Below are positions 1 through 64,000 of a stretch of DNA of 64,000 bases, piece after piece. Where the stretch lies: assembly GCA_963575645.1 (NCBI GenBank), contig OY754464.1:7130001-7194000 (forward strand). The letters are read 5' to 3'. Numbering within the stretch: position 1 is the stretch's first letter; each line of letters begins with the position of its first letter. This stretch comes from Xanthostigma xanthostigma (lineage: Eukaryota > Arthropoda > Insecta > Raphidioptera > Raphidiidae). The notes under the pieces were generated by a model. The model did no database searches. It was not told the DNA's origin and was given only the letters and a program-made list of their open reading frames with translations. The translations under genes were made by a program, and so were the position numbers.

Positions 1-9
1 GCTTTCTGC

Positions 10-1254
10 ATGAGAATTAATTCGTTTCTGCATAAAAACAATATAATCTGTTCTGCACAAAATGGCTTTTGTAAAAATAAATGTACAGAAGATGGAATTC
101 ATGAGCTGATCCAAATTATATCTGAAAGCCTAAACAATAAGAAATATGTGTCAGCCGTTTTTTGTGATTTAAGCAAGGCTTTCGATACAGTTGATCATAA
201 TCGTTTATTAACAAAAATTCAGCATCTTGGGATACGTGGAAATGCCTTAAATTGGATCACATCCTATCTCAGGGATCGTAAGCAATTAGTCCGCGTTGGT
301 AACTCAACATCCAAGCCTAAACTTATTAAAACTGGCGTTCCTCAAGGATCGGTATTAGGCCCAATACTCTTTACTTTATATGTAAATGATCTGCCTTCTT
401 GCGTGACTTGTGATCGTGTGGTGATGTATGCTGATGATACATGCTTCATATCAGTTGCCAGTAATCCCCTCGAACTTCAAAATAAAGTGCAATCATCTAT
501 TGATGAATTTTCATCTTGGTGCCACGACAACTCCCTTTGCTTAAATGTGAGTAAAACTCAATATATGGTTTTCCATACATCCCAAGGAAACAATGATAGC
601 ATTAATCTGGCATTGAGGTCTAAAAATATTCCGTTAGAGATAACACATTCTTTTAAGTTCCTAGGTGTAATAGTTTCTGATACTCTAAACTGGTCTCAAC
701 ACGTTTCAAATTTAAGCTCTAAGCTAGCCTGTTCTTTGTTCGCTCTGCGAAAAATACATCATAGTTGCTATGATTTTAATCTAGACCTGACTGTTTACTA
801 TGCATATTTCTTTCAGCATGTCAAATATGGCATTATGTTTTGGGGTTGCAGCACCGCCGGACTTCATAGAATTTTCTTGCTGCAGAAAAAAGCTATCAGA
901 ATTATATTCAACCTTGGTTTCCGTGACAGCTGTAAAGAGTATTTTTTAAAACATAATATTTTAACTATCCCTTCAATGTACATTTATTTTTCTTTATGCT
1001 ACATTCATAGACATAAAAATAGGTATTCTCCTCTTAGCTCTAAGCACGACTATCAAACTCGCCATAATAATAAACTTATTCTACCTAAGTGCAATCTATC
1101 TTTGTTTTATAAAAGCCCTGAATTTTCGGCGTTGAGAATGTATAATACACTGCCAGTACAGGTGACTTTACTGCCATATTCCAAATTTAAACCACAAATA
1201 AAAAGTCGACTATGCTCTCTTTGTTTATATTCAGTAAATGATTTTAAATATTGA
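10..1254 (+). CDS. Non-LTR retrotransposon reverse transcriptase, C-terminal part
   Basis: Open frame of 414 residues, truncated on the 5' side by the window edge or by the element itself; the first Met is not a reliable native start. Reverse transcriptase landmarks are clear: the palm motif FCDLSKAFDTVDH near residues 51-63, GVPQGSVLGPILFTLYVNDL near 109-128, the catalytic YADD near 140-143, then FKFLGVIVSDTLNW and a thumb-type tail (KKAIRIIFNLGFRDSC). No endonuclease domain is in view. The SKAFDTVDH and PQGSVLGP forms fit the Jockey/CR1 group of LINEs; I cannot fix the clade. The product would copy element RNA into DNA by target-primed reverse transcription. The frame is intact up to its stop, so this copy is fairly young. 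It is a transposon gene, not a host gene. Confidence 0.93.
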   Translation: MRINSFLHKNNIICSAQNGFCKNKCTEDGIHELIQIISESLNNKKYVSAVFCDLSKAFDTVDHNRLLTKIQHLGIRGNALNWITSYLRDRKQLVRVGNSTSKPKLIKTGVPQGSVLGPILFTLYVNDLPSCVTCDRVVMYADDTCFISVASNPLELQNKVQSSIDEFSSWCHDNSLCLNVSKTQYMVFHTSQGNNDSINLALRSKNIPLEITHSFKFLGVIVSDTLNWSQHVSNLSSKLACSLFALRKIHHSCYDFNLDLTVYYAYFFQHVKYGIMFWGCSTAGLHRIFLLQKKAIRIIFNLGFRDSCKEYFLKHNILTIPSMYIYFSLCYIHRHKNRYSPLSSKHDYQTRHNNKLILPKCNLSLFYKSPEFSALRMYNTLPVQVTLLPYSKFKPQIKSRLCSLCLYSVNDFKY

Positions 1255-1335
1255 TTATTAGCTTTTGTACTTGACAAGTCATACGAAATGTAATTTTCCT
1301 TTTGACAATAAATATTTGAATTTGAATTTGAATAT
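1255..1335 (+). repeat. LINE 3' UTR and (TTTGAA)n tail
   Basis: About 55 bases follow the RT stop, then a short array of TTTGAA units near 1314-1332. Short 3' microsatellite tails of this kind are common in the CR1/Jockey group, and this one marks the 3' end of the element. Confidence 0.75.
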
Positions 1336-1380
1336 TATGAATGTTGAAAAATAGAAAATCAAATTACATCTAGTAATCTC

Positions 1381-1505
1381 TATCTTCCGCCTAGCCTTCT
1401 GGCAATTTTTTCCCTACTTACTTGTACTATCTCCTATTATTCTGCAAATTTTCAGCTTTGCACCGAGTGACCCCTACCCCTCCGTAGGACCGTAGCCAGC
1501 TCTTA
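1381..1505 (+). repeat. Single arm of the 57.5-58.2 kb foldback family
   Basis: This stretch (ATCTTCCGCCTAGCC to GTAGCCAGCTCT) closely matches the outer part of the large palindrome at 57520-58206. It is an isolated, diverged copy of one arm. Confidence 0.75.
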
Positions 1506-2803
1506 GCCCATAAGCTCAATTCAACTTTATTAATATGCGTCAATAGGTCATATTATTATGCATGAGACTCCAAATTGGTTTAAATTTTTATTTCGAAATA
1601 TATTTTAGTTCCTGATCAATGATCATATTGTAATGGTTATTTTATTAATCTAATCACTGAAAAAAATACAAATAATAAAAAAGAAATGTAGAAAATACGC
1701 GCTATTCTCAAATTTTTTAAACGCAGCGTGACGTCAGAGTATATAATATATCTACAACAGTTTCCATGACGACTATGTCGTCTCACAGTAAGATTATGTC
1801 AGTATTTAAAGAAAACAACAAACAAACTTCATTTAGAACATTGACAATTTGACATCAAGGTTGACATGCATCGTATATCATGACGTCACATAAGCCCGCC
1901 AAACTGTCTATTTTTGAATGTGAAATTTAATTTTTTTTTTCTAATGATAATATTACATTTTTAAATGATTATTAATTTTTTCCCGTATTATTGTTGACTA
2001 AATAATCTATTAAAAATATAAAAAAATACATGCATGTGACCTATTTTACAAGTTGTGTTGAAAGCAGTTTAAAAACTCCGCTAATGGCGGCATAGCATAG
2101 CTTCGCTCGTAATAGATAAGAATTTAAAAACAAACAGAGTTAAAATGCATGGCACATTCACGGTTAAGTACTAATTTTATTATCGCAGCGTTACGTCACT
2201 TATCATCTTTTGAACATGGCTATCTTTTTCAAGGTGGTATTTAATTAAGTTATGTAAGCATTGTGTATTTAAGTTTTTAAAATTAATTCGTCTTCAGTAC
2301 AACTGTACACTTCGATCTTAGAAGTCGTGTTAATCTTTTGATAAATTTTAAAAGTGATTCTTGACTGCATATGAACACGGTGCTATTTTTAGTAACGTTT
2401 TTATAAAAACAAATAATCAACGAGTTTTTAAACATGTGAGCTATTTTGAAAAAAAGCAGCTTTAGATTTTCAGTGTCTAAATGGTGTACCAAGTAGAATA
2501 CGATTTTATTTTAAAATAGTGTTTATAATAATTATAGTACAATGCTTTAACAAAAATGAGGAGGAAATTAAAATCAATATGAAAATACAATATGCAAATG
2601 GATATAATTAACTATAAGCCTTAGGGTGCAAATATACTAGGTACGTATTATTTTTTGAGTAAACATTTAAAAAACTGTTTTACGGTCCTTGTGGTTTTCT
2701 ATAATAAATGATGAGTAGCATTCGTAGGTTTTTTGTATGTTTACATTTTTATAATCCCATTTTTTGTTTGTTTCTTTGTATTTATTTCTATTTATTCTGG
2801 AGC
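1506..2803. other. AT-rich intergenic DNA, no gene seen
   Basis: Stops are frequent in all frames and I recognise no domain. Two exact TGACGTCA palindromes lie near 1729 and 1883. This is upstream flank of the G-alpha gene. Confidence 0.5.
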
Positions 2804-3402
2804 CAGTGTTGGGTTAACCTATAAGCAAAATAAGCGATTGCTTAGGGCATCACGTCTCAGGGGGCACCAAAATCAGAACTCAGAAATGAAGAGTACCTCA
2901 CCAAACCATGTCAAATTTTTTTTGTCATGTTATCAAAAATTTGATCTACTTATATAAAACTGTCTTAGGAAGTATAGAAGTTAAAAATAATAATTTATTT
3001 TTGAAAATGTTTTGTAACTTTTTTCCAATTAAGTGTATAAAAATGCCTAAGAGCCGATTTTATAGACAGAAAAATTATTATCCATGCGAGCATTTATATA
3101 TTAGATATCGTGTCCATCGAGATAATTAATAAGAAAAATCGCAGGATTGTGGACAAACAAATTGTCCACAATCCTGCGATTTTTCTTATTCATGAGAGCA
3201 TTGTTTGTAAAATTCAATTTTTTCCCTAAAATTCTATGCTTTTTAAATTTTTCCTATCAATTTTAAACTTATGAAATTCACAATCTGAAAAAAAAATATA
3301 TACACCAAACATGACAGATAGATAATATCAGAATTAGACTGCTATTAGAGGGTCCATAAACAAGAAATGCTTGGGGCATCAAGAAGTCTTAATCCGGGTC
3401 TG
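2804..3402. mobile_element. hAT-like non-autonomous element
   Basis: Begins CAGTGTTGGGTTAACC and ends TTAATCCGGGTCTG. The flanks TCTGGAGC (2796-2803) and TCTGGGGC (3403-3410) match at 7 of 8 bases, as expected for an old 8-bp hAT duplication. The terminal repeats are weak and no transposase is readable. Confidence 0.6.
3128..3190. repeat. Perfect 29-bp hairpin
   Basis: Arms 3128-3156 and 3162-3190 are exact reverse complements with a 5-nt loop. It lies inside the hAT-like element at 2804-3402. Confidence 0.9.
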
Positions 3403-3439
3403 TCTGGGGCGCTTTAACTTTTGAAGTCTTGCTTATAGT

Positions 3440-3638
3440 CAGTGGCGGATCCACGGGGGGGGGGGGGGGGGTCGGGTCCAAACCCCCCTCTTCTAGAGAA
3501 TCAAAAATCCCAAATTAAAATCTTACTGCGCGATATAAAAAAAAAAGCTTTTCATGTTTTTCATGAATTCTTCGCAAAAGGAGTAAAAATTTTTCAAGAC
3601 CCCCCCCCCCCCTTGCCGTAATCCTGGATCCGCCACTG
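3440..3638. mobile_element. hAT MITE, CAGTGGCGGATCC family, copy 1
   Basis: 199-bp element with terminal repeats CAGTGGCGGATCCA / TGGATCCGCCACTG. Perfect 8-bp TSDs CTTATAGT flank it (3432-3439, 3639-3646). G-runs near one end mirror C-runs near the other. Two relatives are at 38490-39411 and 62875-63055. Confidence 0.92.
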
Positions 3639-3881
3639 CTTATAGTTAATTAATGTTTTGGATTCGACATTTTTTTATTGATTTGTAGTGTAGGTCATAT
3701 ATTTTGTAAGCTAGAGAAACGATACATAACAATTAAAAATGCATTGACATTCTTTTTATATAACGATCGTTTTACAACGAATTTGGTTTCGGGTATTTTA
3801 GATTCTTTTTCGAAGGTGTATTTCAAAAGAAAATGAATTCTATAACTATTAACTGTTCTACAGCAATAAGTACCTACTTGA

Positions 3882-4134
3882 ATTCAAATCTTTGATTAAC
3901 GTCTGAATAGAACTCTTCAAATAAATAAAATTGTCGACCAATTTTTCTCAGACCAATATATTGACAAAAAATAAAAAAATAACAAATCAATACAACATAA
4001 GATGACGTTTCGATCCGGCTTTGGATCTTCTTCAGAAAATTCTAAAAAATATGATGTTGTATTGATTTGTTATTTTTTTATTTTTTGTCAATATATTGGT
4101 CTGAGAAAAATTGGTCCACAATTTTATTTATTTG
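3882..4134. mobile_element. Penelope-type foldback element, copy 1
   Basis: 253-bp foldback flanked by a perfect 14-bp TSD, AAGTACCTACTTGA (3868-3881, 4135-4148). Arms of roughly 100 bp pair almost fully and close on the hammerhead-like motif at 4004-4035. Its ends match those of the 21945-22613 element, which keeps a Penelope GIY-YIG fragment. That match is the basis for the family assignment. Confidence 0.8.
4004..4035 (-). ncRNA. Hammerhead-ribozyme-like core
   Basis: The minus strand reads CTGAAGA, then a GATCC/GGATC helix with a 6-nt loop, then GAAACGTC. This matches the hammerhead order CUGANGA, stem II, GAAA, (palindromic ACGU stem III), UH. One extra nucleotide sits between CTGAAGA and stem II. 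Flanking CAATACAACAT/ATGTTGTATTG can form a distal stem I. Activity is not established. Confidence 0.5.
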
Positions 4135-4392
4135 AAGTACCTACTTGATTATTCCTAAAAACAATCCAGGTACCTATAACTTAGGCCCTTCTCACACGAA
4201 GCTACTCAAATGAAACTAAACTGATTACTAACTAAAATCACTAACTAGTTAGTAACCAAACTTTGCACACGATGCTACTCAAATCATTGTTTAATCACTT
4301 GTTTCATTTGAGCTGCCATAATGTTTTCTGAATCTGAATCAAGTGATGAGGATATTATTTTATATTATTATAATCAAAAAAGGCAGTGACGA

Positions 4393-4644
4393 ATGAAAAA
4401 ACGCCAATGTTGGATTGATCCTTATATAGAAAAAAATTTTAATTGTAGGACATTTGTTGACGCCAAAGAGCTACAGGAAAATGATGCGAAATTTTTGGCA
4501 TTCTATAGAATGTCCAAAGAAACATTTTTAAATGTGGAAATACTGTCTCCTTTTATTCACAAAAAGAATACTACAATGCGTGAATGTGTCAGCGCTGAGG
4601 AGAGAATTTTAATAACACTCAGCCAAGTTTTTACAATGTTTTAA
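4393..4644 (+). pseudogene. Harbinger transposase N-terminal fragment
   Basis: 83-residue open frame resembling the N-terminus of HARBI1-type DDE transposases: KRQCWIDPYIEK, then FLAFYRMSKETFLNV, then AEERILITLSQVF. In the family this region precedes the DDE nuclease core, which is absent here, so the fragment cannot catalyse transposition. It lies inside the TTA-flanked element at 4184-5061 and points toward the convergent MADF fragment. The frame stops soon after the LITLSQVF helix, as expected from an internal deletion. Confidence 0.85.
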
Positions 4645-4682
4645 TATTTCAGAATCAAGTAAATACAAAATAAAAATTACTC

Positions 4683-4850
4683 TTAAACATTGTACATATA
4701 AAAATTACTTAAATTTACTTTCGCACCAACGTCATTCCACGCTTTTTCCGTCTTATCTTTTCGAGAATAATCACTTAACGTGTAATTATATAGGCAAGGA
4801 TGCCTTTCGACAGCTTCTACCAGTTTTAAATTTTGGATTGAATCAGCCAT
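4683..4850 (-). pseudogene. MADF-domain protein fragment of the Harbinger element
   Basis: 55-residue minus-strand frame starting at the ATG complement at 4848-4850. It reads LKLVEAVERHPCLYNYTLSD, then KTEKAWNDVGAKVN, the start of a MADF (Myb/SANT-like, Adf-1 type) DNA-binding domain. Harbinger elements usually encode such a second protein, which binds the element ends and helps import the transposase. Only the first half of the domain is present. A GTAAAT right after the GAK codons could be an ancestral splice donor. The opposite orientation to the transposase is the usual arrangement. Confidence 0.85.
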
Positions 4851-5126
4851 TTTTGTTGTTTTATTGGTAACTGGTTAGTAACTATAGTAGCGTGGCGACC
4901 AGCACGCCGCGTCGCTTGAAACTGATTACTAACTGGTCACAAACTGATTACTAACCGATAGCGCCGTGTGCGAACCTCCATTGAAATACTAGTGCTAGAG
5001 ACTGATTTGTAACTCGAGTTAGTAATTGGTTTCGTTTGAGTAGTTCCGTGTGAGAAGGGCCTTATACTTTAATAATAAAACTGTATAAAAGGAGGTTTTC
5101 GTGTAGATTACTTTTTTAAATGAAAC

Positions 5127-5611
5127 TAGTGCCGGATTAATCATTAGGCAGAGTAGGCAACTGTCTAGGGGCCCCGCATCAACTAGGGGCCCGTGCACGC
5201 ACCAAGAAAAAACTTTTCATTGAACGAAAATTTTATTTGTAAATTTGTATGAAATTTCCCAACAACAATATCATTTTCTTACGTTGTTTATTGTAATTTA
5301 TTGCATTTAACAAGACAAAAATTTAAAATAACTACGTCACGTCTCATTTCTCTTTCCTGACCCATCAAAAAACCTGGATCATCAATAACTATAACCTATT
5401 CATTAAGACCATTTCCGATAAAGCAAACGAGTCAGGTAAGGCGATGCTGCAGCATCTCGTCAAAGTAATCATGTTGTTACAATATCACATAAGACATTGA
5501 AGTAACAGGATGCCTGGAGCCGATCATCTGGAAGTTACTCATATCCCTTCATCAACTTGAAAAGACCCGATTGCATTGCCTAGGGGCCCGGACAGACTTA
5601 ATCCGGCCCTA
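5127..5611. mobile_element. hAT MITE, TAGTGCCGGATTAA family
   Basis: 485-bp element with terminal repeats TAGTGCCGGATTAA / TTAATCCGGCCCTA and perfect 8-bp TSDs AATGAAAC (5119-5126, 5612-5619). CTAGGGGCCC motifs repeat near both ends. No coding capacity. A truncated relative of the terminus is at about 35006-35020. Confidence 0.92.
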
Positions 5612-5819
5612 AATGAAACACATTTTTTCAAAATCAATTATATTCATTTTTTCTTTCTGTTTGTGTTTTCTACTATAACGTTTAAACCCCTAATGCGATT
5701 TGATTGAAGTTTATGAACTAAATCTGCCGCCAGCTGATAAATCCGCCTCTGGTTTCCCAATTAAACCGATTTCAAATCATGCCTTTTTGTAAATAAACTG
5801 AATCTGTAAATTCTATAGT

Positions 5820-6110
5820 TGCAGCGAAACGTACTTTCCAGAATGCATTGCGGCGGCGCCATCGACGACAGCGTTGAGTTCATGAACGCGCCGTAAAGAA
5901 AAACCGACGCCTAACGAACGTTTCCAAGCGAAAACACGAAAGCTCTTTGACGCTCGCAGAAATAATCGAACGTCGACTGGGCGGCGCGTCTGCTCATGCG
6001 CACTCTATCCAACCGCCGGGCAAAGTGACAGCAGTGCACTTTACTGTTGTAGAAGCCTGTTGTGTAGAGTTACTACCCCCTATTTACCATTCACCGGGCG
6101 TTAAAACATT
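5820..6110 (+). promoter_or_regulatory. CpG-rich putative promoter region of exon 1a
   Basis: Locally GC-rich and CpG-dense (GGCGGCGCC, GGGCGGCGCG, CCGCCGGGC) within strongly AT-rich flanks, about 0.8-1.1 kb upstream of exon 1a. No clear TATA box is seen. The promoter role is inferred from composition and position. Confidence 0.45.
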
Positions 6111-6551
6111 GAAGTGAATCGATTAATAAAATAATCACATCTATCATAAAAAAACAGATATGTAAATGATTTCATTAAGTCGAACAAAAGACGAGCTCAC
6201 ACGCTCTTTACATCGCTACAAATTCGTAGCTGAACGTAGTTAGCCAAAACCTATTGTAGATTCTATACGGATAATCTTTACGTGCTCTTTGTTAAAAAAA
6301 AAAACAATCGACAATCTGGTGTGTTAGCGAAAATTATAACCATAGCGTGATTAAAACAACTGTATACTGACTTTTTATTTTTTTTTTTAAAAACGGTAAC
6401 AACAAAAAAAATGTCGGGTCAAATAATTTGAAGTGTTTTTTTATATACAAATGGTGTATTATAATAAAAATAATTGTGTTTTGTTTGTAAAATTATAATA
6501 GTAGTTGTGAGTTGGCAGCGGGACGTGATATAATCGTTGCGTTGCTGAATG

Positions 6552-6833
6552 GATAAGTTGCGGTAAACGCCCGCTTAAATTGATAAGTTTTTCGTGCAAA
6601 ATTGCTGGCAGCGGAGCGTTAAATTCGGCTAACGCCCGATTTTGACTGATAAGTGTCGTTACGACAAACTGAAAACTTCGATTACTGCACAAATTGGTAT
6701 AAGTCTGCAAATTGATAAGTGGCTTATAATCGTTTCTTTTTTGCGAGTGATTTGTTTATAATAATTTCGCGTCGGATAAAAAGTGGCATCGCGCGGGTCG
6801 GCTGCAGTCGTGAAAGATAAGTCAGCCGATAAG
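6552..6833 (+). promoter_or_regulatory. Cluster of six GATAAG motifs upstream of exon 1a
   Basis: Exact GATAAG on the plus strand at 6552, 6582, 6648, 6714, 6816 and 6828, most followed by T. Some lie in degenerate repeats that also contain TAACGCCCG. The stretch is likely 5' UTR or proximal promoter. GATA-factor binding is a possibility, not shown. Confidence 0.45.
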
Positions 6834-6931
6834 TGAGAGGTAGTAGGTTGTGTTGTATATAATTTTCCACACAAGACGGGTTTATCAAAGCGGTCGTCAC
6901 CACGTTTTGCGCGGAAGTGACAAGCAGAGTG

Positions 6932-7049
6932 ATGGGGTGTACCACATCAGCGGAGGAGCGCGCCGCGATCGCCAGAAGCAAGCAGATTGAGAAAAATCTC
7001 AAGGAAGATGGGATACAGGCGGCCAAGGACATTAAACTCCTGCTCTTGG
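6932..7049 (+). CDS. Galphao: G-protein alpha subunit Go class, alternative first coding exon 1a
   Basis: Encodes 39 codons plus one base: [20 protein letters not shown], then [19 protein letters not shown] and a split Gly. It ends at a donor G|GTATGT (GT at 7050). The N-terminus carries Gly2, the N-myristoylation site, and Cys3, the usual palmitoylation site. The amphipathic N-terminal helix binds G-beta-gamma and the membrane. Alternatives such as Gi diverge more, especially in the KNLKEDGI part, so Go is favoured. The ATG has G at -3 and +4. The phase (1) matches exon 2 at 58931. The protein would couple seven-helix receptors to effectors at the plasma membrane. This exon is GC-richer than exon 1b. 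Insect Go is known to use two alternative first exons. Confidence 0.95.
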
Positions 7050-7109
7050 GTATGTTCTTCTTTCTTTACGAATACTAGCTGTAATTCACCCTGCTAATTT
7101 TTTAACCGA

Positions 7110-7560
7110 CGAAAAACAAAAACGGAGGAGGTTCTCAATTCGACGCGTATATTTTTTTTTTTTTATTTTTTTTTTTTTATTTATTTTTTTTTTTTTATTT
7201 ATGTATGACCACGCATAACTTTTTACAAAGTAGTCCGATTTTGATAATTATTTTTTTGTTTGAAAGGGTATACCCCGAAGTTGGTCCCATATAAATTTGG
7301 TAAAAAAATTCCAACCCTAAGGGTAGGAAAACAGGGGATGATTGATTGTTCACTCACTGATTGTAATGTATGACCACATATAACTTTTTACAGAGTGGTC
7401 CAATTTTGATAATTATTTTTTTATTGGATAGGGTATACCTCGAGGCTCGTCTCATATAAATTTGGAAAAAAAACTCCTACCCTAAGGGTGGGAAAATAGG
7501 GGTGATTTATAGTTCACTCACAGATTTTCATGCTTTGTGTATTACAATTATAAATTATAT
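7110..7560. repeat. T-rich tract and two tandem copies of a ~168-bp repeat
   Basis: A (T)n-rich tract at 7149-7200 is followed by two diverged units starting TGTATGACCAC near 7202 and 7370. Both contain GGGTATACC and CCCTAAGGGT. The leading ACCGACGAAAAAC and GGAGGAGGTTCTCAATTCG recur as a fragment near 30690. Confidence 0.75.
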
Positions 7561-7581
7561 AGCCACAAAAAATTATAAAAT

Positions 7582-7935
7582 AAAAACTTTTTAACAAAAA
7601 AATTAAACCGCCGAAAAACTGAAAAGCAAAAAATAATAAATCTTTTTATTTAACTAAGTAGTTGAACGTACGTGACAGTCTAGTATATCTAAGTAATTTT
7701 GAGTCGGCGTCAACAATCCTTCGCCGGAAATCTCTGAGAGTTCACGAGAGATCTCTAATTTGATTTGGTTATTTCTTTTAGTGATCTTTGTTCATTGATT
7801 GTTTGACGCCGACTCAAAATTACTTAGATATACTAGACTGTCACGTACGTTCAACTACTTAGTTAAATAAAAAGATTTATTATTTTTTGCTTTTCAGTTT
7901 TTCGGCGGTTTAATTTTTTTGTTAAAAAGTTTTTT
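7582..7935. repeat. Long inverted repeat, ~135-bp arms
   Basis: Arms 7582-7716 and 7796-7935 are nearly perfect reverse complements and include GAACGTACGTGACAG / CTGTCACGTACGTTC. An ~80-bp spacer carries GAGAGATCTCT. A foldback transposon is likely; I could not define its TSD. Confidence 0.85.
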
Positions 7936-8168
7936 ACACGGTATGAACGTAAATAACGAATAACTTTTTACAGTGTAAGAACCTGTTTAATTTTATTTAA
8001 TGTGATGTTTTTGTAACACACATTTTACGTAAATTTTATCTTGTTCCACTCCTTCTCCGTATGACCTTTAACTACTTATATGCTAAATCTGACACTCCTC
8101 CTTGCGCGCAATATGCTTAAATAGGGATCCACAGTTTTTATCTTCACGTATTAATATACAGGTGTTTA

Positions 8169-8830
8169 TTGAGTGCCGATACTTAAGGGTGTGAATCCTT
8201 GGGTTATTTTACGAAGAAAAGTTAATATCAACATATATCTTAAACCTCTTAATTTTTGAGCTACAGGGTGTTAAAGTTTTAAGAAAAAGAAAAATATAAC
8301 TTTTTATCATAATTTTTTTTCACTCTTAGATATTTTTATGAAATTTTGAACATACCTTTTAATCACTAAGGAGCATTTTTGGACGTAGAAGATTTTTTTA
8401 AATTTTTACCAGTGAAGTCCGTACGGGGTATGCACTGAATATTTTTAAAGAAAAAATGGTACGCCATGATTTTTCTAAAAACCACAATTATTTTTGAAAT
8501 CCTCATTTATTCTGGAGCAAATTTGGTCCATAGACTTACTTTCGTGCCACGCACCGTTTTCGCGTAAAAAATAAAAACCAAAAATATTAGTAGGCTGGGT
8601 AAAACTTCAATGACTTGAAGAAAAAAAAATGCTCCTTAATGATTAAAAGGTGTGTACAAAATTTCATAGAAATATCTAAGAGTGATAAGAAAATTATGAT
8701 AAAAAGTTATATTTTTCCTAAAACTTTAACACCCTGTGGCTCAAAAATTAAGAGGTTTAGGGCATATGTTGATTTTTTTTTTCTTCTTAAAATCACCCAA
8801 GGATTCACACCTTTAAGTATCGGCACTCAA
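8169..8830. mobile_element. Foldback DNA element with ~220-bp terminal inverted repeats
   Basis: 662 bp bounded by TTGAGTGCCGATACTTAA and its inverted copy. It is flanked by TTA on both sides (8166-8168, 8831-8833), suggesting a Harbinger-type TSD. The arms are about 85-90% alike by eye. The 8615-8854 frame is only the translated right arm. Confidence 0.75.
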
Positions 8831-8913
8831 TTAATAAGCATTATGTATAATTAGCTATATATTTTTTCGTAATTAGTTTTGTACCAAATATTAAAGTTAA
8901 GAGAAGGTTTGAT

Positions 8914-9063
8914 AAAGGAACAATTTATATACAAAGTTTACCAATGTTTTCCTTGTAGCTGACGTTTCGAAAAAAATATTTTCATCTTCAGGGATATAAA
9001 TTTTTCGAAACGTGGATTACAAGCCAAACATTGGAAAGCTTCTCTGTTCAAATTGTTCCTTTA
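8914..9063. mobile_element. Penelope-type foldback with different arms, copy 2
   Basis: Outer arms AAAGGAACAATTT / AAATTGTTCCTTT and inner arms around CCAATGTTTTCCTTGTA / TACAAGCCAAACATTGG close on a hammerhead-like motif at 8961-8991. The layout is as at 3882-4134 but the arm sequences differ. Confidence 0.6.
8961..8991 (-). ncRNA. Hammerhead-like core
   Basis: The minus strand reads CTGAAGA, T, a GAAAA/TTTTC helix, then GAAACGTC. Same organisation as at 4004-4035, with an unrelated stem II. Immediate stem I pairing is weak. Confidence 0.4.
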
Positions 9064-9107
9064 CTTACAGTTAGGCAGTGTGGTCATACAAAAAAAAAAA
9101 TTGTGAA

Positions 9108-9307
9108 TAGTTTTTTATTCAACTCGAAATTTGCTATCGGAAACTGCTGGGGTATATTTTTTTGTACTTTAAAACCGGATGTGTACATTCATTTTTTTTT
9201 TAATTGACTACATATATTTTTTCTTATATTCTCTGAATCTCCATTTTTTTTGCTAAAATATACCTCAGCAGTCTCCGATAATAAGTTCCGAGTTTAATAC
9301 AAAACTA
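9108..9307. repeat. Inverted repeat element, ~50-bp arms
   Basis: TAGTTTTTTATTCAACTCG at the left pairs with CGAGTTTAATACAAAACTA at the right. The arms continue through CTGCTGGGGTATATT / AATATACCTCAGCAG. Interior AT-rich, no coding. Confidence 0.7.
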
Positions 9308-9420
9308 TTCAGGATTTTTAGAGTAACAGAATTCGCTCTTGCAAAGAAGGTGAATTTTAAAATCGATTGTAAAATGAAAAAGTTTTTTATTTCTAATAAG
9401 CAGGCCAATTTATCTATATA

Positions 9421-9902
9421 CAGATTGTATCAAATCAAAACAGTCCATAGAACATTCTGTGTGTAAGACAGAGACGATATTATATAAAGCACTAAAGCAG
9501 TAAGTAAGAATGAGATAAATGATCGCTAATAGCTAGTTACTGTGGTTATACTATCTGATAGTATCGCCCTTGTTTTCTATACAGTAAAAATCACAATTTT
9601 ATCAAATGTCAGTATTCACTAGTGAAATTATTGATAAAATGGCTATTTATACTGTTCGGGAAAAAATCCAAATAATTAAATGCTTTTATGGTGGTAATTC
9701 AACCGCCAACATAATAAATTTATTTGTAGTTGTTTTAATTGATAAAAAGATTTACAGTGTACGTAATTATTTATTTACGTAACCACAGTAACTATATTAG
9801 CAATCATTTATCTCATTCTTACTTACTGCTTTAGATCTTTATATATCGTCTCTGTCTTACACACAGAATGTCCTATGGACCGTTTTGATTTGATACAATC
9901 TG
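9421..9902. mobile_element. Tc1/mariner-type MITE with TA target site
   Basis: 482 bp with terminal repeats CAGATTGTATCAAATCAAAA / inverted copy, extending about 120 bp. TA lies on both sides (9419-9420, 9903-9904). Internal sequence keeps a short helix-turn-helix-like frame at 9639-9782. Confidence 0.8.
9639..9782 (+). pseudogene. Helix-turn-helix N-terminal fragment of a transposase-like protein
   Basis: 47-residue frame starting MAIYTVREKIQIIKCFYGGN, followed by a loop and an NIINLF helix. The pattern is like the DUF4817/HTH start found in many insect Tc1/mariner-related proteins (YTxxEKxxIIxxFYxGN). It lies between the terminal repeats of the TA-flanked MITE, so it is probably the surviving DNA-binding start of the parent transposase. 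The catalytic domain is absent and the frame runs straight into the right terminal repeat. Confidence 0.5.
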
Positions 9903-9914
9903 TATACGAGTATG

Positions 9915-10235
9915 TATAAATCTCGTGTCACAATTTTGGCCGCGTTAATCTCCAAAACCTCCTTACCGGTTTTAATGAAATTTTGTAAATGTGTCTTGCT
10001 TGTTTTTACTAAATATTTTGTACAAAACTACGGTGTTTTCTCAAAAAAAACTGTTTTAGTACCAAGTAGCGACATCTGTTAGAATTCGGTCAACGCTATT
10101 AGTTCAGAAGCAAATCTGGTAGAATTTGCTTAAATTTAAGTTATCAGTTCAGAGTTCAGACATTGGCCCGCAAACGAAATACATTTTGCAGAATTATATC
10201 TATCGCACCCGGGTGAAACCAGGACGGACAACTAG
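9915..10235 (+). mobile_element. Helitron-like element, family B
   Basis: Starts near a degenerate 5' end (TATAAATCTCGTGTCAC) and ends at ...ACAACTAG, followed directly by the concatemer. The 3' subterminal CACCCGGGTG palindrome typical of this family is present. Confidence 0.75.
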
Positions 10236-10787
10236 TCTATATATATAAAAATCTCGTGTCACCCATTTTCTCCGTAGCCAGCTCTTAGTACATTAGTTAA
10301 GAAGCAAATCTCGTAGAATTTGCTTATATAGCTATTAGTTCAGACGCCGGACCGCAAACGAAATACATTTTGCAGAATTATATCTATCGCACCCGGGTGA
10401 ATCCGGGACGGACCGCTAGTCTATATATATATAAAAATCTCGTGTCACCCATTTTCTCCGTAGCCAGCTCTTAGCCATTAGTTCAGAAGCAAATCTCGTA
10501 GAATTTGCTTATATAGTTATTAGTTCAGACGCCGGACCGCAAACAAAATACATTTTGCAGAATTATATATATCGCACCCGGGTGAAACCAGGACGGGCCA
10601 CTAGTCTATATATATAAAAATCTCGTGTCACCCATTTTCTCCGTAGCCAGCTCTTATCCATTAGTTCAGAAGCAAATCTCGTAGAATTTGCTTATATAGC
10701 TATTAGTTCAGACACCGGACCGCAAACGAAATACATTTTGCAGAATTATATCTATCGCACCCGGGTGAATCCGGGACGGACCGCTAG
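10236..10787 (+). mobile_element. Head-to-tail array of three minimal Helitrons (184, 185, 183 bp)
   Basis: Units at 10236-10419, 10420-10604 and 10605-10787. Each begins TCTATATATATA...ATCTCGTGTCAC, contains GCACCCGGGTG, and ends CTAG. Each CTAG is followed at once by the next TC, with no extra base. The units lack the ~130 bp seen in the longer copy before them. Confidence 0.88.
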
Positions 10788-11018
10788 TAGTCTATAATAA
10801 ACGTCCACCAATCTTCTAACGAGACCCGTTTTACGATTGCAACGTTAATTATTGAATGAATACATATTAGTTAAATGTATTCAAACAAAACACCCCACTG
10901 TTTTTATTGGCAACTTGTTGAGGAATCTGTTGAAAAGTCAGCGTGCATTTCGTGATCCATTATTTTTTTATCGAGCGAATATTGTAGTTGTGAGAAAACT
11001 AGACTAGCAGGTAGGTAC

Positions 11019-11571
11019 TAGTGATGTGCCGGATCGTTAAAAATGTATATCCGCGGATACGGATCTGAATACGGATATTTGGTTTCAAGCTCCGCGGATA
11101 CGGATACGGATTTTAACTTTCTTAGAGTACGATGCGGTAAATATTACACATCGACCTTTGGAAAGAGACTATCTGTTATGGGAAAGAGTTAATTGACCTC
11201 TTTAAGAGTTAACTCTCATAACAGATTGTCTCTTTCCAAAGATCGATGTGCAATATCTCATTATAAGATAGTTGATTTAGTACCTATGAGTTATGTACTA
11301 TTAGTATGGTACTCACTACGATAAATGTTTGCAATATAAAGGTGCCAAATACGATTTAAAAAAAATAAAAAATAATCTGAATGGAATTTAACAGTTTTTC
11401 ATTATTATCTAATCACCTATATATATAAAATTTCATCTATGAATAAAAAATTAATAAGGTAAAAGATCCGTAAAATATCCGCCAAAAACTAACGGATACG
11501 GATACAGATACGGATCTTTCTTCTCCCTCGGATATCCGCGGATACGGATACGGATATCCGGCACATCACTA
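11019..11571. mobile_element. hAT MITE, TAGTGATGTGCCGGAT family
   Basis: 553 bp with a perfect 16-bp terminal repeat TAGTGATGTGCCGGAT and perfect 8-bp TSDs GTAGGTAC (11011-11018, 11572-11579). Subterminal sequence is a GGATACGGATAC-type repeat on both sides. An imperfect hairpin at 11142-11256 (TTTGGAAAGAGAC arms) is nested inside. Confidence 0.93.
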
Positions 11572-12838
11572 GTAGGTACTTAGTTTATATTTACATGGAA
11601 GCAGATGTGACTGATTCCAGTCGAAAAACAATAGTCCTCAAAAAAATGGGAAATAATCTTTCAGGTGACTAACTGTTTGCAACTAAAAAAATAGCTTGAC
11701 AGCGATTAAATATTTTGGCAATAATCATATTAGATGAGCTACAAACGCAAGGAATTATATAACAACTAGATAATGGTTGCTACTTTAGGGGGCAATATTT
11801 GTTTGAAGCCTGAAAAAAATGCTTTTTTCTTAAAACGAAATAAGTAAATACAAAATCACTTTAGGTGTTTATTACTCACACTTTTAGGTAATTATAAAAA
11901 AAAAAGATTTTTAAATTATGATACAAAATGTTCTCCACGGCCGGCAGTAGAAGGGCAAATCATATATTTATTATTTTACTGTACGAATCATTGTCTATCT
12001 ACTCAATTTGCGGTGAGCGAAGGCAACAAAGCGTATCGAAAATATATCTGCGTCTCTTTCTTCGATGTAATTCCCTGATTTCTCCGATGACAGGATTGGT
12101 TGATGTACTTGCATTCAATCTGAATAAAGTATCTCTGTTTCAAAAACTTTGTCTTTTTCTATGACGTACCGAGCTATGGCGTACCGAGCTTTTGGCTCAG
12201 GAGGGAGCAAATTAGAAATTTCTTAAGCCTGGTTTCCCGTGCTTGTTTTGCCCTCCTGGATATGTCAGTGCTTAAAAAGACAGAAGTATGTGTTTGCACC
12301 CTAATGGTTCGATTGTGATTTTATCCTATGCTCAGTATAGAATAAAAGTATATGGGTTATGAAACCGGGAATATACTGTATATTACGCTCAACCACATTA
12401 CCTCCCCTCTTTCGGTAGTCGGGTAAAAAGTGACCGCATAAAAAAAGACAATATTATTTTGATAATGGTTTGTCCTACGCCCACTGTATTTTCGTAGTAA
12501 ATAGCGTTGTATGATAATATGTTGAAATATAAATAACTGCTAATTATTGTTTGTTTACTTTTTTAATTTTTATTGTTTACTGTTTAAATTTTCTAGTGCA
12601 AAATATTTATGAACTTGGACAATCATTTTTACGATTTTATATTTTAACATATTATTGATATTTTAGGATAGTGCTTAATGGAGGCAGTTTCTTAAAATTA
12701 TTTATTTGCTTTACATATTATATTTAATTTTGTAAATAAACATAGCGAGTTTTTTTTCTTATTTAGGACTGTTCGGCAAAATATGAATTTCCTTCTTTTA
12801 CAAAAACAAATTTGTAACAATTATTATTATTTTATTTT

Positions 12839-12966
12839 ACATATTTATTAACGTAAGTTTGTAACATGAATATTATTTAATTCAACATATTTATTAACGT
12901 AAGTATGTAACATGAATATTATTTAATTCAACACATTTATTAATTTAAGTTTTTTAACATGAACAC
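12839..12966. repeat. 46-bp tandem repeat, about 2.8 copies
   Basis: Units start ACATATTTATTAACGTAAG at 12839 and 12885, then a diverged ACACATTTATTAA at 12931. It lies inside the 12-13.8 kb foldback element. Confidence 0.85.
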
Positions 12967-13109
12967 TACTTCCTAGTTCATACGCTCCGCTGCCATCTTG
13001 CCTCTGTTTCTCCACATGACCAACAGGGTACAACAGTGGCGTCGTGGCTTTTTAAGACATGTTGTTACAAATTCAGTTATATTAACGTATTTCAGATCCA
13101 AATAGGCAA

Positions 13110-13341
13110 GTAAAATGACGAACTCAGTTTCCACTAATTCGAAAATTTTTCACATGGTTACAATATTGAATTTTAACAAGATACAAGCAAAATACTGACG
13201 AAACATAGTTTTTTTAACTTTGTTTTTAAAAAGTTGCAGTCATCGCAATTTTGGCAGATTGCGTATCATACTTAAATAATATTCCCTCAAATTTGCACCC
13301 TTTTGCGATTTTTTGGAAATGTTTAAGGTCAAATCATCATC
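13110..13341. repeat. Dispersed repeat, first copy
   Basis: Starts GTAAAATGACGAACTCAG and ends near AAGGTCAAATCATCATC. It is about 80% like 14721-14972 by eye and lies inside the 11981-13848 element. Confidence 0.7.
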
Positions 13342-14439
13342 ATTTTACCGCCTACTACTCTTATAGCTTTCATTAATTATTATAAAAAAGTAGCTTTTTT
13401 TAACTATAAAATATTTACAATCGGTCGGTGCGCATTACAGAGAGTTCACTGTACCTGCATAGTAAAACCATATACATTTATTCTATACTGAGCATAGGAA
13501 TAAAATCGCAATCGAACCTTTAGGGTGCAAACATATACTTCTGTCTTTTTTTAAGCCGTAAGCAATGGCATATCCAGGAGGGCAAAACAAGCACGGGGGA
13601 CACGGCTTAAGAAATTTCTAATTTGCTCACTCCTGGGCCAAAAGCTGGGTACGCCCATGTTAACGTCATAGAAAAAGACAAAGTTTTTGAAACAGAGATA
13701 CTTTATTCAGATTGAATGCAAGTACATCAACCAATCCTATCATCGGAGAAATCAGGGAATTACATCGAAGAAAAAGACGCAGATATACTTTCGATACGCT
13801 TTGTTACGTTCACTCACCGCACATTGAGTAGATAGCCAATGATTCATATAGTCAATTAATAGGTATATGAGTAAAACTTCTGTTTTATTCTAGCTGGAAC
13901 ACGTTGTATAATACACCGGAGTTACGACACAAACAAAAACTTTATCCATTAATTGTTCTCAAAAAGGCTTCTAATGACCCATGCAGGGAAAATATTTTAC
14001 TTCTGCGTCAAGCGCAAATGAGAATATGTTGTACAGGACTGGCTTCAGGTAAATGAATGATGTTACGAAAATGATTGCACACGTCGCTACATCGTTAGCG
14101 GGAGTGTGCTCTATTATCGCTTTGCACGCCAGCGCTGACTTTACGTTCATACACATATTTATATCTAGGTTAATTTCGTACGAAATTGAATCAAATTGTA
14201 CCTTTTGGGAAGAGCAAGATACTTTTCTATAATATACGGAACCATTTTTAGATTAATTCAAGTTCACAATTAGGTACTCCTAAAATTGTATTTGAAAATC
14301 ACGATCAGCAGTAGATAATTGTTGGTTGATCTGTATTTTCGTGCGTCCGAACTCTACAGGTAACAATTGTTTACGGATCGCTTTGCCCTTTGGTTTATAT
14401 TTTTTCGTATTATTTTATTTTGACAGCTAATAGCGTCAT

Positions 14440-14592
14440 ACAATACAATATTTTAACGTGGTAATATATAGCCTATGTCCATCCTGAAGGTCCATATGAA
14501 AAAAAATTAGAAATCGGATGAGTAGTTTGGTAGATTACTTCCTACATCCAAACTTACAAACTTTACTTTTTTATAATATTAGTAGGTATAGA
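14440..14592 (-). mobile_element. Helitron family C, 5' end only
   Basis: Contains the family's GGTCCAT, GAGTAGTTTGG and CTACATCCAAACTT blocks. It ends at the inverted 5' terminus (...AGTAGGTATAGA|T). The 3' CTAG end is missing. Confidence 0.6.
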
Positions 14593-15529
14593 TATTCATG
14601 ACAATATGTCAATGATAAATCTGTCATTCGTGTCGTTTCCCTGTGACATTTGGTGCAGTCGTATCCCTCTAGCGCAGCGGTTCCCAAACTTTTTTGGAGC
14701 ATATTAGATATTATACTCCAGTAAAATGACAAACTCAGTTTCCACTAATTCGAAAATTAAAAGAACTTATCCTTGGTTACAATATTGAATTTTGACAGCA
14801 AAAAACTGATGAAACAGCTTTTTCACTAGCTTTTTTAACGTTTTTTAACAAGGTTCGAATCATCGCACGAAGGTGCAATGTTGACAGATTGGGTATCATA
14901 CTTTTGTAAATGTTCCCTCAAATTGGCACCCTTTTGCGATTTTGTGGAAATGTTTAAGGTCAAATCATCTTAATTAGCAAATACTCTTAAAAAGTTTAAT
15001 TAATTAATTTCAATGAAGCGAAATTACAGAGATAGACGCGCCATCTAGCTGCCCTGAATCGTAAACTTTGCATTAAATTTTATTACTTTAAGTACGAAAA
15101 ATTACTCCTCAAAAAAAAAAACGGTTTTTAACCCTTAAGCGGATAAAATAATTAAAATTGTTCCTTTTTTTTTGCCCGTGTGAAATATACAATATACAAT
15201 ATACAAAGATGCGTCTCCTTCACCTTTGACCTTCATGGTTTTTACTTTGAAAATAGTTGTTCACAAAGTTATTTTGAAAAGTTGTGTATTAAATGGGACA
15301 GTTTACAGGTGCATAATTGCATTATTCATCAGGTACACTAGCGATAGTCGATAGAAGAGTTACACATTGTTGAGTGTAAACTGTAAACCATAAAGCATTC
15401 TATGCGAAATGTACAGTTGTGGAAAAATAAAACCAAAATTGGATTATATTTCTAAAAAAAAAAAAAATGCTGCGATTCTAGCTTAACAAAGCTTCTTATC
15501 TAATTCCCTTCTAAACCATACAGACGTTT
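14593..15529. other. Repeat copy and AT-rich DNA, no gene
   Basis: 14721-14972 is the second copy of the repeat at 13110-13341. AGCGGTTCCCAAACTTTTTT at about 14676 resembles a decayed hAT terminus. The rest shows no coding signal. Confidence 0.5.
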
Positions 15530-16250
15530 GTTTGGACTCAGCGTAATTTTACCATTCCAACCCACAAGTGTTAGGTATACTAGTTTAGGTCAAAAATTAC
15601 ATTTCAAAAATTTTACAATATCTTTCCGTTTTGAGGTCCCCCGAATCCAAAAAACATATTTTTGGAAAAACTCTGTGTGTCTGTTAGTCTGTGAACACGA
15701 TATAGGTCAAACGGATGAGCGGATCGAAACCATATTTTGGGAGGAAGTTTGGTATGAAAATATGAAGAGCCCTATTGTTTTTTGGGAAAATCGGCGCATG
15801 CGCAGAAGAGATATTTGCTATAACGGTGTTTTTTTTATAATAATGGTATACTTTTCATAACGGCGTATTATTTTATTTATTTTTTCAAGAAAGTTTCGTT
15901 AAAAATTTTTTTTTCTAAACTTTATAGTTTCGGAAATATTTTGAATATAAAAAAAAATCAGCCGCTCTTTTGTTTTATGGATCTGTCAGAAATAAACTAG
16001 TTCGGCATGCTTTGATTAATGTTTACATGACGTAACCATGGCAACGAATAGCATATATCATATTGAATACTAGCAATTACCCGCGTCACCTCACACGATA
16101 TCAGAAATTTTATTTTCTTTATTATAATCAAAATATGTCAACATTTTTGAAGTTGGAATGGTCCCATCGCCCAATTGGCTGGAATTTTTTCTATAAGACG
16201 TATGATGATTTTGTCAAAGTTCCGAAAGATTTCGGTTTTCGTTAAAAATC
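15530..16250 (+). repeat. Dispersed repeat family, copy A
   Basis: Shares long blocks with 40130-40835 (GTTTTGAGGTCCCCCGAATC; the AACGGTGTTTTTTATA region; CCCGCGTCACCTCAC). Its 3' part is inverted at 51340-51520. The open frames in the two main copies are not conserved with each other, so I treat it as non-coding. Confidence 0.75.
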
Positions 16251-16345
16251 GCATTCTTTAAAGGGGTATGATACAAACAAAAAGATCTTTATTAAAAAAT
16301 AACAATTTCAAACTCTTGACAAATATCAAAAAGTCTATAATTAAA

Positions 16346-16385
16346 AGTACATAGACCAAAAGCCGGACACCTGGCAACCCTAGTT
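16346..16385. repeat. Isolated hAT-like terminus
   Basis: GCCGGACACCTGGCAACCC plus TAG matches the ends of the element at 22879-24046 (AGCCGGAC and TGGCAACACTA). It looks like a decayed solo end. Confidence 0.5.
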
Positions 16386-16487
16386 GCAGAAAAAGGCATA
16401 CTTCCTTGGAAATAGAACACATACCTAAAAAAAAACAATTTTTGCAGATCGGATCTTCTTCCTTATCACGGAAGTATAGTTATACTT

Positions 16488-17231
16488 TTATACTACTAAT
16501 ATATAAAGCTGAAGAGTTTGTTTGTTTGTTTGAACGAGCTAATCTCAGAAACTACAGGTTCGAATTGAAAAACATTTTTTTTGTTGGATAGCCCACTTAT
16601 CGAGGAAGGATATAGGCTATATAATATCACGTTACGACCAATTGGAGCGGAACATCAATGAAAAATGTTGCAAGATGTATCTCAAAATTAGTCCGTTCGA
16701 CATATATATATATTATCAGGTGAAATGCCTTAACTAAATGTTGCTATATTAGCGCATGACGATCACAAGCCTGGATAGCTCACTCGGTAGAGCGTAAGAC
16801 TCTTATTGCCAGGGTCTTGGGTTCAAGCCCTACGTCGGCGAATATGTTTTTATTTTTTTTTATTTTCTACATTGCTTTCTTCTAAGGCTTACATTTTAGT
16901 TTTTTAAAATTGTATTACGACTAATTAAAATTAAATAAATCTAATTAATAGCTCATTTGAAAACGGTTACAACTATATGTAGGTACCTATATAAAAATAA
17001 TTTTCCTACAGTGTTTTCAATTAAATATTTATTATACTAAAAGAAATTTATTACTTAAAAAAAGTATAAATACTGCTTTTTAACGACAAAAACTTTTGAA
17101 CGGTGACGCCGATCGTTATGAAGTTTGGACACAACATTCATCTCGGTAAACTAAGATGAATGTGCGTACTCATGTCCCTTCCTTCCCCATTTGTTCTTTT
17201 GCACCCGGGTGAAACCGGGCGGGACCGCTAG
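16488..17231 (+). mobile_element. Helitron family A carrying a tRNA-Lys-like insert
   Basis: The 5' part has ACTAATATATAAAGCTGAAG and GGATAGCCCACTTATCGAGG. The 3' end has GCACCCGGGTGAAACCGGGC then CGCTAG|T. The exact 5' TC is eroded. The internal tRNA-like block at 16769-16841 sits at the same place in the copy at 20983-21622. Confidence 0.82.
16769..16841 (+). tRNA. tRNA-Lys(CTT)-like pseudogene inside a Helitron
   Basis: 73 nt with box A (TAGCTCACTCGGTAGAG), anticodon loop CTCTTAT giving CTT, and box B (GGGTTCAAGCCC). Compared with a normal tRNA-Lys the acceptor and anticodon stems are mismatched, so it is probably not functional. It may be a captured SINE head. Confidence 0.6.
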
Positions 17232-18308
17232 TACTATAATATGTAGCAACTAGCAAGTCTGTTTCCTCTACCCACTCTGGCCATGGTTCTAACCGCGTAC
17301 CTAACAACACTGCAAAATGAAAATATTATACGTTTGAGTCTTAAGACATTGGCACCGAAGCGTGTTTCATTTGTTTCGCCTCTCTGTAACTGTATCGTTC
17401 TCTTGAACCACAAGCATACAGCGTTATGGAAGGCAAGGCACGACGTCGACGACGGGATATAACAACGACTGGTTGCTCGATATTGGGTGCGGACGCATGC
17501 GTAGAACGAAACGGCGCGTTGCAGCGACGTCACCCCGCGACGCCGTCTGTCTGTCTGTGTGACTGACTGGAGGCGTCACTTCAGAATGGCGCGTTCATCG
17601 CGAACGAATGCTTTCCAAACGGCACATGTGATCGACCCGACGCTAATGAATATTATATTGTCAGCATAATGTTCATATAGACACTGATGACCTCAGCGGT
17701 TCAACGTTTTTGTATAATCTACAATCTATCTAGATTAGTGAGACGACTTTCTACTTTTAAAGGAATTTTTGGCAATAAATTGTTTTGGAGAAATGGATTT
17801 TTATCTTGAAATATTTGTATATATTGTAACAAAACTGCTGTAGTCAGTGGCGGAAATTGTTTATTTGCAATAATAATTGTTTGACAAATCAGTAAAACAA
17901 CAAAGCGTACTTCTTTAACTTAACAGAAATAATAACGTTAACAGAAACAAAACTAATAGTTCTAAATTATAAAATAAAAGACTAAGTAACAGAATATAGA
18001 GTCACTAAATTATACAAAAAATATTCACAACACACAGGAACACAACACAAAGTTTATCAGCACACTTGTCTATTAACTATATATCATTTATTTAAAAACG
18101 GATTTATAATTGCACTCACTAGAGTTAATTTATTTTCGCAATATAACTGAATTTATGTTACGTCAGACTTGTATCAATACAACTCGCAAACAGCTTGAAT
18201 ACTGCCCCGACGTACAATTCGCTTAGGATTTTTTAATATTGTGAATTCAAAGGATACTCCTATATATCTAAAATCTAACTTTCTTAGTGAGCATTAAACT
18301 ATAAAATC
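17232..18308. other. CpG-rich patch then AT-rich intron, no coding seen
   Basis: 17390-17650 is locally GC- and CpG-rich (ACGACGTCGACGACGGG, CGACGTCACCCCGCGACG), unlike its surroundings. It could be regulatory or a decayed GC-rich transposon. From 17650 to 18308 I see nothing recognisable. Confidence 0.4.
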
Positions 18309-18628
18309 AAACCATTTTCGTTCAATTTACTACATTTTTAAATTTATCTGCCCACTCTATGGGAAATTAAGTTCGATTTGTATTTTTTCTTTTTCAAAGT
18401 ACGCGCAGATATAATCTAAGATTCAGGTCACCGTTCCATGACGAATTACTGTGTAGGTTGCAAAAATAAAACCATTTTCGTTCAATTTACTACATTTTTC
18501 AATTTATCTGCCCACTCTATGGGAAATTAAGTTCGATTTGTATTTTTTCTTTTTCAAAGTACGCGCAGATATAATCTAAGATTCAGGTCACCATTCCATG
18601 ACGAATTACTGTGTAGGTATGTAAATAT
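18309..18628. repeat. 160-bp tandem duplication
   Basis: AAACCATTTTCGTTCAATTT starts two units 160 bp apart that differ by only a few bases, so the duplication is recent. Confidence 0.92.
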
Positions 18629-18837
18629 GACCAATCTCTAGCATTGAACAGTGTTTACTTTTATGAAAACAGATAATTATCACTCGATTCGTCGTAAAGT
18701 TATTTTTAAGTTAATTGGCGCGAATATTCAATTTGGATTGGCTTCAGAACTTTTAGAGTCCATCTGTATTACTATAATTATACAAGAATCATATTATTTG
18801 TGTAAATATCATTAAGGGGTGTATGTAGGCTTTTATA

Positions 18838-19152
18838 ATATTCGCCACGAATCTAAAAAGCTCAGAAGTTAGATGCGAATGCAGGCTTGCGCTTGTACAG
18901 TCTGTTGAAAAACTACAAACTCGCAACTCAACAAAACTAAAGCAACAACTTGACAATAGCGTACTCGACTGTACTTTAAAGCAGGAAGGCGACAAGTGAC
19001 AAAGGCAACGAGCGATCACGGCCAATCACCGACGAGCTCACGTTCCGTGCCAGGTAGCTGGGAGGTGGTGGGAGTATCAACGGCTCTAAAATGTGCCTTT
19101 GCGACGCTGTTTGTGACTAGCTTCCGAACCTTTTAGATCCGTGGCGCGTACT
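18838..19152. mobile_element. MITE, CGCCACGAATCTAAAA family, copy 1
   Basis: Inverted relative of the TA-flanked element at 55561-55885. Terminal repeats CGCCACGAATCTAAAA / TTTTAGATCCGTGGCG. The interior includes GGCCAATCACCG and GGTAGCTGGGAGGTGGTGGG. Confidence 0.8.
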
Positions 19153-19354
19153 ATACTCCTGAACTCGCTGACGTTTTTAACAAAAGCATTATACCGTAGT
19201 GCAGTTAAATCAAAAAGTAGATACTCTGTACTTTAAAACGCAGGCACTCATTTAGTTTAGTCTGTACTGACTGACCTTGAATCCGTACTCTGGAGTTAGT
19301 TGGAGCTAGAGATCTTTCTTGAGTCTACGCGGAGCACTACGAAACGAGAGTGTA

Positions 19355-19782
19355 GCAGTGGCGTGACCGGTAATTGCTCGTATTCCTCTCGGGGAAGAAG
19401 CTATGTAATTTGGAATTATTTAACCTCTATCACTTGGGGTCGTAAACGCGTCATTTTCGAGAAAATCTACTTCTGTTTTCTTTTTACAAAAATTCGATTT
19501 TTGGGAGTTAAAAATAAAAAAAAAATTCTCATTTTTTGACCTGAATTTTTTCATGATCTGATAACTTACTAATTGGCCAACCTTTCTAAAGCTAAACACC
19601 TGCAAGAAATTTATTGTCAGATTTTTATGATGTGTGTTAAAACTTACAATAAATAAAAATTCTTCACAAAAGTGTCAAAAATGATGCATTTTCGACCCCC
19701 AAGTAATAGAGGTTAAATCATTCCAAATTAGTCATAGTTTCTTCTCCCGGGAGAAATACGAGCAATTACCGGTCACCTGTAT
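19355..19782. repeat. Inverted-repeat element, ~110-bp arms
   Basis: Left TGACCGGTAATTGCTCGTAT and the inverted right copy ATACGAGCAATTACCGGTCA bound the element. The arms run through AACCTCTATCACTTGG / CCAAGTAATAGAGGTT. The two opposing frames here are translations of the arms. Confidence 0.82.
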
Positions 19783-20410
19783 AATAATCACAGAATAAAG
19801 TATGCCATTGAAAGAATTGTATCTATATACCTTAAACAATTTTATTTCCCAAAACAAACATTTTTTAAATAAATTATCAAAAATAACGGAGAGTTGTTAA
19901 AGGAATTTGAATAAACTACATTATTATAACGAGTTAGGTTACTATCGTAGTTATCGGGAGTTGATCCTCGTTATTAACATCATGTCACAACTCGTCAATG
20001 AAATAATGCATTACGATGTAGATACACAGTTGAGAGTCACCTTAACCAATATTTATTTTAATGTCTATATATCTGGCGCAAATACGCAATAATTATTTAA
20101 CGTAGAATTCTTTTAATAGATATAAATATAAACAGTGTAGAATTGCAGCGAGACGAAGAGCGCTTAGTATTTTGAGGCCCGACATTTCAATAAGTTTGAC
20201 GATAAAGTTTTAAGCATTTCTGTTTAAAGTCCTGTAGATATCAACTCTTTATTTGACTTTTTCTATAGTATTCCCAAAAGTGAATGTTTTCCAATGTAAT
20301 TTTAAACATATAGAATAATCCCGCTACGGAGATAAGTCATTGTTTGACAGCTTCAGCTAATTTGCTGCCTGTAGGTTGAATCACGCCCACTGCTCCTTTA
20401 TAAATTATAT
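19783..20410. other. AT-rich intron, nothing recognised
   Basis: No domain, RNA gene or clear transposon boundary seen. Confidence 0.4.
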
Positions 20411-20605
20411 GGCATGCCGTTTTACTATTATTTTAATAGTAAAATATTTTTTCCAACAATTTTAAAAATTCACTCAAAATTTTTTTTCTGAAATTAAAAT
20501 TTTAAAAATTCACTCAAATTTTTTTTTCTGAAATTAAAATTGTTAAATATTTTTAAAATTTTTGGAAAAAATATTTTACTATTAAATAGTAAAACGGCGT
20601 GCCAT
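20411..20605. repeat. Inverted repeat with internal duplication
   Basis: TGGCATGCCGTTTTACTATT pairs with the inverted GTAAAACGGCGTGCCA end. The centre has two tandem copies of an AAAAATTCACTCAAA unit. Confidence 0.75.
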
Positions 20606-20982
20606 ACCTTTAGGTATAAATAACTGGTATACATCTCTTTCTATAGACATACCTCTCAGGCCCAGCTTTGACGTCATCATATGGTCTCTATTCTCAACCG
20701 TTTGAAATGAACACACTTTTTAAATTCTTGTTTTGCAATTTGGAAGAAGGATATAAGAACGAAATAGTATTTTAATTAGATTATTTATTATTAGAATATT
20801 GTGCACTGTTCAAAATTCTTAAATTTTGATAGACGTTCGATCTTATTTGACACAAGTTAATAATTATTACGACTGGTGTATTTGTCAGTTTTTGGGTGAA
20901 CTCATCTTTACAAAACACTCGGACCAAAATCAGACAATAATAATAATAATAATAATAATGTTATTACTTATTTTATTTCATA

Positions 20983-21622
20983 CTAGCGGTCCCGCCCGGT
21001 TTCACCCGGGTGCAAAAGAACGAATGGGGAAGAAAGGGACATGAGTACGCACATTCATCTTAGTTTAGGTACCGAGATGAATGTTGTGTCCAAACTTCAT
21101 AATGATCGGCGTTACCGTTCAAAAGTTTTTGTCGTAGTTGTAACAGTTTTCAAATGAGCTATTAATTAGAATTATTTAATTTTAATTAGTCGTAATAAAA
21201 TTTTAAAAAATTTAAATGTAAGCTTTAGAAGAAAGCAATGTAGTAAATAAAAAAAAAAAAACATTAAAAACATATACGACCATTGTGGGGCTCGAACCCA
21301 CGACCCTGAGATTAAGAGTCGCGCACTCTACCGACTGAGCTAACCGAGCTAGTACGTGCGGCGCTAATATTGGCATATTCAGTTAAGGCATTTCACCTGA
21401 ATATAAGTATAATATGGTGAAAAATGTTGATTGACATTCTGCAACATTTTTCATTGATTTTCCGCTCGTATTAGTCGTAGCGTGATATTTTATAGCCTAT
21501 AGCCTTCCTCGATAAATGGGCTATCCAATAAAAAAAAAAATTTTCAATTCGAACCAGTAGTTCCTGAGATTAGCGCGTTCAAACAAACAAACAAACTCTT
21601 CTGCTTTATATATTAGTATAGA
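20983..21622 (-). mobile_element. Helitron family A, complete copy with tRNA-Lys-like insert
   Basis: On the minus strand it starts TCTATACTAATATATAAAGC and ends GGGCGGGACCGCTAG, inserted between A and T as Helitrons require (20982, 21623). The GCACCCGGGTG subterminal palindrome is present. No Rep/helicase is encoded, so it is non-autonomous. Confidence 0.9.
21277..21349 (-). tRNA. tRNA-Lys(CTT)-like sequence inside a Helitron
   Basis: 73 nt, better preserved than the copy at 16769: TAGCTCAGTCGGTAGAG, CTCTTAATC anticodon loop, and GGGTTCGAGCCCCA T arm. The acceptor stem pairs poorly and the flanks are Helitron, so it is more likely a passenger than a working tRNA gene. Confidence 0.6.
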
Positions 21623-22032
21623 TGTACAGCAAGTATACCGCAGGAACTCGTCATATTATAAAATTACAATAAAACCTACGAAACAAATCCATCATTCATA
21701 AAATCTTCGTAAGAATAAAAACATTTGTAGAGGAGAAAATTTCTTACTTTCCTTCTGAAAGCAACCAAACTTAAGTTCCTTATTTCAGAGGGTATAGTTT
21801 GTTAAAAAATTTAATTCCTATATAATTAACGCCATAAGTGGAAATTCTTGCTCTGTGAAACGGTATGAGTAATTTGTACTTGTTGCGAGTGCAATGTTCA
21901 TGTATTTCTAATAAATTGTTAATGCTTTATCCAATAATTTTTTCAAGTAATAAAATTGTCAACCAATTTTTCTCAGACCGAACGATATATTGACAAAAAA
22001 TGATAAAATTACAAATCAATATAACACAAAAT

Positions 22033-22064
22033 GACGTTTCGACCCGGATTTGGATCTTCTTCAG
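22033..22064 (-). ncRNA. Hammerhead-like core in the Penelope element
   Basis: The minus strand reads CTGAAGA, A, GATCC/GGGTC helix (one G-U pair), then GAAACGTC. It is almost identical to 4004-4035; the one stem II change keeps pairing. Confidence 0.5.
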
Positions 22065-22248
22065 AAATATCTAAAAAATATAAAAAATAATTAATAATAA
22101 GTTATTTATTAACTAATCGATTGTACGTAAAATTGAAAGTTTGAAAGATTAAAACATAATGAAAAATTAATAACAAACAAAATTTATAACTCGTAGTCAT
22201 GGATATCAAAGTACCCATAAAGAAAAAATTATTTGAAAAAACAAAATA

Positions 22249-22524
22249 TTATTTCAAAATAATATCATAAATATTACTTAAATTTTCCGTATCTAATTGA
22301 GCATTAAGAGAGTTTTTATTAGATTTTATATATAACATTTCCGAAATACTTCTTTTAAAATAATTACTTTCATTATCTAAAATTTTAACACTATCCCAAT
22401 TAATTTTATGGTCGTAATCAATTTTATGCTTAGTTACGACATTATGTTTATCAGGGAGTAGTTTATAACTGTTTTGATGCTCTTTAACACGTGTTTTAAG
22501 TGCTCTTTTTGTTTGCCCAATCAT
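22249..22524 (-). pseudogene. Penelope-like element GIY-YIG endonuclease, C-terminal fragment
   Basis: 91 residues starting at the end of the GIY-YIG motif: IGQTKRALKTRVKEHQNS, then an insert (LLPDKHNVVTKHKIDYDHKI), then NWDSVKILDNESNYFKRSIS and EMLYIKSNKNSLNAQLDTE. This is the tail of the endonuclease that Penelope-like retroelements carry after the reverse transcriptase and use to nick the target. The Arg of the KRxLKTR helix is kept. The N-terminal GIY half is gone, because the frame fuses directly to terminal-repeat sequence, so the protein cannot work. The 13-bp TSD around the whole element agrees with Penelope insertion. Confidence 0.88.
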
Positions 22525-22626
22525 TTTTTGTCAATATATCGTTCGGTCTGAGAAAAATTGGTTGACAATTTTATTTACTTGAAGAGTTCTATTCAGACGT
22601 TAATCAAAGATTTCAATAATTTTTTC

Positions 22627-22878
22627 TTTAAACAAAAATGTGTAAATTGCAGATAGAGTTAATAGTTGATCGAAATATCGATCCTATACGAATCGTAACA
22701 ATCATATGGAGTTCATCAGGAAACAGACGTACAACGACGCCCACCAGTGGCGTCGCTGGAAGATATTTGGTTCGACATGTTAATAAAACGTGAGAAATAA
22801 ATACTTTTCTACAGGATTATCTATTCAATTTAAATTTCACTTAAGACTAGTTCGAATCTTTTTTACTTAAGTTACAAC
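22627..22878. other. Intron segment, no feature recognised
   Basis: Short unannotated stretch between two transposons. Confidence 0.4.
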
Positions 22879-24046
22879 TAGGGTTGCCAAACCAAATAGC
22901 CGGACAGACCAGCCAGTTTGGCCGGACATTTGGGTAAAAAGACAAAAAAATTGTATGTAAAATCAAGCTTTTTTGATTATTACCATGAATCTTGTTAAAT
23001 TCTAATGAAATAATAACATCGAATGCCAAATCAGTTAATGTACTTTATTACTAATCAGCCAAAGTCATCAGTCAAAATTAAATTCTAGATAAACATTTAT
23101 CAACATTTTAAATTCTTCTTAAATTCTAATGAAAGGCAATTGCACAAATAAGTCTTATGTATTTGCTATTACTTCCCAAAACAAAATAAAAAAATTGGTT
23201 GTCTGTAAAGTCGGTTTACGGACGATAGTTTTACGTGATAACATATTCCGTAATACATAACCTAAACCTCCCAAAATTTGGTTTCAATCCGCTTATCCTT
23301 GGTGTCGGAATGATAAGAAATGTCAAAAGTGACGTTTGCAACTGTCAAAGTATTATGTTCTAATAATAATTAGTTATTCCAATACTTAACTTAGAAGGCG
23401 TTGCATTTCACAAAATACTAATGTCAAAAAATTGAATTAAACATTAGAAATGCAGCCGTTTTCATGTTAAGACAAGACATACGTTATCTTCTAATTTCCA
23501 TGTACGGCAAACAAAGACAACCGACCGCGTCGCGCCATGCATTAGACAACATTGCATTTATACAGCTATTTTTCTATATTTTGTATAAAAAAACTGTTTA
23601 GGCAAATTCTGTTATACGAAATCTATGTAAAATGTTCTCCTCTTTCGTTTAAGACTGGTTTCAAACCGATCTGATTTAAATTGAGCGAGAAATTAGCAAA
23701 AAGCACGCACAGGGTCAGGCGGAACGTTACGCGTTACGAACGTTAGGACTTAGGAACGTTACACTTTTTCGTGCATGCAGCCGGTGTTTTATCAATTTAT
23801 AAGATTGGTGATTCATCAATTTATAAGACGTTATCACGTCAAAAACAATCTAAACAAAACAAAACTTATTTTCTTTAAGTTAATAAAAATCATTATTCAT
23901 ATTCGCCTGCGCTCGGCCACGCTCGACGCTGGCTCGTTTGCGAAATGTAAAAAGCCTAACAAAAGCCGGACACCGTTTATTTTGGCCGGACACGCAATCA
24001 AAAAGCCTAACTATGTCCGGCTTTATCTGGACGCCTGGCAACACTA
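22879..24046. mobile_element. hAT-like element, TAGGGTTGCCA termini
   Basis: 1168 bp from TAGGGTTGCCA to TGGCAACACTA. Both ends carry GCCGGACA motifs. Flanks GTTACAAC and ATTACAGC agree at 6 of 8, so an old 8-bp TSD is plausible. Nested inside are a copy of repeat X (about 23190-23850) and a block at 23265-23700 shared with 61731-62220. Confidence 0.6.
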
Positions 24047-24280
24047 ATTACAGCATATTCTTCATTTCGGAGAAGGTAAGATGGGGCAAGTGCAGTTCCT
24101 GCCATTTTATATTATGTCACATACTTGCGTATATTGCGTTGCCATCTCTGAGTTAGACATCTAACTAATATATTTTTCCGTATTTTATTCACTTGAGACA
24201 CGTATAAAAAAATCACTAAGGCCCTCTTCACACAGGTCGACTGTTTTGCAATTTGAGTTTAAAACCGAATCACGATGTGT

Positions 24281-24614
24281 CACAAATTTTATCCGCGCTA
24301 ATCTCCGAAACCACTGAACTGATTTTTAAGAAATTTTGTAAATGTGTCTTGCTTAGCCCAACTTACGCCATATGATAGTTTTTATACAATATTTTGTATA
24401 CAAAATAAAAAACTGTTTTAGTAACATGTAACGACATCTGATAGAATTCACTCAAAGTTATTAGTTCAGAAGCAAACAAAAAACTGTTTTATTACCAAGT
24501 CGCGATATCTGGTAGAATTTACACAAAGATATTAGTTCAGATGCCGGGCTACAAACGAAATACATTTTTCAGAATTAGATCTATCGCACCCGGGTGAACC
24601 TGACGGATCGCTAG
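24281..24614 (+). mobile_element. Helitron family B, single copy
   Basis: Contains GTGTCACAAATTTTATCCGC, the AGTTCAG blocks and a CACCCGGGTG palindrome. It ends GGATCGCTAG followed by T. The 5' end is diverged. Confidence 0.75.
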
Positions 24615-25280
24615 TTGTGTTATATGAAGTTTGATCCAAACTACTTATACGGTCAAGAGAAACACTCCTTCTCACTGACTCCTACTGCCGTTTCTGTTAT
24701 TTGGAAATCGTTTTTTTGCTAGTTACTTTTTAGAAAAATTTCGTAGGGAAAACCCAATATGCTATCTTTAGCAGACTAACGAAAATCATGTTTTTGCGGT
24801 GGTTGAAAGGAGCAGGCTTCCGTTTCCGCTTCAAAGACTTATCATAATAATATTTCATGGCTATAATTAACGCGGTTGCGTGGTTATTTATAAAAAAAAA
24901 TATCCATTTATTATAACACTAGCTTTTAACGTAGGATAAAAATTTTCAATTTTTTTTGTAGGAATGACAGCTATTTTAAAAAAACTTATATTTTCATCGA
25001 AATTTTGAGTTTGAAAAATTTATAACTTTTGACAAGGTACCCAATCAAAAAAATTCTACATCACATTATAGATAATGTTATAAAAAATAAGTGTTGTAAA
25101 TTTTAATCAAATCGGTTCAGTGGATCTTGAGATATCGTGTAGGTACACCGTTTTGAAAAACGTAGTTTTGAGAAAAACGCAAAACTGATTGAATGCTCTG
25201 ACTAATATGAACTCGTTTTGCTATAACTTCGATAATAGTTTGAATTTTGGAATAGTTAAACGCTTAAAATATTCTCAAAG
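24615..25280. other. AT-rich intron, no gene
   Basis: Contains long AAAATTT-type stretches. Nothing recognised. Confidence 0.4.
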
Positions 25281-25491
25281 GTTGGAAGATTAAAGGATGA
25301 ATCCTGGTGGCATAGGATCAATGAACTAAGCAAATAGGTACTGATTTTTTTTATTGCATTTTATTGTCTGTCTTCTAGATTTTCTGAAGATGGCATCAAG
25401 TTTGCCGAATCGTCAGGCAATAAAAAAACCTTCAGTATTTGCTTAGTTCATTGATCCTATGCCACCAGGATTCATCCTTTAATCTTTCAAC
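25281..25491. mobile_element. Foldback with hammerhead-like apex, copy 4
   Basis: Arms GTTGGAAGATTAAAGGATGA / inverted copy pair over about 65 bp and close on CTGAAGA...GAATCGTC at 25384-25414. Same organisation as the Penelope-type foldbacks, with a third arm sequence. Confidence 0.65.
25384..25414 (+). ncRNA. Degenerate hammerhead-like core
   Basis: CTGAAGA, T, GGCA/TGCC helix, then GAATCGTC in place of GAAACGTC. The A-to-T change would disrupt the first pair of stem III. Confidence 0.35.
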
Positions 25492-26571
25492 ATCTAAACA
25501 GGATCATCATCACTCTAAATTATTAGAGTTATTTTTCACAATTTTCAAAGGTATAAACAATTCTATACTCTAAAAAAACTACGACGCAAGTGAAACTTTT
25601 ATTGTATTGTAGGCGTTGGATTGTAGACTGCACTTATCCATCACGATTAATTATAAATAACAATATTCACATGAATACACGAATAAAAACATGTAAACAC
25701 TGTACTGCACTTGCCCGCATGACAGACTGACTATGTGTCATACATACTACACGGTCAGCTGATGCTAACCATGGGCGCCGCCATATTGGCCTTGGCTGCT
25801 CTACCGAGCGCCTACTCCGAACGCCTTTCACTTTACCCCTACTCCGCGGCCGCATGTAATGCGACATGCAACAGACGGCCAGAAAAATTCGGGGCGATAG
25901 AATAAAAGTTTCACTTTAAAAAAAATGATTTTTTGAAAATCTCAAGGAGGCGTAACCTCTTGGAGATTAACGACAATTTTGCTTATCTCTGAGTTTAACG
26001 GAACCGTAGGCGAAAAAGTTTAGGAAACGCTGAAAACTGCATACTATTTTTGTACTTAAAAACTGAATTACTTTAGTAATCCCGTATACATATACAATTG
26101 GAATTAATAATAGTCAGAGAGGTGAGGAGTTTGCTCGGGTCACAAAGATCAGGTCAGGGTGTCAGACACGGCAAGACATATCGCGAGAGGTACGGAACAG
26201 GGGGTTTGGGGGGCAACGTGCCGGGAACATGAACGTGAAATAATATACATACATAAAACGGAATGATATTATATGTATGTTCACTGTCAGACGTGACACC
26301 TTAAATTGTTCGTGAAGGACTGGGTAACGTCGTCGTTGGCATTGTGTGAAACTAAGTACTAGAATTATTTTTTTTAAACACCGTACAATAATTAACGTGA
26401 CACTTTAGAATACCACAGTCCAGAGCGTTTTTACACGGGGAAAATATATATTGATTCCATTATTAGGTTAGTAGTAGCATAAAAAATGATAATTGATAGT
26501 AGCTGATGATTTCGTTACATAGATTAATTATTAATAGTAGATTGTGTATCTACATTGAATCGGCAATATAA
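25492..26571. other. Intron, no gene recognised
   Basis: A GC-richer patch at about 25740-25870 includes GCGCCGCCATATTGGCC. The minus frame at 25667-25867 has no recognisable domain. Confidence 0.4.
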
Positions 26572-27466
26572 AGGCTAAAATCGCTGCTAGAAACACTGCT
26601 TGGAGTTCTGCTAGCCGGTAGGCTAGGTACGAAGCTGGAAATGACGTCACTGCTGGCTCGCCTGCTAGCTTACAATATAGTGTAAGTACTTAATAAAGTT
26701 CTTACTAAAAATAAATAAAACACAGACTTGAACTTTAAAGATTCGTAATGAGTTGTTTTCTCTAGAGTGGTTAGTGATCAATTAATTTTTTGACGTGATA
26801 ACGTCTTATAAATTGATGAAACACCGGCTGCACGCACGAAAAAGTGTCACGTTCCGCCTGAGCCTGAGCGTGCAAGCGAGAGCGCGGTATAAGCGATAGA
26901 GAGGCACGATCGGCCCAAGCGTCGGCTTGTACGCATTTCTCTCTCTTCTCGCGTGACGTCAGAGGGTTCATCAATGTTTCTTTATGACGTTATCACGTAA
27001 AACTATCGTCCGTAAACCGACTTTACAGACAACCAATTTTTTCCAAATAATAACAACCTTCATTTTTCCAGCGTAGCTAAGGAAAACTAATTTTGACAAT
27101 ATTACAAAAAAGAGAGTTAATGTAACAAAGCTTGATACAATAGGTTTTAAAATTAGAATTGTCCTTACTATGTCCGCTGCTAGGTATGAGTAAGAACCAA
27201 TCAGGAAGCAGTATCTTGTCACGTGGGCGACTTGAACAAACGCCCACAAAGCAGCATGGCGTCATTCTGCTCAGAGTCAGACAACAGACACGTTTTGCTC
27301 TGTGTTTATATTTGAACTGTCACTGCGCGCGCACCAGATATATTCACAAAAATAGTTTGAAAACACGACTCGTGCGAAGCGAGCACATAACAGCAATCAA
27401 GAAAACCAGCGCTAGAAAACTAGTAGGGAAATCTAGCAGCGTTTCTAGCCTCGTATGCAGCGGCCT
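26572..27466. mobile_element. Harbinger-type MITE family H, copy 1, interrupted by repeat X
   Basis: Terminal repeats of AGGC(CGCTGCACACGAGG)CTAGAAAC type with TAA TSDs (26569-26571, 27467-27469). The body is split: repeat X lies at about 26784-27045 and unassigned sequence on either side. Family features are CTGCTAG repeats, GCGCGCACCAGA, GACACGTTTTGCTCTG and one TGACGTCA. Confidence 0.85.
26784..27045. repeat. Repeat X, copy nested in MITE H
   Basis: Bounded by TTTTTGACGTGATAACGTCT and CGACTTTACAGACAACCAAT. Inverted relative of 37672-38095. One TGACGTCA is present near 26954. Confidence 0.75.
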
Positions 27467-29344
27467 TAACTGACTGGTCCAGCTTTCGTCCGGATGCAAA
27501 TTTTTAATAAAGCACACTAAAAACTTAAAAATAAAATAGGTAATAAAGCTTTTGCTAGTTAAACGGTTTTATTGTACGATCGATAGAACTAGAAAATAAT
27601 TAGAGCTTTGATTAAACTAAAATAAAATCGTGGGCGCATTTTGCAGGAAACTTTCATTTGTTTGCAATTAGTAATTACATTAATTAGTTTTCGACTGTCT
27701 TCTTCGAGCATAATTATTATTTTAGTTTATTCAAAGCCCACTATGGTTTATAGTTTTTAATACATCATCAATTGTACAATAAAACCGTTTAACTCAACAA
27801 GCTTTTTTACGTATTTTGTATTTTCTCGTATTGTTATCTAATTCTGTGTTATGTTAAAAAAAGTTTTTACATATTTTTATAGCTCCAAAATAAGACTATG
27901 TATCAGATATCAGAATTCCTTTATTCGAAATCTTCACGTGTGGTGAGCTCTCAAAACACCACAGATCCGCTGCAACGCCTGCTCATGTGCAGCGGCCTTT
28001 ATACTCGAGACTATGTAACATAGTCTGACCCACGTAACATGTGGTTTTAATTCAAACAAACATATTACTGAGTTTAGTTACTGAAACATCGTACTTGAAC
28101 CGTTCAGCCAGTCAGTCATATTGGGTGCGGTGTGAGTGGAGCATCTGCTCTCTCCTCTCTTTATAGTAGCTCTATTGAATTGACTCTCTCTCGTGTGGGA
28201 AGACGGCCGCGGAGAGAACTTACGCCCGCTTATCGAATCGCCCCGCGGCATCTTTGCATAATTATAATGAACTAATTAATAATACACTTGTCTCTCCGAA
28301 TGTCAGAGCGCTTCGCAATTTCTTAATTTCTGTCAATCATTTTGTGTGTTTTTGGTGTTGTCAAAAAGTAAACATGATTTGAAGTGTTCCAGAAATATAG
28401 TTTAACAAAATATATGTGATAAAAAGAACAGTAAAAGTTGAAGTTTTTATTTTGTGTGAAAGTGATTTTTTTTACGTGTTGGTATTTGACCTATATTTTA
28501 AAATAATTAATTACAGTACTGTACACATTTCGTCAAGGTGACTTTTGAAGTTTGTCGATTTGAAATAAATTTGACATGTGCGTGTGTTTAACTTGTGATA
28601 AATGAATTTACAAATCAACTTTTTTGGTACATGATAATTGATAAATCAGTTTTTGATAATAACAATAATACAAAATATATGTTTTTAATTTCTAAATGAA
28701 GATAACGTTAACACTGGAACCTTTTTATTATTTTTAATGGTGCATTAAACACTCATAACATTGATAAAATAAGTTTCAAATAGTCAATTCATGTTACAGA
28801 AATATATATAAATATAAATAAATTAAAGATAATTGGACTCATAATTAAAAGTATGGAATAGTTCAACTGTGAATCATTTTGTAATATTCTTTAATTTATA
28901 AGTGCTGTGTTTAATTGTTTGGAAAAAAAACATTTTTCTGCAGTGCAGTTTTTATGAATCATACACTATCTAAAAATGTACATATACACCATTATTATTT
29001 TTACTTCATTCAGATAATAAAATAGGTAAAAAAGCTTTTTAAGCTAAACGGTTTTATCTTACAATCGATGATGTAGGTACTGAAAACTAGAAAATCATTA
29101 ATTGCAGTGTAATAATTGTGATTGAACTAAAATAAAATCGTGGCGGACATTAATTATAGTTTACATTATGGTCGAAGACAGTCGAAAGCTAAATATGATT
29201 TCCAATCTCAAACAAATTAAAGTTTTCTACTACCTAAATACCGCCCCACGATTTTATTGTAGTTTAATCAAAGCCCCCTATGTTGACTCATAATTACTTT
29301 CTAGTTTTTGTTAGTAGAAGTTTTGTTCCAAAATATGTATTGAA

Positions 29345-29455
29345 GGAGATTTATTTGGTTGAGGAACAATTGAAAATAAGCTTTACCAGTGTATCGCTTG
29401 TGGCCAACGTTTCGAAAAATATATTTTCATCATCAGGGCCTCAATGCAAGTTAAG
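29345..29455. mobile_element. Penelope-type hammerhead-like module without long arms
   Basis: GAGGAACAATTGAAAATAAG is similar to the left end of the 8914 module and leads into the motif at 29406-29436. The right arm is short. Confidence 0.45.
29406..29436 (-). ncRNA. Best-formed hammerhead-like core
   Basis: The minus strand reads GGCC, CTGATGA, T, a GAAAA/TTTTC helix, GAAACGTT, then GGCC. The two GGCC blocks pair to give a 4-bp stem I placed exactly where hammerheads need it. ACGT is the palindromic stem III and T the predicted cleavage base. One extra T precedes stem II, as in the other copies. Confidence 0.5.
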
Positions 29456-29731
29456 ATGGTAAATTGTAAAAATAGTTCTAATATACATGATCATTTATTA
29501 TGAATCTCGACAATTTTTAAATTTAAAATTATCATAAAACAGTTTTCTTATAAAATTGTTCTGTCAATTGTGCAAATAATATTGTACTAGTTATTCTAGT
29601 TTTTAGTACTTCACCGATTGTGCAATAAAACCGTTCTTAAAAAGCTTTTTTACCGATTTTATTTTCAAGTTTTTAGTGTGCTTTATTAAAGGTGCAATTT
29701 GCATCCGGGCGAAAGCCGGGCCGGTCAGTTA

Positions 29732-31195
29732 GTTACTATAATATTGTATTGTCATCGGAACTGCATACGTATGCAAAATTTCAACTAAATCGGATAACGG
29801 GGAGTAGTTGAAACAGCTGTCGAAAGATTTGATACAAAGATAGCTAGTTTATTAATAAGTAATAAACAAATATATACGGGGTGAAGCTAACCAAGCTAAA
29901 TATGAAACCGTTTAAAAACACATAGCTCACGTTTATAGCCGAACCACTCTAAGAACGACGTTATAGGATCAATTTCACTCTCCTAGAATTGCATCATAAT
30001 AATGCGAATATTTATAGGGATGCAAATATTCTCCAAGGGGGTGGAGCGTTTTTATTTTTTTAATGGCTCTCTACGCAGATTGCATTTGATTCTTCCTTAA
30101 TATTTAATTACTATACTAATAAAGTAAAAACTACTGAACCAATTTAATTAAAATTTATGTTGGACAAGAATCATTCAAATCGATTCATAAGTGCTGGACA
30201 TACTTTTATCGAAGAATCTCGTTAGGGATTCTTTTCTGTGCTAAATGCCGACGAATCTCTAACAGATTCTTATAACATTGATTTTGCCTTTCTCCCATAT
30301 AAGGCCGTGTATATGAGGCCAGTTTCCAAGTTTTATAGTTCTGTGACCACGTGACTTTCGTCTTACCAAATTTTCGTATCACCCATATAGTGCTTCTATA
30401 TATACCACAATAATAGCAATGTACTGTTACCGCCCGGTGGCCGAGCGGTTAAGACGTTAAACATATACAAAAAAATCTCTTTTTTTGAAATTAATTAAAA
30501 AACAGATTTAAGAAAAACTTTGTGGAACCAATCCGTGAACGTTATGAATAAAATGGCGTCGATTTTTTTAATAATGGTAATTCACAACTGGTGGAGATAT
30601 AGCGAAACAAAACACAAAAAATACGTGTGGAATTTTTTTAAGTCTGTTAAATATTTAAATTTTACATTTTTAGCGCTTTTATTAACCGACTTCAATAGAA
30701 AGGAGGTTGTCAATTCGAGGCGTAACCGGGCAAAAGTACCTATTCTTTAATTGAAGATTGGCGTAACTAGGATTTGCCGGCTTCCCAGTCTGTCAATCTG
30801 TCATCGGTTTTTGTTGAGAATACACTGAAAAAATGTATATTTAATTAAGCTCCTAGCTTCAATAGTTTTTTAAAAAATGGCATTAAATTTTTCAAAATTT
30901 CGCGCACTAAAATGGCGATATCTCGCGAACGAGCTTACGCGGATTCTTTTTCTCTACAACTTTTGTTGGAACATTTTTTCCCCCCGATAATAATGGTCGA
31001 GCTATCGGCAAAAACGGGTTTTCCGGAACTTTAAAGCGGCATATCCCCCGCCGCCCCCTCCGACATGCGATCACAAACTATACCACAATGTCGGGGGAGC
31101 TCGACTCTACAGTTTTTGTAGGAAACAATTTTCGATTCGAGACACACCGGATTGAAACTCCCAATCCACTTCACTATAGAGGGTCTACATCAGTG
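29732..31195. other. Intron with transposon fragments
   Basis: 29735-29900 continues the repeat also seen at 49010-49160. CGCCCGGTGGCCGAGCGGTT at 30431-30450 is a truncated tRNA-Ser/Leu-like 5' half. CCGACTTCAATAGAAAGGAG at about 30685 is a fragment of the 7.1-kb repeat. The rest is unrecognised. Confidence 0.5.
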
Positions 31196-31265
31196 GTTTC
31201 CAAACTTATTTGGTCTATCGCCCCCTTTCCAGAAAAAATATTTCTCAGCGTCCCCTAGATTTTTA
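31196..31265. repeat. Solo hAT-type terminus
   Basis: Sequence of the form GTGGTTTCCAAACTTATTTGG followed by CGCCCCC is typical of one end of a hAT element. No partner end found. Confidence 0.4.
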
Positions 31266-31620
31266 AAAAAATTTTAATAGAGATTAAACAGAAAGATTTA
31301 TGTATTAAAGTTTGTACCTTTTTCGTAAAATATAGTAAAGAAAGATGAAAATTAGAAACATTGTAGTTTGAAATTATGCGGAAACTACTTATTAACAGTC
31401 AATTAAATATATATTTTTTAGAAAACGCAGTTCTATTCAAACAATTAACTATTAACAAAATGCCGCTCAGAATAAATAAATCATTTGTCAAATTTTGAAA
31501 AAAATGCAGGACGTAACGTTGACACTCAAACAAATATTAGGTCGCTTAAATATTATGAAGTTTCCCATTCTGTATTTTAAGTAACTCAAATGGATGTTTG
31601 TAAGTTGCTGTTCTGTTGAT

Positions 31621-31733
31621 TTCTCGTCACGCGCAGTCAGTCGATCACTTAGTAATTTAGTCACCCAACTATTATTTTCTCGTCACTCGCAGTCAGTCGC
31701 TCACTTAGTAATACAGTAACCCAAATTGATTAT
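31621..31733. repeat. 57-bp tandem duplication
   Basis: Two units starting TTCTCGTCAC, each with GCAGTCAGTCG and CACTTAGTAAT. Related sequence appears near 61130-61190. Confidence 0.8.
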
Positions 31734-33055
31734 TTTTGTCACCCAAAATTGTTATTTACAGTCACTCGTTTAAATACTACTCGTTGGTTAAATATGTTAA
31801 TACAAACCAGACAAAAAATATTTATGAATTCTCTCGTCTCGTCTGGTCAGAATACAGAATACTCGTAAATCCTGAAAAACCCGCAATAAAACGATGTTAC
31901 AGACAGAGGGAGAGAGAGAACGAGATGTTGGTACTTATTGATTTTTTTTTTGTGTCGTGTTCGTAGACATATACTACGGGTATAAATTATTTTAATTATT
32001 TATATATCAAAATAGTCTTTTGTGGAATGTTATATACATTTTCTAATTCATTTAGAAGAGGTGATTCACAAAACTAACCAAGAATGTTGTTTAATTTTTG
32101 AAAATGTTGAATTAGTCACTGTCATTAATCATGTAATTATTAGACCTTTTTATTGTTGAAAACTTTTTGTGCGCATGCCTCAACTTTCGCCATATTTTTC
32201 GGGCACTTTTCGTTTTGACAGGTGAAAAGTAATTGATTTTGAAAAGAAATAAATAATAGATAATTTTATAAAAAATATTATTTAAAGAAGTGATACGACA
32301 AGATTTATAGTAGGTAAAAACTGTAACCTTTCAACCAGTTTTCGTTTATTTCCACCAGTTTTTCCGATCGTGGCACTCCAACCATCGTCTCAATTGAACA
32401 TAAGTGTGTTTTGTGCACTAATTTAGCGTCGCCAATAATATTTTCATCTAAATTAACACTCAAAAACGTTATTGGGCTGGTCATTGCGTCAAAAAGTGCC
32501 CGAAACTTTTGAATACCGCGATCTTCATTTGTTTCGATTTATAGAGTACACAGTACTTGATTATAATATAATAATACGTTCATTCATCACTATATTAAAA
32601 CATTTCGTAAAATAGCTATTTCATAAATAAATATCTTTGTTTATTTAATCATAATTACTCACAGGATGTTTTGAAAAATTAAGAATGAGTTCTTTTTTGT
32701 GACATTAAAATTCATATATATCATTCGAAACTGTCATTTTGCAAATTATTTATTGTCTTGTGATAACTTCTGATTTACAAAATTAAAAATATTTGTATAC
32801 ATGTGTTTTTGTTTGAAGTTTCTTGTGCTAAATGAAAATAAGGTTGATAATATTAAAATTTAACATTTTTGTCCTATTATCTATTTCTGTTTTCTTATCG
32901 CTATTTTTAGACAGATTTTGATGGAAATATTCAGGTTGTTATTTTGACAATTGTTTTACCAATTTTTTGAGTAATTTTGTGTATTTTCCAACGATCCTGA
33001 TAACTCCAGCTGTCGAGCGTCGACAATTTGTAATCAGTCTATCCAAATATTCTTA
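31734..33055. other. AT-rich intron, nothing firm
   Basis: A short inverted pair GGGCACTTTT / AAAAGTGCCC lies at about 32209 and 32494. No gene. Confidence 0.4.
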
Positions 33056-33474
33056 AGGTCGCTGCACGCGAGGCTAGAAACGCTGCTAGATTCCGTGCTA
33101 AATTTGCCTACTAGTTTTCTAGCGCTGGTTTTCTTGATTGCTGTTAAGTGCTCGCTTCACACGAGTCTATTTTTCAAGTTTGTTTTGTGGATAGATCTGG
33201 TGCGCACGCAGTGACAGTTTAAAGATAAACAGAGCAAAACTTGTCTGTTGTTTGACTGACGCCATGTGGGCGTTTGTTCAAGTGCCCACGTGAAGATACT
33301 GCTTCCTGATTGGTTCTTACTGACACCTAGCCGCAAATCTAGCAGGGAAAATAGCCCCTGTTCTAATTTTAAAACCTATCGTCTGAGCTATAAGCAAGGC
33401 AGCCCGCAGTGACGTCATTTCCAGCTTCGTACCCAGCCTCCTAGCAGCGTTTCTAGCCTCGTGTGCAGTGGCCT
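33056..33474. mobile_element. Harbinger-type MITE family H, copy 2
   Basis: 419 bp with TTA TSDs (33053-33055, 33475-33477) and ends AGGTCGCTGCACGCGAGG / CCTCGTGTGCAGTGGCCT. One TGACGTCA near 33411. Confidence 0.93.
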
Positions 33475-33890
33475 TTATAGACAGAATTTACTAGTTACTT
33501 GGATAACCAACTTAAAATTTTAAATGCTTGTTAAGCCATAACTTTTCGAAAAATTAACCGATTTTAAAAATTTCCACACCATTTTATTCAGATGTTTTAC
33601 GGATTGGTACCATATATATTTTGTCGAAAATTAATTCATTCGTTTTTAATTGAGTTTGAAAAAGGATATAATATTATGTTATCTCGTATTTTCAATGTTT
33701 GTCAACCGATTTTGACGTTTATGATTCTGTTTGATAGGGCATACATCCATGAGGTGGTCTCACATAAATTTTACTTATATCGGCTCAACAGTTTAGTAAC
33801 AAAATATTATAAAAGAAAACTACGTACCTATTGCAAGAAATGAAGTATAGAAAACTTATAAAAAAAGCAAGTGTGATTTAGACCACACGA
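33475..33890. other. AT-rich intron, no gene
   Basis: The 83-residue frame at 33592-33843 shows no domain and no coding bias that I can judge. Confidence 0.4.
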
Positions 33891-34402
33891 TTGAAGTAAA
33901 ACTTCTTCCTGCCATAATTATTTTAAATATATTTATTAAGAATTATGCATAAATACCTCAAATTTAACGAACAATAATATGCAGTCGGTTCGTCTCAAAG
34001 TTTATCGAAAACAATATAACCTCACTCTGTAGTACATGTCTACAAAGACGAAATGTTTAAAATATAATTTTTGATTAATTAATAGGCAAAATATGTATAT
34101 ATATTTATTAGCATAATTTATAATACATTTAAAGGGATTTATTAACTAGCCTACACTATTTCCCGTTACAAAATGCAGTAAAATTTGATGAAATGTGTTT
34201 TTGATACAAAAACAATTGTTTTAATTTTAAACGTCAATAGTTTAAAAAAAAAAGAATTTCGATTAATGCTCCGTCTTTGTCGCACTCACTAACGATCACG
34301 CACCGTTCGCCTCGTCCGATGATGCACTTCCGTAAACGCTTTCGTCAGGCATTTACCAGTTTACTCCCCAAGCCAGGCGTGCCTAAAGAAGTTTTACTTC
34401 AA
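33891..34402. repeat. Element with TTGAAGTAAAACTTCTT termini
   Basis: A perfect 17-bp terminal inverted repeat bounds 512 bp. The interior includes ACGCACCGTTCGCC and CGTAAACGCTTTCGTCAGGC. A variant terminus (TTGAAGTTATACTTCTTTTG) is near 54817. TSD not resolved. Confidence 0.75.
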
Positions 34403-35070
34403 AAAAATTGAACCGTTTTCGGAGAAAGTCATTAAAAGGCGTTTAGAGGTCAGCGCAAATTTAATGCAATGCCTACTTAAAAAGTTATAGTAATTAAATT
34501 GGCGCCGACCTCAAAACTTTATTATTTCACGCTTTTTTATGTTTTTTTTTCAAGTTTTTTGAAAAGTTTTTTATAATAGAAAAAACGCGTTTCTGTTGTT
34601 TTGTTTATATAATGGTTGTGAGAAAACTACGATTTTTTCCTAAAGTTATCAATATTTATGAATTATTACATTCTTCCTGCTTTTGTCGTAATAATGTTAT
34701 ACTTAGACCTTATCAGTCCTTTCTTCATATTTTATTTGTAACAATATAATATACTAGTTATTATAATAAATTATACTACTCGCCTAATTTGGTGTAATCT
34801 GATGCAAAATATGTTTCAATTATAAGAAAAGTCGACATAATAATATAATTAAAAGTATTAATATTATAAAATGTAAAGCGTCACACGATTTCTTACGTAC
34901 CATTGCGAAAAATTTATGATTATGTCTTTTAATTTGCATATTTACATTAAGTGCGTTTGATAGTCTATAATGTTAAATACGACAGAGCTGTATTATAGAA
35001 TCAGTGCCGGATTAGCCAGAAATAAGTATAATGATTGTTGTTTTGGATTAACAGTAAAATTATTTAAGTA
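34403..35070. other. AT-rich intron with repeat fragments
   Basis: AATTGGCGCCGACCTCAAAA near 34497 is shared with the inverted repeat at 52607-52722. AGTGCCGGATTAGCC near 35006 is a hAT terminus fragment. Confidence 0.5.
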
Positions 35071-35297
35071 CTAGCGATTCTGTCCGGCTTCGCCCGAATT
35101 TGTAGATTGCCACCGTTTTTTCGTCGACTTACGTTACAAAATTTGTCTCCACGAAAAGCGCTTTTATTTTAACGCGATAATATATAGCCATCCTGAAGGT
35201 CCATTCTAAATATTGGTGAAACCATTTTAAAAGGATGAGTAGTTTCGGAGATTACCTCCTACATCCAAACTTTACCTCTTTATAATATTGGTATAGA
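35071..35297 (-). mobile_element. Helitron family C, short complete copy
   Basis: 227 bp. The minus strand starts TCTATACCAATATTATAAAG and ends with the ...CGCTAG type terminus, inserted at A/T (35070, 35298). Contains GTCCGGCTTCGCCCG near the 3' end. Confidence 0.88.
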
Positions 35298-35310
35298 TGA
35301 ACCATTATAG

Positions 35311-35885
35311 ATATATATATTTAATAGATTGCGGATACACTAGCGCCTCCTGTACCTTTTAGAAGCCATTTTGTACGTGGAAAACGCCGTAAAAAGCGCG
35401 CGAGATTCAAAAATATTAATTGTTTTATAATTATTCATATTGAGAAAAACAACAAAACTCACAGTAAATAGTGATATTTCGCTCCAAAACCTATTTTTAT
35501 ACTGAAACGTTTCAAAAATTACAAAATTGAGCATAAATATAATGTAAAAGCTTAGAACATTTTACATTGTGAATTTGGCATCAAGGTTGACAAGCATTGA
35601 TGCCAATCTGACAATGTAAAATGTTCTAAGCTTTTATATTATATTTATGCTCAGTTATGTAATTTTTGAAACGTTTCAATATAAAAATAGGTTTTGGAGC
35701 GAAATATCACTGTTTACTGCGAGTGTTGTTGTTTTTCTCAATAAAATCATATTATAAAATAATTAGTATTTTTGAATCTCGCGCGCTTTTTACGGCGTTT
35801 TCCACGTACAAAATGGCTTCTAATTGGAACCATTCCGCATAATGCTCAAGGATAGGCATCCGCTATCTATTAATATATATATATC
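35311..35885. repeat. Giant palindrome, ~265-bp arms
   Basis: Left arm about 35311-35578 and right arm about 35605-35885 match closely. Both include GCGCGCGAGATTCAAAAATA or its inverse, and GAAACGTTTCA. The central hairpin has TTGGCATCAA / TTGATGCCAA. The palindrome ends ~340 bp before exon 1b. Confidence 0.88.
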
Positions 35886-35992
35886 ATGAGATGAACAAGG
35901 CAGATTGTACTTGTATTTTGAAACACTGTTTCATATTGCAGTTTCTTCATCTGTTTTTTGTTTTAATTTAATTCCTTTTAAGTATATGCCTT

Positions 35993-36010
35993 GACGTTTC
36001 ACTTCGTCAG
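35993..36010 (-). ncRNA. Minimal hammerhead-like motif upstream of exon 1b
   Basis: The minus strand reads CTGACGA, AGT, GAAACGTC, flanked by ATGCC/GGCAT that can form stem I. Stem II is essentially absent, so activity is doubtful. Confidence 0.35.
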
Positions 36011-36140
36011 TGGCATGAATGAAGATTTTATTGTGGGCACTAGTAAATTCTCTTCATAAATCTCGTTTTAGTGAATTAACTCAACAAGCGACGTCGTGGT
36101 TTAATGATTCATCCGATGCAAACATTGTTTTCAATGAGTA

Positions 36141-36227
36141 GTGATCAATCATCATTTCTGTCAGTGTTGTGACAGGTTGGTGCGTGACTGTGTGCGTGTT
36201 AGTGTTTTTTTTATGATGGGCGGCGTG
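36141..36227 (+). promoter_or_regulatory. Galphao: Putative initiator and leader of exon 1b
   Basis: TCAGTGTTGTGA at 36161 matches the insect initiator TCAGT. Start there would give a ~65-nt leader. In-frame ATGs lie at 36141, 36213 and 36216 with no stop before the exon 1b ATG at 36228. No TATA box is seen. Confidence 0.4.
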
Positions 36228-36345
36228 ATGGGATGCACAATGTCTGCTGAAGAAAGGGCAGCTATTGCCCGCACAAGGAAGATCGACCATGCTTTGAAAG
36301 AAGATGGAATCAAAGCTGCCAAAGACATCAAGCTGTTACTTTTAG
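36228..36345 (+). CDS. Galphao: G-protein alpha subunit Go class, alternative first coding exon 1b
   Basis: 39 codons plus one base: [20 protein letters not shown], then [19 protein letters not shown] and a split Gly, with donor G|GTAACG (GT at 36346). Length and phase equal exon 1a, and 32 of 40 residues are identical. Differences are at positions 5, 16-18, 20-22 and 29. Gly2 and Cys3, the usual lipid sites, are kept. The changed residues fall in the N-terminal helix that contacts G-beta-gamma and membrane. Synonymous sites differ widely and are AT-richer than in exon 1a, so the duplication is old. I start at 36228 because M-G-C is the conserved G-alpha start. ATG 36216, with A at -3 and G at +4, could add four residues (MGGV). 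Confidence 0.92.
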
Positions 36346-36401
36346 GTAACGAATTGCTTTTGTTTAAAAAAAAATGAAATGTCGGTATTATTTACTAAAT
36401 C

Positions 36402-36574
36402 ATTGATTAACGTCTGAATAGAACTCTTCAAATAAATAAAATTGTCGACCAATTTTTTTCAGACTATATACCTATATTGACACAAATAAAATAATTAAAA
36501 AAACAATAATATAATTTTATTTCTGTCAATATATAATCTGAAAAAAATTGGTCGACAATTTTATTTATTTGAAT
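36402..36574. mobile_element. Penelope-type foldback, core deleted
   Basis: Arms TTAACGTCTGAATAGAACTC...AAATTGTCGACCAATTTTT and the inverted right copy match 3882-4134. The hammerhead-like centre is replaced by AT-rich sequence. It begins ~57 bp downstream of exon 1b. Confidence 0.75.
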
Positions 36575-36898
36575 AAATCGAAATCTTCGCAATTAAGAAT
36601 TTCTAAAAAGCACAACCCAGTTTCTGTATTTCTGAAGTATTGCGAGGTATGAAAATCATTTTAGAAAAATACAAACATTACGGTTTGGGGCTTGGCAAGT
36701 TACGAGACAGAACTCCTTAGATTATTAACAAACTTATTTCTCCATGTAAAAAGCAGAGTTTTAAATCGGTACTGCTCGAAAAAAAAATTGATTGTTTGAA
36801 ACGATATTTTCCTTAAACTGTATACACATTTATTTAGCATCGTTTTTGTACAGTTTCCACTTCGAAACTACTTTTTTCTACGTATTTTGATCAAAATT

Positions 36899-37337
36899 AC
36901 CAAGCGAGGTGGCGTAGCGGTGAGAGCACTAGACTGACTCGCATTCGGGAGGTACCGAGTTCGAATCCCGGCGGGGGGAGATGTGACTAGGACTTTTTCC
37001 TACTGCCTCTCGCCGAGAAAGGGCAATTCCTGTACCGGCCATCTTGTTGAGGTTTTCCATGGTTTCCCTCAATAATTCCAGATAAATATCGAGATGGTTC
37101 CTTATTCAAGGCAATGGTCGATTGCCTGTCAAACTCCTGTCACTGCTCAAAATTTGCCTACCTTATTCTAATTTTCTAAAAATTCCTTCATTCGCCCATT
37201 GCTATTAATTAAGTTGAAGATTGAAAATTGTAGAAAATAACGGGAAGTGTGGTAAAAAAATAGTAATGGTGCGAATGGCGTCTGTATAAATTCGAGAAAC
37301 GGACGTTAAACGCATTATTATTATTATGATTATTATT
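36899..37337 (+). mobile_element. tRNA-derived SINE with 15-bp TSD
   Basis: 439 bp flanked by perfect 15-bp repeats ATTTTGATCAAAATT (36884-36898, 37338-37352). The tRNA-like head has box A TGGCGTAGCGGTGAGAG and box B GAGTTCGAATCCC. The body contains TTGAGGTTTTCCATGGTTTC. The 3' end is an (ATT)n tail. Confidence 0.93.
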
Positions 37338-37671
37338 ATTTTGATCAAAATTTAGCTTGAAAAGCAATCTTTTTCTCCGTGAGTACAGTCTAATTGTCTA
37401 GATGACAGGGAGTTTAAATACGACATTAGACTACTCCTGATGAATGGAAACTGTAATTATACGATTGCACAGCCTAAGGTCATTGTCAAGTAAATTTTTT
37501 TGACAATGTTTTGTGCAATGAAGCATAAAAGTGTAAACACCAGCAGTCTCGAGTAGGGGAACGTAGTGTCATCACTTGATACATTTTTGAATTTAACAAT
37601 TGCTAGAACAAAATTATACCTTTGGTAACCTGACTTACAAACAACACAACGAATTTGAAAACATCAAGAAA
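37338..37671. other. Intron, no gene
   Basis: Nothing recognised beyond the SINE flank. Confidence 0.4.
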
Positions 37672-38095
37672 AAAATTGGTTGTCTGTAAAGTCGGTTTAC
37701 GGACGATAGTTTTACGTGATAACGTATTCCGCTCGAACATCATATTTAATAACACATAACCTAAATTTTAGTAGCTGTCAAACTATATTTTTACCGACTA
37801 ATAATTTGATCAACCAAAGCAAAATACATATTTTTAAACAATTATAAAAGACATTTAAAAGAATGTATATATATTATATATTTGTTAACAAACCGTATAA
37901 TTTATCTGGCCATCTGTCAGATGTAGCTTTCGCTGGAACAGCCGAAAAAAATGTTGAACTCACACTACTCTCTGACGTCACGCGAGAAGAGAGAGACTAT
38001 CGCTTATATCGCGCTCTCGCTTGCGGAACGTTACTCTTTTTCGTGCGTGCAGCCGGTGTTTCATCAATTTATAAGACGTTATCACGTCAAAAAGA
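37672..38095. repeat. Repeat X, most complete copy
   Basis: Starts AAAATTGGTTGTCTGTAAAG then CGGTTTACGGACG, ends GACGTTATCACGTCAAAAAG. Subterminal TTTACGTGATAACGT / ACGTTATCACGTCAAA is inverted. Copies are at about 23190-23850 and 26784-27045, with a fragment near 46190. Confidence 0.75.
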
Positions 38096-38329
38096 TTAAA
38101 CAAAAACTATAGAGTGTAGGTTCCTATTTTTCTCAAGACACTTGAAATATTGAAATAGAACATCTCCTGTCAGTGAACAATGATATTTTGTTTATTTTTT
38201 AACAAACTGCGAATATAATTTTTATGTAAACAATATCTTAAATTTACATTCTATATTAGAGGAATGTTGCATGGTTTCGTTCAACAGCGTAACGAGAAAC
38301 TAAACTTGCTGGAAGTGTGGGGGAGACAA

Positions 38330-38481
38330 TGAACCGCTGACGGGGAACCGATCGTGATTGGTTGGCGGGTAGCGCGTTGAGAGGGAAACTCGATTGACAC
38401 GCCTCTTTGTTTTCCCGTAGTATAAATAGAAACAATGCCCACGGGGAAGGGCTGAACACTTCAAACTAAAAATCATCATCC
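38330..38481 (+). promoter_or_regulatory. TATA-box promoter-like segment
   Basis: GTAGTATAAATAGAAAC has a consensus TATA box at 38421-38428 next to a GC-richer upstream part (GGTTGGCGGGTAGCGCG). A start near 38451 is possible. A hAT MITE is inserted just downstream at 38490. It could be an old transposon or gene promoter; the product is unknown. Confidence 0.35.
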
Positions 38482-38489
38482 GTTCTATG

Positions 38490-39411
38490 CAGTGGCGGAT
38501 CCAGGATTACGGCAAGGGGGGGGGGGGGGGTCTTGAAAAATTTTTACTCCTTTTGCGAAAAATGTTTTTCCAACTGATATGCAGTTTTTTGAGATCATTT
38601 TGTATATACAGTGTGATCACTTAAGTGTGCAACATATGGGAAAATTTTTAATTAAATGCACAACCAAAATACTGCAAATATTGCCAAAAGTTGGCGCATG
38701 TCCGATAATCATTTTAGGTGCTCTTAGAATTGTTGAAACTCAAACAGCATACAGGGTATTTAATATCGTTGCAACAAACATAAAGTTTAGTGTGTTTAAG
38801 GTACCTAAGTATAAAAAAAATTTTTGAAAAAAATTATAATTTTGGTTTTTCAAAAAAAAAAATTTTTCTTAGAAGGCCATGTTTTGGTATTTGGGCATAA
38901 CTTTTAATTCTAAACAACTTTTTCTTGTAACATTTTGCTGATTTTTTTGAAATAAGGTCACTTTACTCTTGTACAATTTTTATATTTTTTGACCCACCAG
39001 CTGTATGCTGTTTGAGTTTCACCTAAAATGATTATCGGACATGCACCGACTTTTGGCAATATTTGTATTTTGGTTGTGCATTTAATTAAAAATTTTCCCA
39101 TATGTTGCACATTTAAGTGACCACACTGTATATAAATTATTCCATAGTGTATTATGTACATGCGAAGTTCAAGTCAATTCTACCAACACACTCGTTTATA
39201 TGAAATACAATAAAATTAATTCTATCTTTACAATAAGAGCAACATGTTCAATAAAATAAAAAAAATTGAAGTGAACCAAAGCTATATTGATTTTGATGTA
39301 TTCTGCAATTTCCGAGGCTTTTTGAAAAAAGTTTGGAGAATTTCGTCCTCAGATCAATTTGATGGTGAAGGGGGGGGGGTGTGAACCCCCCCCCCCGTGG
39401 ATCCGCCACTG
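38490..39411. mobile_element. hAT MITE, CAGTGGCGGATCC family, copy 2, with a nested MITE
   Basis: 922 bp with perfect 8-bp TSDs GTTCTATG (38482-38489, 39412-39419). Terminal repeats CAGTGGCGGATCCA / TGGATCCGCCACTG. A Tc1/mariner-type element at 38609-39128 is inserted within it. Confidence 0.93.
38609..39128. mobile_element. Tc1/mariner-type MITE nested in the hAT MITE
   Basis: 520 bp flanked by TA. Terminal repeats CAGTGTGATCACTTAAGTGT / inverted copy extend over 130 bp. The two frames on opposite strands here are translations of the arms. Confidence 0.9.
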
Positions 39412-40043
39412 GTTCTATGTCGCACTTATTCTACTCGGACTTTTTCAAATTACAAACAGATAATTTGCAATTTTATTTTTATATATATTGTCGGGTTTCA
39501 TCATGATCTATCCCACCAAAAACATAAATGTGAAAAAAATGCCAAGTTCGATATAAAGAATAAGTGGGTTTGCCGGCTTTGGCGAACAAAAGAAGTGAGA
39601 TCTAATAAGGTACCAAATTTACATATATACGAGTTATTTATTTACAGTATAAAACATAAAAAGTTGCCAAGATTTTCTAAATCAAATATTTACCTGTCAA
39701 AAACCCCTTTTAGGACAGTTCGGCGCATTTCTCACCAGAGGTCTCGCCATTCCTTTGGGTTCCGAATTGACATCCTGACGTGTTTCCCCTACACATTTGA
39801 TAATAATGGGAAAACTACGTCACTTGTTAAATTATTATACAAACATGTCATATTACAGCCGACGTATGTGTGTCGCTATTTTAGGTACAATTCCATATGG
39901 TACTTCGGCCTTGTGTGTATTGTAGGTACTATAATAATATACCAATAACTATTTATTGCTATAATCAGTACCTAGGCCCACCTATGTGTTTGATTGGTAG
40001 AGATTATTGTTAAAACTATATATTATTACTAGCTGATGCCCAT
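39412..40043 (+). other. Unrecognised 183-codon open frame and flank
   Basis: A frame open from 39397 to 39948 starts inside the hAT MITE and reads outward. I see no known domain, no repeat and no signal peptide. The length is unusual in AT-rich DNA, but the start lies in a transposon end, so I do not call a gene. Confidence 0.3.
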
Positions 40044-40915
40044 CATTGGCGTAGCAACAGGGAGGGGCAGGTGCCCTCCCCTAGAATCTTACAAATCTAT
40101 ACAAAAATCTACACATTATTTTCTTTGGCGTGAAATTTCTCCAGAAAGTCGTGTTGATCGATTTCATTTCTATTATAACCCACAAGTGGGGAATGGTACT
40201 AGTTTAGGTCAAAAATCACTTTTCATAAATTTTACAATATTTTTCCGTTTTGAGGTCCCCCGAATCAAAAAACATATTTTTGGAAAAACTGTGCGTTTGT
40301 TAGTCTGTTTGTCTGTGAACATGATACAGGTCAAACAGATGAGCGGATTGAAACCAAATTTTGGGAGGATGTTTGGTATGCAAATATGAAGAGCTCTATT
40401 GTTTTTGGGGAAAATCTGCGTTTGCGCAGAAAAGATATGCTAAAACGGTGTTTTTTATATAATAATGGTATACTTTTCATAACGGCTTATTATTCTATTT
40501 ATTTTTTCAAAAAAGTTTTGTTAAAAAAATTTTTCTCTAAACTTTATAGTTTCGGAAATATTTTGAAAATAAAAAAAAAATCAGCCGCTCTTTTGTTTTA
40601 TGGATCTGTCAGAAATAAACTAGTTAGGCTTGTTTTGATTAATTTTTATATGACGTGGAACATATGTAGGTAACCATGGCAACGAATAGAAAACATCATA
40701 TTGAATACTAGCCATTACCCGCGTCACCTCACGCAATATCAGAAATTTTATTTTCTTTATTATAACCTATCAAATGTCAACATCGTGGAATGGTCCCGTC
40801 GCCCAACTGGCTGGAATTTTTAAATTATGTTTAGTAAGTGGCAGATGCGGTAATGTTAGGTATAGTGTTGAAAATTTGCCTCCCCCTCTAGGATAAAATC
40901 GTTGGTACGCCTATG
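40044..40915. mobile_element. hAT-like element, CATTGGCGTAGCAAC termini
   Basis: 872 bp. Ends CATTGGCGTAGCAAC / GTTGGTACGCCTATG are imperfect inverted repeats. Flanks ATGCCCAT and ATGCCCGT match at 7 of 8. The interior holds copy B (40130-40835) of the repeat at 15530-16250. Confidence 0.75.
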
Positions 40916-41496
40916 ATGCCCGTCCGCTTCGCTGGACGTAGCATAATTAAATAAATTATCACACTTATGGCCATATTCACCGAATGTAAGTAGTCATTTA
41001 TTCGGTTCATTTGTTTTATTCCTCCGAATAAATAGCGATAATTCAATTCTCTAATCGTAATTATGTTTACTGCAGGTATAAATCTATTCTGTCCAAATTT
41101 GAGATTAAAGCTAAGCAACAGTTTCTGGAGCTTTTTTGGACAAAAGCTATAGTTGTTAATTCAAATCTATGCTCTTTCGCAGGGCCACAGAAAATTATTT
41201 TAGAATAATAAATTTAAACATTCTAGCTTTGAGGTCAGAAGAGTAGTTTCTCTTTGAGAAGAACAGAACATCAGACTGTTGAAGGTCAAACAGTTGACTC
41301 GCGCTCCGCCACATGCGGTGGTTAGATCGGGGCGTCTCACATTACACCCTTGCGTACATATACTGGGTGTTCGATTTTCGTAAACGACAGCTAACCTCAT
41401 CGCAAATGGCGGGTTCGAGGAAAAGAGTTTAAAAAACAAAATGTTTCAAACGGTGTATTTTTTATGTAGATATTTAAGAACCCGTTTAAAACAGGG
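40916..41496. other. Intron with a shared repeat
   Basis: 40970-41100 (GTGGCCATATTCACC to GTTTACTGCAGGTATAAATC) recurs at 45489-45620. The rest is unrecognised. Confidence 0.5.
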
Positions 41497-41830
41497 CCGG
41501 TAGGCTGGGTACTAAGCTGGAAATAACGTCACTGAGGGCTCGCCTGCCAGCTCTAAAGATTTTAAAATTAGAACAGGAGCTATTTTCCTTGCTAGGTTTC
41601 GCTGCTAGGTATAAGCAAGAAGCAATCAGAAAACAATATCTTGTCCACAAACCAACATGGCGTCATTCTGCTCAGAGTCAGACAACATACACGTTTTGCT
41701 CTGTATTTATATTTGAACTGTCACTGCGCGCACCAGATTTGTTTACAAAACTAGCTTGAAAAGACGTCTCGTGTGAAGTGAGCACATAACAGCAATCAAG
41801 AAAACTAGTAGGCAAATCTAGCAGCGGCCT
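41497..41830. mobile_element. Harbinger-type MITE family H, truncated copy 3
   Basis: Starts inside the family at GGCCGGTAGGCTGGGTAC and ends AGCAGCGGCCT, directly against the Harbinger element at 41832. The CRE site here is mutated to TAACGTCA. Confidence 0.8.
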
Positions 41831-41831
41831 T

Positions 41832-42342
41832 GGGCCTCATGTTAACGACAACGGATAACGGCCCGATTTTTGTGACGGGCGACGGGCCGACGCGCAGTGT
41901 TTAATAGGTTAGTATATAGGTGCTTGTTAACGCGACGGGCATGCAACGTTGCAACAAAACTCAGCGGATACACGCACGTCGCCCCCTCGGCGCGACAGCG
42001 GTCGGTCCGATGCAGTGGACCACGTTCTTTCATAGAAGCCTGTTGACGACGACGGATGTGCGGGCACGTTTTTATACTTTATACCTACCTACCTTGTGCT
42101 GCTCAATTATGGAGAAAAGGGATATTGATATGGATTTATTAATTAGCCTTGTTCATAATAGGCCAGTGTTATGAGACAAGACTTTAGAAAATTACAAAAA
42201 TAAACAAGCAAATTTTGCACTTTTCTGTACTTGCACTTCTTACAACGGACGCGCTCACGTTATATTAGCGGATCGTGTACAAAGGTAACCGTTTCGCGTC
42301 GGCCCGTTACCCGTTGACTAAAACGCTCGTTAACAAGAGCCC
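41832..42342. mobile_element. PIF/Harbinger-like element with a broken MADF frame
   Basis: Ends GGGCCTCATGTTAACGAC / GCTCGTTAACAAGAGCCC are imperfect inverted repeats. A TTA follows the right end. The left flank merges with MITE H, so the TSD is not complete. Confidence 0.65.
42109..42240 (+). pseudogene. MADF-domain fragment with a Trp-to-stop change
   Basis: Reads MEKRDIDMDLLISLVHNRPV, L, stop, then DKTLENYKNKQ. MADF domains have Trp-Asp at this place (LIxLVxxxPxLWDxxxxxYKxK), so the TGA at 42171-42173 most simply replaces TGG. After the break the same frame continues the domain only for a short way. This would be the DNA-binding partner protein of the Harbinger element at 41832-42342. Both the stop and the missing transposase make it inactive. 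Confidence 0.75.
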
Positions 42343-42345
42343 TTA

Positions 42346-42693
42346 AAGCGCGGGTCACACTAGGCTGGCTGCCAGCCGCGAGTTGTGGAAGCCGCTACTG
42401 TCAGTCATCAATCAGCTTGGTGTGAGCATAAAATTCGCCGCTGGCGAGTATTTATCAGCGGCTCGTGAAATTGGACATGTTCTATTTTGGTAGCCAGGCA
42501 GCGGCGACTAGCAGGTCACGTGACTCACTCGCACCCGCTACCACCAGCGAGCAGCGCAGTCTGACCTAAGCAGTGCATCATAGGCGAGTAAACCATCATG
42601 TACCACGTGGTTTTTGTTCGATGATGTAGTGACCGGATTGGCAGCTACTACTCGCGGTAGACTAGCGAGTAGCAGCCGTAGTGTGACCGGGCT
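42346..42693. mobile_element. GC-rich Harbinger-like MITE
   Basis: Left AAGCGCGGGTCACACTAGGC is partly inverted at the right as GTAGTGTGACCGGGCT. The interior is GC-rich with many AGCAGC/GCTGCT-like words. Boundaries are approximate. Confidence 0.5.
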
Positions 42694-43687
42694 GCCCGCC
42701 GCTGCTTGCTGGTGCTACTATCCGCCGCTGATCAGCAGCAACTCGAGCAAGGGTTACCCTGTAAATATAAAGCTCCATTACTCATTTTAGATGTCTCCTT
42801 AACGACCTTGAGCTTTAATCTGCTTTTGTTGTACATCGGGTATAATATATTGCGATGCTGTAAGACTGTCTCGGAACTCTTAAGTTATTCTGTGTACATG
42901 TGTAAGTATACGAATATACACCCTTTCGACATGTGGGTGTAGTGGTGGATACAGAAGAAGACTGTAACGTATATAGTTCGCATCTCGGTAGCCACGTCAT
43001 AACACCAGAGTAATGGAGATCTCTATTTTACCGACAGAGTCGCATTTTGGAGGCGAAACATTTTTTTCTAAAGGGAGTTTCCCTAATAGACCAGTGAAGT
43101 TAGCTTTTGACAAGGACAAAATTAATAACAGAAAAGGAATGATGAGGAAAGGAAGAAACTGCCGTCAGAAATACAGAAACCAAAAATTCAAATGCGTAAA
43201 AAGTCGGAGGGCTGTGGGGGGTGCGTTTTAGGGGTCAAACGCGGTTTTTCGTTATTTCCGGCGAAAGTTGACCTCCAATCGAAAAATGTTGTATAGCAAT
43301 GTTGTAGGTATTAAAAGGATCTACAACTTTTATGAATATAATTTTTTCACATAACCTTAAAGATTCAGAGAAATATCGAAAAAACCGTGTTTTTTGTTTT
43401 TAATTTTTTTCTCCTGCAAAAATGACTTTTTTTCATGAAATTTTTTTTCCACTTGATTTTGGTCTATAATATATCAAAATGGTCAGAATACAGTGTAATT
43501 GAGTTACAGTAGAACCTCTGTAAGTCGAACTTCAAGGGAGACGCCAAAAAATTCGAGCTATATAGTTTTCGACTAAGGCGGATTTTGAAAGGAAATATTC
43601 GACTTGTAAAGAGTCATCTAACTAATTTTGACTTGCTATCGAATGTATCGATTATCATATCTCGATTTATTCCCATCGTTACAATAA
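42694..43687. other. Intron, no gene recognised
   Basis: Several short frames, none with a recognisable domain. Confidence 0.4.
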
Positions 43688-43886
43688 GGCTCGATTCACA
43701 CTATAGTGCCGGTTACGGTTTGCTCTCAGTCCAGTCTCGGTTCGGTAAACGATTCTTAAACAAGAAACAATGAGCGTATTCATACTATCAGCACCGCTCA
43801 AGTTCGGATCCAATCACGCTCCGGCACCGATCCGTTTAGAAGAATATTTTGCTGGACTTTGCCTGACTTATGAATAGGTTTTTGTT

Positions 43887-44081
43887 TCAAATGCAGTATT
43901 CGTCTATTAAATGACGGTACAGGGTGTAGTATTCGCCTTCCGTTTTCCTCGCTAATAAGCTTGGATGCACCCACATTCTTCTCTTCGTTGTCTTGCGTTT
44001 CACTCTTTTCTTATTTGCCGTATCTTCATCAAGAAGAATAGCTATAACAGCTAATTCTTCAATTGAAAAATCGAACGACAT
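43887..44081 (-). pseudogene. Harbinger transposase N-terminal fragment
   Basis: 64 residues: MSFDFSIEELAVIAILLDED, then a basic stretch KKRVKRKTTKRR, then MWVHPSLLARKTEGEYYTLY and RHLIDEYCI. The RxMWVHP...GEYxTLYxxL pattern is that of HARBI1-type transposases, aligned with KRQCWIDPYI in the 4393 fragment. The frame ends before the DDE core. It lies in the TAA-flanked element at 43688-44692 and has lost its catalytic part. Confidence 0.87.
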
Positions 44082-44286
44082 TGTCAGACAACTAGAAAAA
44101 TTGTACTTATGAAATAAAGTAAAATTGTATATTGCAAACGAAATACATCAGACTTCTTGCAAATCGTGATTGAACCGTGATCGAACCCAGTGGATATACA
44201 GTAAGATTTTACCGAACCGAGACTGAACCGAGAGCGAACCGTGACCGATACTTTCACTTGCCAGATCATTCTTTGACTACCTTTGA

Positions 44287-44428
44287 AAAAGGTGTGCTCT
44301 ACAACTGTATCAAACTTTACAAGTATCTGTCAGTTGAAATCAAATCTTTGCCATTGCAAACCATGAAAAGAAAGTTAAAGAATGATTTGGTAAGCAGAGA
44401 ATTTTATAGCATTAATGAATTTTTTTAA
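44287..44428 (+). pseudogene. LINE reverse transcriptase extreme C-terminus
   Basis: The last ~47 codons of an open frame read KGVLYNCIKLYKYLSVEIKS, then LPLQTMKRKLKNDLVSREFY and SINEFF. This is the pattern ending many Jockey/CR1-group LINE proteins (IKxYNxLPxxIKxLPLxxFKxxLKxxLxxxxFYSxxEFL). A 3' UTR and an ATT-rich tail follow to about 44500. It is a 5'-truncated insertion within the Harbinger element. Confidence 0.75.
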
Positions 44429-44559
44429 TATGTAATTTCTAAGTTTTTTATGGACATGCCATATACTCTTTTGTCAATGTGGTAAAATAATAATTATTAT
44501 TATTATTTGAATTTGACTCTATTCAATAAATAGAGTAACTGTGATCCATTGAAGTTAAT

Positions 44560-44659
44560 GATAGAGTTTTGGAAAGAATTCCGTGGCATAAGGATCGAAA
44601 ATGAAGCATTGCTTCATTTTCGATCCTTATGCCACGGAATTCTTTCCAAAACTCCTATC
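44560..44659. repeat. Near-zero-loop hairpin, 49/50-nt arms
   Basis: Arms 44560-44608 and 44610-44659 are exact except for one extra base, with a single-nt loop at 44609. Confidence 0.93.
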
Positions 44660-44692
44660 AATAATTATTATTATTATAGTGTGAATCGGGCC

Positions 44693-45120
44693 TAAATATT
44701 ACACCGTTCACGTCTTGATGCTCATTTTTGATTACAGACGCTCCACAGATGATGTCATCAGGGTCTTTTGTAAATGACGTTCACATACGATCTCTCTAAT
44801 CCACCCCTGATCATAAACATTCGCGAATCTCCTATCGCTATACGCATTGCGGTTTGGATAGCATGTATTATTTTTTATGCAACAGCAGATGTCGCGTAGT
44901 GTTTTTCTTTTACAATTGTTACATATTTGTTTTTATCGCAGTAATCAAATCCAACATCGTAAACTGGAAATGGAAACGTTTTTTTTTTATTTTTATTTTC
45001 TGAATGAGACACTCTTCTCACGCTACAATATTGTCGATAATTTATGCAAACGTTTTTGTTTATTTTTTTGTTTTTTTTTGCGATTTTTTTGTGGAGAATC
45101 AGACGGTTTTATGTCTAGAC
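44693..45120. other. Intron, no gene recognised
   Basis: T-rich tracts at 44970-45090. Nothing else. Confidence 0.4.
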
Positions 45121-45405
45121 CAGGCTTGGGAAAATGGCGGCCCGCGGGCCGGATCGGGCCCGCTGTAGACTTTTGTCCGGCCTGCGAAGCATTTTATAAA
45201 TATAAGAGCGAAAATAATAATTTGGCGCATAAAAAAATAGCAAGGGCCCCAACAGACGAAAAAACACCTTTTCGTTGCGGAAATGAAAGGATCTTTTTTT
45301 TGCTTTTCAAAATTTTTGTTGCGGAAATGAACTCCAAATTTTTGGCCCACGGTCATATTTTCATCAGCAATGTGGCCCGACGATAAAAAAATTTGCCCGC
45401 CCCTG
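45121..45405. mobile_element. hAT MITE with GGCCCGCGGGCC end
   Basis: 285 bp from CAGGCTTGGGAAAATGGCGG to TTGCCCGCCCCTG with perfect palindromic 8-bp TSDs GTCTAGAC (45113-45120, 45406-45413). The two overlapping frames are translations of this MITE. Confidence 0.92.
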
Positions 45406-45622
45406 GTCTAGACTTATGGTCCGTATTTATATCCGTATATATTTCATGTAAAAACTGTAGCCAAGTCTGGCATTGATATCCCACTATAGTGGCCATATTC
45501 ACCAAACCTAAGTACCTAGTTATTTATTCGGGTCATTTGTTCTTATCCTCTGAATAAATAGCGATATTTCAATTCACCAATCATAATTATGTTTACTGCA
45601 AGTATGAATCTATTCTGTCTTA
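45406..45622. repeat. Shared repeat, second copy
   Basis: 45489-45620 matches 40970-41100. It is interrupted by the foldback at 45623 and continues after 45851. Confidence 0.65.
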
Positions 45623-45837
45623 TATAAATAAAATTATCGACCAATTTTTCAGGCAATATATTAACAAAAGATATAATTAATACATTAATGTTTCGATCCG
45701 GATTTGGATCTACTTCAGAATCTGGATCGAAACGTTAATGTATTAATTATATTTTTTGTTAATATATATTGTCTGAAAAATTGGTCGATAATTTTATTTA
45801 TTGAAGAGTTCTAATCAGACGTTAATCAAAGATTTGA
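45623..45837. mobile_element. Penelope-type foldback, 13-bp TSD
   Basis: 215 bp flanked by perfect CTATTCTGTCTTA (45610-45622, 45838-45850). The arms match the family and close on a mutated hammerhead-like core. Confidence 0.9.
45687..45718 (-). ncRNA. Mutated hammerhead-like core
   Basis: The minus strand reads CTGAAGT (last A lost), A, GATCC/GGATC helix, then GAAACATT. Changes in the first core block and in stem III should inactivate it. Confidence 0.4.
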
Positions 45838-46321
45838 CTATTCTGTCTTACTTCCAGGGTATAAATATTTATTCGCCTGATAAAATAGTAATGGCCGCTA
45901 CATAGCTAATGGCCGCTACCTAACCTATACCTAAGCGTGGAGTATTATATCTACAGTTTGTTCTTGTGAATTATGTTTATTAACCTTTTGTGAAGTGTAT
46001 AGTTGTAAAACATTAATGTTGGTGAAAGTTTTGTGTGCAATTGGGTTAGGGTAAAACATTATTATTGTATGAAATTGGTTGTTTTGACGTCTGGACTATT
46101 ACTATCGGTCGGATTTTTGAGTGAACGTCACAATATTCAACAAAAATACCGAGGAGTATAGCGCAGTGTGTATTTATTCGTCAACTAACTTTTTTACGTG
46201 ATAATATGCTTAATGAATTTGAAATAAATTTTAATGTAACGAATGTTCGAAGATTAGTAATTTCTATCTTTAATAGTGTTTGATGAATATGGGCATAAAA
46301 CATAAATGTGAAAAAAGGAGC
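45838..46321. other. Intron, no gene
   Basis: A TTTTACGTGATAAT fragment of repeat X lies near 46192. Confidence 0.4.
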
Positions 46322-46471
46322 CATGATCTGTACAAAAAAGAATTGATTTCTAAAAGGATTTTAAGTTTTCACTTATGTTTTATACCCTATATTTCATGAT
46401 TTATGTGTGAAAACTTGCTAAGTGAAAATTTGACACCCTTTTAGATCTCAATACTTTTTAGTACAGACCAT
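46322..46471. repeat. Inverted repeat, ~55-bp arms
   Basis: ATGATCTGTACAAAAAAG / CTTTTTAGTACAGACCAT and TTTTCACTTA / TAAGTGAAAA pair. Confidence 0.7.
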
Positions 46472-46525
46472 CGTCCCTAGTATATAATATATAAAAATAC
46501 ATCGTAAAAAAATAAAAATATTGTA

Positions 46526-46597
46526 TGTCCCATGTGGGATCGAACCCGTGACCTTCGCGTTATTAGAACGACGCTCTAACCAACTGAGCCATAGGCC
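46526..46597 (-). tRNA. tRNA-Ile(AAT)-like pseudogene
   Basis: The minus strand has TGGCTCAGTTGGTTAGAGCG, anticodon loop TCTAATAAC (AAT), and GGGTTCGATCCC. The T and acceptor stems are mismatched, so it is likely a tRNA pseudogene or SINE head. Confidence 0.55.
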
Positions 46598-46665
46598 GGT
46601 GATTGCTATGTGCCTAACAATGATAAACAAGTAAGAATGAGTTATATGTACCTCTATCTGTCCAC

Positions 46666-47270
46666 TAGTGATGTGTCCACATGACTCTTTAATGGGAGCT
46701 GGCTCCGAGCGCTCCGCTCACTAAAAAGAGTCGCTCAGAGCGAGTCGTTCAAAGGAGCGACACTAGACAGTACGCACTACTGCAGATGTGTGAACTGTCA
46801 TCATGCTATGCTCAGGAGTCATGTAACATTGCACAATGCACAGCACAATACACACACTCAGCTCTGAGCTCATTTTAATATGATTCTGATTTTATATTAT
46901 TCGCATTTCGGATAAACTATAAAGTATAATAAAAGCTTAACAATAATAATGTTTATTGTTACAATATTATATCTTTGTCAACGACGTCAATGTGAATGGT
47001 TTAAGTCACTGTAAGCTTAGTACTATTGCACTTACAGTGTGTCATTCAACATTAAATGACTCAGCAAAGATAACTCCGTACGTGCAAAATTCACTAGTGC
47101 CTCTGTGGCCTGTGCTGTGTGCGCTCTGTAAATGTTCGAATGCAACAGTACAGAATAGCTCAGCACAGAGCAATGGCGCTCGGAGTGAGTCGTTCACAAA
47201 AAAAAGAGCGACTCGCTCCGCTCCGTGAAAGGAGTCGTTCATTATGAACGACTTGCTCAGGAGCGACACA
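46666..47270. mobile_element. hAT-like MITE rich in GAGCGACTC palindromes
   Basis: 605 bp with perfect 8-bp TSDs CTGTCCAC (46658-46665, 47271-47278). Begins TAGTGATGTGTCC, ends GGAGCGACACA. Both ends carry runs of GAGTCG/CGACTC words. Confidence 0.85.
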
Positions 47271-47759
47271 CTGTCCACTCGCACAGACACACAAGAAAGT
47301 AAGTTAAATAAAACGCGGTAAAATAACATTGCGTAAAAATTAACAGGGTCTGAGAGATTTTGGTTGGGGTTAATATTCGCAATCGCATGTGGTCGACCCA
47401 AACCAACATGGAAGCAGAGTTCAGGTGTCCCCTGACTTGCGATTGTTATCGTCAAGTTAGTTGTTAGAACGTTCAGAGTTTGCATAATTATTTATGTGCG
47501 AGAATCATTTGAATAAAGTTCAATAACTTATGGCCTCTAAAGCCATTTACATACATGATAATATTATGATGATAGTGGTGTACCGAAAGGGGAACCCGGG
47601 GACGGATTTGTTAAGCAGGCGCGCGTTTTTGGTTACTAATGCGTATTTTACCACGTTTGTATCAACTTGCTTTTCGTGTATGTCGGGCGGAACTTTGTAA
47701 TTGATTTTAAACTATCTTCCTGGTGAGATAGAGACTTCAAATTTTTAACATAACACAAA
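47271..47759. other. Intron, no gene
   Basis: The 147-residue minus frame at 47042-47485 overlaps the hAT MITE and has no known domain. Confidence 0.4.
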
Positions 47760-47988
47760 ATTAGGTAACACTACGAGAAAATACAAAATAGGTAAAAGAG
47801 CTCGGTAAGTTAAACGGTTTTATTGTACAATCGATGATGTATTAAAAACTATAAACCATAGTGGGCTTTGAATAAATTAAAATAAAATTATGCTCGAAGA
47901 AAACAGTCGAAAACTAAATAAGATATACAATTGCAAACAAATGAAAGCTTTCTATACAAAAGACGCCCACGATTTTATTTTAGTTTAA

Positions 47989-48409
47989 GAGTATTCGTCC
48001 CTGCAAATACCCCCTGCACCCTTCATCTCAAATCTTTTCCCCTCGCCTAAAAACGGTTCGCGCTCTCCCGACGCTATTTTTAAAGCTAGAGGGTTCTGGT
48101 AAACGCCAAATGAAAGACAAAGAATCAGACTACAGATCCTTCAGGCGAATTTTTTGAAAAAAAATTCCTGAAAAAACTTACAACCTTTTGAAAAAAATAA
48201 TAAGTTACGTAATATTTCACACGTAGGCGAAACTGTTTTTCAAAAAATTCGCCTGAAGGATCTGTAGTCTGATTCTTTGTCTTTCATTTGGCGTTTACCA
48301 GAACCCTCTAGCTTTAAAAATAGCGTCGGGAGAGCGCGAACCGTTTTTAGGCGAGGGGAAAAGATTTTTAGATGAAGGGTGCAGGGGGTATTTGCAGGGA
48401 CGAATACTC
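47989..48409. mobile_element. piggyBac-type foldback MITE at TTAA
   Basis: 421 bp with TTAA on both sides (47985-47988, 48410-48413). ~165-bp arms (GAGTATTCGTCCCTGC / inverted) are almost perfect. The interrupted sequence AGTTTAATCAAAG is seen uninterrupted in related repeats, supporting precise insertion. Confidence 0.88.
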
Positions 48410-48566
48410 TTAATCAAAGCTCTAATTATTTTCTAGTTTTTAGTACATCATCGATCGTACAATAAAACCGTTTCACTTAAAAACCTTTTTTACCTATTTT
48501 ATTATGAAGTTTATAGTGTGCTTTATTAAAAGTTTGCATCCTGACGAAAGCTGGACCGCTCAGTTA

Positions 48567-48997
48567 AGGCCGCTGCACACGAGGCTAGAAACGCTGCTAG
48601 ATTCCTTGCTAGATTTGCCTACTAGTTTTCTAGCGCTGGTTTTCTTGATTGCTGTTTAGTGCTCGCTTCACACGAGACTATTTTTCAAGCTTGTTTTATG
48701 GATAGACTGGTGCGCGCGCAGTGACAGTTCGAATATAAACGCAGAGCAAAACGTGTCTGTTGTCTGGCAGAATGACGCCATGTGGGCGTTTGTTCAAGTG
48801 CCCACGTGAAGATACTGCTTCCTGATTGGTTCTTGCTCATACCTAGCAACAAATCTAGCAGGGAAAATAGGCCCTGTTCTAATTTTAAAACCTATCTTCT
48901 GAGCTAGCAAGGCAGCCCGCAGTGACGTCATTTCCAGCTTCGTACCCAGCCTACCGGCTAGCAGAACTCCTAGCAGCGTTTCTGGCCTCGTGTGCAG
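48567..48997. mobile_element. Harbinger-type MITE family H, copy 4
   Basis: 431 bp with TTA TSDs (48564-48566, 48998-49000). Starts AGGCCGCTGCACACGAGG, ends CCTCGTGTGCAG; the last six bases are missing. One TGACGTCA near 48923. Confidence 0.9.
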
Positions 48998-49190
48998 TTA
49001 TTTATTATAATATTGTATTGTCATCGGAGCTAAAAACGTATGCAAAATTTCAACTAAATCGGATAACGGAAAGTATTTGAAAAAGCTGTCACAAGATTTC
49101 AAACAAAGATAGTTATTATAGTTATAAACAAACATATACGGAGTCAAGCTAAATAAAACCGTTTAATAATATTATATTGGAACTGGGAAG

Positions 49191-49891
49191 TATAAATAGT
49201 GGTACCTATACATTGCGACAAATCAGGATGTGCACAAACCGCGTTCGGTGACGTCATTTCCTTTAGCATAGACGTACGTACCGTACGTGAACGAATGTGC
49301 AGCGTGACCCGACTGAAATGTTCCCTGAGGAACGAATGATGACCGATGAATTGTCAAACCAGTGGCAATAAACTTTCCTGCAGGCTTAAACAGTTACTTC
49401 ATCTTCAGTAGCGATACTTTGTTTCTTTGCTTAGTGTAATTTGGTATAGATTTCTCTATTTTAACGCGTTTTTATTAACTCGCTTTCTTGTCTGTTCATT
49501 ACAAATTTTGCAATTGGGCTTTTGAATGAAATTTTTTTTTGTCATAAATGGAAAGATCGTATATAAGTTTTATAACAAAACTATTCATCTTTTTTTTATT
49601 TTCGTTATAATTCAAAAGTTATATCAAATTAAAAATAAATTTTTGTACCCAGTTCCGAGAACGCGCCGACATTTCCCGAACATAATGTGACGTCATAATG
49701 TTTTAGTCAATACACATGTAGAAGCCATTGATAGTATACTGCGTATATACATTTTACCATTATGACGTCACAACTGTCAAAAACAATTTTAGTGCGTTTG
49801 CAGTCACGTGATTTTTTTAAATATTTTATCAATTTTAAATTGCTTATAATTAATTTAAAAAAAGTTTTTTGAAAGTTTGTTTTATAAGTTA
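49191..49891. other. Intron, no gene
   Basis: Three exact TGACGTCA sites near 49248, 49690 and 49764. No coding signal. Confidence 0.45.
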
Positions 49892-50138
49892 TATACTGCC
49901 GTAAAAAGGTAAAAGGCAGTAAGTGACCAACTTATGAATTTGAGTAAATCAACATTTACTAAAAATGTCTTGACCGTCCAGAATTTTAGATTATGGAAAC
50001 CAAAACTAAAACATGGGGGAAACATTTTTTAAAGACAATAAAATTATTGCTGCAGCACTTACTGCTGTCGTTGGCTTCAGTATGAACTCATTTTTCAACA
50101 AATGTCACTTACTGCCCTTTGCCTTTTTTGGGTAGTAT
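49892..50138. mobile_element. TA-flanked MITE
   Basis: Ends TACTGCCGTAAAAAGG / CCTTTTTTGGGTAGTA with subterminal GGCAGTAAGTGAC / GTCACTTACTGCC. TA on both sides suggests the Tc1/mariner type. Confidence 0.65.
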
Positions 50139-50479
50139 AGCGGTCCCGCCTGGTTTCACGCGGGTGCAAAAGAACGAATGGGAGGGGGAGGGAACACGAG
50201 TACGGACGTTCATCTTCATTTACCGAGATGAATGTTGTGTCCAAATTTCATGATGATCGGAGTTACCGTTCAAAAGTTTTTGTCGGACGGACAACTTTTT
50301 AGTTACATTTTGCAACATTTTTCATCGATGCTCCGCTCCTATTGGTCGTAGCGTGATATTATATAGCCTTCCTCGATAAATGGGCTATCCAACAAAAAAA
50401 AAATTCAATTCGATCCAGTAGTTCCTGAGATTACCGCGTTCAACCAAACAAACTCTTCAGCTTTATGTATTAGTATAGA
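50139..50479 (-). mobile_element. Helitron family A without the tRNA insert
   Basis: The minus strand runs from TCTATACTAATACATAAAGC to CACGCGGG... and ...GGGACCGCTA. The 3' CTAG is abutted by the preceding MITE. It lacks the tRNA-like block of the other two copies. Confidence 0.78.
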
Positions 50480-51339
50480 TTTATGTTTGGGTTTTTTTTG
50501 AAACTTTTTCCCAAAATTTAAAAAAAGATTAAAATCAAATTTTGTTAATTCTATTTAATTTTATTTTATAAGCATGCATGGAAACTGGAAAGTAGCTATT
50601 TATAGGCGGCTGGACAAAATAGAAGATTATGTATCTAGTGCGTGATGATATTTTGATGAACGTGACAATGTGTTACAACGAGGGTCAGCGAGTTTTAACA
50701 GTAATTATTCGAGTCACTTCCGAAATATATTTAGTATTTTTTGCACGTACGCTCTATAAAATATTTTATTTGCAATTAATTTTCAAAATTTTTGACAGTC
50801 TAATTTTGAGCAAGTTTACAAATTGTATAGTCAGCATTGTATTCGCATGCACTGTGCACACGTAGTTCTTTATTATGGAAATGATGGTATGGCTACGTTT
50901 CTTATACTTCAAGCAACTTTACACTACCAATGTTGAATGTGTCATTTTATATGGCTTTTTCTGTTACACCCTGTATAAATACGTCACAATGTGTGAATTC
51001 GTTTGTTTTCAGTATAGGTATTGTCTATATACGGATGAGTGGGAGTATGTAACTAGCATATGTTTTGCAGCTTTCATAATGTTTAAAATACAAACAAAAT
51101 AGATTGCTTACAATTAATATTACCCATAAGCCACCTATACTAAAGACAAGGATGGGAGATGTTATCTACATTAGAAATGATGAAATCTTGAACGCTCTAT
51201 GAGATTTCTCATTTTAATTGATATGCCATTTTTTTTATCTTTATAAGTGTTGGCTGTTTTTCAATAAGCTCATTGTTATGTAAAGCTTCAAAATATTTTT
51301 TTAAGGAATGTTCTAAACTTCAGGGGTATATTCCTTGTG
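50480..51339. other. AT-rich intron, no gene recognised
   Basis: Two successive plus frames (50629-50865, 50875-51102) are hydrophobic and Cys/Tyr-rich, but show no known domain and sit in AT-rich DNA. I do not call them genes. Confidence 0.35.
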
Positions 51340-51520
51340 TCATCTTGAGCAAAATATTCCAGCCAATTGGGTGACGGGACCATTCCAACCTCAAAAATGT
51401 TGACATTTGATTATAATAAAGAAAATAAAATTTCTGATATCGCGTCAGGTGTCGCGGGTAATGGCTAGTATTCAATATGATATTAACTATTCGTTGCCAT
51501 GGTTACCTACATTTTTTCAT
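51340..51520 (-). repeat. 3' part of the 15.5/40.1-kb repeat, inverted
   Basis: Contains CCAGCCAATTGGGTGACGGG and GGTAATGGCTAGTATTCAAT as reverse complements of the family. Confidence 0.8.
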
Positions 51521-52130
51521 CAAAAAAGACATTATTATTATTATTTTAAAAGAAATTTTCAACAAGCTATAACTCGCTAACCTTTGAGAATCCAACCTAT
51601 AGGTATGTCGATATAACCTTTTTTGCTTGAAATGACCCAAAGAATGCACCTCTAAAGTTTGGAAGATTAGTTCCGTAACATCCCTCTATTTAATCAAGAA
51701 AATTGTCAGTTTTGAACAAGCGTTGATATAAAATGAACATTTTGATTAAGATGAGAACAAGGTGTTTCTATATATTAAATGCTAATGAAACAATAGGCAG
51801 TAGTAGTGTGAGTTTTTGACATCTTCACATCCATTTAAAGTGTAATAATTATAATAGCACTTTTATTTTACGATTACTTACACTGTGTGAGACTGCTCTA
51901 CATAAATTTGTTCTCTCAGCAAGCATTCGATAGTCAGTTATGCTGTCTTCTTTGACGAAAACATACATTTTTGTAATGTGTTGCTTAAAGTTATCGTTTT
52001 ACACGCTTTATATTAACTTCACTTGTAAGTTTGTATGTATGTATGTTTGTTTGTAGCCTTCGTTTGGACTACAGCAAGTGGTTTATTACTGTAGTATAAT
52101 ATGCCAGCACTGTAACTACAGTGGTTAGCC
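51521..52130. other. AT-rich intron, no gene
   Basis: A short (GTAT)n/(GTTT)n run lies near 52030. Nothing else. Confidence 0.4.
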
Positions 52131-52208
52131 GTGCGGTCAAAGGCACGGGTCTTCACTGACGTCAACTCTCGGAATCACGGGTCGTGGGTTCTAATCCCGT
52201 CCACGCCG
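52131..52208 (+). tRNA. tRNA-like sequence, Ser/Leu-like
   Basis: Box A-like TTAGCCGTGCGGTCAAAGG and box B-like GGGTTCTAATCCC with a 3' CCACGCCG. The cloverleaf is poor. Probably a tRNA-derived repeat head. Confidence 0.35.
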
Positions 52209-52268
52209 AAAAAAATTGTTTTTTTTTTCGGCAAATTTTTGACAATAAATCGAACTAAAAAGTGGGAA

Positions 52269-52559
52269 ATATAGTTTAAAAAAAAAACTAAAAAACACGC
52301 TTTAGTATATCGAACTAAAAAGTAAAAAATATTTTTTTTTAAATAAGCTTAAAACAATAATGAATAAAAAATACAAGTATTATTGTGAAAAAAGCGTGGG
52401 GCGCTCGATGTACGAAAATGTGGAACAAAGCGCCCCACGCTTTTTTCACAATAATACTTGTATTTTTTATTCATTATTGTTTTAAGCTTATTTAAAAAAT
52501 ATATTTTTTACTTTTTAGTTCGATATAAAGCGTGTTTTTTAGTTTTTTTTAAACTATAT
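52269..52559. repeat. Large palindrome, ~135-bp arms, 22-nt loop
   Basis: The arms meet at AAAGCGTGGGGCGCT / AGCGCCCCACGCTTT and extend out through CAATAATGAATAAAAAATAC. Nearly perfect. Confidence 0.9.
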
Positions 52560-52606
52560 TTATTTTTTACATTGTAAACGTCAAAAAGCACCCCCTTCAA
52601 AGAATA

Positions 52607-52722
52607 AGGAGAAAAATACGAAAAATTTGAGGTCGGCGCCATTTAATTAATACAAATTTTTACGTATTCACTTTACATAAATTGGCACGGACCTCAAAGT
52701 TTCAATATTTTTCTCCTTTAGT
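52607..52722. repeat. Inverted repeat around a GGCGCC-type centre
   Basis: AAGGAGAAAAATACG...TTTGAGGTCGGCGCCA pairs with TTGGCACGGACCTCAAA...TTTTTCTCCTT. A related fragment is near 34497. Confidence 0.7.
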
Positions 52723-52957
52723 GGCTCCTAATGTGGGCTAGGGACGGGAAGGGGGATTAATGAATTTATGAATCGAATCCATGTTTATGATGTTTAAATT
52801 ATTAACTTTGTTCAAACACTGTTGACAACAATCTACAATATACACTATAACACTACTCACTACTGGTATAAGCCGTGTGTCGGTTCAGCGGTTCTCGTGT
52901 TATAAGCGGGCAAATAAACAGACATAGAGGCGTTGCGTTTTAGATTATTATAGATAA

Positions 52958-53340
52958 CTAGCGTTTCGGCCCGGTTTCACACGGGTGCGATAGATATAAT
53001 TCTGCAAAATGTATTTCGTTTGTGGCCCGGCGTCTGAACTAAATTTGAGAAAATTGCAAGATCTAACAGATTTCGCTATTTGGTACTAAACAGTGTTGTT
53101 TGTTTGCTTCTGAACTAATAGTTCAGAAGCAAACAAACAACTGAGTTCTGATAGAACAGATGTCGTTACGTGTTACTAAAAAATGTTTTTTGAGAAAATA
53201 CCGTAATTTTGGACTAAATATTTTATAAAAAATATCTTATAGTGTAAGTTGCATCATGGAAGACGCATTTACAAAACTTCATTAAAATCTGTTTCGGAGA
53301 TTAGCACGGCCAAAATAATGTGACACGGGAATTTTAAATA
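52958..53340 (-). mobile_element. Helitron family B, inverted copy
   Basis: The 3' end appears as CTAGCGTTTCGGCCCGG with ACGGGTGCGATAGATAT. Family blocks GCAAAATGTATTTCGTTTG and GTGACACGGG follow. It contains an AGTTCAGAAGCAAACAAAC duplication. Confidence 0.78.
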
Positions 53341-53763
53341 TACTTAAATAATATATTACGCCAGTTGTTTGTGTATAATAGTACTTTAGCATTTATTTCT
53401 TTCAATTAAGTAAATATGGGAATATTTGGTCAGTGACTAAATGATTTGTCATCGATCGGCGCCGCTCTCTGCCGGGAATGCAATGTAGATAAAATTACTA
53501 TTAGGGAAATCTGGTTGGTTTAGATTATACATTATCAGAAATCAGTTATCATGCTATGTAGTCAGTGGCAGTGGTATTACCGTTTTCGTAGAAAAATAAA
53601 ATCGACAGACCTTTGTGAATATACTTATATATTACGACAGAGTCATTTTTTTGGTTTATTCATTCCTTTTGTAAATAGGTGCATTTTTGAAAAACAATTA
53701 TTAAAATGTTTAGAATTTTCCCACCCAACCCGGCAACTGCCACGTCGGAGCACAAAAAAAATA
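53341..53763. other. Intron, no gene
   Basis: A GGCGCCGCTCTCTGCCGGG patch lies near 53459. Nothing recognised. Confidence 0.4.
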
Positions 53764-54168
53764 CGAGGCTAGAAACGCTGCTAGGAGTTCTGCTAGCCGG
53801 TAGGTTGGGTACAAAGCTAGAAATGACGTCACTGCGGGCTGGCCTGTTAGCTCACAAGATAGGTTTTAAAATTAGAACAGGGGCTATTTTCCCTGCTAGA
53901 TCTGCTGCTAGGTATGAGCAAGAACCAATCAGCCCACAAATCAACATGGCGTCATTCTGCTCAGAGTCAGAAAACAGACACGTTTTGCTCTGTGTTTATA
54001 TTCGAACTGTCACTGCGCGCGCACCAGATTTAGCCACAAAACAAGCTTGAAAAATAGTCTCGTGAGAAGCGAGTACATAACAGCAATCAAGAAAACCAGC
54101 GTTAGAAAACTAGTAGGCAAATCTAGCAAGGAATCTAGCAGCGTTTCTAGCCTCGTGTCCAGCGGCCT
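53764..54168. mobile_element. Harbinger-type MITE family H, copy 5
   Basis: Right end CTAGCCTCGTGTCCAGCGGCCT is followed by TTA; the left end is eroded. One TGACGTCA near 53824. The frame at 53706-54050 is MITE sequence. Confidence 0.85.
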
Positions 54169-54260
54169 TTATGGTGTTAAAATTGAATTAATCTAGCCAC
54201 TAGGGGTGGTTAAATTTTGAGAAGTCTTTGTCCCTTCCTCTTTCTCTTTTATATTTTTAA

Positions 54261-54412
54261 CTAGCAGCCCGGTCCGGCTTCGCCCGCATTTGTAGATTGA
54301 CCCCGTTTTTTCGTCGACTTGCGTTGCAAAATTGATCTCCACGATAAGCGTTTTTATTTTAACGCGACAATATATAGCCTATGTCCATCTATTCTAAATA
54401 TTGGTGAAAAAA
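54261..54412 (-). mobile_element. Helitron family C, 3' end fragment
   Basis: CTAGCAGCCCGGTCCGGCTTCGCC begins the inverted 3' terminus. The copy breaks off after GGTGAAAAAAATA. Confidence 0.7.
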
Positions 54413-55013
54413 ATAAATAGTGAACTTCGAAGCAGATATTTTTGTATCAGTCTGTATATTGTGCTGGAATACATTTCGTATTGAATAATTTAAGCTCTGT
54501 GCCTATATAGGTAATGGCAACTTTCACGACTATAATACGAGAACTAAATTTAAATTTAGAGTGGTTAAACATGACCCTAACATAAAATACTGTAGATATA
54601 TATACGCATTTTAAAGTGAATCATAACCTAAAATGTGACATTTTTTCAACTTTTATAAATAAATGGCCAATAGAACAATAATGGAATATTCGCTGTTAAT
54701 TTATTTTTAATGTTATTTTCTTTATACTTCACTAAAATCTTCTCATCATCCATGTGACATAAAACATCGTTTTCATTGGTTATGACGTCATTGTAATAAA
54801 TACCGAACCTATTCTTGAAGTTATACTTCTTTTGGTGCGTTATGAAATAATGATGAGAATGAATTTTTACGATGTAACATCAAAATTAACAGGATGAAGT
54901 TGGTTGCTAAACCATACGCCTTGCGCATTGTGTTAAACATTTTCCTTGACATTGGTGGAACACTATTTGATGCTTAATATCTAATCGCAGGTCTAATAAA
55001 TGTTTAATTTTAA
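54413..55013. other. AT-rich intron, no gene
   Basis: Contains TTGAAGTTATACTTCTTTTG (fragment of the 33.9-kb repeat) and one TGACGTCA near 54783. Confidence 0.45.
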
Positions 55014-55306
55014 CACTTTGACGGACAAACCGGCTTAGATCGTCATAAACAAAACTTCAAAAGTTTGACACGACGGCCGAAGCCGTCGTATACTACGGAA
55101 CGTTTTATAGCCAGACGGGTGTAGCAGTCTATTTTCCAGTGTAGAATACATACCCTGTGTGCTCTGTGTCACCGTACAAATCTCTACTAAGGCAATATTG
55201 TCACAACATAACAACTTTTAAAAGTTATTCAAACATATGAAAAAATTTAAAAAACTATAGTGTCAAAATTGGAACAAAACTGAATTTTTAAGTGTCCGCC
55301 AAAGTG
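55014..55306. mobile_element. piggyBac-type MITE at TTAA
   Basis: 293 bp with ends CACTTTGACGGAC / GTCCGCCAAAGTG and TTAA on both sides (55010-55013, 55307-55310). Central ACGACGGCCGAAGCCGTCGT palindrome. Confidence 0.85.
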
Positions 55307-55560
55307 TTAAAAAGAACGCATTTAGACGGATCAGTAGTTCTGGAAAAAATTTATTTTCCAACTGAAATTTTTCATATTAAAAAACCAGTGGTCGAAATTC
55401 GACCCTATTAATGCGTCAAATTTTTAATTTGAACGTTATTGTCATTGTATAGATTTCTCCTGAATAAATTTGTACGTGATGAAACATATTATTACTTATG
55501 CACTTTTCCTCATTAGAACAAACAGAACTATGTATGTGTCATCACAATGTGTTCGAAGTA

Positions 55561-55885
55561 TAATACGCGCCACGGATCTAAAAGGTTCGGAAGTTAGTCA
55601 CAAACAGCGTCGCAAAGGCACATTTTAGAGCCGTTGATACTCCCACCACCTCCCAGCTACCTGAACGGAACGTGCGCTCGTCGGTGATTGGCCGTGATCG
55701 CTCGTTGCCTTTATCACTTGTCGCTTTCCTGCTTTAAAGTACAGTCGAGTATACGCTGTTGTGAATTTGTTATTGCTATTTTAGTTTTGTTGAGTTGCGA
55801 GTTTGTAGTTTTTCAACAGACTGTACAAGCGCAAGCCCGCGTTCGCATCTAACTTACGAGTCTTTTAGATTCGTGGCGCGTATTA
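55561..55885. mobile_element. TA-flanked MITE, CGCCACGAATCTAAAA family, copy 2
   Basis: 325 bp with ends TAATACGCGCCACGGATCT / inverted copy, TA on both sides. About 90% like 18838-19152 in inverse orientation. Confidence 0.83.
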
Positions 55886-55938
55886 TAACACAATCAAATC
55901 GGTACCAACCTCTTTTTTCCTTCCCGTATCTACTTATA

Positions 55939-56086
55939 TATATGTCGCCGGGATATTGTCAAACCCGTGATATTATAATTTCACTTAGTGAAATTATAAT
56001 ATCACGAATCTTTGTCAATCGTGATATTGTGATTTCACTAGTGAAATTACAAAATCACGGATTTGACAATATCCCGGCGACATATA
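55939..56086. repeat. Clover-like palindrome: outer stem enclosing two hairpins
   Basis: A 32-bp outer stem (55939-55970 with 56055-56086, one mismatch) encloses hairpin 1 (55966-55985/55987-56006, perfect) and hairpin 2 (56020-56039/56040-56059, two mismatches). The hairpin feet share five bases with the outer stem. Confidence 0.9.
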
Positions 56087-56393
56087 CATGGATAAAATAT
56101 AAAGAAATAGGGTAAGAGTACGATAACTTGCTATGCAAAATATCCACTGGAAATTCACAATTATTGTTTTATATAACATATAACAGCGTTATTGGTCGTT
56201 TTAAGCGGAAAATTAATTTTTAAAAATTAAATAATTATGGTATAGTAAGTTGAGAGTATATTATTTACTATAGCGATCGCTATCTTGTCTCATATAGTGG
56301 TAAGAAAAGAGAAAGTTATATATACCTGTATCTATGATAAACAAAGATAGAAATATCAATTGGTTGGAATGAAATACCTACAATTGAACGTTC

Positions 56394-56709
56394 AGGGCAG
56401 AGTCGTATTTGGAAATTTTAATTTATAAAACGAATTTTAAATTTAAAACTCACATTTTCATGAAGATTGAAAACCATCGCTTTTTTTGATAAAGGGGTAT
56501 GCGAATTGTCTCGCAGTAAAACGGGAAGGGGCAAATGTGGAGTTTTTAAAAAAACAATTCCGGGGTGAACGATAAACGGGTATGCGAATTGTAATTCTGG
56601 GGTGAACGATAAAGGGGTATGCGAATTGTCTCGCAGTGAAACGGGAAGGGGCAAATGTTGAGTTTTTAAAAAAACAAATCCGGGGTATGCGAATCTAAAT
56701 ACGACCCTG
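56394..56709. repeat. GGGGTATGCGAATTG tandem repeat block
   Basis: Several ~83-bp-type units with GAAACGGGAAGGGGCAAATG and GGGTGAACGATAAA, bounded by CAGGGCAGAGTCGTATTT and AAATACGACCCTG. Same unit as at 59815-60150. Frames here are repeat translations. Confidence 0.85.
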
Positions 56710-57519
56710 CTTCCATAACACATTCGAAAGCTGCATACAAAGTGAGATAGTTATACAATAATTCTACACCAGTTGCTATGACGTGTATTTGTGATTTTTG
56801 ATTGGTTAGATTCAAAAAATGACAGTGAAAGACGAAAAGTAGTTCCATTTTTTTTCACGTATTTTTGAGGAAATTTGTGAATAATCCGCAAAGTTTTTTT
56901 TTTTTGAACGTCAAAATTTAGCGTTTTCTATGACTTAAAAAAAAAATTTCAAAATTTGGGTGCATAGTGTTATCGTACTGGACCCAAGAAATAGTGTTAA
57001 AGATATTATATAATAGTGAAATAATTAAATAGTGTATCTTCACAGAAAATCATTTGAATTTATTAAAGATAATTCTTGAAAACTGTATAAACATTTCTCA
57101 ATTTATTAATACATCTAATATGGTTCTCTGTACTGATTTTTGACCCGAGTTTGGGTTTTACGCTTTTGGTATGCCTCGAGTTTAGGCTTCAAAGCGTTTC
57201 TTCGTTATTTTTTTGGGAAATTAATCACTGAACATTTTTTAGAACGATGTTTAAGAATGGCGAATATAATAAAATTGATAATAAAAAATATTTGTTATTG
57301 TTTTGTTTCTATACGATTTATCTTTTTATGAAGGAAAATTTTAGTAGTCACACATTTTTGAATATCTAAGTGAAGCTATGTAATTATGGACCCATATGGC
57401 GATAGTTGAGATAAATCAATTACCTAGCAGTAGTGGTTAAGATAACAGACCGATAACGCCGCAGGTCTAGTTTATCGGCTGTTAAGCCATTGTCACACGA
57501 ATCGACTATTAATGGCTAA
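56710..57519. other. AT-rich intron, no gene
   Basis: Nothing recognised. Confidence 0.4.
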
Positions 57520-58206
57520 GAGCTGGCTACGGAGAAAATGGGTGACTCGGTGCAGAGCTGAAAATTTGCAGAATAATAGGAAATAGTATAAGTAAGTAGG
57601 GGAAAAATTGCCAGAAGGCTAGGCGGAAGATAAAGAGCCGCCAGAAAGCGCTAATGTTGCGAAAAATCAGTGCACTTCTGGCAATTTCTATACTTATTCT
57701 GTAATTCAAAACTAGATTATATATTATACAACATTATATAGTTATAAGGGCATACTGAAAAATCAATACATTCGACAATTATTCAAAATTATTAATGACA
57801 TTTTGATAGAAATAAAATTAATCGTCATATATTTTCATTAATAAAATTACGTTGTTATAACAACGTAATTTTATTAATTAATTTAATTTTATTTCTATCA
57901 AAATGTCATTAATAATTTTGAATATTTGTCGAATGTAATTATTATATCATGTTTGAATTTTCAGTATGTCCTTATAACTATATAATGTATAATATATATA
58001 ATATATAATCTAGTTTTGAATTACAGAATAAGTATAGAAATTGCCAGAAGTGCACTGATTTTTCGCAACATTAGCGCCTTCTGGCGGCTCTTTATCTTCC
58101 GCCTAGCCCTCTGGCAATTTTTTCCTACTTACTTGTACTATCTCCTATTATTCTGCAAATTTTCAGCTCTGTATACCGAGTCACCCATTTTCTCCGTAGC
58201 CAGCTC
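57520..58206. repeat. ~690-bp palindrome with zero spacer
   Basis: Left arm 57520-57857 and right arm 57858-58206 meet at ACGTTGTTATAACAACGT without a loop. The arms are nearly identical, apart from small indels such as a GTATA insertion near the right end. The outermost GAGCTGGCTACGGAGAAAAT also occurs in the Helitron B units at 10.2-10.7 kb. Confidence 0.92.
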
Positions 58207-58216
58207 TCCGTCTATA

Positions 58217-58631
58217 AGGCTGGATTTGCGCTAAATTTGACTACTAGCTTCCTAGCGCTGGTTTTCTCAATTGATTTTATGGGCTCGCTTCACACGAGAC
58301 GTCTTTTCAAGCATGTTCTGGTGCGCGCGCAGTGACAGTTCAAATATAAACACAGAGCAAAACGTGTCTGTAGTCTGACTGAGCAGAATGACGTCATGTT
58401 GGTTTGTGGGCGTTTGTTCATGTCGTCCACGTGACAAGATACTGTTTTCTGATTGGCTCTTGCTCAGAGCAAGCAGAGGACCTGTAGCAAGAAAAATAGT
58501 CCCTGTTCTAATTTTAAAATCTATCTTGTGAGCTAGCAGGCGAGCCCGCAGTGACGTCATTTCCAGCCTCGTACCCAGCCTGCCGGCCAGCAGAAGTCAA
58601 GCAGTGTTTTCAGCCTCGTGTGTAGCGGCCT
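58217..58631. mobile_element. Harbinger-type MITE family H, copy 6
   Basis: Left flank ATA, right flank TTA (58632-58634). Ends AGGCTGGATTTGC... and CTCGTGTGTAGCGGCCT. Two TGACGTCA sites near 58388 and 58552. It ends ~300 bp before exon 2. Confidence 0.87.
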
Positions 58632-58744
58632 TTACGCTATAATAGCTATAATATATTTTGTCAATACGTGAAAAGATTAAAATGCCGTAAACAGGCTGCA
58701 ATATAATTTAAATTTTAAAAGTAGCTGTTTTGATTTTTACAACC

Positions 58745-58815
58745 ACTGTAATCAGGGCCGTAATTAGCTTTTTGGGGCCCTGGGCAAGACCTCATCCCAG
58801 CCCCCCTCCTACATT
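58745..58815. repeat. hAT-type terminus fragment
   Basis: CAGGGCCGTAATTAGC with GGGGCCCTGGGCAAG is typical of one hAT end. The partner end is not seen. Confidence 0.4.
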
Positions 58816-58930
58816 AAATTTTATGAATTAAATAAAGCTACTTATTTCCCCAAAATAATAGTTTTAATCGGTAATACAACCAGAAAAATAATTTGTAATA
58901 AAATATTAATTAATTTATTCTTTGTTTCAG

Positions 58931-58973
58931 GAGCTGGAGAATCGGGGAAAAGTACCATAGTAAAACAAATGAA
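58931..58973 (+). CDS. Galphao: G-protein alpha subunit Go class, exon 2 (P-loop)
   Basis: 43-nt exon between acceptor TTTGTTTCAG and donor AA|GTAAGT (58974). It starts in phase 1, joins the split Gly of either first exon, and reads (G)AGESGKSTIVKQM(K). This is the G1/P-loop (GxGESGKS), which binds the nucleotide phosphates. The Lys and the following Ser (Mg2+ ligand) are intact, so the GTPase start is functional. A 43-nt second exon with these borders is the usual structure in Gi/Go-class genes. Exon 3 must lie beyond 64000. Confidence 0.96.
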
Positions 58974-59308
58974 GTAAGTTTTTTCCCTGTATTTGCATTA
59001 TTTTAGAAATATAAAGTGACCGTCGAATGTTTGATCATTTTTAGTTTTGTTTAGCGACTGTTCCTCCTGTAATTTTTGTTAGTGACTTGTTGAAATGTCA
59101 CGGAAGTGATGTAAAGCTCTACTTTTAGCTATATTTCATTCTCATTTGTAAGCTGTCAACATTTTTTGAGGTTATAATATATAGCTGTACTTTTTAATTT
59201 TTGAATAAGTCAGTCTCATTTTAAGCTTATAAATATATCGAGTTGGGAGACATCCTATCGCTGTAGAACAAATTCATTATACTTAAAAACTCTTTTTTAC
59301 TCTTTAAT
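58974..59308 (+). other. Galphao: Start of intron 2, no repeat recognised
   Basis: Donor GTAAGT followed by ordinary AT-rich sequence up to the large transposon. Confidence 0.7.
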
Positions 59309-59814
59309 TAAGGTGACCAACTATTTTTTGTTCAAAAAGAGTACACTTTGCAAGTATTTCATAGGTGAAAAAAAAGAAGAAACCAGTGGGAGTATATGAT
59401 CAAGTAATTCAAGAATTACAAGGCGCGAAATTTTACAGCATATACCCCGGTGTTTTGTTTGAAAATCGGTGTATATATTTAACGACACTTGGAGCTTAAT
59501 ATATAACTTAATTTACTTAATCTAAGAAAAAAATAACAGTTGAAAATAATGAAACACAGAAAGGAAAAAAATAATTTTAATAATTTCATGGTTCTCTATG
59601 TAATATGTTATTATGTCATGCAAAAATTAAACAAAGAACTACCTAACTAACATCTTCAGAACAAATGAACAACAGATTTTTTTTCAAAATAGTTCTGAAA
59701 TTATGAGTTTAGAAAAAAAAAATCATAACTTTCTTGTAAAAACAGATAGAAAAATAAACCGTTATGAAAACTACCCAATTATTATATAAAAACAACTTTA
59801 TATAGCATATATGC

Positions 59815-60150
59815 AGTGAAACGCGATAGGGCAGAGGTGGAGTTTTTAAAAAAATAATTCCGGGGTGAACGATAAACGGGTATGCGAATTGTAATTCCGG
59901 CGTGAACGATAAAGGGGTATGCGAATTGACTCGCACTTAAACGGGAAGGGGCAAATGTGGAGTTTTTAAAAAAACAATTCCGGGGTGAACGATAAACGGG
60001 TATGCGAATTGTCTCGCAGTGAAACGGGAAGGGGCAAATGTGGAGTTTTTAAAAACACAATTCCGGGCTGAACGATAAAGGGGTATGCGAATTGTCTCGC
60101 AGTGAAACGGGAAGGGGCAAATGTGGAGTTTTTAAAAAAACAATTCCGGG
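59815..60150. repeat. 83-bp tandem array
   Basis: GGGAAGGGGCAAATGTGGAG recurs near 59944, 60026 and 60110, with an altered first unit at 59815. Shared with 56394-56709. Confidence 0.9.
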
Positions 60151-60152
60151 GT

Positions 60153-61033
60153 AAAAAACTAAGTCCACCATCTTTAGAAGTCTGCCATATTGAATTTAGA
60201 ATGACGTCATCGTATTTTTCGAGTTGTTCTCAGCAAGCCCTTTCATTTGGTACCCATATTGTAGGAAAGCATAAAAAACTTAGTCCGCCATATTGAATTT
60301 AGAGTAACGTCACTTTTATTTCGAGTTGTTTTCAGTTAGCCCTTTTATTTGATACCCATATTGTAGGAAAGCATAAAAAACTTAGTCCGTCATCTTTAGA
60401 AGTCCGCCATATTGGATTTAGAGTGACGTCACTTTATTTTTCGAGTTATTCTCAGCAAGCCTATCATTTGATACCCATATTGTAGGAAAGCATAATAAAC
60501 TAAGTCCGCCATCTTTAGAAGTCCGCCATATTGGATTTAGACTGACGTCACTTTATTTTTTGAGTTATTCTCAGCAAGTCCTTTCATTTGACACCCATAG
60601 TGTAGGAAAGCATAATAAAATTAGTCCGCCATCTTTAGAAGTCCGCCATATTTGATTTAGAGTGACGTCACTTTATTTTTTGAGTTAGTTTCAGTAAGCC
60701 CTTTCATTTGATACCCATATTGTAGGAAAGCATAAAAAACTTAGTCCGCCATCTTTAGAAGTCCGCCATATTGGTTTTAGAGTGATGTCACTTTATTTTT
60801 CGAGTTATTCTCAGCAAGCCCTTTCATTTGATACCCATATTGTAGGAAATCATAATAAACTTAGTCCGCCATCTTTAGAAGTCCGCCATATTGGATTTAG
60901 AGTGACGTCACTTAATTTTTCGAGTTATTCTCAGCAAGCCCTTTCATTTGATACCCATATTGTAGGAAAGCATAATAAAATTAGTCCGCCATATTTAGAA
61001 GTCCGCCATATTGGATTTAGAGTGACGTCACAC
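60153..61033. repeat. 120-bp tandem array with one CRE per unit
   Basis: About eight units with TCCGCCATCTTTAGAAG, GTCCGCCATATTGG, and a TGACGTCA or one-base variant at 60202, 60305 (variant), 60424, 60543, 60663, 60783 (variant), 60903 and 61023. The frames at 60102-60296 and 60782-61039 are repeat translations. Confidence 0.93.
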
Positions 61034-61284
61034 AGCTAACCATGCATTGTCATCCAAACTAAACGTGTATACAAATTTTCATCTCAATCGGTTGAAGATA
61101 TCTGCTTCAAAATTACCGAAGGCATTCTAGTCAGTCACTTAGTAATTCAGTCGCTTACTTATTAATTTAGTCACCCAACTATTATTTTAATATCTCAAGT
61201 TATTAAAACAGTCTCTCATCATCAGTCACCAAGTTTTTTTTTATTCGATCGTTTTATAATTCCCCTATAAAAAACAACTATGGC

Positions 61285-61720
61285 ATGTATCACTTTTGCG
61301 CATGCGCCGATTTTTCCCAAAAATTATACAAAACTCTTGTAAAAATAGATCGAATAAAAAACCGTTATGAAAAGTATACCATTCTTATATACAAACGACT
61401 TTATAACTTATACCTCTTCTGCGCATGCGCCGACTTTCCCTCAAAAAAAAAACATTTTACAAAACTTTCTTGTAAAATAGAATAAAAAACTATTATTAAA
61501 AGTACACCGCTATTATTAAAAAAAAAAAAAACAACGACGACGGCATATATCTCTTGCGCATGCGCCGATTTTCCCCAAAAAATTTACAAAAATTTCTAGT
61601 AAAAATAGATAGAAGAATAAATCGTTTTAAAAACTATATTATTATTATATAAAACAACATTATAAGAGATATATTCTTTTACGCATGCGCCGATGTTCCC
61701 CAAAAACAATAGGCCACTTC
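61285..61720. repeat. ~130-bp tandem array with GCGCATGCGCCGA
   Basis: GCGCATGCGCCGA or a close variant at about 61297, 61420, 61556 and 61681, each followed by CCC(C/T)AAAAA and an AAAACTxTTGTAAAAATAGAT block. The same block is inverted near 15795. Confidence 0.85.
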
Positions 61721-61730
61721 ATATTTGCAT

Positions 61731-62440
61731 ATCAAACATCCTCCCAAAATTTGGTTTCAATCCGATCATCCGTGGTGTCAGAATGGTAAGAAATGTCAAA
61801 AGTGACGTTTGCATTGTCAAAGTATTATGTTCTAATAATTAGTTATTCAAATTATTAACTCAGAAGGCGTTGCATTTCACATATATTCGAAACGGCATCC
61901 GTTTTTGAACAAATGCTATCTTTTAATTTCATTATTGTAATAAATAATATTATCGACCAATTTTATTTGAAGACAGAACATACGCAATTTTTAAATTGCC
62001 ATGTTAAGCCGTGCAACAGAGAGAGATAACCGAAAGATGTTTGCCATCGGTTATATCAAATTGAATTTATTTCTATATAAATGTGTATAAAAAAACTGTT
62101 TGGGCATTTTCTGTTGTACGAAACTTATGTAAAATTTTCTCCTCTTTCGTTTAAGACAGGTTTCGAGCCGATCCGATTTAAAATGAGCGAGCTATAAGCA
62201 AAAAACTTCGTTTTTCCTAAATTTCTCCCCTCTGGGGCCAAAATTCAAAAATCGGGCGACGTTAGGATCTAAGTTACCCGGAGACGAATCGATCAAAAAA
62301 AAGTTTTTTAAAATCGGTTAAGGCGTTTAGGCTGTACGCGTGACACAAAAAAGTGGGACGTACAGATTCACAGATTCACAGACGTACAGACAAAGCGAGT
62401 ACATATAGGCGCTTTAGCTTACGCTATTCGCGCCTAAAAA
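61731..62440. repeat. Dispersed repeat also found at 23265-23700
   Basis: Shares CTCCCAAAATTTGGTTTCAA, GAAATGTCAAAAGTGACGTT and TCTCCTCTTTCGTTTAAGAC with the 23-kb locus. The 3' part runs to GCGCTTTAGCTTACGC. Confidence 0.75.
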
Positions 62441-62874
62441 CGTACATACTACGCATGCGTCAAGACTGTCAAGCATGCCGTACATACTGCACATCAAAGA
62501 TCAGCCTGGGGATTACGTACACAAAATATATTGGAGAGATAGATATATCCATCTCTTTTCACAAATGTAATTTTGACGTTGTTAGAAAAAGAGGTCTGTA
62601 GTATCTATCTCTAGAGGTGCATAATACGGCCTCTCAGTTGTGTCGGAAACGGCAGCCATATGTGCGCGCGAAATTCAAATCACTGTCAAACTCGTGTCTG
62701 GTGTTTGCCCTGTCCTCTGACGTGCCGGAAACGGCAAGCAATAAGCGCGCGTGAAATTCAAATCACTGTCAAAATAATTTTAAATATTTAATTAATAAAA
62801 TTGAAATAAAATAATCTAAAAAAATGTTTTAGAAATACAAATGAGTATAAAATTATACAAATCAGTACTTTCAC

Positions 62875-63055
62875 CAGTGGCGGATCCACGGGGGGGGGGG
62901 GTTTCGGGTTCAAACCCCCCCCTTCCAGAGAATCAAAAATCCCAAATTAAAATCTTACTGGGCAATAAAAAAAAGCTTTTCATGTTTTTCATGAATTCTC
63001 CGGAAAAAATTTTCAAGACCCCCCCCCCCTTGCCGTAATCCTGGATTCGCCACTG
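62875..63055. mobile_element. hAT MITE, CAGTGGCGGATCC family, copy 3
   Basis: 181 bp with TSDs ACTTTCAC / ACTTTCAG (7 of 8). Nested near the right end of the 3.8-kb transposon. Confidence 0.88.
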
Positions 63056-63229
63056 ACTTTCAGAGTACAGGTTTGAAAAGAGTACGGTTTGCGAAAAAAG
63101 AGTACAAAACTCAGTAAATGAGTATAGTTGGTCACCTTACTTTAATGCACATTGCTGTAAAAGCGTTTTTCTTAAGTTTTTTTTAACTATAATATTGTAT
63201 AACAAAAATATTAGGAGCACTGTGGTTTG

Positions 63230-63353
63230 AATCTAATAAAAAATAGAGTTTAGTGTATTGCTGAAGATGAGAGCATAGCTCTCGAAATGTACATCCACTA
63301 ATAAACTTGTTGTGGTAAGAAGTAACTACTAACTATTCTCTATTTTTTATTAT
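63230..63353. mobile_element. Foldback with hammerhead-like centre, copy 7
   Basis: TAATAAAAAATAGAG / CTCTATTTTTTATTA arms enclose the motif at 63261-63295. Same layout as the Penelope-type modules. Confidence 0.6.
63261..63295 (+). ncRNA. Hammerhead-like core with strong stem II
   Basis: CTGAAGA, T, GAGAGC/GCTCTC helix with an ATA loop, GAAA, palindromic ATGTACAT (stem III), then C as cleavage base. A TG/CA pair plus TTAG/CTAA can form stem I. Confidence 0.5.
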
Positions 63354-63777
63354 AATATTGTATTCTATAAAACAAATTATTTGTGATCAACTGGATTCTT
63401 CTAATTCCCATCGACTGCGAGCAGAGATACCGTGATCTGACATTGGCACATTTTTTCGCAGCAATAAAAGTTTCTGCTTTAAATGACTTCGCCATTAAAA
63501 ACACATCTGGGATGGAGAATGGAACTCAGACAGTAGAGATAACGTTCTTATGTTCAAAACTTTCGTAGGCTGTGGCCTATATGCTATAAACGTCTATATC
63601 GATAACAATCAACTCTGAGTTTTATTTTTTACGAAACGATGGAATCGACAAAATGATAAATTCTGGTGACAGTAAAACAAAACTAAATTTTTTTTGGGAC
63701 CTATGGTTTCAAGGCCGTAGGCAGGGGGGGGTGTTTTGAGGGTTATTTGTAACCCACTGTACGTACCACTCGCTGTT

Positions 63778-63852
63778 ACTGACTGACTGACTTGACTCAC
63801 CGAGCTCGTTGTATTTATAGGCGCCGGGTAGGCTTTCCAGAATGTTCTGGAA
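63778..63852 (-). promoter_or_regulatory. Heat-shock-type core promoter on the minus strand
   Basis: TTCCAGAATGTTCTGGAA (63835-63852) is a perfect four-unit heat-shock element. On the minus strand it is followed 15 bp later by TATAAATA (63812-63819) and then by three overlapping TCAGT initiators (63778-63790) at the normal ~26-32 bp spacing. It would transcribe toward lower coordinates, antisense to the G-alpha gene. No heat-shock protein coding follows in the window. Confidence 0.65.
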
Positions 63853-64000
63853 TTTGGCAACAAAGCCATTTTTACCTATACGCATATTGTTGGAACATCA
63901 AGCCGATTGTTGTAGCCCCACAATAATCTGTGTATCATTGTCAGAATGACGAGCTGATTGTTGTAGACAACAATGTGTCTTTGAGTAGTCGATTGTTGTC

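Follow-up and report, generated by a model that had tools for sequence, protein, structure and literature searches.

We consider it probable that small hammerheads reside in the pLTRs of Penelope-like elements in Xanthostigma xanthostigma and that the associated foldbacks are single insertions primed twice. The analysis covered a stretch of 64,000 nucleotides (the window) together with further loci of the 623-Mb genome. The original prediction for the window, which described hammerhead-like cores at the tips of dispersed Penelope-type foldbacks, was partly confirmed as an observation and partly supported in its interpretation: its small-hammerhead and Penelope readings both held, while the dimers it had proposed from a palindromic stem III are not needed to account for the foldbacks, which look like scars of single insertions, each with two outward element ends that were separately 5'-truncated and then joined.

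Ribozyme fold and Penelope host

Judged by sequence and covarying fold, the motif belongs to the small hammerhead ribozymes, a type that Penelope retrotransposons are already known to carry; Penelope hammerheads and head-to-head Penelope ends have both been published before. The strict core occurred 6,322 times in the genome versus 88 times for reversed controls, and the CTGANGATG form 673 times versus 0. Compensatory change in stem II, claimed from the window, was confirmed with loci beyond it, 0.839 of stem II being paired at offset +1 (shuffle maximum 0.64). For stems I and II together, the covariation score reached 0.802, with none of 500 shuffles as high, as compared to 0.232 upon shuffling and 0.08-0.19 in slid registers. 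Besides, 85.6% of cells were paired and 39 cells had changed on both sides, values again met by 0/500 shuffles each and obtained in this register only. A double change affected 7 of the 8 stem pairs, a bare count that was not significant (136/500 shuffles). Stems I and II thus covary across families, and they do so in the hammerhead register only.

The extra nucleotide before stem II, described as constant, is so in position but not in identity (T in 61, A in 35 and C in 3 of 99 distinct cores); in the main family, family A, it is A, and stem I of that family is weak beside the core. Stem III comprises 2 bp, and in 52 of 59 distinct cores GAAA is followed by CGT and then C, T or A. By inspection, ACGU is self-complementary, which renders stem III palindromic between two molecules. 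Searched against Rfam, the window and three short stretches gave no hammerhead at the gathering score, nor at E ≤ 10; the Rfam hammerhead models probably need a longer stem III. Long hairpins gave Rfam matches to microRNA and other families, which were taken as chance. Lunse, Weinberg and Breaker are said, going by the title of their 2017 work, to have described small Penelope hammerhead variants that cleave as dimers, and Cervera and De la Pena reportedly described small hammerhead variants of Penelope-like elements in 2014. Judging from that title, we take the extra nucleotide and the dimer-pairing stem III seen here to be features of the Lunse et al. 2017 class. A review describes the Penelope motifs as minimal and mostly devoid of helix III (PMC6155905). 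The present motifs resemble small Penelope hammerheads in their association with Penelope ends and in having almost no helix III, and no feature could be shown to differ from the published variants; here the extra nucleotide is A in the main family and strict cores number 6,322.

Family A is Penelope-like. At one locus (L103), an 822-aa YVDD/GIY-YIG frame, which reads YHRYVDDIF and YIGQTKRALK, has a tail before its start and a hammerhead and tail after its stop; the stretch fetched there stops short of the upstream hammerhead. The whole frame had no Pfam match at E ≤ 0.01, reverse transcriptase included, and a weak match in PDB to RNA-directed DNA polymerase (E 0.0061), the RYVDD motif being present. 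For a longer endonuclease copy (L004), PF01541 was the best match (E 4.3e-4, 21.0 bits versus a cut-off of 22.6), and a VYKISCEDC...YIGQT motif points, by inspection, to a GIY-YIG endonuclease. The endonuclease search yielded 3,165 first-look candidates, 150 of which were scored, and at least 151 matches. The elements have pLTR flanks, a 30-40-nt tail and two fixed 3' ends separated by about 33 nt. These ends closely follow the ribozyme, about 88 and 121 nt past its predicted cut, and are taken to be two reverse-transcription start sites (the short and the long site).

This layout resembles that of Poseidon of Anolis carolinensis (PAc), where a hammerhead precedes two reverse-transcription start sites with a 30-40-bp tail between them and where GIY-YIG and reverse transcriptase are combined, as they probably are in family A (PMC11167929). 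The PAc ORF starts at stem II of the hammerhead (PMC11167929), whereas the ATG of the 822-aa frame in family A follows the tail; in copies of families B, C and D, again unlike PAc, the frame from an ATG before stem II closes within 4-16 codons. The extra nucleotide as a start codon, true for PAc, is hence not general, since these latter frames close so quickly and the main family has A. A coding role for the hammerhead-tail region of family A was also rejected, as the main-frame ATG lies downstream of the tail in L103. Retrozymes and animal type I hammerhead elements, in which hammerheads occur in non-autonomous retroelements (PMC4918200, PMC7229834), differ in that family A encodes its own Penelope protein, and the coding copies make a retrozyme reading unnecessary.

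Sites in the window

A covariance model built exclusively from loci outside the window recognised seven of the eight sites that had been proposed (E 4e-11 to 1e-7; next match 0.25). The minimal site at 35993(-) failed (E 8.3), with 4 bases between CTGACGA and GAAA and without a stem II. Read directly and scored by the model, cores in hammerhead order are intact at 4004(-), 8961(-), 22033(-), 29406(-) and 63261(+); those at 45687(-) and 25384(+) are supported by the model, yet carry one core substitution each. The loose pattern CTGANGA-N6-30-GAAA is by itself poor evidence within the window, where it matched 7 times (shuffle mean 2.98; 3 of 100 shuffles reach 7).

The hammerhead predicted at 3998..4041(-) has an intact core at a foldback apex and a predicted cut after C at 4004 (E 3.9e-11). 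It lies in a head-to-head family A Penelope insertion, 3883..4137(-), whose arms, 3883-4052(-) (consensus -17..152) and 4055-4137(+) (38..120), have the 14-nt target duplication AAGTACCTACTTGA on both sides. The foldback arm reported at 4004 starts exactly past the predicted cut. A small hammerhead of the GAAAA/TTTTC family at 8955..8997(-), with an intact core and weak stem I (E 1.4e-8), is surrounded by an eroded foldback (8934-8979 / 8996-9041, 78% complementary). The family A insertion at 21942..22616(-) has a 13-nt target duplication, CAATAATTTTTTC, and arms at 21942-22136(-) (-72..119) and 22520-22616(+) (60..152), with GIY-YIG coding sequence preceding the former; its small hammerhead, 22027..22070(-), has an intact core and one G-U pair in stem II (E 8.1e-11). 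At 22249..22521(-), limits approximate, a Penelope GIY-YIG endonuclease frame is represented by its C-terminal end (IGQTKRALK...IYDIILK*), a truncated copy that gave no GIY-YIG match itself.

The foldback at 25281..25491(+), with 70-nt arms that are 90% complementary, contains a degraded hammerhead (25378-25420(+), GAAT replacing GAAA, E 1.1e-7); a direct repeat looked for around this foldback was not found. At 29400..29442(-), a short element holds a small hammerhead with a 4-bp GGCC/GGCC stem I and an intact core (E 2.1e-9). Two head-to-head insertions have no ribozyme, namely one of family A at 36397..36573 (arms 43..149(-) and 51..119(+); no target duplication at the threshold used) and one of family B (GATAC) at 44504..44664 (arms 64..168(-) and 59..117(+)). 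A further head-to-head family A insertion, 45618..45837(-), has arms -54..121(-) and 62..151(+), the 13-nt target duplication CTATTCTGTCTTA and a hammerhead at 45681-45724(-) with an A-to-T core change, CTGAAGT for CTGANGA (E 5e-8). Finally, a short element at 63188..63363(+), between 13-nt repeats TATAATATTGTAT, contains a hammerhead at 63255-63297(+) with stem II GAGAGC/GCTCTC and an intact core (E 4.1e-8).

Foldbacks whose arms measure 46-89 nt surround 4004, 8961, 25384 and 45687. The arms at 22033 are separated by 515 nt, those at 63261 are only 21 nt long with 77 nt between them, and 29406 is at no apex among the 5 longest inverted repeats listed around it. The proposed 13-14-nt target site duplications (TSDs) are found at 4004, 22033 and 45687, and a 13-nt repeat flanks 63261, but 29406 has only an 11-nt match and thus no good TSD.

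Paired ends

Family A contributed 59 outward pairs in 51 loci (the window counted as one), 57 of which combine a short-site with a long-site end, and family B 14 such pairs out of 14 in 12 loci, three of them forming one tandem repeat (L063). Jointly, 71 of 73 pairs are short/long, the exceptions being one long/long pair (L051) and a borderline case (L094). Pairs were defined by an outer end at or beyond 112 (A) or 108 (B) on both arms, a gap < 700 nt and BLAST E ≤ 1e-3, a rule that loses very short arms and excluded L091 by its gap; slightly different rules gave 45 pairs, 44 of them short/long, and the 59 plus 14 pairs are the final count. The family A loci stem from contig C1 only, from 60 stretches around some of the listed strict-core places and 20 around tail places taken from 100 listed; those of family B comprise 20 from the CTGANGATG-form search, L012, L052 and the window. 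In our own count, the 100 tail places listed of 2,758 include 23 close pairs pointing outward and 0 inward. Inward-pointing neighbours among the pairing results numbered 8 (6 A, 2 B), each bridging the outer arms of adjacent insertions or the repeats of L063. One-sided insertions occur too, as at L093 with a perfect 13-nt TSD.

Most pairs are enclosed by a target duplication, mostly of 12-15 nt (41/59 in family A versus 2/295 mismatched flanks; 11/14 in family B versus 1/70), while 18/59 and 3/14 pairs, respectively, had none at the threshold used. Junctions are different in almost every insertion, the coordinate pairs being distinct in 58/59 family A and 12/14 family B cases; coordinates here are BLAST ends, and 14 of the 59 family A pairs have an arm at the 5' limit of the consensus. 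There was no bias as to which arm is longer (family A: long-site 21, short-site 24, equal 11, both at limit 1; family B: long-site 3, short-site 7, equal 4). The ribozyme comes to lie at the apex when only one arm stops short of it, as in 35/59 family A pairs, but in 5/13 pairs where sampling did not select for the ribozyme.

No cleavage footprint is seen in insertion 5' ends. Among 195 arms, 77 of which stop 3' of CTGA, a single one starts at the predicted cut (31-33), and in the tail sample none of 18 does so. The idea that the cut RNA sets the insertion end, as 4004 had suggested, was dropped on this larger sample (1/77).

Proposed two-ended insertion and its alternatives

The short/long split favours priming at both ends of the target over self-priming. 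Both broken target ends would prime reverse transcription of Penelope RNA, with the short site used from one end and the long site from the other; the resulting cDNAs would grow toward each other, halt at different points and get joined, and the ribozyme would act on the transcript and not set the 5' end of the insertion. That this two-ended, target-primed integration entails a fixed division of labour, with one end always taking the long and the other the short site, as if an asymmetric reverse transcriptase pair each held one start site, appears to us somewhat better than an even guess. Purified Penelope protein from Anolis acts on both target strands, cleaving and extending each, and has two start sites bounding the tail, yet a difference in start site between strands was not seen in vitro (PMC11167929). 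The Anolis result thus does not predict an obligate split, and the 71/73 short/long pairs here differ from PAc in this respect.

In Adineta vaga, the published account describes head-to-head inverted Penelope pLTRs with a 31-bp tail on one of them and, as here, a short target duplication that encloses several copies (PMC3846280). That account covers few copies, calls the tail optional and proposes self-priming, in which a single cDNA or antisense RNA, folded back on itself, serves as its own template and yields a head-to-head repeat; the duplications there are of 8-10 bp, some copies having none (PMC3846280), as opposed to mostly 12-15 nt here, where exactly one arm carries the long end in 71/73 pairs. 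For the present elements we regard self-priming as unlikely: a copied arm should share the end of its template, whereas two different fixed sites are used in 71/73 pairs, and the arms are independently truncated without any rule on the longer one. Arm-to-arm similarity does not separate one RNA from two. Of 31 pairs tested, 11 had the partner arm as the top match (median 2 better matches), and arms looked mostly alike in subfamily in 10 aligned pairs; both observations count towards self-copying, as do the palindromes that inverted A. vaga junctions carry (PMC3846280).

Sequential nested insertion, with a second Penelope landing beside or inside a first whose ends are preferred targets, would draw on the preference of Penelope endonucleases for AT-rich sites, on the Drosophila virilis enzyme, which needs the tail for recognition (PMC11167929), and on tandem pLTRs being usual. 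We deem it very unlikely given the single target duplication around 41/59 pairs, the outward arms and a short/long split it does not predict. Slightly less likely still is a non-autonomous family of foldback or MITE-like elements that would spread as a complete palindrome tipped by the hammerhead; numerous short palindromic units with target duplications would suit it, but 58/59 family A junction coordinate pairs are distinct, arm lengths vary and copies with an endonuclease frame have the same ends. The cores themselves might be relics that have no ribozyme function and are kept solely as part of a reverse-transcription or protein-binding region. The lack of 5' ends piled up at the predicted cut (1/77; 0/18), the weak stem I of family A and the insertion in vitro of Anolis hammerhead mutants (PMC11167929) speak for this, yet we find it improbable, as the covariation of stems I and II between families is confined to the hammerhead register and the Anolis relative cleaves once its protein is added (PMC11167929).

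With thousands of copies in one genome, end use, junctions and target duplications become countable. The near-absolute short/long split offers a simple quantitative test, which plain self-priming fails, and the rarity of arm ends at the predicted cut narrows the possible roles of the ribozyme. If two-ended priming with a fixed division of labour is true, the 'optional tail' would be the compulsory mark of one end whenever an insertion is two-ended, and the hammerhead would play no part in fixing where the inserted DNA ends.

Hammerhead cores in the window and in the genome

The hammerhead order predicted for 4004(-), 8961(-), 22033(-), 29406(-) and 63261(+) was read at each of these sites as CTGANGA, one extra base, a hairpin, GAAA and CGU/H, with UGUA in this last position at 63261(+). 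The order also held at 45687(-) and 25384(+), yet neither core is intact, as a T replaces the A ending CTGANGA in the former and GAAT stands instead of GAAA in the latter. A covariance model built from loci outside the window, run unfiltered, supported seven of the eight sites (E 3.9e-11 to 1.1e-7); its next-best match in the window had an E of 0.25, on E-values that the tool warns are rough. The minimal core proposed at 35993(-) was not confirmed: the place of stem II holds only four bases (model E 8.3). Rfam release 15 returned no hammerhead match at E up to 10 for the whole window and three short stretches. By itself, a loose pattern is poorly distinguished from chance within the window (7 matches vs. 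a shuffle mean of 2.98; 3/100 shuffles as high). Across the 623-Mb assembly (28 contigs, window included), CTGANGA-N12-30-GAAACGTC occurs 6,322 times against 88 for the reversed-motif control, and the CTGANGATG form 673 times against 0.

The original prediction of stem II covariation was borne out: over 98 distinct cores, 83.9% of four positions pair at offset +1 (shuffle maximum 64%), with 0.402 and 0.374 at offsets 0 and 2 (shuffle maxima 0.427 and 0.353). In non-T cores, mostly from the main Penelope-like family (family A), the pairing of 0.776 equals the shuffle maximum and is no higher because one stem is common to them. As to the extra base before stem II, 61 of 99 distinct cores have T, 35 have A and 3 have C. 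Fourteen cores with 6-nt flanks were also taken from outside the window and grouped by eye into eight families, and their alignment was tested for a 3-bp stem I, one extra base and a 5-bp stem II. Here, 85.6% of cells are paired, two-sided changes occur in 39 cells and the covariation score reaches 0.802 (shuffled mean 0.232), none of which was matched in 500 shuffles; double changes affect 7/8 pairs, a bare number that 136/500 shuffles equalled. Shifting the 3' partner out of register by one to three columns left covariation scores of just 0.08-0.19. Stem I pairing reached 0.75 over 4 bp among eight representatives, one per stem II type and some of them close kin (0/2000 shuffles as high). 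In the full set of 59 distinct cores, where family A predominates, it fell within the shuffle range (0.508 vs. a maximum of 0.521), and stem I is therefore weak in family A. By inspection, stem III comprises two base pairs, A-C/G-U, at which two molecules are self-complementary. To go by the title of a 2017 paper, numerous small, Penelope-associated hammerhead variants reportedly cleave as dimers. Hammerheads of Penelope-like elements are established and usually minimal and devoid of helix III (PMC6155905).

Family A and its putative protein

Sixty loci were fetched around places listed in the genome-wide core search. Together with the window they hold 92 relaxed motifs, 62 of which were put in family A by stem and loop pattern. 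The conserved stretch of this family runs from ~72 nt before CTGA up to either +119 (short site) or +152 (long site). Between ~31 and 7 nt before CTGA, its consensus reads TACTAATTAATTTTTATATTTTTTAG, which resembles a 3' splice site preceded by its branch point and pyrimidine tract.

A GIY-YIG-like protein end is encoded 5' of the ribozyme in locus L004 and window copy 22033, the best Pfam match of the L004 piece being PF01541 (E 4.3e-4, slightly under the cut-off). Genome-wide, this protein gave 3,165 first-look candidates, with 151 matches reported among 150 scored. In locus L103, a frame of 822 aa carries RYVDD and YIGQT motifs and has a tail immediately 5' of its ATG and a hammerhead plus tail 3' of its stop, corresponding to the plan of Penelope terminal repeat (pLTR), ORF and pLTR given in two papers (PMC3846280, PMC11167929). 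The whole frame had no Pfam match at E <= 0.01, and the PDB yielded only a weak polymerase match; the putative assignment as a Penelope-type protein therefore relies on motifs and context. On several contigs, many matches to the putative endonuclease are tied at 198.5 or 210.4 bits, and a length of 822 aa is attained by two open frames, which suggests young Penelope subfamilies.

Five other long inverted repeats of the window (35352-35830, 48066-48329, 9423-9900, 3125-3193 and 53082-53149), several with weak Rfam microRNA-family matches, yielded no match to the ends of family A or of family B, a second family with stem II GATAC. A tRNA-like sequence at 21277-21349(-) (Rfam 38.9 bits; absent from the ARAGORN report) is possibly a tRNA-derived repeat. 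At 61939-61964(-), the window carries 26 nt of the family A end by themselves (consensus 90..115, 92% identical).

Outward pairs with unequal ends

When the end of family A was mapped to the loci, a minus arm repeatedly preceded a plus arm, with 3' ends outward. The ribozyme-chosen loci, together with the window, held 46 such pairs, and another 13 came from 20 loci picked solely by a 28-nt tail word. A short-site end on one arm was combined with a long-site end on its partner in 45/46 and 12/13 of them, respectively, the exceptions being L051, with two long ends, and L094, a borderline case whose outer end is at 135. In family B, which has its own tail, all 14 pairs from 12 loci were short/long, three of these pairs representing a tandem triplication at L063. 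At 1113-1746 of that locus, the head-to-head insertion recurs in three tandem copies with a period of ~216-220 bp, an arrangement reminiscent of a small satellite bearing a hammerhead. The long end lay left/right in 26/19 ribozyme-chosen and 5/7 tail-chosen family A pairs and in 6/8 family B pairs.

Target duplications, counted at a score of at least 10 and most commonly 13 nt long, surrounded 41/59 family A and 11/14 family B pairs, vs. 2/295 and 1/70 in mismatched-flank controls. The pair of inner 5' coordinates, taken from BLAST ends and with an arm at the consensus 5' limit in 14 family A pairs, was distinct in 58/59 and 12/14 cases. Among 100 listed of 2,758 tail places, neighbours within 1.2 kb formed 23 outward and 0 inward pairs; among the endonuclease matches listed, 15 pairs within 7 kb were outward and one inward. 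The fetched loci hold eight inward neighbours, each of which joins an insertion to its neighbouring insertion.

Proposed two-ended priming and possible role of the ribozyme

The foldbacks would be best explained as single insertions, with Penelope RNA bound close to its two start sites and both target ends serving as primers, so that reverse transcription would start at +152 from one end and at +119 from its counterpart. The two cDNAs would extend toward each other and then be joined, at times with an overlap of a few bases. Junction gaps were -4 to +3 in 13 of the 38 family A pairs with 5' ends within the consensus, and -44 to 432 in the others. In the small insertions L096 and L101, both arms begin at 90, inside the near-palindrome AAAATTGGTCGACAATTTT, as if the cDNA ends had annealed to each other there; 12/155 family A arms have 5' ends at 88-95. 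One-sided insertions are present as well, e.g. L093 with a perfect 13-nt duplication.

Head-to-head inverted pLTRs, one of them with a tail, have already been described, and self-priming was proposed for Adineta vaga, in the same paper (PMC3846280). Self-priming would give like outer ends, however, and is contradicted by the asymmetry observed here. For priming from both target ends, the Anolis protein extended both strands in vitro, yet its authors observed no difference in start site between strands (PMC11167929), and the short/long division between target ends therefore stands as a testable claim rather than as established fact. The full-text literature searched, mostly without subscription papers and partly in excerpt, contained no statement of an obligate one-tail-per-pair rule or of two-ended priming, an absence that is a weak indication of novelty.

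Routine use of ribozyme-cut RNA as template would place arm starts just after the predicted cut. Starts at 31-33 were found in 1/155 family A and 0/40 family B arms. Because a complete ribozyme was the basis for choosing most loci, arms ending 3' of CTGA are the fairer base, and of these 1/65 (family A), 0/12 (family B) and 0/18 (tail sample) start there. Such rarity agrees with the reported capacity of Anolis hammerhead mutants to insert in vitro (PMC11167929). The ribozyme becomes the foldback loop when one arm ends between ribozyme and tail while the other contains the ribozyme. The ribozyme start lies in one arm only in 35/59 family A pairs (both arms, 14; neither, 10), and in 5 of the 13 pairs of the tail sample (both, 3; neither, 5). 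The apex position requires no special foldback function. The ribozyme may act on transcripts, e.g. by separating tandem units.
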